64,000 bases of DNA from Diphasiastrum complanatum. Taxonomy: Eukaryota > Streptophyta > Lycopodiopsida > Lycopodiales > Lycopodiaceae. The stretch covers positions 43,863,184 through 43,927,183 of the forward strand of contig CM055095.1 in the NCBI GenBank assembly GCA_029204225.1. The letters run 5' to 3'. Of the stretch, positions 1 through 64,000 are shown piece by piece. The first letter of the stretch is position 1, and each line of letters begins with the position of its first letter. Position numbers and translations under genes: made by a program. Under the pieces are notes generated by a model that saw only the letters and a list, made by a program, of their open reading frames with translations, ran no database searches and was not told the origin of the DNA.

Positions 1-402
1 GTTAACCTCATGAACTCTTGGACGCATCTTCAAGACAACAAGATAACAAGTTCTTATGAATGCTAAAGTTTCTATACCTAGTCTCACAAACTCAAAAGAG
101 TGTACAAAATTTGGAACTTTTGAAATTTTTTTCCTTAATGCGTACCAAGTCTAGTACTCATTCTATCGCTCAACACCCAATTAATCTTGAATGTAATCAA
201 AGTTATAATAAATACTTGAAAAAGTCTGTATTGGAATCTCACTTGAGCTACTTGCAAAACTCTCATTTGAGCAAAACAAAAAAGATACTTCTAAGCCTTG
301 AAAGAGTAAGACTTATGAACCCTAAAAGACATGCAATTGTACATACATGTAAGCTTAGCTTAGCTTAAACTCAGTACATCTTCAGATCACGTGATAACTC
401 AC
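1..402 (-). other. CYP59 intron 6, partial
   Basis: AT-rich sequence downstream of the exon 6 donor at 401-402. I looked for the expected continuation (acidic linker with a LEDDWVP-like string, then the RRM) on the minus strand and did not find it. No other feature is visible here. Confidence 0.6.
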
Positions 403-502
403 CTCCTTTGGCAGCTTCAACTCTGGGGAACTCTCTGGAATAAGTTCTACCAGCTGGGGAGGATCCTCAAATGGATCATCAAGTATGTAGGTGTGTTTTA
501 CT
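403..502 (-). CDS. CYP59: CYP59 exon 6
   Basis: A 100-nt exon after acceptor AACATTTGCAG, encoding [20 protein letters not shown] then [13 protein letters not shown], with donor GTGAGT. The [10 protein letters not shown] string is the hallmark of the linker between the PPIase and RRM domains in this family. The next exon is not within positions 1-402. Confidence 0.93.
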
Positions 503-3500
503 CTGCAAATGTTTAAGTTCGTTATGTAACTTGAATATGAATATCTTGAGCCAAACTGCTCACGAGGACACCAAAGATGATTGAAAATAATCTTTTGAAG
601 CTTTCAAAACCTAGGCCAAAAAGGCATTTGAAAGACACATCAACAAGGCTCGTACAAGCTAATCGATCATTGAGGCGACAAGAAATACCAACCTGATATT
701 TTTAAAAGGACGACCTTTCTCATCGACATAGGCTTCATTGATCCGCATAATCGTATCAATTCCCTCGGCAATCTCTCCAAAAATCTAGGTCATAAACTTG
801 AAGTGCTGGGTAATACTGACAAATAAAGAATGTGGCATAGTAATGAAAGAACACGCAAGACAGGTCCCCTCTGATACTCACCGTATGCTTGCCATCCAGA
901 TAATCAATGCCAGGTCTAGCTGTAATGTAGAACTGGAGGACAGCAAATTGTTTGGCCAAGTAAATCAAAGTGCTCATGAAAACAAAATTCTGGAAAGACG
1001 GGTTCTAACAGTAAAAAAATATAACACTCATTTTTCTTCAAGAATTTTAAGGTGTCAAAAGCCACTGCACTATCTTAATCTAATCATACTGATTGGTTGA
1101 AGTGTAAAGCATGCAACAAGTGGAGCGCACAGCTTATTTTCCTTATGAAGTTTACATAAGAAGAACTGCAAATGTTGTAAAATTGTGTTTCAGGACATTG
1201 AGATACAAGAAAATCGCTGCCATTGATCTCTTCTTTCCAAAAAGCTATAGCATCAGCTGATCATTGTTGTAAGTATTAAAATGCTATAAATTTGATGCTT
1301 ATGGAGAACCAGCATGAAAATTTCAATTCTGAAACAGTTCCGATGAGAAAGATGTCAACAAATTTGATAAATATCTTTTGAGCTCCTAATTAAATTTCCC
1401 AATATACAGGATGAAATTGTAAATTTCCCAGACCATGGTTTCCTACTCCACTTACAGAGAAATTCCCAAATCTCGATCTTGCAAATTGTAAATGGGTGTT
1501 GCCTGTAAAAGCGACATCTAATCTCCACAACGGTTCATTTTCACCTGGACAAATATGTGTCATCTAAGTCTCTTCTAAAAGTCTGATTAATTGTGGCCTC
1601 CTATGGAGTCAATAGAGAAAACCCCAGAAGCAGCACGTTCTCACCTCACCTAGCCTTCAAACTGAGCTACATAAATATTCATGCACTAAAACACTAGTAG
1701 CATCTGCAAGACTTAAAACCATAAAGCTCAATAAAAAATAATAACAGCCAACATTTCTGAATTACAAAAAAATTGTTGTTGCAAGATTATTGCTGGGGAT
1801 AATTTCATGAGAAAAAATGTTCGATCATAAGACTTCAATCTCAACAGTATGAATTATTAATGTCCAACAGGCAAACATAAACATTACAGATCAATTTAAA
1901 GTCTTGATAACTTCATGCACCGTATAGCTTAGCTTACAAATGGAATTATGCTAAAATCAGGTAGCAGTGTGAACATCCATCAAAGTTCAAACCAATAAAA
2001 CAATATGCTACAGCCAGTGCTAGCCTTTCTTATGAGTCAAAACGATCCCTAGAAATACGCGTACTTTAAGCTACCGAAGCTTGAGATTAGTTGTGTTTTC
2101 GCATCAACTGATTTGATGCATGACACATGAGAGCCAGATCAGAGGCTACCTACATTCTCAGGCTACAGATGGGACTCAGTATACAGGGCAGAGGCGAGAT
2201 CTACAAGCGGTAGAGGTTCAGGTGGGGTCGCATGTTTATATAGAGAGTCACTACACTAGATTATAGAGTTTATCAAACATGACGAGTATGCACGTTGTAT
2301 ATGGGTCCATCTCATTGGATGCGATATCGGGCTGGCCAGGGATCTCTTTATTGCTGCATGCTACTTTCCTCCAGAGTCCTCTTCTGTAGAGAGCATTGGC
2401 TCTCACTTCACTGATCTCTCCACAGATATTGTCAGATTCTCAGATCGAGGTTCTATACTTCTTACTGGTGATTTTAACGCCAGAATAGCTACGCGACAGG
2501 TAGAGTTCCATGATGCTGATGACCATCTACGCATACAAGCCATTGGTTGTGCTAGCCATTTATAATGGCCTAGCCCATTGGCCTGATTCAAGCAGCTACA
2601 CATGCTACCCTCATAGTGCTGGGCACAGTGTTGTTGACTATCTCATGGGGTCACCATCCCTCATTCCACTGATATCACACTTCGAGGTCATTCCCACTAC
2701 TCTCTCTGATCACTCCTTTCTATCCTTCCATCTGGGTTCTATCCCAACTCCACGAACCTCACCTCGTTCCTTGCTCACCCTTACATCAAGACTCACCAGG
2801 AAGCCCTTGCCTCTTTACTCCATCACTTCCCACACGATAGCACATTAGAGTCACATGCTCGTTTCCTTACCATCTCACTTCATATAGCCGCCTTGGTTTC
2901 CTTTCCATCCACACCCCACTGTCATGCAATCACACCAGCTCATCATGCTCGGCCTCCGTGGTTTGATGATGAATGTCGTTCACTACACCTCCGTGTTACA
3001 CATGCACGTACACGTGATCCACTTATTCTCTCCACTGTTCGTCGATCTCTCCATCGTACACTCCACTACAAAAAGCGCGACCACAAAGAGCAAAAAGGGA
3101 GAAGCCTCTTTGCTTCCCTATTTAGTTCCTCTACTGGCGCCTTTTAACATGCATTTATCTCTCGTGCTCCACCCCCTCTTTTTGACGACCTACATGTCTG
3201 GTCCACCTACGCTACCTCACTCTACACCATACCTATTGACTCACCCATTTCCATCTCCCCCCGTCCCAGTGAATTCACCTTCTTCACCCTTGAAATGGTC
3301 ACTGAGGCCATAAAGAGAATGAAAACCCACCGCACTAGAGACATAGAAGACCTTGAATCAGAACTTCTGATCCATGCTGCAAATCTACTCTCACCCACTC
3401 TAGCCACTCTGCTTAATCATGTTGTCGTCTTGGGCTTCCCCCACTCCTAGTGCACTAATATCATCCATCCCATCCACAAAAATGGTGACCCCATGAATCT

Positions 3501-6500
3501 TGGTAACTACCGTACTATCATGATTGGCCATGTCATAGCGAAGCTTTATGGTACTATACTTCAGTCACGATCAGCTCTGAGGCTGAGACCAGGAAACTAC
3601 ATGCACTGGGCCAGGCTGGCTTTCGTGCTCACCATTCTACCACAGATCATGTCTTCACTCTTCGAGCTATCATTGACGAGGCCATGCATAGGAGACAGAG
3701 GGTTTACTGTTGCTTTGTTGACTTCAAGAAAGCCTTTGATTCTGTTCCACGCTTTCTTCTCATCCAACGACTACATGATCTGGGCTTCTCTACTGATACA
3801 GTTCTAGCTATCATGGCACTTTATGAGCGAGTTCTTGGATGTTTCGGGGAGACATTGGCCTCTTAGAGCATATATGGAGTACCATCGGGGTGAAACAGGG
3901 TTGTTCCCTTTCACCTACACTATTCGGACTATATATTGATGAGCTTGAGAGAGTCACTGAGCAAAGTGGTGATACAGGTTGCCGACTTGGGGATAGTTTG
4001 ATTGCCATTCTCCTATATGCAAATGATGTTGCTTTAGTCTCCTCGACTAGAGACGGGTTACAAAGACAGTAGGACAGTCTTCATGCTTTCTACATTAGAT
4101 GAGGTTTGCGGGTTAACATTAAGAAGACCAAAGTTATGGTCTTCAACACATCTAGAGCTTTCATGCTGCGACAGGAGCTTTTTCTAGATGGACAACCGCT
4201 GGAGATTGTGTCATCCTACACCTATCTTGGGGTTCTTTTCATTGGTCCTATATATGGTATGAGACATGCAACTACAGCCAGACTTGGGAAGGGACATGAC
4301 TTGTTGGTCCAGCTTGAGCATGTTTGCTTTCAGAGATTCATTCGGGACGCCCCGAGTAAGTGTCGGTTCACTGCATTGTATGCTGCAGAGACATGGTGCC
4401 TAGGGCTCACATCTGCGGATTGGGCCAGTATCTTACGCCTCCAGGTCCTTATGCTCTCACGGATGATACGAGCTAAGCCCTCTGTCCCGCACCGGATTAT
4501 CCTAGGAGAATTTGCAGTTCCACCGTCTCATCACATATATAGAATATCTTAGGCTACTTCCCACTAATGCACAGAGATATCCACAGGCAGCACTCATATC
4601 ATCTTAGGACCTTCACAGTCTGGGCTATCACTTGTCATGGTTCTCACAGGCATCACGTCTATTGGATACTTTTGGCATATCTATCACGAACCTCCCATCG
4701 GATACTCACGATTATATCAGACATTTCCTATACAGAGCATACCTTCGTCGCACATGGCAGGGCCAATTAGGGGTTAAACCCGACTACTACAAGACTCATT
4801 TCTTGGAGATGGATGACGTGGGGACCCCAGTTCTACCACGCTATTTAGATTCTGGATTATCCCATGGCCTAAGATTCACACTGGGTCAGCTACGAGTCTC
4901 ATCACATCAGCTTGAGATTGAGATTGTCCATGGTATCCCACGCGAGGAGCCGATCTACTAGTTATGTTCATTGTCTGAGGTGGAATCAAAGGAGCACTTT
5001 TTGTTCAAATGTCCAGTCTACTAAGAGATTAGAGGGAGATACCATTGCCTTTTTAGAGAGACTCCGGTCACATTGTGGTCCCTTACAGCATTTGATGACC
5101 CGAGATGTGTCACACTTATGATCAGAGAGATGTTTTTACTATGACAGGACCTACACCAACCATCTGTTCACCTTGATACACAGCTCCAGATCACATCGTG
5201 TTTCTCCCGCAGGAGATCACGAACAAACCCTAGATTGGATGATAGTGGCGACGACAGTGACCCTGTACTACACAGAGACCAGAGACGGCATACTACTCAT
5301 ATTGCCCATAGAGCCACTACTCAGAGACGACCCCCTTGGAGACGGCAGCAGCATCTATCGAGACCACCTCCAAGCGTTATCCCCATCACATCCTTCTTTC
5401 ATAGCAGCAGTACTTGATGGCACGGAGATATACCATTATCTTATTGGCATCACCTCACATTCATAGTATAATACATTGGCATTTCATTTCCTTTTTGTTA
5501 TGGAGATGTTTCATATGCTCCCATTGTACCACACACTAGACTAGACGGGACGCTTTACGATGTAGAGCTAAGCTCCGTGGCTCCACCATTTTTATGGATG
5601 ATGATCTTACTTGGATATAGGTCGTGATATTAGACATCATCATAATCTTCTCTGGCCAACAATTCTTCGAGAACACTGCAATTTTCTCAAAACTTGGGGC
5701 AATCGGAGCGAAATTATTGCTCTCTTCAAAAAAAAAACCAGTATTTGTTTTTCCTCATACTATAGTAGATCGAGGTCCACATAACCACCAATTTGACTGA
5801 AATGACTAATAGGGTGGTTCATCTTCCAAAAATCTAGATATACCCCAAAAACAACCCCTAATTATAGGGCATTTACTCTTGTTTCCAATCAGTATGCCAA
5901 TGCTCTCAATGTTGATCAGAGACCTCGTGATGGCACTGCTGTGGTTACAGATGGAATCATATGCGGTATAAAAGATGAGACAGTGTTGCCTACAGTCCAT
6001 ACTCCTTGCCACCACCTGCTCACTCCTCTTTCTTGATACCTAAGATCCATACACCTGCCAAGTCATTCGAGCAATACATTTTCTCCTACATCGAGCAAAT
6101 CAAGAACGAATCCACCTCTCTAAGAAAGAAATGGGACAGCTTCAAACGGTCATTCACACTATGGCCGCTGAACGAGAAATCATGTTAGTCCGGATTACTT
6201 ATTGGAGGCAGCAATAAGTAACCAAGGAGAACCTACTAAGATTCAAGAGTTGGAAGAGAAGATAGAGCAACATAAGGCTGAGACAAAATCGTGGGCTTCT
6301 CTGTTCAAGGAGGATGTTAGGGAGGGTACACCATCCTTCAACCGAGTCATTTCGGCCACCATATCCGAAGAGCGAATGCAAGAATACAAAGCCCTGAATA
6401 TTAGGGTCCGCGCAGTTGAAGACACCGACGATCCAATGACTGAAGCAGCCAGCTTTCTCTCAAGCACACTCTCCCATCACTCCGAAGGGTTGGATAGAGC

Positions 6501-9500
6501 TTGGAGAACCAAGAGAGACCCCTCTACACTCATAGTTCGCTTCACGAATCTGGAAGAGAGACAGGCAGCTCTCAAACTGCGGGCCAAGCTTAGAGGTACA
6601 CTTATATTTATGGATGATGATCTCACTCCCATGCAAGTTGTGGATCGGAAAAAAGCATCTATTGAGGCAAAAGCTTTGGGGAAGAGGGTAATTTATCGGG
6701 ATGGCAAGGCCCCTCGGACTAAGCAGTTCGGGGGGTCCTCCTTAAGCATTGCGGTTGAGGCTATGGAACTGCAATGGCATTCACTCCTCGGTTACTACCG
6801 GTGATTTTAGAGACTTTTGTGAGGAGGGTGATCTCTTCCTATTCACAGAGACACATGAGAGTCCAAAAAGAGGTCTACCTGTTGTTACGGGTTTTTGCTG
6901 GTACTCTGCACATCGGCGGTCGACCAGAGCATTGACAGATCGGGGTTCTGGTGGGGTGGCCTGCTTAGTCTGCGACTTCATTCGGCCTTGGGTCTAGTTG
7001 GTGCACACAGGTGAGCGAGCTCGCTATATTTGGATTCAGGTGGACCGGACTTTGATGGGATTGACCCGTGACCTCTTTCTGGCCATTTGTTATTTTCCAC
7101 CAGACACCTCAGTTTTCACAGCAAATGAGGAGTCACCTTACATGGATATCTCTTCAAACATTATCCGATATGAGAAGCGGGGTTATGTTCTTTTAGCTAG
7201 CGACTTTAATGCCAGGACTGGGTCTAGGCAGACAGAGTTCCATAGAGCAGAGGATGATCCACAGCGGATACATGCTTTAGACTGGAATGATCTTGGCCTC
7301 CGGCGACGATCAGCAGATGCAGAGGGTCCAGTTACTGCATACGGAGAGCAGATGCTTCAGTTGGGCGAGGCTCATGGATTGGCCATTTATAATGGCTTAT
7401 TGTAGTGGCCTGATTCAGGTGACTTTACTTGTTTTCCACACAGTGGAGGGAGTAGTGTTGCTGACTATTTCATGGGATTGCCGTCTCTCCTCCCCTACAT
7501 TTCATCTTTCCTGGTTCACCGTACCACTTTGTCTGACCACTCATACCTCTCTCTCTCTCTATTGGCCTTCTTCACACCCCATGTACTAATACCCTAACTC
7601 CTGGCAACAAAACAGTGTACCGCTATCATCCTCAAAACACCCCAAGGTACAGGGAAGCATTATCTGACCTCCTGACTCATTTCCCTTACAACGATACTTT
7701 GACGAACCAATCTCTTTTTCTTCTCTGGACCTTGCATATCGCTGCATCCCTTGCTTTCCCATCTCCACGGCCCAAGCACTTACGACATAATCGACCACAC
7801 AACCCTGGTATGACCACGAGTGTAACCAACTTCATCTGGACTTGATTTACGCACGTTGCCACTTTCCCCATATGGTAAAGGACTTATCCCGTGTATACCG
7901 TAGAACCACCCGAAAAAAGAAAATACTTACAAAATCGGCTAGGGGAAGAAGATGATGGACCTTCTCTTTAGCTCCTCGTCGCGATCATTTTGGCAAAAAT
8001 TCCTCTCACGGGCACCTCCACCCCAGATCACAGATCTTAGCACATGGGTAACCTATGCCACATCGTTGTACACTGTTCCTGACACCCCCTCCACTTCCTA
8101 CACATCCCTACACATGTACTTCTGATATATTCTCTCCAGCCATAGTAGAAGAGGCCATTGACCGATTAAATCTACATAAGGCCAAGGATATTGATGATCT
8201 AGAAGCTGAACTTTTGAAGCAAGCTGCTGACATTCTCACCCTTCCTCTCTCTCCTCTTTAACCGCTCTATCACATATGGTTTCCCCTCACCCTGACCCAC
8301 AAACCTTATCCATCCTATCCATAAAGGCGGTGATCCCATGAAAGCCGACAACTATCGTACCATCATGATCAGTCACCTCTTTGCCAAGGTTTATGGTTCT
8401 ATTCTTCAGTCAGAGATCAGTACAGAGATGGATACCCGAGCACTGCATGTCATAGGTCAGGCAGGTTTCAGACCAGGATATACCACATCAGATCATATTT
8501 TCACCCTGAGATCCATCATTGAGGAAGCTAAGGCCAGGAGAGAGCGTGTATATTGTTGCTTTGTGGATTTCCGCAAGGCCTTTGACTCTATGCTTGTCAG
8601 AATTGAGTTACTAGTCCTACTAGCACTCACACAAAACCAAGCATAAAAATTCAGGTCATAGGAGAATTGAGCAATTGCTCTAGCTCATTGAATTGAATGG
8701 AATAACTGTCGTGGGGCACCAGCCTTCTTAAATAGTTTTTCTAATGATTGATAAAAGCTAATGAGCCTAAAGTAAATAGCAAAAGACAAAAAGCTAATTG
8801 CTATAATTACGACCTATATTGGGTAAACACCCAAGATGAGTTTCTAAGTGATAAAAGCAAATCCTATTCTAGTAGTAGTGCACCCACCTACATGCATAAC
8901 TAAAAAACGAATTTACTATTAATAGTACTGACCCTAAAATATGACTTACTATAAATAGTAATGGCCCCTAAAAATAGCACGCAAGCATGGCCAAACTATC
9001 ATTAAGGGGTGTCAAATAAACATTGAATTCTAACACTCCCCCTTAATGTTTACTTTGTTATCTATTACTCCTAGAAGTTCTCTAAATTCTGAAATTTTTC
9101 TTTGCCAAGACCTTTGGTAAAGATATCTGCAACTTGCTCTTCCGTAGGGCAATAGATACGCTCCACTTCATTACTTTGAATTTTCTCTCTAATGAAGTGT
9201 TGTTGTACTTCAATATGCTTTGTCCTGCTGTGAAAAACTGGATTTTTCGCCAATTTAATACAACTCGGATTGTCGCATTGAAGTACCGTAGGTGAATCTT
9301 GTACCATTTGTAGATCATGTAGAATCCTTCGCAACCATATTGCTTCACATGTTGCACTCGTAGTAGCTCAATATTCTGCCTCTGTAGATGATAAAGCAAT
9401 AGTATGTTGCTTCTTTGAACTCCAAGAGATAGCACCAGAACCAAGACTAAAAATCTAACTTGTAGTAGATCTTCGGTCTTCCGCATCTCCAGCCCAATCA

Positions 9501-12500
9501 GCATCCACATATCCCTGTAACTTCAAATCATCCTGTCTACCATAGAGAATACCGAATCTCAAAGTGCCCTGGATACATGAGTATTCGCTTAGCAGCTTTC
9601 CAATGAATCTGCTTAGATTTAGCTGATTAACCATACTCACAGCATAAGCAATATCTGGTCTTGTAGTAGTTAGATAGATTAAGCTTCCAACTAGCTTTCT
9701 ATATAACGTCTCATCTACATCCTGATCTTCCTCAGCTTTAGTAAGCTTACATCCACTATCATATGGTGTAGATGTAGGCTTGCACTCTGACATATTGAAC
9801 TTTTCAAGAATTTCTTTAGCATACTTAGATTGAGAAATGAATAGTCCCTGTGCTACTCTCCATACCTCAATCCCAAGAAAATATTGTAGTGAACCAAGAT
9901 CTTTCATATCAAATTCTGATGAGAGATCTTTCTTGATTCCCTGAATCATACTATGATCTGATCCTGTAATAATAAGATCAACCACATACATCACTACAAT
10001 AACAATATGATAATTCCTGACCAAAACATAAAGTGAATTCTCCGAACCTTTGAAAGCCAAGCTCCTCAAAGTATGTATCAATCCTCGTGTACCACGCCCT
10101 GGGTGCCTGCTTAAGTCCATATAATGCCTTGTCCAACCTGCAAACCTTATCTTCATGTCCTGCTACTATGTATCCCTCTGGCTGCTCCATGTAAACTTCT
10201 TCCTCTAGAAATCCATTCAAGAATGCACTTTTTACATCCATTTGTTGAATATCCCATCCAAATTGAGCTGCCAATGATAAAACAATCCTCATAGTAGTAA
10301 ATTTAGCAACTGGTGCAAAAGTTTCCTCATAGTCAATCCCTTCTTGTTGAGCATAACCTTTTGCCACCAATCTTGCCTTATGTTTATCTATAGAACCATC
10401 TGATTTGTACTTAGTCCTATAGACCCACTTGCATCCAATGGCCTTTTTACCTGTAGGTAGCTGAACAAGTCTCCAAGTCTTGTTCTTCATGATTAAGTCG
10501 TACTCCTCATCCATAGCTTTCCTCCAAATATCCTCTTTTTCAACCTCTCTGAAAGTAGATAGATCCTTGGTCTCTAATACTGTGGCCATATATGCAAAAT
10601 GTACATCCCCATCTTCATGATGATCCTCTTGTCGAACCTCCTGTCGATCTTGATCTTCATGTTGCTTTTCAAGTCTAGTTGATCTCCTAGTTCCATGTGT
10701 ATTGGACTCTCCCTGTTCCATAATAACACTATCCTTGATAGTTTCATAGTACCACCTAGGCAATCTTCTAGCTTCTGAAGTAGGATGCTTCCTGCTTGGT
10801 GAAGTAGGAGGTGAATAAGTATCCCATATACTTGACCTCTCCTTCCTCTTTCCTATCTCAACCAAAGACACTTTAGGTTCTTGAATTGGCGTAGGCGATA
10901 CATGGTCGATTCAGGTTCCTATAATAACTCGTCACATAATATAGGGATTCCACCATCTTGATCCTTATCAAAATATATTTCTATATCTTTATGAGTTGCC
11001 TCCTCATCAAAGATTACATTTTTACTTATGATTATTTTCTTACCCTCCAAGTCATATAACCTGTATCCCTTCTCTTGATTATTAATTATAACCAAGAAAT
11101 AAACGTTTGGTCGCCTTAGAATCCAATTTGCTTCTAGAATCCTTAGGTATGTGAGAATAAGCAATACTTCCAAACACACTCAAATGACTTACATCTGGCT
11201 TCCGTCCCGTGTAAGCTTCCTTTGGAGTTCGATTCTCTACAACCTTTGTAGGACTTCGATTCAAAAGATAAACGGCCGTCTTAACTGCCTCACCCCAAAA
11301 CATTTTTACTCTTGAGCATACTCCTCGCAATTTCCACTATGGACCGGTTCTTTCTTTCCGCAACTCCATTTTGTTGAGGCGTGTCTGTATTTGCAAATTG
11401 TCTCTTTATACCATGATCCTTGCAAAACACCTGAAATTCCGTAGAAAGATACTCTCCCCCTTTGTCCGAGCGAAGTATCTTAATTTGTCTATCTGTTTCT
11501 TTCTCCACCTGTGTCTTAAACCATGTGAAATATTTGAAAGCTTCACCCTTATTCTTCAGAAGATAGATCCATGTCTTCCTAGAATAGTCATCCACAAACA
11601 CCATAAAGTAACTTGCTCCCCCATAAGACTGAGTCTTCATAGGACCACACAAATCTGTATGAACAAGTTCTAGAACATTTTTCGCCTGAATGTACTAGGC
11701 AAAAATTTCTTTATATGATGCTTGCCTGAGACACAGCCTTCACAAACCTTGTGATTAGAAATGACTTGAAGTAAACCTGTAACCATGTTAAATTTCCTCA
11801 AGACTTGTAGACTTTTGTAATTCAGATGTCCATACCTCTCGTGCCATAACTTACTCAATGATTCAGTATCCGCAAGACTTGCATGATGATCCACCACCTG
11901 AGCTTGAAGTTTATACAACCACCCTGCAAGTATGCCCTCAGCTACTACTTCATCATTTTTCTTCTTGATGAGACACCGCTGTTCATCAAACTGCACCACC
12001 ATGTGTTGCTTTGCAATAGCTGATACTGAGAGCAAGTTTTTCTTGATTCCTGGTACATAACGCACATCCTTTATGTTTCCAATCTTCCCTGAAGGTAGTT
12101 GTATTTGTACTTTTCCAACTCCCTTTATATCATATGTGTAGTTGTCCCCCATCTTCACATTTGACCCATCATCTAATTTTTGAAATTTAGATAGCCAGTC
12201 TCGCCTAGGTTTCATGTGCTTAGAAGCTCCTGAATCAATAAACCAATAGTCTTCTTCCTTTGAGAAGGCACTACCAAAAGATGTCGATGCCGAAAACAAC
12301 TCATAGTCTTCAAGATCTAAAGCACTCAATTTTGCATTAGAAATTTCTTCTTCTTCAGCAAAATTTCCATCCTGCTTTTTCTTGAACTTGTTGTGCCAAC
12401 ACTCCTTTGCATAATGTCCTAATTTTCCGCAAATGAAGCAGTTTCCTTTTCGAACCACTTTCTTTCCATCTTATGACCGATTTGATTGATTCTCCTCCAT

Positions 12501-15500
12501 ATCTTGCTGCTTTTTCTTCTTCTTCTTCCCTTTGCCACCCTTCTTGGAACTTTGCTCTTGCTTCTTTGCCAGGAATGCCTGTTCCTTGAAATCGTCCCTG
12601 TTGACAATATTTTGTCGTCTCATTTCTTCCTGTAGTAAGATGGCATTTAGCTCATCAAAAGAAGGCCTCATTTCTCTTAACGATAGCATCATTACAAAGT
12701 TTTGATAGGCCAAAGGTAGCCTAGTAAGTACAATGGATACCAATACTGAATCTTGAACACTTTCTCCAACTGCAATAAGTTGCCCTCTCAGATCTTTTAC
12801 TCGAGTAAAGTAGTCCGTTACCGATTCACATGTACTCATCTTCAACGTGTGAAGCTTATTAGTCAAAAACAAGATCCGTGACTGATTTACCGTCTCATAC
12901 AAGTTCTTCAGTATATCCCAAGTCTCCTTGGGTCCAGCAGCATCTCTGATATGAGGTATAATCATATCTTTAACTGATAAGTTGATGATATGATGAGCTT
13001 TTCTTCTACGTTTCTGATACTCCCGCAACTCTCTGTCAGTGGTAGGAGGTATCTCAACACCTGTGACGATATCCCAATATTCTCTATCTTGGAGAATATA
13101 CTGCATCTTGAACTTCCATATATTGTAGTTCGTTCCATCTAGCTTGCTAGATTCTGGCAACACAGCATCATTCAATCCTGCCATTATACTGATCTTTATA
13201 GCCTGATTTTTCGGCAATCAGTGTCTCTTCAAATTCAATTAAGATTTCCTTCAGAAATCAGTAACCAAAACCTCTGCAAATTTAATCTTTAAGTGACCTG
13301 CCTCAGTAGCTATCTGTCCTCCAGCAACCTGTCTGAGTGACGATCTGTCCAGCAGTGCTCTGACAGCAGTCTGACAACAATCTGTAATCCGAAACAGCAG
13401 TTCTTCAACAATCATGAAATCAGAAAACAATCCCTGCAACCAGCGACTGAATGGCAAAAATTTCTGATTCTGCTAGCAATCCAACAGGTAGGAGGTCTGT
13501 AGGTACAGTGATCCAACCAGATCAGATCTGCAGCTCCACTTGCGATCAGAACTGCAGCACCATCAGTGATCAGATCTGCAGCTCCACCAGCAGCAAACAG
13601 GTCTGAAACAAACTCTTTGATTTCAGCACAGTGATCGAATATGCAGTCAACGATCTGATACCATGTAAGAATTTGTGATACAAATTCTAGAAGGAGTTAC
13701 TAGTCCTACTAGCACTCACACAAAACCAAGCATAGAGAAAATTCAGGTCATAGGAGAATTGAGCAATTGCTCTAGCTCATTGAATTGAATGGAATAATTG
13801 TGGTGGGGCACCAGCCTTCTTAAATAGTTTCTCTAATGATTGATAAAAGCTAATCAGCCTAAAGTAAATAGCAAAAGACAAAAAGCTAATTGCTATAATT
13901 ACTACCTATATTGGGTAAACACCCAAGATGAGTTTCTAAGTGATAAAAGCAAATCCTATTCTAGTAGTAGTGCACCCACCTACATGCATAACTAAAAAAC
14001 GAATTTACTATTAATGAGTATGACCCTAAAATATGACTTACTATAAATAGTAATGTCCCCTAAAAATAGCACGCATGCATGGCCAAACTATCATTAAGGG
14101 GTGTCAAATAAACATTAATTTCTAACAGTGCCCCGACATCTACTGATACAAAGACTTCGGGACCGTGGCCTCCAAGAGGATATCATACAGGCAGTTGTGG
14201 CATTGTACAGACGAGTTATTGGTCGTATCCGAGTATCAGGAGTTGTATCACTAGAGATAGAGAGTACCATTGGGGTTAAGCAGGGATGTCCTCTCTCTCC
14301 TACACTCTTTGGTTTATATATAGAGGAGCTTGAGCAGGTTATACAGACAGAGGGAGGTGAGGGATGCACATTGGGTGACCTCGTTATCGCTATCCTATTA
14401 TATGCTGATGATGTGGTTTTGCTTTCAAGGACAAGGGAAGGCTTGCAGCGGCATCTTGACGCGCTTCACTCTTTTTGTACTCAGTGGGGATTATCAATGA
14501 ATGCGGCCAAAACCAAAGTTATAATATTTGACACCTCTAGATCCTTCATGATGTGACGGGTGCTTTTATGGGAGGAGCATCCACTTGAGGTAGTTGACTC
14601 CTACACATACCTAGGGGTGGTATTTTCTGGTCCCACTTTCAGCATGCGATAGGCGGCATTTTCCCGACTACGAAAGGGTTATGCATCGTTGGTAGAGTTG
14701 GAGAGATTATGTTTCAGCTCACATGTTAGAGATGCGACTATTAAGTGCCGACTCTTTGACACTATGGTCGTTCCCTCAGCTCTATATGCATCAGAGACAT
14801 GGAGTACTGGCTTGACGGCTACCGAGTGGGCGCGCATCTCACGACTTCAGATTCATATGCTCTCTCAGATGATACGGGCTAAGCCCTCTATCCCACATCA
14901 TATTATATTGGCAGAGTTTGTCGTCCCCCCTATTCAGATAGAGGCACTGTTCCATATTGTCACATTCATACAGCGCCTAGAGAATCTCCAGGGTAGAGGC
15001 ACACACTATGCTGCAGCAGCTTTGTCGTCCTCCCAGCACCTACACTCTGAGGGGCACTCCTTCTCGTGGTATTCCCAGGCCTGTCATCTCCTCTCCACAT
15101 TCAGTATTCACATTACAGATCTACCAGCTGGTACTCATCAGTATATTAGAGGATACTTATACAGGGCATATCTTCAGAGCACTTGGCAGGATTCATCTGG
15201 GGTGAAGACGGAGTTTTATCGGACACATTTTCTATCTCGGGATCCTGCTGGGTATCCCATTGTACCCAGATACCTAGTGGACAGTATCTCACACAGACTG
15301 CGGATAGTGATGGGTCAGTTCCGGGTTTCCTCTCACCAATTAGCCATTGAGACTGGTAGAGATACAAGGGCATCCCGAGAGATGCGCGGATTTGTAGTAT
15401 GTGTGACCTACATGATATAGAGGATGAGTTTCATTTTCTCTTCAGATGCCCAACTTACTATGAGATTTGAGGGAGATACTAGTGCTTGTTTCGAGACCAT

Positions 15501-18500
15501 CCACTTGCACTCTCTGCCTTGATATCGTATGAGGACTCCAGATGTGTTGCGTTGATGATCCGGGAGATGATAGACCTGCGTATGGCGAGTCTTGACGCTG
15601 ACACCTCCCCCCTGATACAGCTAAGCATACAGGAGTGTCTATCCCGTCGGAGACAAAGGCAGGAGAGTAGTGACTCTGATGGATGCCACCATACGTAGAC
15701 GGCAGAGACAGTGTCGTCGACCAGAGAGACAGCCAGCCCGCAGGCCACAGCCTGCAACTTCACGACAGCGTAGACACCACCGATCATCTACTCGACGACA
15801 GAGAGACGCATCTCGCACAGAGACAGTGCCACAGCATACTTTACATCATTTTTTCTCACAAGCAGAGAGACATCTATGATGCTTGACTCTCCTTGTGCAT
15901 AGCACTATTTCCTGTTTTATTGTAATCTTGTTTCTTTTAGGTGGTTGAGCTTTCACGCTCCCACCGGGCACACTTGACATGTACCTTTTTCTCAATACTA
16001 TGTACCTTAGGGTATTCCATGGACATTAATAAAGATCTTTCTTTCTTTCTTTCTCTCTCTCTGCTCTGCTATGCCTCCCCCTCCTGGCTCAGCCCCCCCC
16101 TCACTCCACACACAGCTCCTCCCACTCCCCCCCCTGCCCACCCCCTGCCCTCGCTGGAACCACCCCCCTCCCCTCGATGTCCGCCCACCCCCTGCCCCCG
16201 CTGCTTGTCCAGACCTTGCCTTTGTTGCCTGTCCACCCCCTGCACTCGCTGCCTACCCACCCCCTGCCCTCGCTGTCTGCTCCCCACCGCTGCTCGTTGA
16301 TCTGCTGCCTGTTGACGTGCCCATTGATGCAGCACCCCCCCCCCTGCCTCTGCTCTTCCTTCCCCTCTCTCATCTTCTTCTTCTTCCACCTCTTCTACAT
16401 CTTCATTGATCTCCAATCCTATCAATCTGGCCATTCCTACCGGCCTCCTTCCTATTCCTGTTTCCCACGAATCCACAGTTCCCCCATCTATAGTACCTAT
16501 CCCATACACTCCCTCCAAATCAACTGAACTATTTTCCTCCTGAGAAGCTGACCAAATGAAAGCGGATTTCCAGCTTTTGAAACAGAAATTTTCACAACTG
16601 AAGGGAATAGTGGTCACTTTACTCAAGGAAAGAACTTGTTGCAATCCAAAGTTGCCTCATTGGAACAAGCGATCAGTACTAAACAAGTTGCGGCCTCGGA
16701 ATTGGCTACCACCATGATACGAGAACCTGAAAATAAGATGCAACAACATAAAAAAGAAACCCTCTCATGGGCAACAATATTGAAGAAAGGCACCAAGCCT
16801 AGCGCTCCCATCTCCTCAGTCATCTCAGCCACCATTATCACTGGACGAGACCTATTGTTTTTTATGGAGACTCACGAGAGCCAAGTGCGCGGTTTACCCA
16901 CCTTCCCGGGATACAGATGGGATTCAGTATACAGATCTGAGACTAGATTAGCCAGTGGCCGTGGTTCAAGAGGAGTGGCTTGTCTATACAGAGAGTCCCT
17001 TCATCGGATGTTTGAGTTTGTCAGGCATGATGAGCATGCACGGTATATTTGGCTTTGTATCACAGGACGAGCGATTGCTTTGGACAGGGATATCTTCATT
17101 GTTGCCTGCTATTTTCCTCCAGAGTCCTCCATTGTTGAGGGTGTTGGCTCACCTTATTTGGACCTTTCAGTGGATATCTCAGATTTGCAGAGCGAGGGCA
17201 TATTTTCCTCACTGGGGATTTCAATGCCCGGACAGCTTCACAACAGACAGAGTTCAATGATGCTACAGATCAGATGCGAGTTCATGCCCTTGATAGTGAC
17301 AGCTTGGAGATCACCAGGATTTATGATGATGGACCGGGAAAGAGAGAGAGAGAGAGAAAGAAAGAAAGAAAGCTTTATTAATGTTTTTTCCATGCCAAAA
17401 GACATATAATGTCAACAGAACTTGAAGGCACTGCAGGTGCACAACAGCCCGAGATCCCCTCAACCATTACGAATTGGTTTTTGGAATTGTAACGGTGTGC
17501 TTTCATCTTCTTCAGCAGGTGACTTTCACTCTTTTTTGCATAAATGTGATATTTTTCTCTTAGCAGAGACTCATGAATCACTATATCAACCTCTTCCAGC
17601 CATTCAAGATTATTCCTGGCATTCAGCATACAGGCTTTTCGTTAGAGGAAAAACCACACGTGGCTCTGGTAGTGTTGCATGTCTTACCAAGGAAGTTTAT
17701 CGTACTCAATTTAAGCTGCTCAAAAGTGATCCATTTGCACGATTTATTTGGTTACAGTTTTTTGGTCACTACTTGGGGCTACCTCAAGATCTATCTATCG
17801 CAATTTGTTATTTTGCACCTCAGACATCAGCTTTTGCAGACTATGGTGGTGACCCCTTCCAGGCTCTCTCTGATGATATAGCCAGCTTTGCACAGCAGGG
17901 CCTTATTCTTTTAGCAGGAGATTTTAATGCTCGTACCAACACCCAGCTACATAGTTTCATGCAGATAGAGATTTTCTACATATTCAGATTTTGGATGTGG
18001 GTTTGGATAGGACCTCTCAAAACGCAGATACCCCGGCTACACACTTTGGAGAGCAGTTGATTGGACTTGCAGAAGCTCACTCGTTAGCCATTTTGAATGG
18101 CCTATCTCGATGGCCGTCATCATCTGTGTTTACCTGTCATCCGCACGGGGGTGACACAATGTTTATTGACTACTTCATTGGCTCACCAACCTTGATTCCA
18201 TTTCCTCATACTTTTCATATTATGCACCCTACCATTTCTGATCACTCTCTATTGCTCCTGTCTCTGGGCCGTGCTACTCGTGGTACTGTTACGACACTTC
18301 ATTCCACACGTCGCCATCGTCCATCCTTCTCTCCACTTGGTCTTCCTACGTACACTTCCTCTCTGGCCACACTGCTCAACGATTTCCCCTTCTCATCTTC
18401 AGTAGACCAACAAGCCGCCTTTTTATCTCAGTCGCTACTTCACTCAGCCAATACTGCATATCTTCTCATCTCATAAACGCACTTACAATAGATGGTATGA

Positions 18501-20487
18501 TGATGAGTGCCTCTCTCTACACAAGCAGGTTGTTCACGCTCAATACCATTCTCCCGAGAGTCTATTGCTGCTTTGTGGACTTCCGCAAAGCATTTGATTC
18601 GGTTCCGAGACACTTGTTGCTCCAGCATTTAGGATCCCTTGGTTTCTCACAAGAAGTCATTGCTGCTATCATCACATTATACGAGAGTTTTGGCACGATT
18701 CCGTGATGGAGATGGATGGTCTTCATATATTCATAGTACGGTCGGAGTAAAGCAGGGATGTCCCTTATCACCCACCCTATTTGCTCTATACATTAACGAC
18801 CTTGAGCGGATCATCCGGGAAGAAGGTGGAGATGGCTGTCCTCTTGCAGATCTTATTATCCCTATCCTTCTTTATGCAGATGATGTGGTTCTACTCTCTA
18901 GTTCAGCTGCAGGACTTCAGCGACATCTAGATGCCTTGTATACTTTTTGTCAGATATGGGGGCTGATGGTGAACATTGGTAAGACTATGGTTATGGTGTT
19001 TAACACCAACAGGCAGCATATAAGAGACACTATGTTCTATTTTGATGGACAGCTTCTAGAGATAGTGGCATCTTACACATACCTGGGTGTTCTCTTCTCT
19101 AGTCCATTGCTTTCTTTTAGACAAGCTGCATTGGCTAGGCTCCGCAAGGGGTGCTCTGCTCTTGTTCAGATAGAGAGATTTTCCTCCACTTATTACGTGC
19201 ATGACCCGGACACACGTTGTCGCCTCTTCTCTTCGACTGTTTCTCCAGTTGCACTGTATTCAACGGAGACATGGTGCCCAGGCTTATCTAGAGACACTTG
19301 GAGTGACATCTTGAGTTAGCAGATTCGCATGCTTAGCCGGATGATTTGGGCCAAGCAGTCGGTTTCTCATGAGCTTATTTTGGCAGAGTTTGCTTCTCCT
19401 CCACTGATTGTAGAGGCTATTTTCAGGATCATCACGTTCATTCACAGAGCCTCAGAGCTTGATTCTTCCAGATACGTGGTCGTGGCTTTTACATCCTCTC
19501 GCACTTTGGCCGAGCAGCGGGCTAAGTCTTCATGGTTTCAGTATGCTTCGGACTTTTTACATAGCTGGGGATTATCTATGTCTGACCTCCCAAATGGGAC
19601 TCATGCGTTCATTCGTCGACAGATCTATAGAGCGTACATACATAATGTCCCACCTGGATCCCTCGCGGGTTAAGCTTTAGTTCTACCGCATTCACTTTCT
19701 TCACCTGGATGCTTCAGGGCTACCCGTTAGACCGAGTTATCTCTCTCAGACACTATCTTTTGGCCTGCGCTACCCCATTGGTCAGCTTCGGGTCTCTTCT
19801 CATCAGCTAGCTATTGAGACTGACAGATACACAAACACGCCACGCCCATTACGGATCTGTCAGTGTTGTACTCTACATGAGGTTGAGGATGAGTTTTACT
19901 TTATTTTCATATGTCCAGCTTACTATGAGATCAAAGGTAGATACCATTGTCTCTATCGGGACACTCCACTCTCGCTTGGTTCCTTCTTTGCCTATCCAGA
20001 TGTGAGATGTGTTGGTTTACTTTTGAGAGAGATGTTCTCTTTGAGATCTTCACTTCTGTCAGATGATCAGGATGTTGACAACAGCCAACCACATATTACA
20101 CTTTTCTTTCAGAAAAGAGCTAGGAAGGATATTTCGGATAGTGAGATTGACATTCTAGCTTGTCGACCGAAGCTCCACCGTCTTCCTCGACCATCCAGAG
20201 TTCGTCATCAGAGGCCACCATGTGCCTCACACCAGATCACACAGTTTTTCTCTCTCAGTTGGTGAGTTTTATTCCTCTGCGTAGCTGGTGGTTAAACTAT
20301 TGCTTTTGTATCCTCACCATAGCTGGAGGTTAAGCTTTGGTTTTTATTTCCAGTTTATCTCTGTTTTTGTTTTAGCTGATAGCAATAAGTTCGACATGGA
20401 CACTGCTCCTTTCTGATGTACTTTTTCTTTGTCTTATGTGCCAAAGGGCACTCTATAGACATTAATATATTCTATTATATTCTATTC

Positions 20488-20545
<58 letters not shown>

Positions 20546-23500
20546 TTATCGCTATTTCTCTCCCATACCAGAAAACCCTAAAAAAAACCTAAAAAACGAA
20601 AAATTCTCACGCTCTCTCGTCGCTTTCCTCTCCTGCCATCCCGTTTCTCTCCTACCATCCAGATTTTATACCCTATTCTCTCTATAGAAAGTTCTTTCCA
20701 GAAGTTTCTAGAAAGAGAGTGTTCTCTCACTTCACCTCCTTTTCAACTCATTTGAACCTTCAAAAACGTTTTAGGGCAAACGTGGACCAATGAAAACCTC
20801 CAAAATGACTTTTCTCCACAACAACCTACATTCTTTCGCCTACCAGGGAGGGGTTACAGAGGCAGACTGATTGCCTTCATGACTTATGTTTTAACATTAG
20901 GAAGACCAAAGCGATGGTCTTCAACACTTCCAAGAGTTTTATGTTGAGACAAGAACTCCTCTTTGACAGTCGACCACTGGAGTTATTGATCCTATATTTA
21001 GTATGAGAGAGTCTGCTCCTACTAGGCTTGGGAAGGGTCATGCTTTCCTTGCCCAGATGGAGAGATTATTCTTCTGTAAGTCTATTCGAGATGCTTTGTG
21101 TCGGCTTTTTGACACCATTGTTTGCCCTTCAGCTCTGATTGGGACAATATCTTGCGATTGCTGATTACTACCATTGTTGGCAATGTCTTTGTCCATCCTT
21201 CAGCAAAGACACATCCAACTGCTAAGGTAATGAAATATTGTGCATAATGCCTTTCACGTATGATTCGGGATAAGCCTTCAATTCCACACAAGATCGTACT
21301 TGTTGAGTTTGCAGTCCCACCCATGTATCTTGATGCCCTACTCCAGCTCATCACATTCATACAATGTGTCAGTGCATTCCAAGCTTCTGAGCAAATATAT
21401 ACACAGCCTACTCTCATCTCATCTCGTCGCCTACACAGTTAGGGCTACCAATTGGCTTGGTTCTCTCAGGCCTCCCGACGTCTCGACACACTCGGAATCT
21501 CTATCATTGCAATTCCCTCAGGTACCCATGACTACATTAAACGAGTCATCTACAGAGCTTACCTTGATCGAGCTTAGCATGGTCAGTTGGGGGTCAAACT
21601 CGACTTCTATTGGCTTCATTTTTTGGAGACAGACGCATAAGGGTCCCCACTTCTACCACATTACCTATGTTATGGGTTATCACAATGCACATGGTCTGAA
21701 ATTCATATTGGATCAGATTGAGATTGGTCAGTTTCAGGGTACAACACGAGAGGATACGATCTGCCAATTATGTTCCCTAGGTGAGGTGGAGACTGAGGAG
21801 CATTTTATCTTCAATTGTGAAGCTTATTATGAGATTCGTGGGAGATATTATTGTATCCCATTCACTTTGCACTCACTTGTTACCTATGAGGATCCACGTT
21901 GTGTTGCACTTATGATACGAGAGATGCTTCTATTACAACGAGATTTCCAGCCTTTGCATCAGAATACTCCACACAGAGCTCCATATTACCTCCTTTTTCT
22001 CCAAATGAAGATCACGACAAGATCCAGACTCAGATGATAATACAAGTGATGATGACAAGTCTTATCCACACCAGGATGACCTGCACTACGGCTATCATGA
22101 CCGGAATGCAAGATTTTCCTACGCAGCTCCTCACAAGCTGGAATGAGAAATTTGCCATTTCTCTTAACAAAACCATCTTCTATGGTATACTTAAGATAAG
22201 TGCGAGCAAAGGGAATAGAGCTCTCCTCTTGAGACTCCGCATGGCCATGACTCATCTCAAGCTCCACTCTCTTACACTGAGGATCCTCTAGTTGAGCCTT
22301 CTTTATCTCAACCAACAGGTCATTTTCAATAACCACAAATGACATTTGATACACTATTTGAGACAATGCATCAACCACTCTATTTTCTACCCCTTTCTTA
22401 TACCGAATTTCCATCTGAAATTCTTGCATAAGTTCAGACCATCTCTCCTGTCAACCTCTAAGATTGGGCTATTTGAAGAAATGCCTCAATGTATCATGAT
22501 CAGGATTATGGCAAACAACTCTTTCTCATGAGTTGGATAATTCCGATGTGCTAATGTGAGCTTCATGCTCTCAACGGCTACAGGCCTTCCCTCCTGCATC
22601 AGCACTGCCCCCACAACAATGTCACTCGCATCCGTATCAAGGATATAGGGTTTTAGAGGGTCAACAATTTTTAGAGTGATGCACTCAGCGATAGCTTGCT
22701 TTAACTGATCAAAGCTCGCTTGCTGCAGTTCAATCCACTCACCAAACTTGTTCTTTTGAGTTAAATATGTCAAAGGTGCTGCGATACGGGAGTATTTCTT
22801 AACATATTTTCTATAAAACACCGCCAATCCTAGAAAAGTCTTCAATGCTGTCAAATCAGCTGGCACATGCCACGCAACGATCACAGCAACTTTCTTAGGA
22901 TCCGGTCTTACTCCATCAGCAATCACAATATGACCTAGATACTCAATTTCCTTTTTTCAAAGTTTGCTCTTTTTTGCATTTGCAAACAATTTGTTTTCCC
23001 TCAAGGTAGACAACACAGTCCTAAGGTAGGTCACGTGCTTGGCCTCACCTGCACTATAAGTCAAAATATCATCAATAACGTTTACAACAAACTTACCCAT
23101 ATATGGTCTGAGTACATCATGAATGTAACTGGCGCATTAGTTAAACCAAAGGGCATTACAAGATACTCATAGTGACCAAAACGAGTTCAGAAGGCAGTTT
23201 TATGAACATCCTCTTCACGAACTCTAACCTAATGATATCCACTCTTCAATTCTATCTTAAAAAAATACAGTAGCACCATGAAGTGCATCAAGCAAATCAT
23301 CAACACGTGGCATAGGATATCGATGCTTAATAGTAATCTTACTAAGACCTCGATAATCCACACACATACGCCAAGAACCATCCTTATTTACTAGAATGAT
23401 CGGCGAGGCAAAAGGTGAGCTAGGCCTAATTTGCCCATGTGCAAGATAGTCCTCTAGCATCTTCCTCATCTCCTCTTCCTCTCTCAAACTCATTCTATAA

Positions 23501-26500
23501 GGTGGTCTATTTGCAAGACAGGATCCAGGAATAAGCTCAGTCTTATGTTCAACATTCCTATTAAGTGGTAATGCAGATGGCAAATCATCAGTAAACACAT
23601 CTGCAAACTCACTCCTAATTTCACGCTCTAGGTAAGCTAAAGTATTGTCTTGCACCTACCACATGCTACTCTCACTAGTACTAGTAGTCATATCCAACAG
23701 AAAACCAACATACATACCTTCACGACTTACCTTACGCAACTGCGTAGCTAAGACCAGTGGTCCTGGAGGCACATCCCGATCACCACGGATGGGATGAAGC
23801 TTACCACCATGCTAAAACTCATACACGAGTATCCCAGGCTACGTAAGGCTTCCGCATCGTGTGCCAACACATCCCCAGAACGACATCAAAGCATGCCAAA
23901 CAAGTTATCTCAAAATCCAACTCCTCAGTAACTCTGAATAGTTAAAGGCATACTCACAACCCTCGTGTCCCAAATCTCTAAACCCTTTCCATCAGCCATC
24001 TCGACTATGTATTGGTACTTGGACGGTTGTGTGCTCCTTTTCAAATTCTTAACAAGAGTTGAATTCAGGACATTATGAAAGGACCTAGTGTCAAATAGAA
24101 CTACAATACTTCTACCACAAAGCTGTCCACACATAACTATCAAAGAAGTGTCAAGAAATTTGACACATTGGCAAGTGAGGAGGAGGACCGTCCGGACCCG
24201 TGTCACTCATGCACTGGACCAAAGTGTCCCAATGAGCATATTACACATGTCCCGTTGACCGGTCAACTTTCCTACTTTTTAGGAGGTCAATCCAACAGCC
24301 TCTAAATTAAGACCCAGTACCCTACACCAAATATAAGTAGGCCAACAAGTTACCAAAGACCTACTATTTACATTTTTTACAAAACACCACAGGCCGGTGT
24401 GAGACATTTTCATATTTACAATCTACAATTTACAAGTCCGACGTGTTCACACTGAGACAGGAATATAAGTACATAACACGGACTTGTAATCCATCATAGG
24501 CTCCCACATCATTCGAAAATACTTCTTACCATAAGGACAATAAAAAAGAGTACCAAACTCTTTTGGCATCACATCCTCCCGAACCTTACCATCAATGACT
24601 TGCTCACATAGAATAGGCAATGTACAAACATCATGATGAAGAGTAAGTGTAGGACCAAAAAATCAGCAAGAGGTACTGATTTTAAAGAGGCATGTGCGTT
24701 CCTTTCGTAGTAAGATATTTCTTTTCTGTCCTGCAAAGTCTCCAATAGCCGACAAGGAACTGTTATGGGCTGTTCAACACTTTGCTGCCCAAAGTGTTCC
24801 CAACATGGACCATGTTGTCCATAATCTTCCGCAGGCCGTTCCTGAAGCATAATGGACTGCTCATGATGTAAAATGGGCTGTAAATGACCAAAAGAAGATG
24901 GCTGAACCTGCTGTCCAACGTCTTCATCATAAAAATTTGGCAAACTATCAAGAGATGCATCAACGATGGCGTCATCAAAGCTGTCCCTCGAAGAGGCATG
25001 AGATGACATAGAAAATTTTTCAAATAATGAAAAGTTCTCTCCAAACAAATGCTCACTCTTAACACTTTACTAATGGACACATGTTGACTCCCTCCTCTAT
25101 TAGTACAAAAAGGTTTCAAAGAGTGCTTGAATTTTTCAGCCTTTGCTAAAACATCAAATTGAAAAGGTTTCGCATGAAACTTTTCACTAATGCATCCATC
25201 ATATGCATCAACTTGCGGTGACTTGAAAAAAGAAGATTGTTTCAACATCTGCTCAATGTATCGTTGTTGAGAGATGAAGATTCCAGCCCCATGTGGAAGA
25301 TCAACAAGAACCCAAGTGTGGTTCTTCATGAGTGAGTTGTACTCCTCTTGCATCGCATCCTCCCAATATTTTACTCCTCTGGCCTGCTCATAAAAAACAG
25401 GTTCTACTGCACCATCCTCAATAGAAATAAGAGCAAAATCAAAAAAATCAGCAAATTCTACTGATTTAGTAGAGGCACGAGTCTTCCCTTCATAGAAATG
25501 ATCCACTTTCTTGTCCTGCAAAGTCTGCAACAACCATTTAGGGACTGGTTTGGGCTATCCAACAGCCTTACCTTTGTCAACACTTCCGTAGATGATGAAG
25601 TAGTTGTTCTAGATGGTGTAATAGGTGCCAAGGTAGGCGGCCTCTCTTCATCACCATTCTTCCCACAAACCTTTAGCAATTAGAAGGTTCTTTATCATGT
25701 AGCACCACAAGGAATAGTTTGTGCCATCCAGCCTATCTTCATTAAATAAAGAACCAATAGACTCCGATTCTTTAGCCATAACAGAAAAACTAGCTTGTAG
25801 TAGATAGGAAATAGACTTTCCAAGTCAAAATCTACTCAAAGGGCAGCAACCTCAAAGCTGAAATTATGAGCACAATAGATTGCAATACTCCACATGCAAT
25901 TTGCTCAATAAGTAATGAAATAGGTGGCTGATTTCTGCACAAAAAACAGAATGCTCACAAATAGGCAGACTTCGAAAGAAGCCAAAACCAAAACCACAAA
26001 TTTGTGGCTGAAAAGAGTGCACTCTATGTGCATATAGAGCTGATGGTAGCGCCCTACTCCAAGCTCACCAACAGGGAAACTTCAGCAAAAAATGTGTGTA
26101 AAACACATGTATCTTCATTTGTAGATGGGTGCCCTTCTACAAAGAAATAAATCTGAAATTTTCAGCATGTAATTGAGTCAAGATCACATGCAATTGGTTT
26201 GAGCATGAGCGCCCTACTGCTAGCTCTCAAATAGGTGAAGGTGCCCTGCAATTTCCTGCAAAAAAGCTATAAGAAGATGAACAGATTCTTCTCCTGCAAA
26301 AATCAGCAGCTTGATGATTTTCTACAACCAAAAGGGGAAGAAGATAGCTTCCTATTGGGCACCTTCCTGCAAGCAATATGATCACCTAAAGGCTCTGATA
26401 CCATGTAGGAAATAGAAGCCTAAGGATCCAGGATCTTAACTATTCAATCACACAAAGCATTCTCAAAAGAAAGAGAGAGATGGCTAGAAACCCTCTTGTA

Positions 26501-29500
26501 GAAACTTGTGGACAGCCAGGGAGAATAGTCAGTATTGCTTACAAAAGTGATTTATACAAATGGGATGCACACATATATATAGTCCAAGATGACTATCTAA
26601 CTTCATGACTATTGGCTATCCAACTACTTGACTATTGGCTTTCCAACTACTTGACTATAGCCACTACTTGACTATTGACTATCCAACTTTCTATAAGTTA
26701 CATAGAAAGAATAAGCTACCTCCAATATGTCAAGTTGGGGTACTTAATGTCACAATTAGGCCTAGTGGACCCATGAGTCCCTACCAGGTTAATTTCATAC
26801 TAACTTAGCTAACTCTAAGTTTAGTAGGCCTAATATAATAAATGACCATGGTTACACAACTCTCGACCTTTTGGGTGGAAATACATCAAATGGATGTACA
26901 GACATCAGATCTTAATGGAGTTAATGAAGAAGACATCTACACGCCCTTCCAGGGTCAGTGTTCAATTTATCTACATCTTGTTAGTATTGGGTCTCATACC
27001 TAGTAGCCTATGGTAATGTAAGCAATTCCATTTATATTCCAACAGATAGCTCGTATTACATCTTTCTTCGGCAGTAGCAATAGATGTAGCAGTATCACGT
27101 TCACCTCCAAGACATGATATGAGGCTTCCTACCATTATACATAGTTATTTCATGCTTCATACCTATGTGGTTTTAGTTGTCAATAGCACTTGTACTTAGA
27201 TTTGCATCATATGTTTTTCTTTACAGTTTCGGAGACGTTTTTCATACGCTCCCATTTGTCCTACACACTTTACCTGTACCTATTCGTCTTATATGCCTTT
27301 TGTCATGGAAAAGACATTAATAAAGCTTTTTTCTTTCTTCTTTCTTCTTTCTTCTTTCTTCTCTCTCTCCATGGCACCCTAGAGGACTCTCCTCATCCCC
27401 ATCTCCATCCTCCCCACTCCCCTTGGAGTCGCAACATACAAAGATAGTTTCCAGACGTATGGTGAGCCGTCCACCACAGTGACGAACATCCAAGCATTGG
27501 AGCAAGCATTAGTCCAACACAAGGAATCCACCAAAACTTGGGCATCTCTATTCCATAGAGTTGATGGTAAGCCACGAATGTCTACTTTTATTTCAGCAAC
27601 TATTTTGAAAAGATGAGAAAACAAAAGCTCTTGATGTGAGGGTAAGAGGCATTGTGGATACACAAGACGCTATTCAAGAAGCGACAAGATTTTTGGAAAC
27701 CACTCTAGGGCATGGCATAATAGTCAAGGAATGGAACGAGTTTGGCAAACTAAAAAGGATAATTTACACTACTTATTTGGTTTAAAAACCTCGAGGAGAG
27801 ACGGTCCACATTGTGGTTAAATAATTAAGTTAAAAGGCATCAATATCTTCCTGGATGACGATCTTACTTTCATGCAAGTGTCAAAAAGAAAAAAGCTTTC
27901 GATGAAGCCAAAATATCAAGTAATCCACAAGGATGGCCAAGTGAAATACATTGATTGTAATAAATAGGGTTTTGGGTCTTTCAGGTGTGGGAGCAACCCG
28001 AAGACCCATCCATCTTCATTAGATTTGTTGTGTGGAAATATGATGGGGTTTGGCACAATTTCTACTAGACAATCAAAACCAAGGTAGACAGCACAAATCA
28101 ACATCAGATCAGAGTCTAAGCCAAATCCATAGATCTGGACCAGACTGCCCAAGAGTAATGTCGAGAGAGAGAATTGATGAAAAAATGAACTGCCTAGGCA
28201 GAACTGGAAAGAAGAAAATGAAAGGCAAGCAAACATTAATTAGCAAAGCAGAACAGGGATCAGGTTGCTCTGATACAAAAATTGTCATGTACATATAGAC
28301 GATTCAGATAACAATGCATGAATAGAATACTAGTTAGCAATCCAAGAAAAGAAAGCATGCAGAATAGCAAACCAGTGAATAAAACTGAGATCGCATATAA
28401 AGAATGCATTAATCTCATGAAAACCTGATACAAAGTGTAATCAAATGATCAGGTCTCAATCTCGAGCTTAGCACGAGATCTCACGTGTTGCCAGGCACGT
28501 AAGCCACATCCTAGGGCTCATGAGAAGATGAAGGAGACCCAAATTTTGATTCCTCTAAGAATGAGCCAAAAGATGATAGAGTTCAGTTCTTACATACTTC
28601 TTGAAATGTATGATACTCAAACTAGTACTTAAGAACCTTGACAGTTGAAAGGTGATTATGTTCAAGAAGTACTTCGATTAGAGTTAAATCAGTGATCGTC
28701 CTTTTAGGAGCCTTTTGTTTCATTGGCAACTTTGAACCAAAATGAGAAGCCAGAAGCGAAACCTGTGAAGCATTAAGGTTCTCCCCAGCACTTGCCATAG
28801 CCACTGTGCCTACTTTGTCATGTTTAAGCTTTGGATGAATCTCATCTTGAAAAAATCTTGCTTGATCTCCATAGAGCAACCTGCTGATAGAACAATGATT
28901 AGACAATTAATAATTCCTACCTTCTCATGGTTTCAACTGAAAATGCAATATATGTATGTAGGCCAAACAGATGATGTTTGATTCCCAATTATTTGTGAGA
29001 TGAATGATTTCTAAAACAACAACCTGAAGCATAAACCGAAAATGTGTGGTATGCATTGCTTCCATCAAGCAGACTAATACAATTCCATGTTTCTCACCAT
29101 ACTGGATTGAATTGAATGTTGTGACACAATGGGGAATTATCAAACACTCTCAATTTGGACAAAGACTTACTCAAATAATACTTTCTTATCATGCTAAAAC
29201 TTTTGCTCTCAGAAGTAGGGAGGATCATCGTCCCTATGATAGACAACTCTACGTATCTCTCGGGTATACAGAAGAAGGCTGTGTCAATGCTTTGGCTAAT
29301 TCTCTCTGAACTATATCAAGACCATTGATCGTAATACTAGAGATGATCATGCCTGGATATGTTCATTCCAAAATAATGTCTTGATGGGTAATGCAAACAC
29401 ACCAATGTTTGAGAGCTTGTGATGCGTGACGATACATTAAGCCTTTCAACTCTCAAATCTATCCAAACAACTAGATAATTGCTGGAGTGAGATGGATCAA

Positions 29501-32500
29501 ATACTACTACTTTCTCAATAGATACAGTCAGATCCACTTAGATGTAATCTTGTGTTCACTCCCCACCCCACTGCATTGTTTCTCAACCCCAATCTTTCTT
29601 TTCAAGCCCAATCATGCTCCTATTCAATCAAACACATGCCCTGGTAACGATGCCCATATTATCTCTTTCAGAAATCGATGCATGATGCATGGATATGGAT
29701 GCAATCAATCAAACTTGCAACATATGATTCAAGCTAATCGTGTCTATATGATGCACGGTGGTGGGTGTGATTTTTAACTATGACAACATAATACCGCACT
29801 GCAAGATATATATACAAAAAAAAAAATTTAATAAGAAGATAAACATATATACAATGATTGCCACTTCTAGTGCTCAGTCACAAAGGCGCTCTTGCACAAA
29901 TTTGTTCGTGGCGTCTTTGCAGTTGTTTCACTTTGATCTGAGCCCACATCTGTGTCGATGAGAACCGCATCAGCTCCTAAAAACTGGAAGAAAAACATCT
30001 CGTTGAGGGTCTTTCGCTCCTTGGAGTTCCTATCTCGTACTTTGAGATATAGCGCCAGATCAGCTCCTGGTTCCATAGGTTCATTTGGATTATACCACCA
30101 CTTGTTTAACTTTAGGGTTGTTGGTATGTTTTGATACCCCCAAGGGGTAAGCAACCATCTCTGTAACTGGTGGGTATAATGGCCTGCTAGCCGTACTATG
30201 TCATCTCTATGGTGGGTGCTCTTTAAGGTGCATCTCGTATTGCATATTCTGAATCTTGGCATCTGTCTTCTTCTCTTCATGTTTTTGTCGCCAAGTCTTG
30301 GCTTCTTTGCTCAAGCTTTCAATTTCATTCTGTTGTTTGGTATTTTGACTCTTCAGCTTCCTTATGTCTTCCTTATCTGTCTGCAATTCTTTTTTCGCTT
30401 GTTCTCGCTCTTTAGACAGTAGTGCAACTAGTGCGTTTCTATCTGGCATGAATGAAGCAGATGGTCTTGCTCCCTCCATATCTGTCAACCTGTAAATAAC
30501 TCTAGTTGCTAGGGTTAGGCGGAATGCATTAACCCGAGTGTAATGTCATTAGCAAAATGCTTGAAGCAAGTTTTAGCTAATTCTTGATGCATTAAAGCTT
30601 GTAGCTGCTCTATCAGTTGTGGTTTCTTTTCTGTGACCCATGTTGTCAGCTCCTTAATCCATCTGATCCCATATAAGGTCTCGTTCTTAAGTAGTACCCA
30701 AAGTTCTGTTGTCGTGTTAATGTTCTCAATATTATTTCTTCTCGGTGTACATCTGTGGTAATGATCCTTGTGGTAAGCTATATTGGCAATGTTATCTGCT
30801 CTAGAATTCTCGCATCTCGGCACATGCATCCATTCTACATGCAGTATCTGTTGTACTAGGCTTCTTATGGTTGAAGCGTAAGCCTTTGGTATCTTATCTT
30901 TAATTTGACATTCTCCAATCATTCCTTTGATAAGTAATTCGGAATCTCCACGTATTCGTAATCATTGAATGTTTTCCCCCATTTTTAACGTCATTTGCAG
31001 GCCCATCACAAGGCCCTTATACTCAGCCGTATTATTGGTGAAATGCGCTCCTAGATAAACACCAAGGCTAGCTATTATAAATCTTTCGGGATGTCCCAGT
31101 ATCGCTCCTATAGCACCCTCCCAGGCTTTATGTCTACAAGCCTCGTCAACTGATAGTATGTACATGGTTTTTTCAAAGGAGATCTCCATTTACAAACAAG
31201 AGAAAGTTATATACATTAACAAGAATTTTTTTTTTTTTCCACATAGAGATTTTCAAGGGTATAGCCTCCCCCAATAGGGCCCTCCAAAAAAGTTCGTGAT
31301 TCTCAATCTTAGTCTTCGTGGTACTGTCCTCTTGGCAGGCGTGACGTACATGTACACTGTGTTCTTTGTGGGGATAGCAGTCGCCAAATCTTCCAGAACC
31401 TGTTCATCGGTTATGTCGATGTACATAAAAGGGCTATCTATTTCATAATGTGATCGACAAGGCTCCTCATACTCGCAGTCCACTACAATGCGCTTGATCA
31501 ATTTTTTAATCCACAAAAAGGTCAGGTAGGAAACATCATTGGCGCTATCCCATACCCATAGTTCCATGGACTGTCTATGTAAATCAGCAACTGTTTCATC
31601 CCAAGTAAAACTTTGTGCATATAGATTCAGCAACTGTGTCAGGGGGTGAAGTATCTCCTGCTCTGTCTCGAAGTTGTATACCCAGCTGCTGTGAAGAAGA
31701 GTTGTTGTGCTATTGGTCCATTCTATCAACTATTTCTCAACGAGGAGGGGTTACAATCTATTGCCACTATTTCTTTACAGAGATAGGTACTAAAAGTTGC
31801 GTAATTAAAAAGAAAACTATTTTACACTATACAAAAAGGCTCCTCCTTCACGTATGATAGGTCTTTAGCTTGTTGATGTTGACTAGCTTATTGAATGGTT
31901 TCCCGCTCAATTCTGCCAGCTGGGCTGTGTTGTTATCATAAAGATTTTGTATAACGTATGGGCCATTCCACTTGCGCACAAACTTTTGCGGCATAAAGTC
32001 GTGTCTAGTGTCATAGTGCAATATAACTGCCCAGTCTTGAAGGTATAATTCGGGATTTTTAGGCCACTGCAAATCGTAGGGTAGGTAACTCAATTTCTAT
32101 TGGCAACACGCATTCATGCCCATATACTAAAAGAACGGGGTGTGATTGGTACTGGTCTTGTGAGTAACATTGTAGCCCACAAGGCTGCATACAGTTTCTT
32201 GTCCCAATCTCGACGGTTGTCAGAGACCATTTTTCTAAGGATGGCCAATATTTGTTTGTTGGTACTTTCAGCTTGTCCATTGGCTTGTGGGTTATAGGGT
32301 GTACTCTTTCTATGCTTGATCAGTAACTGGTCTGTCAATGCTTTGATGGTTTTGTTTAGGAAGTGCGTCCCCCTATCTGACACTAGTTCTTTTGGGGCTC
32401 CAAACCTCCCTATGACCTGTTCTAGCAAAAACCATGCAGTCTCTTTCGCATTGTCTTTGGCAACGGCCCTTGCTTCTGCCCACTTCGCAAAATAATCTGT

Positions 32501-35500
32501 GGCAATTATGCTGTAATGTTTTCGTCGAGAGGACGCAAGATGTACTGGTCCAATAAAGTCTAACCCCCACTTTTCAAAGGGCAACTGTGCTTGTATCGCA
32601 ATCAGTGCTCGTGTTCTATTTACATTCGGCTCCACGCGTTGGCAAATATCTCAACTCTTTGCATAGGTATAGGAATCTTTAAAAACCGTGGGCCACTAGT
32701 AACCAGCCCTTAACACTTTTTGGGCTTGTCAGTAGTCCGGCAAAGTGTCCTCCACAAGCGGAGTCGTGACACTCTTCTAATATGAACATGGCCTCATTTG
32801 GGGTTACGTAGCATCGAAAAAGGCCTTCCACTCCTTTTCAATATAAAACACCACCAATTAGTGCGAAGCGTAAGGCTTGTAGTCGTATTTTCCTTTTTTC
32901 CTGTGGTGTCATTGACTCTGGTAATTCTAATGTAGACAAGTAAGTTGCCAGAGTACTGTACCATTCTGGGATCATGGGGATATCTACTTTCAGTAAGTCC
33001 TTCACATGGTCGTTCTCCCAATCATCACTGTCATTGGGTAGGCCTCCTATCTCGCACATGCAATCATTTAAGCCTTGTAATCAAGGGGGTTTGCTCTGTA
33101 GTTCATAGTCAAATTCTTGTAATGACAGTATCCACTTTATAAGTCGTTCTGGTGGTTCTAGTCTGTTTAGTAACATGGTGACCGTTGGTATAATTTAGTT
33201 CCGCTGCTTCCTTAGGTTCATCTTCTATGTTGGATGAATCTTGACTTGTGTCAGTATCAAAAATCTCCTCCCATTCTGTGGAGGGTATGGGGGCTCGTTC
33301 AAATTGGGGTAATTCAGGGTAACCATCTACTACTGTTCGCTCTTTCCCTCGTCCAAACACTAAAACTCCGGCTGGTATGTCCACAATGCAGGTTACTTGA
33401 CTTCCTTCGTACATCCTCATAACATAAAAGTCCACAGGGATTGTCTTGCCTGCTAGAGTGATGGGAATGTCTCGTAATTCCCCTTCAGGCTTGATTACCG
33501 CATTGTTAGCCAACTTCCACAAGTCCTCAGGTATGTGAAAATATGTCATACACCCAAATACTCGAAAGTGGTCCACTTTGGGCATGTTGTTGTTGTACAC
33601 TTCTTCAAGCTTGATCCCTTCAACCGCTTTGGTTGGGCTTCTATTCAATAGAAAAATAGCAACTGCTACTACTTTTGTCAAAAGGAATTCGGCAAACTTT
33701 TTGCCTTGAGCATGCTCCTCGGACACTCAACAATAGACCTTTTTTCCGCTCAGCCATGCTATTTTGTTGCAATGTATGTGGAGCTACAAACTCTCCCCTT
33801 ATCATACATGCATTGCAAGGATCTTTGGACACCTCAGAAATGTATTCACCACTTGCATTTGACTTGAGAGTTTTTAGCTTCTTTGTTGTGTGATTCACCA
33901 CCAAAGCTTTCCATTGTTTGAAGTATATAATTGCTTTAAATTTCTGTCTAAGGAAATAGACTCACACCTTTCGTGAAAAATCATCTACAAAGGTTATAAA
34001 GTAGTAAGTACACCCCCTCTGCATAATTGGTCTGCATGGGACTGCACAAATCTGAATGCACAAGCTTAAGAATGCCCTTGGCCTTGGTAGCATTTCCCTT
34101 TGAAAATCTTTGCCTTTGTTATTTTCCTAGTGCACAAGCCTCACATGCATCTGAAGAAGACTTAATGCCAAGAAGACCTACTACCACATTTGCTTGTTTA
34201 TTACTTGCAAACTTTGATGGCTCAAATCACCATACCTTTTGTGCCAAAGCTTGTCTTGAGAATCTTTTGCTAACAAAGCCTCTTACTAGGAATGGTTGTG
34301 TAAAGCTTGTAAAGACCCCCTTTTTGCATTCCCTTGGTTGCCACCTTGAAACTCTGATCTTCATCTTACATGAAAACAAGTAGATTCGTCAAACTCCACT
34401 AGCATGTTCTATTGGGTAGTGGCACCAACAGATAGCAAGTTCTTGACCAATCTTGGTAGATGTAACACACTTTCCTTCACCTCACTTGATAATGGCTTTA
34501 CAGGAACTGTTGCTTTGCCCCTCACCTCATGTGTAGAATTGTCTCTAAATCAAACCTATTAACCATCATGTGTCTCTTCATAGCTATTGAACCGATGTCT
34601 ATGAGGTGTCATATGCTTTGAGACTCCATAAACATCCACCAAACGTGCATTATCTTGATAGTTAAATGATAAGCTATTCGAGACAATGGAAACAATAATC
34701 ATGTCACTTACAGTCGTGCCCACGAAGCTCCGACCCTGTATTATATCGTCAGAGGGCCTATCTGAACCCATAAACCAGTTATGATTATGAGGGTTGGGGT
34801 CCTCATGGCATTATTTCTAATTAGTGGTTAGAGGCCTAAAACTCGTGATGATGAATTTGCATGGTGCTGATGTGGCCCAGTTAGACAGTTAAGGTCTCCC
34901 AGTGAGGTGTCACAACTCACTCCTAGTTGAGGAGAAGCCTTGGAGGGTATAGCCATAGGCTTCTTCTTGGGATATGCTTGATTGTGGGATTTGTAGCTAC
35001 ATGCCTGGACTGATACCTCTCCCTGATATTGAGAAATTGCTTGTGGTCCATAGCTCGGGGGCTCTGATCGATCTAGGTTTGGTTGGGTTAAATTTTTTCA
35101 CCATCCTTTTCTTTGGTTTCTCTTGTTTCAACACCCTAGGCCTTGATCCTCGGAGGAGGATTTGAAACTTATTGTCTCTCCATCTTAGGCAAGTTGGTCC
35201 ATAAGGTCTTTGACCTTAGTATGTGATCATTGATTTTAGCACCTGCCTCCATTTTGAGAGTATGTAACCTATTTTGCAAATAAATGAGCCTGGCTGAATC
35301 CATTTCTCATACATAGACCTGAGAATACTCCAAGCTTTTATTGCATCCCTTGCATTGCAGATGTGAGGAATAATGTTGTCTTTGACAAAAAGATTAATAA
35401 CCCTATGTGCCTTTTGTCCCCTACCTATCTAGTACTTCAATTTAAGTTAAATGTAGGTACAGGCTCTCTACTTGTAACTATCTCCCAACAATTCTTGTCC

Positions 35501-38461
35501 ATCAAGATGTTAGCCATCTTGAACTTCCACAACAGTTAGTGCCATCTACTATGCTTGACTCAATCAAGAGACTGGCACATCATGTTGTGGTTCCTATTCT
35601 TTTTCTTGCTCCAGTGGGTTGATCTTGGTTTTACTCTTGGAGTATCTTTACTTCCATACTAGCTCAGCCATTAAAGCTTGAGAGACTTAGCTATGGAAAA
35701 CACCAAATACAAAGGAAATTGCTTAAGCACTCTTGCAAAGCCAAAACTTAGAGAGAATGAATTGCTAGTAAGAGAGGGGAGGGCGCGCAGTGGCAACCAT
35801 ATAATTGAGCTACTTGACCAAGTGGACCACCTGCATTAACTTTCTTAAGTTACAAATAGGAGGCCCCATGTATTTTTAAATAACATGCCCCAAGATTAAT
35901 GTACAACTTACAATAATATTAGTGCTTAGCCAAAGGGGTAAAACAAGCATTGCTCTTTAACAACTTTTCCATTAGACAATTATGAATCACTTTAAACATT
36001 AGAATTGAGATTTGTCTTATGAAACTATGACTTATGAAATAGAAACTATTTTACTTTCATGCAAGATCTATGATGATGATTTGACCCAACCTGTATTGGG
36101 TTGGAAAGGGACTAACCACTTATTGGTAAGTGTGCAGGTGTTCTGAGGAGTACTTGATGAGTAAGAATTAAGATTTCATGGCTTGCAATAATATGAAAAA
36201 GAATTGATGATGCTTTAACGAAACCCATAAATCAAAGTCTAATTTTCTAAAGATTTAGGAATCAAAACAACAAATATAAGCAATATAATTCAAATGCTTA
36301 AATATAGACAATAATCACGAATCAAATTTCATAATATCATATAATGAAGTCAGTGAAATGTGATCACAAGTCACAACTGAGTCGTGATAAGTGACAATCA
36401 TAGTACATACAACATACAATCATCAATGTTTGAATAGTAAATAGTCATTGAGCCAATTAGCACACCAATCGACGCAAGCAACAAGCCATCAAAGGATGAT
36501 AGTCCTTCATTTGCAGACGAGACTCATATCGTTAAATAGTGGGAAGCTTGATTTACCTTACAACTACCAAGCCAAATATTGCTTATGCACAATTGGGATT
36601 GCAAGCCAATTTATGAGTAAACCTAATGAATCACAATGAAAGGCAGCCAAGCAAATCCTATAGTATGTGAGAAGAGACAATAACCTATGCGATTGATGAT
36701 GGTGATCTTCAGCTGGAAGGTTATACAAATCTAAGTTGGGCAGGTGATAAAGACAATCGAAGATTGATGACACAAGCTATTGCTTTAGCCTAGGTTTAGG
36801 GGCCATTTCTTAATGCAGCAAGAAGTAACCTACTATTGCTTTGTCATCCATGGAAGCTAAGTACAATGTGTCTACAAGGATAGCATTTGAAGCTATCTAG
36901 TTATGACATGTTAGGTACCCAACCCCTGGGTCCCACACCTAACTTGAAACTGGACATTGGACTGGGCCTAATGACTTGACCAACTGACTCGTGGACCACA
37001 TGGATGCCACTTGTCAACTGGTCAAGTCAATAGGCCCAATCCAATGTCCGGTTTCGTGTGGGACCCAAGGGGCTGGGTTCCTAACATTTCACCTACTTGC
37101 TAATATGCAAATCGCTCAAGTAGGACCTACATTGCTACATTGTGATAATAAAAATTTGTATTAAGCTTGCAAGAAATCTAGTCTACGATGCAAGGAGAAA
37201 GCATAAAAAGGTGGACCAGAACTTGATACAAGAGAAAGTGCACGATGGTGAGATTGAGCTAACATATTACGACACCAACAATCATATTGGTAAAGACAAG
37301 TTTAACATTGTTAGGTATCAACTTAAATAAAATTGCCATTAAGGGAGGTTGTTGAAGAGCAATGCCTCCTTTATCCCTTTAACTAAGCACTAACATTATT
37401 GTAAGTAGCATGTCTAATCATGGGTCATGTTATTTGTAAATACATGGGGCCCCCTATTTGTAACTTAAAAAAGTTAGTGCCAGTGGCCCGCTTAGCCAAG
37501 TAGCTCAATCATATGGTTGCCGCTTATGGATGTACATGAGGTGCTAACGTCACAGAGGATTAGAGGGACTCACACCCTCCCCTCTTACTAGCAATTCATT
37601 CTCTCTTCTAAGTTTTGGTGTTGTTAGGTGCTTAAGCAAATCTAGTATTGAAGTTAAGATACTCCATAGCTAAGTCTTGCAATTCATCAAATGTCTTGAG
37701 CACAGGAGTGATTGTTATTAGTCACTAGACTATGGTCATTGCTAGAAAGCTTGTTAGAAAGCTAGAAAAGTCTAGTTTCTGATGCAATTTGTTTCAAAAC
37801 ATTTGGATGTGCCAATCAAAAGCTATAGCCTTTTGAATGAGGGTAGGTAGGGCACCTAAACCTGTATGGACACTTTTGGTTTGATCCATAAAAACTTAGA
37901 AAAAAGCTTGCCAATCTTGTCTATTTGAGATCTGATTTTTTGAGATCATAGCCACATAGTTTCATGCAATTCAATTGTATTTGAGTCATTTGTGGATGTT
38001 TTTGGGTGCTTTTGTGTGCTTGAGTCAAGTTTGCTAACCAAGGGCCTAATCAACCCAATCATCGTCGTGCAACACAGGTACATGAATGGCAAGAAAAGGA
38101 CATAGATAGTGAAATATGGCACGAAGCAGCTTTCATTCTCATCACTAGCTAATATGGAGTCAAGAGCTTCTAGAGGCAACCTTGTAATAGATAATTTAAG
38201 AATTTTGAAGCATCAATTTGACAATGCAATGTCTTTGTGTCTTTTCTTAAAAAGAGTGCATTTTTGCATTGATAGACTAAATATTGCTCATATTTACAGT
38301 GGTGATGGTTTTCATGTTCAACAATTTTTACAATTCACATCCTAACCAAACTGACATAAAATATTGAAAATTATCAAGGGTGATGCCCAAATATCATAAT
38401 CTTTCTAAGGTATATAGACCATACAAATGGGTGCGTGTGAATGTGTTTTGCATGGGTAAGG

Positions 38462-38499
<38 letters not shown>

Positions 38500-40994
38500 A
38501 CGCGCACGCGCGCGCGCGTATTTGTACATAGAGAAATTGAAGCAAACAAACTTCATAAGCAAGAAGGGCCTTACTTGTACATAGAGTCCCCACCAGAACC
38601 TGTACCAGTTGGATCGCCTGTTTGCATGATAAAGTCTTTCTGAACTAAATGGAAGAGGCAATTGTTATAATATTTCATCCTGCACCAACAGAGACAAGCA
38701 TTATTGATATTATGCCAATTATTAGCCTGCTTCTCGTAATTCATTTCTTTTCGTTTGGTTGTTGGGTACTTGGTCAAACAATAATATCTGTTGTGATTTA
38801 TTTGTTGTATAGGTTACTACCTCCATGTTAGGAGTTCCAAAGTTTGTTGTTATACAAGATGGATCAAAAGAATTCACTTCTTATTCTTTCTATAGATTTT
38901 TTATATATGTTTGGTTCCTAGTAGGATGGCAATTTTTTCTTCACTACCATGCATCTCTTTTTCTCTATTATCTTGCTTCAAAAACTTGCATAACGATTTG
39001 TTTATAGAACATGTTTTTTAAATTGCTTTTTGGTCTACATGTGCTAGAGCAGTGAGGATTGATTCTCCTAAGAGCTCTATGTAGTCTCTCCTTGTCAAAG
39101 TCTTGAGAATAAGTTTTGCATGGCTTGATCTAGGAGGTAGACAAGTTGGATGCATGGATTGTAAAATCACACCAAATCTGCAATGGTAAAATTAGATCTT
39201 CGATAGTTTGTCACTAGAAGTAGTATTAATGCATGAGTATTATGGATATAGTTATGCATGTGGATCTAGTTATGCATATGTCTCTACCTACTCATGTGAT
39301 TATGTTTAAGGGTTTTATGTCATGTGATTGGGTAGAGCGTTATCATCACACATTTTGGCTCTTTTCAAAAAAAGTTTGTCCCTATACTTCATGGCGAGGT
39401 TATGTGCTAAGTTGTTACAAAGAATCACCGCTATCATGGCTTCTCCATATGATTGTGGGCAACAACTTGTACAACAGCTCCTATTGTATACCTGTTTGTA
39501 TTGTAACATGCATAAACAACTATGATTACATGGTAATTGGTTGGGATTATCCTCTTAAGAAGGAAGTCTAGCAACACATGGTGTAATAGTATGAGCAACA
39601 CATGGTGCAATAGTATGAGCAACAACAATGTATAGACAACATGGAGAACAAAGAAAGTGAAGAAAAAACACCAAACAAGACTCGATAGACTAATGAAGTT
39701 GACTGACAAGCTACGGACAATACAAACTTTTACCAATACAAAATCTGATGATTGGTGTACCTACAAGTCACAAAGAATCAACTAACAACACAAGGCATAG
39801 TACCTTGGATCAACACTTGGAAGATGTTCAAAGAAACTTTTTGAGATGGTGTTTTCTTATGAATGTGAAAAGGAGGAAACCTTTAAGGATTGGACATATG
39901 TCTAATGCATGTCCTAGTGCATTATATCAAAGTTTTAGGTTTGTGTAAGATAATTCATTAATTGCTAGTAGGTAACGTCAAAGTATTTTATATCTAGCTT
40001 GTAGAATCTGCCCCAATGTGGTCACAAGCAGATATAGTTGATTGCACATCTTGAAGAAGGCTATGGCAAAGAAGTTGGAAACAACTTGAGAGCCTCGATT
40101 AGATGGTAATAAAGAACCTTCAAAATATGGGTGCTTCGAATTACCCTTAACACGAGAAGAAACAAAAAAAGTCCAAGTAGCTAATAATTCAAAAATGCTA
40201 CTTATGTCTTTGTATGTAAAATGGACAACTTGCAATAAGTGCCTCTCCAGGTAACTCCAAAATAACTTGGTTTAGCTTTCTACATAATTGAAGAGCTATT
40301 GCATTAGCCTTAAGTTTAGCGGCTACATTGTGTAACTCTTTTAGCTGATTGATGGTAGTCATTCAACAAGATGGATGGAAAATTGTGCCACAAGGCTGCC
40401 AGATGTAACATCCATCTATAGATATCCGTTTTTGGGAGTCAAAATATAAGTATTGTAAGTCTTGAACCTAATTGGTTTTGTGATTGAATTCAAGTCTTGG
40501 ATAAGAAGTAGATGTATTATCTTGTCATAGTTCATGTTTCTTTCTTGTTGGGATTCTTCTTTATGGGAAGACGGCTTACATTTTGTTCCTTTTGCTTTGT
40601 CAAAAAATACTTCAAGAGGAACAAATGAAAGAACTTTGAAAAGGTCAAAAGGCATGTAAATTTGTGAAACTAACTAGCCTCAAATCAACCAATTGCCAAT
40701 TATGATGCTTATACGTGACCTACTTTGCTATCTACAACAATTTCTCAGGCTTATGGCCTCACCTTGATCATCTCCTTTGTTGCAATTAGTAAATATAAAC
40801 TTAACCAAGTCTCATGCCTTCGTTCACATTCTAGATTTAAATGATCATCTTAAAAATCAGAGCAAATTTTATGAATGTGCAGTTTCGTAGACTTACTTGC
40901 AAAGCTTCAGAAAATTCTTGCAAGTAAGTGGGCAAAGTTCTGTATGCAAATCAATCACAAAATCCCCCAAGCTTGTGTTTATCATTATCGCCAT
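403..40994 (-). CDS. CYP59: CYP59/PPIL4-type nuclear cyclophilin, N-terminal 188 codons, six exons, 3' part off the window
   Basis: Join of six minus-strand exons: 40994-40897, 38679-38575, 28880-28763, 932-882, 784-693 and 502-403 (98, 105, 118, 51, 92 and 100 nt). All introns are GT-AG and the reading frame passes through every junction (phases 2,2,0,0,2). Landmarks in order are [100 protein letters not shown] and [16 protein letters not shown]. These are the multidomain cyclophilin family represented by Arabidopsis CYP59 and animal PPIL4, nuclear proteins linked to RNA polymerase II and RNA processing (family knowledge). The PPIase core is complete; the RRM, CCHC knuckle and charged tail expected next would lie left of position 1. 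The ATG at 40994 gives the family's usual N-terminal length. Activity and expression are not shown. Confidence 0.93.
693..784 (-). CDS. CYP59: CYP59 exon 5
   Basis: A 92-nt exon after acceptor ATGACCTAG, encoding [19 protein letters not shown] then [11 protein letters not shown] and the first two bases of Arg, with donor GTTGGT. This is the end of the PPIase fold. The Arg codon is completed in exon 6. Confidence 0.93.
882..932 (-). CDS. CYP59: CYP59 exon 4
   Basis: A 51-nt, 17-codon exon between acceptor GTCCTCCAG and donor GTGAGT, encoding [17 protein letters not shown]. It supplies the DGKH motif with the His126 equivalent; Trp121 of cyclophilin A is Tyr, as is common in this subfamily. 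It is separated from exon 3 by about 27.8 kb but from exon 5 by only 97 bp. Confidence 0.92.
2122..5466 (+). pseudogene. LINE A ORF2 remnant (endonuclease-reverse transcriptase)
   Basis: ORF2 in three frames. The APE endonuclease part has a GDFNAR-like string near 2467 ([10 protein letters not shown]) and a SDHSFLSF string near 2706. The RT part has [14 protein letters not shown] near 3710, [20 protein letters not shown] near 3888 and the catalytic box [10 protein letters not shown] near 4011, where the first catalytic Asp of YADD is Asn. It continues with [15 protein letters not shown] and SYTYLGVLF, then the thumb and C-terminal domain. At least five in-frame stops or shifts make it nonfunctional. 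Plant L1 elements usually show QGDPLSP at the RT motif, so KQGCSLSP suggests another LINE clade (inference). Confidence 0.88.
2122..5540 (+). mobile_element. LINE A, 5'-truncated non-LTR retrotransposon
   Basis: Begins inside the ORF2 endonuclease at a THES motif and continues through endonuclease, reverse transcriptase and C-terminal region to a 3' UTR ending near 5540. The 3' UTR wording (ATGGAGATGTTTCATATGC) matches the 3' UTR of the copy ending at 27.36 kb. It lies antisense in CYP59 intron 3. Stops and frameshifts occur throughout. The typical TTTC tail is missing because another LINE fragment begins directly after it. Confidence 0.9.
5543..5630 (+). pseudogene. LINE ORF1 fragment
   Basis: About 85 bp translate as [19 protein letters not shown] followed by QVV, matching [19 protein letters not shown] in the ORF1 of LINE B. 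It abuts the 3' UTR of LINE A with no tail between, so it is a rearranged scrap of another copy. The stretch 5631-5990 beyond it has no recognisable content. Confidence 0.75.
6060..6750 (+). pseudogene. LINE B ORF1 (coiled-coil, L1 ORF1p-like RNA-binding protein)
   Basis: The open part 6202-6804 gives about 180 residues of ORF1; a stop at 6186 separates an N-terminal coiled-coil region. It carries a leucine/glutamate heptad region ([18 protein letters not shown]), then [55 protein letters not shown]. This domain order (coiled coil then an RRM-like and a C-terminal basic region) is that of LINE ORF1 nucleic-acid chaperones. The same signature occurs at 43152-43592, 16636-16840 and 27480-27900 in this window. 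Its frame runs into the ORF2 start region at 6749. Confidence 0.8.
6749..8594 (+). pseudogene. LINE B ORF2, 5' part (APE endonuclease and start of RT)
   Basis: Starts at [12 protein letters not shown], the APE N-terminal motif. FTETHES supplies the catalytic Glu, [10 protein letters not shown] is the Asp/Asn motif (Gly of GDFNA changed to Ser), and TLSDHSYL is the final Asp-His motif. RT begins with [16 protein letters not shown] near 8321, [14 protein letters not shown] and [12 protein letters not shown] near 8555. Stops near 6995 and 7403 and frameshifts after 7405 interrupt it. The Copia LTR cuts it at 8594. Confidence 0.88.
8595..9035 (-). repeat. Copia-1 3' LTR
   Basis: Begins TGTCAGAATTGAG and ends TTCTAACA on the plus strand, a TG...CA structure on the coding strand. 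It has lost about 20 bp near its left edge compared with the other LTR. Confidence 0.93.
9036..9050 (-). other. Copia-1 polypurine tract
   Basis: The minus strand reads TTAAGGGGGAG immediately before the 3' LTR, the expected position for plus-strand priming. Confidence 0.8.
9071..13217 (-). pseudogene. Copia-1 gag-pol polyprotein, inactivated
   Basis: Reading from 13217: gag with [20 protein letters not shown]; an in-frame stop at about 12472; CCHC knuckle [14 protein letters not shown] near 12430; protease [11 protein letters not shown] near 12235; integrase HHCC ([18 protein letters not shown]) and core ([32 protein letters not shown]); then RT with [54 protein letters not shown]. The RT catalytic YVDD reads YVVD near 9980. 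RNase H and the terminal [12 protein letters not shown] follow. Frameshifts occur near 11677, 11300 and 10050, with more at 10919-10871 and 9500-9330. The gag-PR-IN-RT-RH order is diagnostic of Copia. Inactive by the catalytic change as well as the breaks. Confidence 0.94.
13651..13663 (-). other. Copia-1 primer binding site (initiator tRNA-Met type)
   Basis: The minus strand reads TGGTATCAGATCG directly after the 5' LTR, matching the 3' end complement of plant initiator tRNA-Met used by most Copia elements (TGGTATCAGAGC) with one early mismatch. Confidence 0.88.
13664..14127 (-). repeat. Copia-1 5' LTR
   Basis: Begins TGTAAGAATTTGTG and ends TTTCTAACA on the plus strand; 464 bp and colinear with 8595-9035 throughout. 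Confidence 0.94.
14128..15890 (+). pseudogene. LINE B ORF2, 3' part (RT palm, thumb, C-terminal zinc motif)
   Basis: Resumes the RT at [14 protein letters not shown], then [33 protein letters not shown] with the catalytic YADD intact, and [16 protein letters not shown] stop at 14553 separates the thumb region ([44 protein letters not shown]). The C-terminal region has a CX2C...HX4C motif ([19 protein letters not shown]) near 15395-15450, interrupted by a frameshift and a stop, then a Ser/Arg/Gln-rich tail. Apart from the Copia insertion it is one of the better preserved RTs here. Confidence 0.9.
16056..17338 (+). mobile_element. LINE C, internally deleted copy
   Basis: Starts in the CT tract that ends LINE B. 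A Pro-rich 5' portion (16070-16530) is followed by ORF1 coiled coil ([45 protein letters not shown]). At about 16840 the sequence passes without a stop into the ORF2 endonuclease ([14 protein letters not shown], then [12 protein letters not shown] near 17100). The ORF1 C-terminus and the ORF2 N-terminus are missing. It ends abruptly at 17338 against an inverted LINE tail. Confidence 0.85.
16636..17230 (+). pseudogene. LINE C ORF1-ORF2 fusion reading frame
   Basis: One open frame joins about 70 residues of ORF1 coiled coil to about 130 residues of APE endonuclease, including [35 protein letters not shown] and ACYFPPESS. The frame then shifts before the GDFNAR motif ([15 protein letters not shown] is readable in another frame near 17213). 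A natural LINE never has these parts adjacent, so this is the product of an internal deletion of about 450 bp judged against LINE B. Confidence 0.75.
17339..17408 (-). mobile_element. Inverted LINE 3'-end scrap
   Basis: On the minus strand this reads GGCATGGAAAAAACATTAATAAAG then a TTTC repeat and a CT repeat, the same 3' terminus as the LINE copies ending at 27.36 and 43.97 kb. It is the only LINE piece I see on the minus strand in the intron array, and only about 70 bp long. It lies between LINE C and LINE D. Confidence 0.85.
17409..20491 (+). mobile_element. LINE D, ORF2-containing copy with internal deletion
   Basis: Begins near the ORF2 start and runs to a 3' UTR ending in GACATTAATATATTC followed by TATTC repeats and the CT tract at 20492. 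A deletion at about 18550 removes the region between endonuclease and RT motif FRKAFDSVP. Oriented antisense to CYP59. Confidence 0.9.
17422..20265 (+). pseudogene. LINE D ORF2 remnant
   Basis: APE endonuclease: [60 protein letters not shown] (intact motif), [12 protein letters not shown] after a deletion: [20 protein letters not shown] near 18560, a frame change, [20 protein letters not shown] near 18747, [13 protein letters not shown] near 18868 (catalytic residues intact), [49 protein letters not shown]. The C-terminal CX2C..HX4C region follows near 19858-19920. Frameshifts near 17990, 18700, 19320 and 19680 prevent translation. Confidence 0.88.
20492..20541 (+). repeat. CT dinucleotide microsatellite between LINE D and LINE E
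   Basis: An uninterrupted run of TC repeats of about 50 bp following the LINE D tail and directly preceding a LINE-type 5' end (TTATCGCTATTTCTCTCCCA). Confidence 0.95.
22056..24210 (-). mobile_element. Gypsy-1 fragment (Ty3/Gypsy pol)
   Basis: Minus-strand pol without LTRs: protease remnant ([14 protein letters not shown], where DTG has become DTR), RT N-terminus ([63 protein letters not shown]), RT-RNase H ([32 protein letters not shown]) and the integrase zinc-finger start ([17 protein letters not shown]). The YVDD region at about 23060 is readable only with frameshifts. Both ends are truncated; the left junction falls inside LINE E. Confidence 0.9.
22480..24206 (-). pseudogene. Gypsy-1 protease-RT-RNase H remnant
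   Basis: Open pieces at 23257-23655 (133 codons) and 22486-22926 (147 codons) with a degenerate stretch between them carry the RT fingers/palm and the RT-RNase H connection. [10 protein letters not shown] and [11 protein letters not shown] identify Ty3/Gypsy rather than Copia. The protease active site is DTR in place of DTG or DSG. It reads in the same direction as CYP59 but lies in its intron. Confidence 0.85.
26391..26403 (-). other. Copia-2 primer binding site
   Basis: Minus strand TGGTATCAGAGCC, an exact match to the plant initiator tRNA-Met complement. Confidence 0.9.
26404..27044 (-). repeat. Copia-2 5' LTR
   Basis: On the minus strand it starts TGTTGGAATATAAATGG and ends ATTTCCTACA, immediately followed by a PBS. 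It is 641 bp. Positions 26600-26690 contain about four diverged copies of a unit reading ACTTGACTATTGGCTATCC. Confidence 0.85.
27363..28065 (+). mobile_element. LINE G, 3'-truncated copy with ORF1 remnant
   Basis: Begins in the CT-rich tail of the preceding LINE. Degenerate ORF1 text is visible: [20 protein letters not shown] near 27495, [16 protein letters not shown] near 27560, and FLDDDLT then MQV near 27853. A start of ORF2 resembling WNCNG follows near 28035 (the text reads LCGNMMGFG or similar). It breaks off near 28065, so it lacks its 3' end, which is unusual for LINEs and implies a later deletion. Confidence 0.72.
28763..28880 (-). CDS. CYP59: CYP59 exon 3
   Basis: Acceptor TATCAGCAG precedes the exon, which completes the split Lys codon and then encodes 39 residues: [20 protein letters not shown], then [19 protein letters not shown]. 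It ends in CAG followed by GTTTCG, a weak but canonical GT donor. The final Gln corresponds to Gln111 of cyclophilin A. Confidence 0.94.
29867..30488 (-). pseudogene. Coiled-coil ORF at the 3' end of Gypsy-2
   Basis: Two overlapping frames give an N-terminal heptad-rich segment ([40 protein letters not shown]) and, after a frameshift near 30250, a C-terminal segment ([53 protein letters not shown]). I do not recognise it. It might be an env-position accessory ORF or a transduced host sequence. Confidence 0.5.
30515..31189 (-). pseudogene. Archaeal-type RNase H domain of Gypsy-2
   Basis: Two open pieces (30962-31189 and 30515-30922) separated by one stop near 30962. ILSVDEACR with [13 protein letters not shown] matches the beta-hairpin of RNase HI with the first Asp; [14 protein letters not shown] carries the Glu; [14 protein letters not shown] carries the second Asp; and [14 protein letters not shown] the last Asp. 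The NNTAEYKGL and RADNIAN strings are those of plant and archaeal RNase H-like proteins, different from the Gypsy RNase H. The enzyme would remove RNA from RNA:DNA hybrids in reverse transcription. A C-terminal extension of about 80 residues follows. Confidence 0.85.
31253..31729 (-). pseudogene. Unknown ORF between integrase and archaeal-type RNase H of Gypsy-2
   Basis: An open frame of 158 codons on the element's coding strand. It is rich in Trp, Tyr and acidic residues ([20 protein letters not shown]) and ends [15 protein letters not shown] with a basic stretch ([12 protein letters not shown]) before it. I do not recognise the family. Its placement, strand and lack of stops suggest it belongs to the element rather than the host, but function is unknown. 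Confidence 0.5.
31848..33060 (-). pseudogene. Gypsy-2 integrase
   Basis: The N-terminal HHCC region is split over 32640-32800 ([15 protein letters not shown]). The core 32114-32635 has [19 protein letters not shown] with the first Asp, [13 protein letters not shown] with the second Asp, and [17 protein letters not shown] with the catalytic Glu, so D,D-35-E is present. The C-terminal domain 31848-32093 has [20 protein letters not shown]. Frameshifts at about 32110 and 32060 and stops near 32640-32830 break the frame. The core is among the best kept integrase sequences in the window. Confidence 0.88.
33109..33726 (-). pseudogene. Chimeric open frame: Copia integrase joined to Gypsy protease
   Basis: The 205-codon frame starts with Copia integrase C-terminal text ([40 protein letters not shown]) and switches at about 33515 to Gypsy protease-like text ([20 protein letters not shown], then [13 protein letters not shown]) and an acidic tail. 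The join is in frame. It most likely marks the point where one element inserted in or recombined with the other; no evidence shows it is expressed. Confidence 0.75.
33516..35990 (-). mobile_element. Copia-3, degenerate Copia element, gag to integrase with 5' LTR
   Basis: Minus-strand order: LTR-like 35690-35986, gag text ([20 protein letters not shown] near 35500, [19 protein letters not shown] near 35370), protease remnant ([13 protein letters not shown] near 34610), integrase zinc and core ([17 protein letters not shown] near 33850, AERKKG near 33745) and the integrase C-terminus down to 33515. Many stops are present. RT and the 3' LTR are missing on this side because Gypsy-2 follows. Confidence 0.8.
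35690..35986 (-). repeat. Copia-3 5' LTR-like segment
   Basis: The minus strand starts TGTTAAAGAGCAATGC and is similar over its length to the plus-strand segment at 37349-37640. Shared landmarks are the TAAGCACTAA..ATTATTGTAAGT text, CATGTTATTT.TAAATACATGGGGCC, and ACTAGCAATTCATTCTCTC. The inner boundary is uncertain because no PBS was found. Confidence 0.75.
36909..37086. mobile_element. Foldback MITE inside Copia-4 RNase H
   Basis: 178 bp starting TGTTAGGTACCCAACCCC and ending GGGGCTGGGTTCCTAACA. Each arm is about 80 bp and pairs with the other with roughly a dozen mismatches or gaps; the loop is about a dozen bases. The arms share GGGTCCCACAC, GGACATTGGA and TGACTTGACCA. It interrupts a Copia coding sequence that reads on both sides. 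I found no clear target duplication, and it has no coding capacity. Confidence 0.92.
37349..37640 (+). repeat. Copia-4 3' LTR
   Basis: Starts TGTTGAAGAGCAATGCC right after a polypurine run and is the inverted relative of 35690-35986. The right edge is uncertain; similarity fades near 37690. Confidence 0.72.
38462..38521. repeat. 60-bp alternating purine-pyrimidine tract (TG then CG), Z-DNA candidate
   Basis: TG repeats pass into CACGCG and CGCGCG text without breaking purine-pyrimidine alternation. It begins about 53 bp inside intron 2, just downstream of the exon 2 donor. Confidence 0.95.
38575..38679 (-). CDS. CYP59: CYP59 exon 2
   Basis: Acceptor TTGGTGCAG is followed by G-ATG-AAA and the exon runs 105 nt to TAC-AA with a GTAAGG donor. 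It encodes [17 protein letters not shown] then [18 protein letters not shown]. The position of the catalytic Arg55 of cyclophilin A (in FHRI) is Leu here (FHLV); Phe60 and Gln63 equivalents are kept. Confidence 0.95.
38680..40896 (-). other. CYP59 intron 1, 2.2 kb
   Basis: Runs from the exon 1 donor GTAAGT at 40896 to the exon 2 acceptor at 38680. Short ORFs exist but none resembles a known protein convincingly, and I see no intact transposon. Confidence 0.85.
40897..40994 (-). CDS. CYP59: CYP59 exon 1 (coding part)
   Basis: Starts at ATG 40994 and encodes 32 codons plus two bases, ending at TGC-AA before a GTAAGT donor. The protein begins [19 protein letters not shown], the beta-1/beta-2 region of the cyclophilin fold, followed by [12 protein letters not shown]. 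The family homologue starts at the equivalent residue, which supports this start. A purine-rich stretch precedes the ATG, and a 5' UTR intron acceptor is possible near 41071. Confidence 0.93.
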
Positions 40995-42180
40995 GCTCAA
41001 CAGCAAAGGATGATCTTTCTCTTCCTCCTTTCTATCTTCAATAACTGACTGAAGCTGGATGTAGAATCAACCTGCCCAACATGACATTGTATAAGAAAAA
41101 TCACTTGTCTAACAACAAAACAAAGTAATTCACATCTTATAAAATACAAAAAAATCACCAAGTTACATCGACTTTCATTTAGCAAATGTTTTGTCCCTAG
41201 TAGAAACTTACTGGTTTTTCACAACATTTTGAGTTGTTCATTTATGTCGTATACTCCTGCATACAATTCGTGTAGCCCTTTGAACCTTTTTGTTTGGCAT
41301 TATCGCATGTTCAATTAAATTATCTCTCTTTTACTATTTGAAAATTTTCACACAATTATTTTACTTTTTCTTCTAAATTATGAAAATCTTGGATAGATAT
41401 TTGTAAACCATCTATCTTAGAGTTGTATGCAGAAAATTCACTTAATCGCATGAATTTGAGTACTAACTTCAAAATTCTATCATGAAAATTCATGTAGAGA
41501 TATCTGAATTCTAAAGGTATTGCCCATAACATAACCAAATAATGGTAAAAATGAATCACAACGAAACGCAGAAGAATGCAATGTATAGATCGAGTACTAA
41601 AGAACGATGATAATCAATGGGAGAATGATGAACATGTGAACACTAGAAGGATCTATGTCACTAAAACTTCCTAATCAGAGTTATGTTGTGTGCTCAAGGG
41701 GCCACATTCTGCTAGTAAGGACATTTTTTTAGTAACAGATCTGCGTGACCATTCCGAACTCAGCATTCAGCTTTCTAAATGCCCAGCTTTAGGAACGCTG
41801 CATATCAGAATTGCTATTTAATAATGGACAGGAGAAGCAGCAGAGCTCTGAGATGATGTTACTATTTCCGGAAAATATTATTAACAAATAAAGAACATAT
41901 AGCTAGCTAGCTAGCTGCCAAAAACAAGAGAAAGTACCAGGAATATTGGCGGCCATAGAAGAAGCTTATCGATGAATAAGAGCTGCCTCTGAAGCAAGGG
42001 CGGCTGCAGGGTTGTCTAGCTGCACATGATTCTCGTAATACCCATGATGCCAGTGATCGACCCACCAAGCGTTTCAAGCAAGAAGAATGCAGAGTCTTCT
42101 GATTCTCTTCCCTAGGTTTGCTCTAAAACCTCTCTCTTGAGGAAGATGAGCATCAACATTGAAACCCTAACCCTAAACCC
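40995..42180 (-). promoter_or_regulatory. Putative CYP59 5' leader and promoter-proximal region with telo-boxes
   Basis: Upstream of ATG 40994 no other coding exon is evident. A possible 5' UTR intron acceptor (TTGGGCAG) lies near 41071. On the minus strand at 42161-42180 there are two adjacent AGGGTTT/TTAGGGTT telo-box motifs, which in plants are common near transcription starts of housekeeping genes (known). The exact start site is inferred, not shown. Confidence 0.4.
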
Positions 42181-42959
42181 AGCACAACAAATGCTTTTGG
42201 GTATTATTAATGAGTTGGATTTTCTCTCTCACCTCACTATATCGCTATTTTACTCTCTTCAAACCTAAGAAAGTCCCTAGCCCTAAGAAATCCTAACAAA
42301 AAATCACGAGCTCTCTTTGTGCTTTCAACGTCTCTCCCCGCTCTCTCTCTCTACGCTCTCTCACCATCTCTCTTTTCCCTCCCGTGCTCGCTCTCTCACC
42401 TATCCTACTCCCCTCTCTCTCTCTCCGGATAAGCCATCCTCATGCTTCTGCTCCTTGCTCTCTCTCCCGATCAGCCATCACTGCTCTCTCTCTCTCTCAC
42501 TCTCTGATGCGCTGCTGCTGCTGCCTGATGCTGCTCGCTGCCCTACTGCGGTTGTTGCTGCTAGCCCGTTGTTCCCTCCATCATTTACCCTCCTTTCCCG
42601 TCCCTCCATCACTGTTTGTTGTCCCTCCATCGTTGTCCCTCCCTCTCTCTGCTGGCCCATCGTTTTACCTTCCTACATTGTTGGCCTCCATTGCTTTACC
42701 TTTCTTGCCCTGCCATTGCTTTCTTGTACTGTGGCTGATCGGCAATCAGTGAATCGGAAGGGGAAGAAGAAAACCCCTCCCCCTTCTAGCTTTGTTTTTC
42801 CCTCGCCCCTCCACTCCCGCAACCTCTACCGCCTCTCCTACTGCCACTACCCCTTCGACTCTTTCTTCCTCCTCTCCTTTCACTCCTCCATCTTCATCCT
42901 CTTTGTCTCCACCTCTTTCAGTTGATTTTTCATCTGGTTTCCCTTGCTTTATTGAGTCT

Positions 42960-43592
42960 CTTTAAGAGACCAATGTGTCCTTGCTTGCCTTAATCAGGCA
43001 ACAAGCATTCCAAATCTCCACTCTGAAGAATACGGTTTTGGCCCTCCAGGGCAAAGTTGGCATTCTTGAGGTTGATGTTACTTACCTCAAGAATGAATTG
43101 GAAGCGGATGAAGAGGAAGAAGAAGAAGTTGGCAATGCAGATTCATAAGACATGGCAAAGCAGCTTCAAGAGCGGGTTCGCTCCTTGGAGCAGCAATTTC
43201 AACAATCGAAGAGTTCTTGGGCCGACATGCTCAAGGGATCTAAGCAGGTTATTTCTAAATCTATTCTAGAACATCAAAAAAGAGATCTCAAGGCCCTCAA
43301 TGTCAGAGTTAGGGGAGCTTCTTTTGCGGGTAAGGACCTCGTAGCTGAGGCAAATGCTTTCATTCATTCCACCTTTGGTCTCATAGAGGATGTCATATCT
43401 GCTGCTTGGGTGGATAAGCTCCAATCCACTACAGTGTTTCTACGTTTCAAGGATGCTTTGCTTCGTCAAAAGGTTCTACGTAGAAGAGGTTGCCTGAAGG
43501 GATCTACTATTTTTATGGATGAAGACTTGATGCCCATTCAATGGACTGAGAGAAAGAAAATAATCGCGGATGCTAAGGCCAACGGTTTATGA
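42960..43592 (+). pseudogene. LINE H ORF1
   Basis: A coiled-coil segment (FQISTLKNTVLALQGKVGIL, VTYLKNELEADEEEEEE) is separated by one TAA at 43147 from the open frame 43152-43592, which has LQERVRSLEQQFQQSKSSWA, DLKALNVRVRGASFAGKD, TTVFLRFKDALLRQKVLRRR and MDEDLMPIQWTERKK. The layout is the same as in LINE B ORF1. Only the one stop is seen in this stretch. Confidence 0.82.
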
Positions 43593-43626
43593 GCTCTCTT
43601 TCGAGACGGACGCCCGGTCTTGGTTA

Positions 43627-43835
43627 AAATTGCATAACTTAAAATTTCAGATTCTTCTCCCTCTCCTACGCGAGATGTTTGAGCTACAGTCATTTATTTC
43701 CTCTCCTGCGTGAGAGATGAGCTTTTTAACAAATTGCATAACTTAAAATTTCATATTCTTCTCCCTCTCCTACGCGAGATGTTTGAGCTACAGTCATTTA
43801 TTTCCTCTCCTGCATGAGAGATGAGCTTTTTTACA
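43627..43835 (+). repeat. 104-bp tandem duplication in LINE H 3' UTR
   Basis: Two copies with starts at about 43627 and 43731, both running from AATTGCATAACTTAAAATTT to GAGAGATGAGC; they differ at only a few positions. Confidence 0.95.
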
Positions 43836-43968
43836 GAGCGAATTACGTTTTAATTTAGTTTTCTGTGGACAGCATTGTTTTGTCCGAGTTCCATTTCTTA
43901 TAATGTACTCCTTTCGTCTTATACGCCTTTTGGCATGGAAAAGACGTTAATAAAGCTTTCTTTCTTTT

Positions 43969-44246
43969 CTCTCTCCAACACCTCACATCACATTATCGCT
44001 ATTTTCACTCCCAAGAACCCTAAAAATGTAACCCTAACCCTAAAACAGCCCTAGCCCTAAATCTGACCTATTCAATCCCTCTTTATTCAAATGCAAATGC
44101 AAATGCAGGTCACAATTCTAACGAAATCTCAGATTGCATGAAGCATTCAAGATTCAAATTACAAATTCTTACATTATCTAAAGCATTTCATTCTCCATCT
44201 ACATCCACAAAATCATAGAATGGAACGCATCAATCAATCAATCAAT

Positions 44247-44310
<64 letters not shown>

Positions 44311-44960
44311 GGCAGAGCTAAAAAGTCTATTCTAACTGCTCACAGAGATGCGCTCGTATATCTCTCTCTCTCTCTCTCTCTCGCGGCACTCTCAAAAGCC
44401 TAATTCACAACCACGCCGGATTGCACAAAAGCGGACCAAAACTCGTTCACAACGGCTCGTTACCTTCAACCTGAATGCCATGGCACCCAAATCAACACAG
44501 CTATTCATCTTCTTCACAAGCTAATGATTCTTCACCTGGAAAACGTAGCACTCCAACTCATGCATTTCCGTAAACCGCAAATCAAACCTTTTTTAATTCA
44601 AAGAAAGATCACGACACCTCAGTGATCAGTATCTATGAGCAAACTGGCTCTCGATGTATTCAGCAAAATGTCTTGAAGCCTGCCTGCGCTTGGTCGTTGT
44701 TGCGCACCTCATCCATCACGCTCTCTCTTTTCTCTCACATTCTAGAAAACAAGATGACCGAGACTCACTCTCTCTCTCTCTCTCCGAGCGTCTGATCCCT
44801 TTGCGCAAATGACCGGCTCTCTCGAAAATTCTCTTTCTAGAACTTTTGAGAGAGATGATCTAGTGAGCTTACAAGGGCTATATACAAATTTTTAGGGCAC
44901 ACGTGGCCCAATCAAAACACAAGATTCAGTTTTTCTACATTTTCTCTCTTGATCCATTCT
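43969..44960 (+). mobile_element. Possible LINE 5' region (LINE I), noncoding
   Basis: Follows the LINE H tail directly. CACATTATCGCTATTTTCAC and several CCCTAA repeats resemble the LINE E and H 5' ends, and TTTAGGGCACACGTGGCCCA near 44892 resembles TTTAGGGCAAACGTGGACCA near 20769 in LINE E. No coding sequence follows. The extent is uncertain. Confidence 0.5.
44250..44308 (+). repeat. CT microsatellite
   Basis: About 58 bp of CT repeats, preceded by ATCA repeats; a second short CT run is at 44361-44381. Confidence 0.95.
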
Positions 44961-45120
44961 TGTGTTTTCTCTCTCTAAAACTTTAGAGGTCTCAAAGATT
45001 CTGGAAGTGGCAGATCCCATTTTTTGAGTTGAGCAGAGTGGAGAACACAGCTTTCAAGTTGAATACCAGCTCCCACATCACCCTTGAGTTATACAATGCC
45101 TTAAGTGAGTGGTTTGCAAA

Positions 45121-45490
45121 AAGCTTAAAAGATGTTGAGCTCAACTGAGAATTGCTTGTGGATATATATCTACACTTGTTGGAACGTGTGAGGAGTCTGA
45201 AAAATGCAAATATTAGCTTGATTAATCATGTTATTATGTACATCATTTGATTTCACACATGTGAGAGCTTGTTCCCATGTGTGAAGATTAGGCTTAGGCT
45301 ATTAAGCTTCAGCTTAAAAGATGTTGAGCTCAACTGAGAATTGCTTGTGGAAATATATCTACACTTGTTGGAACGTGAGGAGTCTGAAAAATGCAAATAT
45401 TAGCTTGATTAATCATGTTATTATGTACATCATTTGATTTCACACATGTGAGAGCTTGTTCCCATGTGTGAAGATTAGGCTTAGGCTATT
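45121..45490. repeat. Tandem duplication, 190-bp period
   Basis: Copies at 45121-45310 and 45311-45490 share AGCTTAAAAGATGTTGAGC, TGTTGGAACGTG and TTCACACATGTGAGAGC with few differences. TGTTGGAACG is LTR-like, and the CACATGTG/CCCATGTGTGAAG pair resembles 57200-57240, so an LTR remnant is possible. Confidence 0.85.
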
Positions 45491-46384
45491 TAGGTCCAGG
45501 TCATAGGTGTTAAGCAAGCCATTTGGTCAAGTTACCCACAATCTAAGATCAAATTCCTAAAATCTAGGAAAATTGAGTGGTGATTTACCAACCCTACATT
45601 GGCATACCCAACCATTAGGTAAAGTCATGGTGAGCAGGTCAAATTGGAGCTAATATGACACTAAATTAATCGCCAAACCTACTAAGCCAACCTCAAGATC
45701 CATCATCAAATATCTGCTCATTTTGGAGCCATAATCATCAAGCAAATTTGGGGTGTTTTATACCAAGCTTGTGTAATCTCTCTTGTAGTTTGCAAATCTT
45801 TGAATCTAATGCTATCAATTCCGTATGTACTTTGTTTTCAAGTTTCAAGTTGTACTACAAGTTGTACTTCACATGTGTGAAGGCCCCTTCGGATCAATTA
45901 CATCTTGTTTTATATCGCTCTTGCTTGTTAGATCAAGATTTGGCATTTCCTCAAGGACTAATGATGAAGATAAATTCTACAATGCAAACAATCACTCTTG
46001 TGGATTGATTAAATCCTTCCAAGATTCTAAAACTTACTTTATTCACAAACATTTTAGAGTTTCATATGTAATCACATTTTTGCAATTCATGTTGTGGGAG
46101 TGGATTATTTGGTATTGCAACGTTGGCAGTTCTATAACAATCCATAGTTGAAATTGTTTTCGAATATTCAACTAGTTTCTTGACAAGATAACATGAGGCA
46201 TCGTCCATGAATTTGTGTAGAGAAAATCTTTGTCGACTTGATCTTCGAGGAGTTGGCTATTGTTGTAGTTGTTTCGACTCATCTTTTTATAAATCATTGT
46301 CTATCATAGAGTTGAGATTCAAACTTGATGCGATATCATGCACTGATTTGATGACTATCACTTTCTCTTTTCCCTTCTAATCAA
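45491..46384. other. No recognised feature
   Basis: Short overlapping plus-strand ORFs at 45748-46151 do not resemble a known family and have no supporting context. Confidence 0.45.
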
Positions 46385-46990
46385 AAAAATGATCTTCTAG
46401 AAAACATATCTACTTGTAGTATCTTCTTAGTAAATGGATTATAGAGCCTATAGGTTTTATGATTAGAAGAATAACCAGCAAATATTGACTTAGAGCTAGT
46501 TGCATCTAGTTGTCTTCAAAGATCTGTTGGAATTTGTGCAAATATGACACAACAAAAAATTAAAAAAAATTTGTAGATGGTTTCAAACCTATCCATATCT
46601 CTTGGGTGTTTTGTCAAATAGTATCTTGGTTGTTATTTGATTATGTAAGTATCAGCTATCGAGATGGCTTCTATACTTAGAGCTAGTTGCATCTAGTTGT
46701 CTTCAACAATGATGCATGAAAGAACATATTTTTTACACTTATAATAAGAGTTTGATTTTTTTATTCAGCCACTACATTCGATTGTGGAGAATAGCTGGCA
46801 GTATAGTGTCACAAAATATCATTTGTTTTTCAATAGTCTTTGAATTCAGTCGAAATGCCATCACTTTGAATTGCATTGATCTTCCTTGAAGTTTGATTTT
46901 TAGCTTCTTGCTTGAATTGCTGAAAATACTTAAAAGCTTCTAATATTCGCTTTAGAAAAAAAATGACAGTCCTTCATGAATAATCCTCGA
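46385..46990 (-). pseudogene. Copia integrase remnant
   Basis: The minus strand gives FKYFQQFKQEAKNQTSRKIN, AIQSDGISTEFKDYWKTND then, after a stop, HYTASYSPQSNVVAE and KNQTLI: the second catalytic Asp region and the [12 protein letters not shown] motif of Copia integrases. Numerous stops are present. About 650 bp, with no LTRs of its own visible. Confidence 0.78.
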
Positions 46991-47029
46991 TATTAAATCT
47001 TCTCCGCTTGCCCCCTTATTAAATCAAAC

Positions 47030-47565
47030 CATGTCATGTGATAGCAAGAGGAGAAGAGAGCAATTGGTGACCTAACCCCAAGTTGTCGACTCAGGAGAAT
47101 CCCTACCCCAATATATAGAGAGTAGTTTTCTGTGCATGCAGTCCAAGTATAACTAGATCACATCTCTTCATGTAGTCCTCTTGCCTATATTTGTCACACG
47201 TACATGCACTACTCCATATGTCTCAATTAGAGTGTCTGGGTCCTCTCAAGGTTATAAGTCACAAACAAGCCTCAACGTGGAATTAAATCTAGGCGTGACC
47301 AATAATCTCGAACACTGGAGGGCTGATCTACCATATTAGGACTATTCCATGTCCTTAGCTGAATATGGTCGTAACATTCTTCCTCCCTTAAACGGGTTTT
47401 GTCCTCAGAATAAAAAAAAGAAGACATGAAACTATTCCTTAAGCTTTCAAGTCTTACCCATGAATCATTATTCTTAGTCTGATCTTTACATCTGAATAAG
47501 TACTCAAAGATGCAAAATTTCTTAAATTGCTTGCCTCTACACATGAGTACTAACTCAAATCCCAA
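47030..47565 (-). mobile_element. Chromodomain Gypsy 3' end with 3' LTR
   Basis: A minus-strand chromodomain-like tail (FEYLFRCKDQTKNNDSWVRL, comparable to the YLVRWKG..W family pattern with Trp changed to Cys) is followed by KTRLREEECYD, a polypurine tract (AAGGGAGGAAGAA at 47377-47390) and an LTR starting TGTTACGACCATATTC at 47376. TATA-like CTATATATTGG lies within the LTR. The left LTR edge is approximate. Chromoviruses use this domain to target heterochromatin (known). Confidence 0.72.
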
Positions 47566-48197
47566 AGATACACTAAGCTATAAATCTTCCAAATAGGCTG
47601 ATCTACTCCAAAGTAAAAGTTCATCACCTTCATGTAATCCCAATTACATGGTGAGTCAACTCTTTATTTCAGAGCTCAAATCCGAAAGTTGAAGAAATTC
47701 CATTAAAATCATAGTCTAAAGATTGTCCACAATTTCTTGCAAATAAAAGTGTCTCTTGGTACAAATATCCTTAGAATATCCAAATATTCTTAAATACAAC
47801 AATTCAATCAACCAAAATCTCTAGGAGATCCATCAAGTTTCAGACAATTATAACTCAATCTAGAGCACTACAGTTACTCTATGATTTAATAGCCCCATTT
47901 CTAGCATCCCATGGAAGAAATCAGCAATCTATTTGTATCTCAATAGATTTATTAGGCTCCTATAAATATGGAGATCTAGATTGAACCTCGTACACAAGCA
48001 CTTATAGACTACAATTTGTAGCAGAATACAATCCACTAATGTAAGCAAAACTCCACATAAATAAAAAACAATTTACTTAACGAGAAATGTCTATGAGATC
48101 CATAGGACTCAATAAAATATTGGAGTAAAGATAATTAGATTTTCAATACATTGATCTAAACTCAACTCAATCAATAGGCCGGAAGTTATACACTCAC

Positions 48198-48305
48198 AAT
48201 AATTAAGTATCTATTTATGATCCATCAATCACAAATAGTCAGACTCTTGTGAATAATTAAGTATCTATTTATGATCCATCAATCACAAATAGTCAGACTC
48301 TTGTG
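48198..48305. repeat. 54-bp perfect tandem duplication
   Basis: Copies at 48198-48251 and 48252-48305, each starting AATAATTAAGTATC and ending AGACTCTTGTG, look identical. The surrounding 47566-49090 shows no recognisable gene or transposon coding sequence. Confidence 0.95.
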
Positions 48306-49093
48306 ATTCGTCAATCATAATTTACTGGAATCTAACCCCATACTTTATCATTAAAGAACACTTGAGTGTATGTCCAACCAAATCCATCTGAACTCCAAAA
48401 TTAGATCAATGATATCAATTTTGGTATCATTATGATTTGGTATCCAATTGAGCTCTCTGGGATACAATCATTAATGAATTGAATTTATTTCTCAACTGAG
48501 AAGTACTCACCCAAGAATTCCGTATATCCTATGCACACATTTTTTCCTAATGAATCCAAATGACTCATATATCATGTGTCTTACAAGCAATACACACAAA
48601 ACAAATAGTTTTTGGTGAATTTTCTTCACACTGTCTATTTTACCAATTAACTTCCACATGAGTAATCCAACTAAATTGCCAATGATTTAGAATCTCAACT
48701 GTCCAGGTGCAGCTCTTGATTGTACTAATATAACACCACATTTAGATCCTTATCCAAATCACTTTTAAGCTAATCAATAAATCTTTCAAAACAAGATTTG
48801 TTAACTCTACAAATATTTGTTCAACTCAGTACTTGATCATATGTCTATGTTCACCGACTAGGTTAAGTGCACCAAATAATCCTAGTACCAGGAATACATA
48901 GTAGATCCATACAAGATTAATTGTGCACATATGAGAATAATCTCACTATGACCCAGTACATAAACACGTATATCCAAAACTGGCTGATTCCTCCAAAACC
49001 CGCATATGTTACTCTCATATCTCACTGAGAATCTTGTAACTCAACTACAGAAGAATTCTATTTCTCTAGAGTAAAGAACATATCTGGAAAAAT

Positions 49094-49257
<164 letters not shown>

Positions 49258-49470
49258 AGAACAGCTCTTGTTTTTAACATGACCGATAAATTAATTGTGC
49301 GTTCAGACACAAGTCTAAGCACATCCACCAAAGAGTGTTGAATTATTGTTAATCAATTTGAAGGTTCAATCCAGAATGAAAATAATGGTGCAACAAAGTA
49401 GCGCTTGTTCGTCAAGCGTCAAAGGCAGCCATTGTCTGATCAAATTTAGAGGAGTCAAAGATGTCTGTGA

Positions 49471-49622
49471 TTTGGTCAAACTGAGTGAACGATCAAGACA
49501 AGTAAATATGGAAGTGCAATCAATCACAACACAGTATATCTTCGTAATTTGGTCAAACTGAGTGAACGAGCAAGACAAGTAAATATGAAAGTGCAATCAA
49601 TCACAACACGGTATATCTACGT
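49471..49622. repeat. 77-bp tandem duplication
   Basis: Copies begin TTTGGTCAAACTGAGTGAAC at 49471 and 49548 and differ at a handful of bases. Confidence 0.93.
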
Positions 49623-49639
49623 TAGACACATATATGAAA

Positions 49640-50125
49640 AGCGTTGCACCTTTTCATCTTTTGCCATGTTGATGTTACTCAATTTGAAAAAGGACTTTCT
49701 ATCAAACGAAATGGCTTGAATCGTTTGATAAACGACTCTTTCAATATGGACCAATCAGTTTTATCTTCACGATCCAGGTTAAAAAATCATTCACGTGCTT
49801 TGTCAATCATGGTCATTGAAAAGGGTTGGACCATAGTGTCATTGGATGTCTCACCATAAATTTCATATGCATGCTCAGAATCTTTGAGGGTCCAAACTAC
49901 CATCGTATTTTGGTAGACCTAATTTTGGGGTTCTTCTCTCAATGCGAGCTCCTTGGTTAGCAAAAGTCCCGTTAAGGTGTGCTCTTGCATGTGATGATTC
50001 GGCACCATTAAAACGATCCAAGAAATGGCATGGAAAGCATCGGGGATATGCGGAAGATCGTGACAAAGATAGAAAGGAATGTGTAGAGAACGATGGATTG
50101 ATGGATTCAGATATGGCAAGAGCAA
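49640..50125 (-). pseudogene. Gypsy gag remnant
   Basis: The minus strand gives RRTPKLGLPKYDGSLDPQRF then AYEIYGETSNDTMVQPFSM, DKAREWFFNL, DWSILKESFI and RFKPFRLIESPFSN with one or more stops. The LPKYDGSLDP opening and the REWF/W..L...F spacing match plant Ty3/Gypsy gag (retrotrans_gag). Isolated, with no other domains adjacent. Confidence 0.78.
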
Positions 50126-52270
50126 GAACGTTGTAGATGACAGATGATAACAGTTCCGTAGAAACTTAATGTGGTGGACAGATTTATAGTTAATGTGCAG
50201 GGATCTGAGCGAGGAAAGTGTTGCAGCGGAAATGGAGTATGTGTTTGAATGTTATGTGTATGAGTTCAATTGGAAACAGGGCCAAATGTCAACAAATTCC
50301 TTCTCTTAGATTATGTTTACTATATATGCTCTTCTTGTTTCATGTCTGCCTGTTACCAAGTTCTGCAGGCTCTTCTTGGCATAATCGAACTAGATTCAAT
50401 GCCCATATCATGGGGGTTTTGACAATCTATGAGTATATTCTTTCTTGCATATGTGACATGTCCTCAATCTCTTGTTAAGTCTTTGGGCATTGTTTTGTAG
50501 AGAGTTTTAATCCAATCAAAATGGAAACATTGAAAACTTTGTCTTTGTAGTTTGAACTTTTTTAATATCATCTCAATGTATTTTTTTTGTTTAACTAAAA
50601 TTTCATATTCAGCCAATCTCTTTTGATTTCAATGCCCCAACAAAAATGTGCCTTACTAAGGTCCATCATTGCAGATTGACAAGCAAATTGGGATTTAACA
50701 TTTTGACTCATTCCTCATTGTTACTTGTTAGCATAATATTTTAAACATATAATACCAAGACAACAAAATGGTCAACAACTTGTAGTTTGAAGTAGATGTA
50801 ATGATGTTGGCTGATTCTAAAGAATACCCTGAGATACTAGGCCAGAGCTATCCAAGAGCACATCTCACCTTAGACCGAAGAGGTCTCTGAAGAGGGAGGG
50901 ATGGATGAAGAATGAGAGTCAAGAAATTCTAGCTAAGAATGATATGTTGAAGTTATGTGAGCCTCATGGTGAATCGCAAAAGATGGAATGACCATGTAGG
51001 AGCTAGTATTTCTAGGCATTTGGAATTAATTCAAGTAGACCCCTATTAAAAAAGTAGAGTGAGCCACCTTTTGATGGTGACCTAGTGGAGAAGATAATTC
51101 CACTTGTAATTTGTTTTATTGTGGAATTGCCACTTGGGCTCCACCTAAGTAGCTCTCTTGCTTATTTAAGAGGTCCTCTTTTCTATGAGCTCCTTGATCA
51201 TGAATGCTTTCTTGAGTGATGCATATATGATCTTGCCCTTCCACTCTTGACTGTGGTTGTGGATTAGATTTTAGATTTCTTGTTTTCTTTCTTTATGCAA
51301 TGTGGAATAGGATAGTTGTGGATTAATTCTTGTATTCCATTTCTTGTTCTTGTGGATTAATGTAGGATTTAAGCATTTAAGTAAACTAGAGGCTAGGTTT
51401 GTGGTTGAGACTTTGCAAATTCACTAACATCCTAGTTTTGATGTTCTTGGAATGTCCAAAAATCAAGAAATGTGTGTTTCTTGATTCTTGGGCATTTGTA
51501 ATGCTGTCAATTTCTTGCATATGGTTAAATGAATATTCTAGACTAGTTTGTGTTTTGCAAGAATCATTTAATTCAGTTTGTAGCAATCCTGATTGGTGTT
51601 CAACCGAGTAGAAGCATGTCTAGTTGTTGAGCATCTTGGCTTGCATGCTTCGGTAGTTGAATGGATGCAAGTGCAGTTCAATAGTATTTGAATTTGAGTG
51701 TCCTTTGACAAGCTGGACATATACTACACTCTTAGACAATACGCCTGATATGGGGGTTTGGCATTTTGCGAGTAAATCATCTACGAGTTTTGCAAGTTTA
51801 GTCTTTTTAAATTACGTCAAATTGATAGCACATGGCATGCTACATTGTTTTTAGCTTTTTAAAATTTATTCTACTTCACTTTTGGGGGTGAAATCTATTT
51901 GTATACTTCATCATCATGTTGTTTATTTTCTTACTAGCTAAAAGATATGTCTGCAAATCATGTTGTACACAAATTGTATATAATATGCTATATCATTGAG
52001 AACGCATAAAACTTAATCACTTTAATTACATTTATCAAGCTAAAACACTTTTGTCTACTGCCAAGGATTGATGTACGACAAACATTAAAAGACATGATGG
52101 TATGTGGCCAAGCCTATGATAGGTATCATAAAATCAACGTTGGTAAAAAAAAAAAAGCTTTTTTATTGTATGTTCTAGATGAAGGCTATAACTTAACTAT
52201 TAAGCTTAAGTTGAGATGATGAGATATTAAAATATATATATATATTATTATTATCAAATTTGATTAAAAC
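50126..52270. other. No recognised feature
   Basis: AT-rich sequence with no ORF resembling a known protein. A TATA-like CTTATTTAAGAGGTCC at about 51160 sits in text that could be an old LTR, but no partner repeat, PBS or PPT was found. Confidence 0.45.
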
Positions 52271-52532
52271 AATGTAGCATTTTTGCTTTTTGGATCATCT
52301 CAATCCCAACAATATTAAGAAAGTTATCACCCTTCAAAGTTTTTAAGGTTAATTTTTTTTTTATTGGAGCTTGAAAGGGGTAGCATGCCGGCATGCTACC
52401 AATTTAAGCTTTTAGTATTTAACTCAAATTGATAGCACGTCGGTGTGCTACCCCTTTTAGGTTCCAAGGGGAAAATGTTTTCTAGTCTAAAAAACGTGGA
52501 TTGAGATGGTCCAAAAAGCAAAAGTGCTCCAT
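52271..52532. mobile_element. Foldback/MITE-like element
   Basis: Long imperfect inverted repeat: outer arms TTTTTGCTTTTTGGATCATC and its complement near 52500-52525, inner arms AAAGGGGTAGCATGCCGGCA and its complement near 52426-52460. Each arm is about 130 bp in total and diverged. No coding capacity; target duplication unclear. Confidence 0.8.
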
Positions 52533-52740
52533 TTTTTATGTAGAATCCATTGGTATAATCAAAGTTAGTTTTTATCTAATATAAAATGAGTATATATAGA
52601 TCCTATATACCATGTGCCATGAAATTTTAGAAATCATTCGTAAATAAAACTCGCAAAACTCACATCTATGAGGCACTTCAACCTATACAATATGCTTTTA
52701 GAAAAAATTAATGGAAAATAGAACATTTGATATAGAAAAT

Positions 52741-52945
52741 TTTGTTGATACAGATTTGGCTAGTGACCTTGACTGTTAAAGATTCACAAGTGATTATGTA
52801 TTTAGCTTGTTCAGTGGTGTCATTAGTTGTTCTTTCAAAGACATAGGCTGAGTATATAGTAGCTAATCATGCATGTAGAGAAGTAATACATTTGCAAAGG
52901 TTATGTTGATTCATGCATGATAGCATTTGTAATCCATAGTTAATG
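52741..52945 (+). pseudogene. Copia RNase H remnant
   Basis: Plus-strand text FVDTDLASDLDC, FTSDYVFSLFSGVISCSSKT, AEYIVANHACREVIHLQRLC matches Copia RNase H (family pattern D.DWA.D...RRST.GY.F, SSTEAEY). Stops are present and it is isolated. Confidence 0.82.
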
Positions 52946-53599
52946 GCACCAACAATGGACATGCCTCCATACATAGGCCATATGTTGACAAACTAGACAT
53001 ATATGCAATGAGCTTATGCCAATTTTTGCACAGGTATTAAGGGCCATAATATGACATCAATATGACAACATCATCTATAAGCACATACACATCTTCCAAA
53101 ATATCACCGCTAATAATAGAAGACGAAGCTATAATGTCCTAATGACCCCATTATGAGAACTCTTCTCAGTCACAAGCAAGATCAAGCCCACCATATGCCC
53201 ATCGGTCATAATTTATGACCAATGCTCTCAATCGAGAAGAAAGAAAATGGTAACCAAATGTCTCAATCGCAACATCAATAGACCTAGATGACAAAGATTC
53301 ATCGCTAATGTCTCATTGTATGTATGCTACAACACACCTACGATGACTCATGGGTCCACCAAAACTGCCATGTTGCTCATCTTGATCTTGTAATTAATGT
53401 TCCTCTTCTCCCTACAATGTGATTTGAGGTCGAATATGCTCTGCGATATGAAATATCATTTATTAGAGACATATATGAGCAACATATATTAGAAACATGT
53501 ATTGTAGAAATATGTACAATGGGTATTGGTGCACTGCTAGTTCCTAGAGTGTATGGATTGACTTATACCAGAATAATTGTATCATCGCAAAAAGTCTTC

Positions 53600-55480
53600 A
53601 CGTGACAAATAATGTGCTAGTAATTCCAAAAGAGAAAGAAACCATTCTCAAACAAAAGAATGATTCCATCAATAGCACTCTCAGTTCCACCTCCTAGGGG
53701 ACCACCCGAAAAAGGACATCAACAAAATAGACCACAAAAAGCACAAGCTCAAGCTAATTTTGTTAATCACTCATCTGATGTTTCTTACAATACAAACAAC
53801 ACATGCCACACTGGACATTATGCGCCTCATCAAGAAGACACATCATGTTCCTACCCAGGAGATGAATATACAAACCATTAAGAAAATCAAGAAATGCTAG
53901 CCATCCAAGATGGCTACGCGATTGGCCAAGGGCCTATGAGCAACAAATGTTTCATCTGTGGTTAAATAGGCCATTTTATGGTTGATTGTAAAGTAAAATT
54001 CCAATATCATGCTGAATGCCCTGACTGTGTTAGAAAACACAGTTTTAAGGATTGTCCAAAACAACCAAATAGGATCCTACTTGCGCATCATGTCTGTGCA
54101 GAACCTGTTAGGGTCATCACTCGAGCACAACACAAAGCTCATCAACAGCAGCACACCAACTTAAACAAACCTGCTGACCATAGGGGAAGTTCCTTAACAA
54201 CTTCCAGAGTTCCTAGAGATTATTCAGATCCACTAGTGGAACAGAGAGAATATCATGAAATCCGAGAAGAGCTATTGCAAGAAGAAGCGAAAATGAAACG
54301 TCCGTTATCTGCTCCAATCCTCATGCAAGAGCAACCCCTACAGGGACTAGAAGTTTTCTCTGAACTCCTACAAGCTCATATCACCATGCCTTTCCATGGT
54401 GTCATCAAATCTTTCACAGGTCTTAAAGGCTATATCCATAGAATTTTTTAGCTGCCCGATGTACAAGATGAGCAGCGAAAACTCAAAGAGATTCCAGAGA
54501 TACCCCAGATTCCTATGAATTTGATGAATATCGATGTTGCTAAGGAGAATAACATCACTTTACCTATGATCTGCAATGACTATCCAACAATATTTGCTAT
54601 CTTAGATAGTGGATTAGGAGTAAACATTATGGCTTTGTCACTAGCAAAGTCATGGGATTTCACCCAATTAGATCTCCCATGCTACAAGTTGCACATGACA
54701 GATCAAAGAGTCACTGACCTTGCATGGCATTTATCGAATATTCTCGTTCGTATTGCAGGTGTCAAATTCACCATCGAATGTGTTATGCTAGACCTACTAG
54801 ACGATGTACATACATACAAGTCCTTCTTGGTACGCCCTGGCAAGAGATGGTGGGAGTCATCCAAGATTGGGAATAAGTAAGATAACCTTTGGCAATAACG
54901 ACAAGAGAGTCACCATTGACTCTTCAGGCCATGTTAAGCCAGCCAAGGTAAGTGATGATTGGTCATCCACAACCTATGACGCTTTCGATAGTAAATCTAT
55001 CATGGCGAAAGGACACTATACGTGCTCAACTAATATCATCAATTGAGATCAAGCATTAGCCATTGTGGACTGTGCTGATTTCAATAGATGCCTCATGGAG
55101 ACCACTGAAGAAGACACCTATATACTCCCGTCTTCTACTGATATTGAGACCCCCATCATTCCGTTGATGATGATAGATCATATTCCCATATCCTGGTGCC
55201 CAGGAGAAACTATTATTTTTGCAGCCCATGTATCGGAAGATGGAATTCTTTTGGAGAATGGTGAGGACATGAGTAACAAACAAATACTCAATTATCTCGA
55301 TACTAAATCGATTCCAAAGGAGATCAAGTCACTAGGCCCACTGGCTCATGTGAAACTTACCTCCAAGGTATTCAACACAGTAACCTTTAGGCCCAAAACC
55401 AAAGTCTACCAATGGGAAGTGCTTCCATATGAAGTCTGTGATGCCATTGACGAAGAGTTAATCTAAGAGACATGGCACAC
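53600..55480 (+). mobile_element. Gypsy-3 fragment, gag knuckle and protease region
   Basis: Zinc-knuckle text CFICG-x-IGHFMVDC near 53948 (one stop inside it) is followed by CPDCVRKHSFKDCPK. A long spacer leads to an aspartic protease PTIFAILDSGLGVNIMALSL near 54590 with an intact DSG, then FLLGRPWLRDGG-like text near 54825 in another frame and KITFGNNDKRVTIDSSGH. Stops and frameshifts occur near 53945, 54450 and 54880. No RT was found downstream. The domain order is that of plant Gypsy elements; lineage not assigned. Confidence 0.75.
54515..54880 (+). pseudogene. Gypsy-3 retropepsin-like protease
   Basis: About 120 codons with the catalytic AILDSGLGVN, then LPCYKLHMTDQRVTD and KFTIECVMLDLL, the flap and C-terminal strands expected in a Gypsy protease. 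The frame shifts just before the GRPWL motif that normally follows. Confidence 0.72.
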
Positions 55481-55776
55481 CACCTAAACAAAATACCAGA
55501 AAACCTCGGTTAAACAAAAAGAAAATGATAGACACAAAACTAACCGAGCGACAAAACAAATGCATGCAAAACTTAAACAGCCGATCCAACCATTGTATGA
55601 AAGTCAAAAGGCCCATTCAAGAGAAAGAACTTCATGCTCCGGTAGCAAATCACCCACAATAATTTCTAAAGTTTCCGAAAACTTTGTGGATCTGCCTTTT
55701 GACATACCACAAAATTTTAAGGATTTCACGCTCGACAATGTTGTCATCCAACTGCAACAACCAAAGAGGGAACCTA

Positions 55777-56440
55777 CTGTTGGAGGGTTTGCAAATCCCA
55801 AGGCAACCCTAACCCTAGCTAATAAGTGAGAGGAATTTGGCACCCTACGTGTGTAAGTTTAACCTGATGATTACATAGTTATTTGATTAGTTACAAGTTA
55901 ATAAAAGGACTTTAGGCCTTTTTGCGGGACTCTTAATGTCGCAAGGCCTAAATGTCAAATTAGTGAATAAAGTAGGGGTTCTCACCAAATTTCAATTTCA
56001 AATTGGGTCCTCTATTTAATGCAAGAGTTTTCCACTCTTTTTAGATTTGAATGGGCCAATAGGATTTTGAGGCCAAGGCCCTCCTCTCCACTATAAAGAG
56101 GGGCCTACTCGAGTTTGTAAACCATGTTCTCTCTTCATTTCAAATACAAGCAGTAGAGCCTCTTATGAAATATATTATGAATGACCTTACTCTCTATCTC
56201 CTTTCCTCCATCTCTCATACTTGTTGTATTTGCTAGTTGTTGGATCTGAATGTTATTTGGATTGTATGAACTTATGCTTTTTGTGAGAGAGAAGGGAAGA
56301 GAGAGAGGAAGCAAGTATTTATCTTATTGTGGATCGTAGTGTTAATTGTAGTGTTAACGGATGTTAGTGTTAATTGTGGATTATCCATGCATGCTGGATT
56401 TTGATTTATGTTATTGCTCTCACAGGATCGCGAACCTCTG
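55777..56440 (+). repeat. LTR-like segment
   Basis: Starts TGTTGGAGGGTTTGC and carries a TATA-like CCACTATAAAGAGGGGCC at about 56090, the arrangement of a plant LTR promoter. A PBS or matching second LTR was not found, so the right edge and the parent element are uncertain. Confidence 0.4.
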
Positions 56441-57437
56441 CGTAACTTCATCTCCTTGATGCTTGTGTGCTTGGATGTATTAGGCATCTTGTTTTGGCAT
56501 GAATAGGGTTTAAATTGTATTTTAGGTTAGATTGAGGGTGATTTTGCTTGATTTGAGTGGATCTTCTTGTTTGAAGTCTAAGCTGATTGTTGAACAAGGG
56601 AAGCTATTCAAATCACAATTCTTAAAATCCATTTGGATCTGAGAAATTAGAAAAAAAAACAATAAAAATCATTCATTTCTGCCAGAATTGAGCAAATAGA
56701 AGGCAAAATCGTCATCAAATCTAATAACTTTTAATCCTCTTACAAGAAACCTTCGCCGAGTTTCATTAAGATTTGGTTTCACTCACATATCTTTTAGATT
56801 GAAGGGCAAAGATTAATTCCCAGCAGATTTGCAAAAACATCACAAAAACCATCAGAAAACACCAAAAAGACCATCAAAACCCTAAAAGTACAAAATCCTT
56901 TGCCCAATTCATTGTGCATAGGTGTGATTCAGATCTATCTACTGCCAGGTCGGAGAAGATTAATACCAAAAATAGAAGGCCAAAGTCGTTCATCTAGTTG
57001 TTGGTAACCTTTTGTGGATAATTTACAACTTTCTGCAAAAATATCAGTTCTCTGAGTTTAACCTTTGCCTAAACCTTCGCCATAGTCTATGTCAGTCCCA
57101 CTTACTATATTTGATAATTAGTGAGTTGGGCGTGTTAAAAATATCACTTCCAACTTGATGTACCTTGTAGATCTCAAGTTAATTGATCTTGATAGGATCT
57201 CACACGTGTGGAGTCTGTTCCCACGTGTGAAAGAATGTACATAAGACACTTTTATAAAGTCGGATTGATTTTAGCTTGATCTAGATTGGACTTCCATGTA
57301 GTAGATCTATTATACCATCATCCAAGCTGAGCTAGGATTGATTGGGCTGAGATTAGAAGCTTTTTGAAAGCTAGAAATCTATCTTAGATCACTCTTTATC
57401 AAGAGATATTTGTGTATCTCATAGGCTTTCATTCACA
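56441..57437. other. Spacer between LTR-like segment and Copia-5 gag
   Basis: No ORF of note. CACACGTGTGGAGTCTG and CCCACGTGTGAAAG at 57200-57235 resemble text in the 45121-45490 duplication, hinting that both are LTR pieces of related Copia elements. Confidence 0.4.
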
Positions 57438-60234
57438 ATGACATCCATGGGTGGATATATGTTAGAATCTAGTGAGAAACTAACTTCCACAAACTATTCC
57501 ATTTGGAAAGTAAGGATGGAATCACTACTAGTGGTTCATGATCTCTTTGATATTGTTTTAGGAGTTGAGGAAGAGCCTCAAGCTACCCAAGAACAACTAA
57601 AATACAAGAAGACAGTTAGATTAGCCCTACATTGCTTAAAGTTAAATGTAAGCAATGACCTCTTGAAGGAGGTGGCTTCTTGTACCACATCAAAAGAGGC
57701 TTGGGATTCACTAAAGAACATTTATGAATCCAATAACACTTCAAGAGTGCTTATGCTAAGAAACTTGATCTTGCAAAGCATGAAGGGAAGTGGAGAAAAT
57801 GGACAAGAGTATGTCCTAAGGATAAAATCTTTGAACAAAGAATTGGGATCTATAGGAGAGAAGATCCAAGACAATGAACTAGTACAAGTAATTTTGAATG
57901 GATTAGGAGATGAGTTCTCTAATCTAGTTCAATCTTTTGCTATTCAAGACCAACTTCCATCAATTGAAAAATTGCATAATGTTCTTGTGGCCGAGGAGAG
58001 TAGGCCGAGTAGAGTAGGCTTCTACACCTCAAAACAAGAATGGGGTCCTTATCACTACATGATGGTGATGAGAAAGCAAACTTCACATCTAAAGGCATAA
58101 AGAAGACTCATCCTTTCAAGAATATCCAAGGCAAAGAGGCCGAGGCAAAGGATGGAGGATCTACCTCCAAAGGGAAGCAAAAGAACAAAGCCAAGCTAAA
58201 GTGTTTCTTTTGTGGGAAGAAAGGACACTTTGCTTTCGAATGTTATAAGAAGAAGAATGCACAAGGGAGTGAAGATCAAGGCAATCTTTCACAAGGGGAG
58301 GAGGAAGAGGATGGCTTCAACACATCCTTGATGGTAGCATATACATCAACATCAAGCCAAGAGACATGGTGGATTGATAGTGGGGCTAGTTCTCACATGT
58401 CATTCAACAAGCATTATTTTTCTAATCTACTTTCTTGTAATGATTCTAAGAAATCAATCTACACTGCTAGTGATCAAGAATGCAAGATAGATGACATAGG
58501 ATCTATTCCATTATGCTTAGGATCACCTTAGAGGATAGATCTTGATAATGTTTTGTATGTTCCATCCATTACAAAAAACTTGCTTAGTGTTGGTCAATTA
58601 ATGGACAATGGACTAGATGTACATTTCAAGAATGGAGTGTGTTCCATCTTGAAAAATGATAAGTGCATAGCTAGTGGCATTAAGCAAGGAAGGCTCTTTA
58701 AGTTGGATGCTAATGTGGCTATTGAAAGTGTGAATATGGTTAGGGAGGAGTTAACTCAAGTGGAGATTTGGCACAAAAGATTGGTCCATCCTAATCAATC
58801 AATGGAATCCATGGCATTAAAGGAGCTAGTTCTCGGCCTACCAAAAAGCTTTCAAGAAGTGTGGCAAAGTGTGTGAGGCATCTGGCCTTGCAAAGTCACA
58901 CAAGACTTCCTACAAGAGAACTTTAACAAGATCTACCTCACCTTTAGATCTTATCCATTCAGATGTACATGCTTTTTCTCATGAAAGTAATGGAGACGCT
59001 TTAATGTATGTGACCTTTTTAGATGATTGATTGAATTATTGCCTAGGAAAAGCCTTATATATGAAGTAAAGTTTAAGTCTCTGGTGGAAAAGCAACTTAG
59101 TTCTTGCATTAAAGTTCCAAGATGTGATAATGGAGAAGAGTATATCTCCAACAAGATGAGAGACTTTTGTGAGATCAATGGCATTAAGAGAGAACTCACT
59201 TGTCCTTACACTCCCCAACAAAATGGGGTGGCTGAGAGGAAAAATAGGAGTCTTTGTGAATGTGCAAAGTCTTTAAGACTTGATGCATCTCTACCCATCA
59301 CTTTTTGGGAGAAGGCCATACCTGTGCTAATTACTTATGTAATAGGCTTCCTAGTAGTGCTATTAGTGGGATCTCATTTCAAGCTTTGTTTGGCAATAAG
59401 CCAAATGTAAAAGATTTTAAAGCGTTTGGATGTATATGTTATGTCCACATTCCTTTCAAAACAAGAAGGAAAGAAGATGCAACTTCCTTCAAAGGAATAT
59501 TTGTGGGCTATAGTGAAAATAGCAAAGGATATAGGATATTTGATCCTATTTCAAGAAAAGTAAAAGTTAGCAAGGATGTCTTATTTGATGAATCTCAAAG
59601 TTACAAGTTGTCCCCAAATGCATCTAATCTCTTAGGTGATGAAGATCTTGCAACACCCGAGGAGGAGCCTCTTGAAAATGATCTTTTGGAACATCAAAAT
59701 CAAGTTCCAAAGGAGCCGAGAAGGTCCACAAGGAGCAAGGCCGAGCCTTCAAGGCTCACATACTTTGAGAAAGAGAAGCAAAGGGAAGACACAACTCCTT
59801 CTACCTCTTATTCTTTTCTAACCACAATGCTTGAAGAGCCATCATGTTATGAAGATGCAAGTAAATCACAAGTTTGGAGAGATGCAATGCAAGTAGAGTT
59901 TGATGCTTTGATAGATAGTCAAACTTGGAATCTTTTACATCTTCCATATGGGAAGAAGCCACTTTCATGTAAGTGGATATATAGATTAAAGTACAATCAA
60001 GATGGATCTATAAGTAAGTACAAAGCTAGATTGGCTACTAAGGGGTTTCTTCAAACTAAAGGCATAGATTATGAAGAAACATTTGCTCCTATAGCAAAGC
60101 TTGTAACCATTAGATTGATCATTTGTATTGCTACTTTATTCAAGTGGAATCTCTATCAAATGGATGTGACAAATGATCTAGATAGTGAGATTGTTGTACC
60201 TCATTTGAGTGTGTGGCAAAATTCATTAGATTGA
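57438..60234 (+). mobile_element. Copia-5, gag to RT start, truncated
   Basis: Gag, protease, integrase and the beginning of RT are readable on the plus strand. At about 60175, directly after YQMDVTN in the RT, the Copia text ends, so the catalytic RT, RNase H and 3' LTR are missing. The 5' LTR was not identified with confidence; 57132-57437 may contain it (TGTTAAAAATATC start) but no standard PBS follows. Confidence 0.88.
57438..60234 (+). pseudogene. Copia-5 gag-pol remnant
   Basis: Gag 57438-58100 (LTSTNYSIWKVRMESLLVVH, KEAWDSLKNIYESNNTSR) shifts frame to 58040-58531 with CCHC knuckle CFFCGKKGHFAFEC and protease TWWIDSGASSHMS. Next come integrase HKRLVHPNQS, a degenerate CEACGLAKSHK, the core with RCDNGEEYISNKM and [16 protein letters not shown], and the C-terminal DFKAFGCICYVHIP plus RIFDPISRKVKVSKDVLF. 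The RT start reads [33 protein letters not shown]. Breaks are at about 58070, 58530, 58876, 59028 and 59330. The integrase His-His motif is altered (HPNQS for HLN). Confidence 0.88.
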
Positions 60235-60399
60235 GTATGGATCATAGGTTGATCAAGATTTCATGATTCTATGTGTTGATTTGCTTGGTATAAGTGCTAG
60301 AAGAGAATTTTTGAGATAGTTTCAAATATTTGTGATTTCTTTTAGAAACATTTGTTGTTGTTCAAAGGAGTGATTTGTGCATTGAAACAGGTTGAAAAA

Positions 60400-61330
60400 G
60401 AAGATCAGATCATTGCTACATGGCAACATCAAGTGGAGTCATGTTGGAAGCCAATGATAGGCTTACCTCAAGTACCTATTCATTGTGGAAAGTGTGGATG
60501 CAAAAGAATGAAGAAAGTCCAAGTACTTTTATTTTGAGGATGAAAGCTTTGAATGATGAGTTGGCTTGCATTGATGAAAACATTAAGGAAGGAGAGATTG
60601 TTCAAGTTATTCTTAATGGATTGTTGGATACTCATGCTAACATTGTTCAAAGTATTGCTATTCAAACGACCTTGCCAAGTTTGATGGATCTTCAAGAGAT
60701 CTTGATCAATGAAGAATATAGGCTTCAAGCAAGAGGTGGATCAAGAGGAGGCTATGTTCACAAAGGGCAAATTCAAGGGCAAAATCAAAAGTAAAGGGTC
60801 TAAAGGGCAAGATCAAGTGGATGCTTCTTCAAATGGCAAAAAGAAGGATACATCAAAGCTCAAGTGCTTCTATTGTGGCATCAAAGGACACTTTGCAAGT
60901 GAGTGCTAAAAGAAGAAGAGAGATCAAGGAAAGGATGTCTTGGTTGGAAACGGTAAAAGGCAAGGAAAGCTGTTCAAACTAGATGATTGTGTTATTGCTA
61001 ACCAATTTGGATGTGTTGCAAGGGAGCAAATACCTAATCAAGAGGTTTGGCATAAAAGGATGGGACACCTCAACTTTAAGTCATAGAAGGTTGTGATAGG
61101 TCTTCCAAGTTCCTTAAGTGGCATCAAACATGTTTTTGAGTTTTGTGATTTGTCTAAGTCACATAGAATACCTTATACTAGATCTACAAAGCCTTTTCAA
61201 CTTGTACATTCGGATATTCATGGATTTACTACAATTAATATCTTGTGGCAAGATGTATATGGAGGCTCATTCATGGAGTTTTATGATGGAGACATATCAA
61301 GAAAGGACAAAATTGGAGGAGACAGGCAAT
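60400..61330 (+). mobile_element. Copia-6, small internally deleted Copia piece
   Basis: Gag start MLEANDRLTSSTYSLWKVWM fuses after a deletion to FILRMKALNDELACIDENI, then the knuckle CFYCGIKGHFASEC near 60870, and without protease reaches integrase zinc-finger text VWHKRMGHLNFKS near 61048 and HSDIHG near 61210. It follows Copia-5 in the same direction and is related but distinct. Confidence 0.8.
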
Positions 61331-61399
61331 CAAATGGTCATTACTTACATTTATTGTTTGGTTGTTGTAATTTATCCTCCCCGATCTTGGTGCTGAGAC

Positions 61400-61815
61400 A
61401 AGAATTGCGACATCACAAGAATTGGAATTTGAGGCCCGGCATCCAAAACTTGAGCGACTGCCTTTTCAAAATCTTTGATAATTGCTTTTGCCTTTGCCAG
61501 CTCAGTTGTTGCCTTACGTTTGAGTTTATCAAAAAAATTTGAAACCCTACTAATGAAGTGCAGTGGGTTTCAACTTTCCTGAACAGGTATCTAATCTTTT
61601 TTCGATGTGATTGGATGATCAGATACTTGTGTTTGGAGATAAGAATCGCATTCAAGGGTGGTCGCATCCAATTCACCTTGAAGACGTTCGCGTTTAAGCT
61701 CAGACATATCCAATTGACCAGCCATCAACAAGACCTATTGTTTAGCGTCTTGGACCACTTTGTCCACTTGGTCTTGGGCTATTGTCAATGTGAAAGATTC
61801 AACTAGGTTGATCAT
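61400..61815 (-). pseudogene. Unknown coiled-coil protein fragment
   Basis: The minus strand reads, with stops and shifts, INLVESFTLTIAQDQVDKVV, LDMSELKRERLQGELDATTL, FDKLKRKATTELAKAKAIIK then DFEKAVAQVLDAGPQIP. Heptad-like charged text suggests a coiled coil. I do not recognise the family; it may be part of a Gypsy accessory ORF or a captured host exon. Confidence 0.4.
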
Positions 61816-61854
61816 ATTTGCTACATTTCTATATTTGACAAATTGAGGCCAACT

Positions 61855-62407
61855 TTGTTTTAGACTTAGAGTTTGACTTTTTAAAGTTCATTAGTCTAAA
61901 TTTCATTTGAGTAAACACTTTTTGAAAGTGTGGGAAAGTTAGAAGTCGAGTTTGAGTAGATTCAAATTTGAATGTTGGGTACTTTGAATCTAGACCCAAA
62001 ACTAGTAGGGTTTGCATTTTGGTGGGAAATCCAAGTGGCCAAATAGGGTTTGGAACTGTTATAAAAGGATGTAGCTCATGGAGAGACACATCTTCTCTCT
62101 TATCTATCTCATTTCATGCTTATACATGGTTCTCTTGGGTTCTACTATCCATTGGTGCACTATACTTGTGATTGCATGCAATTCTATTTGTATAATGATC
62201 TATATTTTTTATTTTTGGATTCACATGTGTGAAATATAGTAGTACTTTATCTTTTGATTCATATTTGATCAACTTCTATTAGAGTTTGCATCTCATTTTG
62301 TGTGTAGATGCTAATTTTTCTACATTGGTGACATTGGTAGAGTAGCTTCTTTTGTAACCCAAAATCTTTTTGTGGATTGGATCATCATTCATCTAAAATC
62401 CTTCACA
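61855..62407 (+). repeat. Copia 5' LTR (Copia-7), start approximate
   Basis: The right end ATCCTTCACA is fixed by the PBS that follows. A TATA-like TTATAAAAGGATG is at about 62060. The left edge could be TGTTTTAGACTTAG at 61855 or TGTTGGGTACTTTG at 61975; no second LTR is in the window to decide. Confidence 0.6.
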
Positions 62408-62419
62408 TGGTATCAGAGC
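62408..62419 (+). other. Copia-7 primer binding site
   Basis: TGGTATCAGAGC, an exact match to the plant initiator tRNA-Met complement, directly after an LTR-type CA end. The sequence after it to about 62730 is leader-like with no recognisable gag. Confidence 0.88.
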
Positions 62420-62737
62420 TTGTGTTTCAAGTTATGAAAGATGAAATCATATCTATCAATGATTTGGTAAAGATATCAAGGCCAGAGCATGCTAGAGAGG
62501 ATTCTACACCAAAATCGAGTTTTTTGCTTTTGTGGATTGGATCTTTTGTAGATAAAAACCCTATATAGGCTCATAAACTTGATCAATTCCGATTTTTGAT
62601 TTCACATACTGGATTTGGCCGATTTTTGAATCATTGGATCAGCCTAAGTGGTGGCTAATAGATTGCATATCAAATTTTCAGCATTTGCATGTAGATTTGG
62701 AATAATCAACTTTTTGTGATTTTGGTTAAATCAATAT

Positions 62738-62835
62738 ATGCAAGGTCCTTTGATGCATCATTGGAAAAGTGCCAAGATAGTGCTTAGATATGTCTCTTCT
62801 ACTAGATTTTTTGGCATTCTCTATCAAGGATCTAA
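62738..62835 (+). pseudogene. Copia RT-RNase H connector fragment
   Basis: QGPLMHHWKSAKIVLRYV then SSTRFFGILYQGSNH matches the segment between RT and RNase H in Copia (pattern P...HW.A.KR.LRY..GT...G). It ends where minus-strand integrase begins. Confidence 0.82.
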
Positions 62836-63104
62836 TCATAAAAGGCCTTGAACTTGGTAGATATGTACTCACCACCATATTCACTCCTTAAGCACTTGAT
62901 CTTTGTGGAAAATTGGTTCTCCCTTGGATTCTTGAACTTGATAAAGACATCATACACTTCATCCTTGCTCTTTAGTAGATAGATCCAACAAAATCTACTA
63001 AAATAATCAATGAAAGTTACATACATCTTAGCTCCACTATTGTGATGACTTGGCCATGAATGAGTGACATAATGAACCTCCAATAACTTCATTTCCATCA
63101 GCAA
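62836..63104 (-). pseudogene. Copia integrase core fragment (Copia-8)
   Basis: Minus strand SGAKMYVTFIDYFSRFCWIY, LLKSKDEVYDVFIKFK, IKCLRSEYGGEYISTKFKAF: the first and second catalytic regions of a Copia integrase, with Asp of RSDxGGEY changed to Glu. It is convergent with the plus-strand RT scrap at 62738-62835. Confidence 0.85.
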
Positions 63105-64000
63105 AACTAGCCAAGAATTCTAGTACCACTCCAACAATCAGACATTGCAAGACAATGTAGCTAGTTTGTCCATATCTTGACAATTTGCACACATCCACAT
63201 GAAATAACTCAAACATGAGATAGAACAAGTAAAGTAAAGTTGAACAACACTTCCTTGCTATTCCTTTGATCTTGAGTCTTCAAACACCTGCAAAAACAAA
63301 TCCATAACATCTTTGCCAAATAACCTTCTTTTGATGCTCTTGACTAGCTCCAAATTGCCACCTTTTGTGTTGTTGAAGCCCTTTGAGACAAGCCTCTTGA
63401 TCTTCCTCTTGACCATCAAAGTCATTGAATAAACTTTTTTTTTTTCAGATCCATTACTTGATTTTCCAGCATGAAAACCATGAGAACCAATATCCACTTG
63501 CATAGCATCACCTACACAAGAAGATTCTCCAAAACATGTGAGTAAAGCAAAGTGTGTCACTTCCACTTGCTTACCTTTCTCTTGATATCTTTAGACTGTT
63601 CTCGACTGCACCAATATATCTGATCGTATAGTCTGGTAATATTTTTTATCTGAGTGAAAGTAATCTAAGACATATTTTTCTTATTGCATGCTACATAAAT
63701 GTTACATGTTATGACTTTGTTTTTTCTTTTGTAACACTGTAGCTATGGCCTTGTGCCAAGTTCAATACTCCATTGCAAGAGCTTGGTGTTATGCAATTCC
63801 TTCTATAGAGTTATCTGCTTTAATTTTTCATTTTTTCTCTTATTTCAAGTTTTGTCTTGTCAACTATGTCGTTTGTTGCTGCCTATTTGTTTGTTCTATT
63901 GTCATATGGTTTGGTGTGTTTTCTTTTAAATCAGAACTATAGGTGATATTTCATTGACAATTCTATTTCGGTCCAACCTCTACAATTGCAGTATCACAAG
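63105..64000. other. No recognised feature
   Basis: Short open frames exist, the longest about 100 codons on the minus strand at 63258-63566 (KIKRLVSKGFNNTKGGN), but I cannot assign them. The region may continue Copia-8. Confidence 0.4.

Follow-up and report, generated by a model that had tools for sequence, protein, structure and literature searches.

Six coding exons of a CYP59/PPIL4-type gene are found in the window (the whole 64,000-nt stretch of DNA analysed here), all on the minus strand and spread over about 40 kb. The coding part of exon 1 (40897..40994, 98 nt) starts with the ATG at 40994, encodes residues 1-32 plus two bases of codon 33 and is followed by the donor GTAAGT. After the 2217-bp intron 1 (38680..40896, phase 2) comes exon 2 (38575..38679, 105 nt, donor GTAAGG), and after the 9694-bp intron 2 (28881..38574, phase 2) exon 3 (28763..28880, 118 nt, donor GTTTCG). 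Intron 3 (933..28762, phase 0) has a length of 27830 bp. The last three exons lie close together: exon 4 (882..932, 51 nt, donor GTGAGT), intron 4 (785..881, 97 bp, phase 0), exon 5 (693..784, 92 nt, donor GTTGGT), intron 5 (503..692, 190 bp, phase 2) and exon 6 (403..502, 100 nt), which carries the end of the PPIase domain and the start of the linker. GT...AG borders are present at all five introns, and the phases 2, 2, 0, 0 and 2 are mutually compatible. The spliced exons give 564 nt encoding 188 aa with no stop and no frameshift; they make up 1.4% of the gene span within the window. A further donor (GTGAGT) directly after position 403 points to a continuation of the gene beyond the window. 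An earlier note, made from the sequence alone, had proposed six minus-strand exons with the junctions 38575/28880 and 28763/932. Its coordinates proved to be exact, including those of the two junctions.

Upstream of the ATG the frame stays open for 24 codons (40995-41073), and a possible acceptor AG is located at 41073-41072. This arrangement suggests an intron in the 5' UTR.

Profile search of the window ORFs

A family profile was derived from 114 relatives with lengths of 400 to 660 aa, with the matching Diphasiastrum protein excluded. It was searched against every window ORF of 15 codons or more (2,706 in all) and, as a null set, against 60,495 ORFs obtained by 20 first-order Markov shuffles. 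The six exons were the six top-scoring ORFs among the 2,706, with 77.0 bits (exon 3), 75.8 bits (exon 2), 58.2 bits (exon 1), 55.8 bits (exon 5), 55.5 bits (exon 6) and 21.7 bits (exon 4), as compared to 9.1 bits for the best shuffled ORF. The matches run in the order given in the earlier note and cover profile positions 1-191 without a gap. Two non-exon matches (15.0 and 11.4 bits) also scored above the shuffles. Both fall on CCHC fingers, in two gag regions of copia type, and a second cyclophilin copy inside the window was rejected on this ground. All remaining matches in the window reached at most 9.1 bits, no more than the shuffles yield.

Identity of the encoded protein

The spliced 188 aa match the cyclophilin family PF00160 at residues 4-159 (profile positions 3-157 of 159, 153.3 bits, E 8.1e-45). 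The six exons thus encode a full N-terminal PPIase domain and the first part of the linker, as the earlier note had read them. The closest solved relative is human PPIL4 (239.1 bits, E 3.5e-70, aligned over residues 1-182), and the next solved cyclophilin scores 141.5 bits, which places the protein closer to the CYP59/PPIL4 branch than to other cyclophilins. The public protein O6H91_04G079400 (P0121, 528 aa, a hypothetical protein of Diphasiastrum complanatum) is identical to the spliced exons over its residues 1-188 (188/188), and the next-best public protein among the matches listed is 82% identical. O6H91_04G079400 is placed on a 78.7-Mb contig and contains PF00160 and PF00076 (RRM); the RRM follows the PPIase domain and is itself encoded outside the window. 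The identity makes D. complanatum (taxid 34168, Lycopodiaceae) the most likely source of the window, although the protein of a close congener might be identical as well. From this identity the window locus appears to be the locus of O6H91_04G079400, and the full protein is predicted to consist of the PPIase domain, a linker, the RRM and a charged tail. AtCYP59 has the PPIase domain, RRM and charged tail in common with it (PMC7641896).

The tree contained 22 proteins chosen out of 236, with a midpoint root for drawing only and seven inner branches open. One group of 18 rows (99/99) takes in the full clubmoss protein together with all named land plants and the alga Closterium; a mammal, a fish, a fungus and one further row are outside this group. 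Its neighbour in the tree is P0122, a placement that is uncertain (93/90). The CYP59/PPIL4 identity proposed in the earlier note is therefore supported by the domain match, by the best solved relative and by the tree.

The same note expected that an annotation would report only transposons here. This is not the case: the six exons are already joined in the public model, which shows no difference from the window gene over the comparable part. The family profile finds every exon singly (21.7-77 bits), and the idea of a gene missed by annotation was dropped in view of the identical public protein. It was concluded that this is a real, correctly read and already annotated gene of known kind. The case shows that raw sequence can suffice for reading a scattered gene correctly, and the public model already has it.

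The exons could be real and still be joined in another way, with additional exons hidden in the long intervals, a different choice of first exon or an independent short transcript of exons 4-6. Introns 2 and 3 are long enough for unseen exons, and the in-frame upstream extension with its possible acceptor, which suggests a 5' UTR intron, also leaves room for this. Against it, the six exons fill the profile from 1 to 191 gap-free, the next-ranked matches are the two copia gag fingers followed by matches at shuffle level (at most 9.1 bits), and the annotated protein joins exactly these six exons. We regard a different joining as rather unlikely.

Conservation and residue 44

At columns conserved in at least 95% of the 114 relatives, the clubmoss protein agrees at 110 of 115. 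All five deviations are exchanges among I, L and V. The pattern fits a gene under constraint, as judged from the alignment. The number of deviations is higher than the median of one among the relatives, 8 of which (8/114) deviate as much or more. Residue 44, at the position of the cyclophilin A catalytic arginine, is Leu (codon 38646-38648, exon 2, minus strand); among the relatives this position is Thr in 100/114 and Leu in 0/114. Tyr118 of the clubmoss protein is at the Trp121 position. Human PPIL4 likewise has no Arg at the Arg55 position and a Tyr at the Trp121 position, although its residue at the Arg55 position is Asn and not Leu (PMC2911226). In the alignment, Leu44 is a departure from a wholly typical family member, in a family that is without that arginine anyway.

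The five deviations and Leu44 would also suit a decayed or unexpressed CYP59 duplicate that has been kept open by chance while a working copy resides elsewhere. The cluster of O6H91_04G079400 has four member sequences (listed sources ncbi, uniref and nr only), which may be isoforms or may include a near-identical copy. Such a duplicate is very unlikely in our estimate: the 564 nt contain no stop or frameshift, every splice border is intact over 40 kb, the changes at conserved columns are all conservative, and among the named rows listed (best 120 of 1,541 and best 120 of 5,267) there is one Diphasiastrum cluster only. Short open frames that resemble cyclophilin and were assembled by chance can be excluded, with a probability close to zero: the exons are merely 51-118 nt each, but they score 21.7 bits or more where 20 shuffles reach 9.1 bits at best, and their spliced product is identical to a public protein.

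Retroelements in the introns and flanks

A Pfam scan was carried out on 60 of the 66 stop-to-stop window ORFs of at least 110 aa (six ORFs were left out). Intron 3 contains relics of LINE-like elements, an LTR element of the copia type and a relic with RNase H and integrase matches. The copia LTR retrotransposon (8605..14134, minus strand) has LTRs at 8605-9042 and 13694-14134, with 426 of 437 aligned bases equal (K2P 0.026). Its gag, integrase and reverse transcriptase are in copia order, the reverse transcriptase being split over two frames; a target-site duplication was not seen by eye at this element. A LINE-like reverse transcriptase fragment on the plus strand (8296..8646) matches RVT_1 profile positions 2-94 with 28.3 bits, just below the 29.6 cut-off, and a continuation on the same strand (14119..14556) matches positions 79-192 with 69.4 bits. 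Because the first ORF ends at 8646 and the RVT_1 match resumes in the ORF from 14119, the copia element seems to have been inserted into a LINE-like reverse transcriptase on the plus strand. Intron 3 also carries a further RVT_1 piece (3507-3863), a second LINE-like relic on the plus strand (17410..19319, endonuclease PF03372 and RVT_1), and an RNase H match together with a sub-threshold integrase zinc-binding match (21989-22956).

Integrase and RNase H-like relics are found in intron 2, so that transposon sequence is present in both of the long introns 2 and 3. The Pfam matches at 8296, 21989, 33112 and 59027 are each under their own cut-off. A PF06810 match at 30210-30545 was also below the cut-off and was taken as chance. 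In intron 1 (2.2 kb, between exons 1 and 2) no protein-level transposon trace was seen, but this intron has a single ORF of at least 110 aa (39230-39571), which is without a Pfam match. The statement that exons 1, 2 and 3 each sit alone in transposon-rich DNA holds for exon 3. No RNA gene or tRNA was found within the introns at the thresholds used.

Intron 2 has an inverted repeat at 35683-37677, with arms at 35683-35964 and 37348-37677 (78-84% alike) around a near-palindrome at 36904-37091. It looks like a foldback or MITE-type element. Upstream of the gene there is a second copia-type relic on the plus strand (57375-60794) with gag, CCHC, integrase, SH3-like and reverse transcriptase pieces, and a further gag piece at 60396-60791. 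Two tandem duplications of two copies each are also located upstream of the gene, at 45122-45490 (187 bp, 98% matches) and at 43627-43835 (104 bp, 97% matches).

Discussion

The window exons are, with high probability, the 5' portion of a CYP59/PPIL4 orthologue from the clubmoss, whose long introns have been filled by retroelements and would be removed by GT-AG splicing. The gene would be transcribed leftward, and its remainder probably lies just beyond the window, where the public protein predicts it to be intact. Retroelements presumably entered introns 2 and 3 and persisted there, which would have lengthened the gene. They may have been kept because insertions away from splice sites cost little. 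The long introns would most likely be removed as ordinary GT-AG introns. The donors of introns 3 and 5 (GTTTCG and GTTGGT) deviate from the usual GTAAGT, and we count this against the explanation.

The family function has been described in PMC4991786, PMC7641896 and PMC10208982. Relatives, which have a PPIase domain and an RRM, are described as acting on the polymerase II tail and on pre-mRNA; polymerase II is an interaction partner of both AtCYP59 and the fission-yeast protein Rct1, and elongation and splicing depend on SIG-7, the relative in C. elegans (PMC4991786). During catalytic activation of the spliceosome, human PPIL4 is bound to the exiting intron (PMC10208982). By homology, the clubmoss protein most likely works as its relatives do. 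It would then be a nuclear cyclophilin with a role in co-transcriptional splicing, where it would contact the tail of RNA polymerase II as well as pre-mRNA.

The spread of the gene is due to introns of 2.2, 9.7 and 27.8 kb, the two longest of which contain retroelement remains. The earlier note treated this structure as surprising, which was overstated: introns longer than 10 kb and full of transposons have been described in several vascular-plant lineages (PMC9477723, PMC9023351, PMC9364684). Ceratopteris has 17,745 introns longer than 10 kb (PMC9477723), Cycas has a mean of about 30.8 kb per intron (PMC9023351), and gymnosperms have many introns longer than 20 kb (PMC9364684). Long, repeat-rich introns between short exons are likewise the pattern in Ceratopteris, Cycas and conifers (PMC9477723, PMC9023351, PMC9364684, PMC4108047). 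Since such introns are well known from ferns, cycads and conifers, the structure of the clubmoss gene is ordinary in kind. It differs from the short average of another lycophyte, Isoetes sinensis, with a mean intron of 426 bp (PMC10541799), and it provides a clear-cut case, from a homosporous clubmoss, of long introns filled with transposons. Among the literature matches listed there is no account of this gene's structure in clubmosses, a result from which little can be concluded about the published literature.

For AtCYP59 a zinc knuckle has been described (PMC7641896), whereas the public clubmoss model is without one. We therefore filed the gene under the PPIase+RRM family and not under the knuckle-bearing CYP59 layout, since the knuckle leaves no trace in P0121, possibly owing to a missed exon. 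The pattern CX2CX4HX4C after the RRM was looked for in 183 retrieved proteins with a length of 400 aa or more (the best matches listed, which is no survey of all plants) and was found in 178 of them; in a smaller set it was present in 112 of 115 proteins. The five of the 183 best matches in which the knuckle was not found are Diphasiastrum P0121, Selaginella P0209, the mammal P0128, Taxus P0245 and P0250. P0128 is the one animal protein among those fetched at this length, and the Taxus model P0245 diverges immediately after the RRM. Both named lycophyte CYP59-type proteins (P0121 and P0209) are without the knuckle, while the printed fern, liverwort and moss proteins have it. The absence in lycophytes could be a loss in the lineage, or it could reflect an exon missed in the gene models (for P0121, beyond the window). 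It is a small testable point on a conserved RNA-processing factor. A more elaborate reading is a lycophyte CYP59 variant that has lost the knuckle, carries Leu at the catalytic-arginine position and has its own supply set by the splicing efficiency of intron 3 (27.8 kb, donor GTTTCG). We consider this a very long shot; if it were true, a splicing factor would sense long-intron splicing via its own gene.
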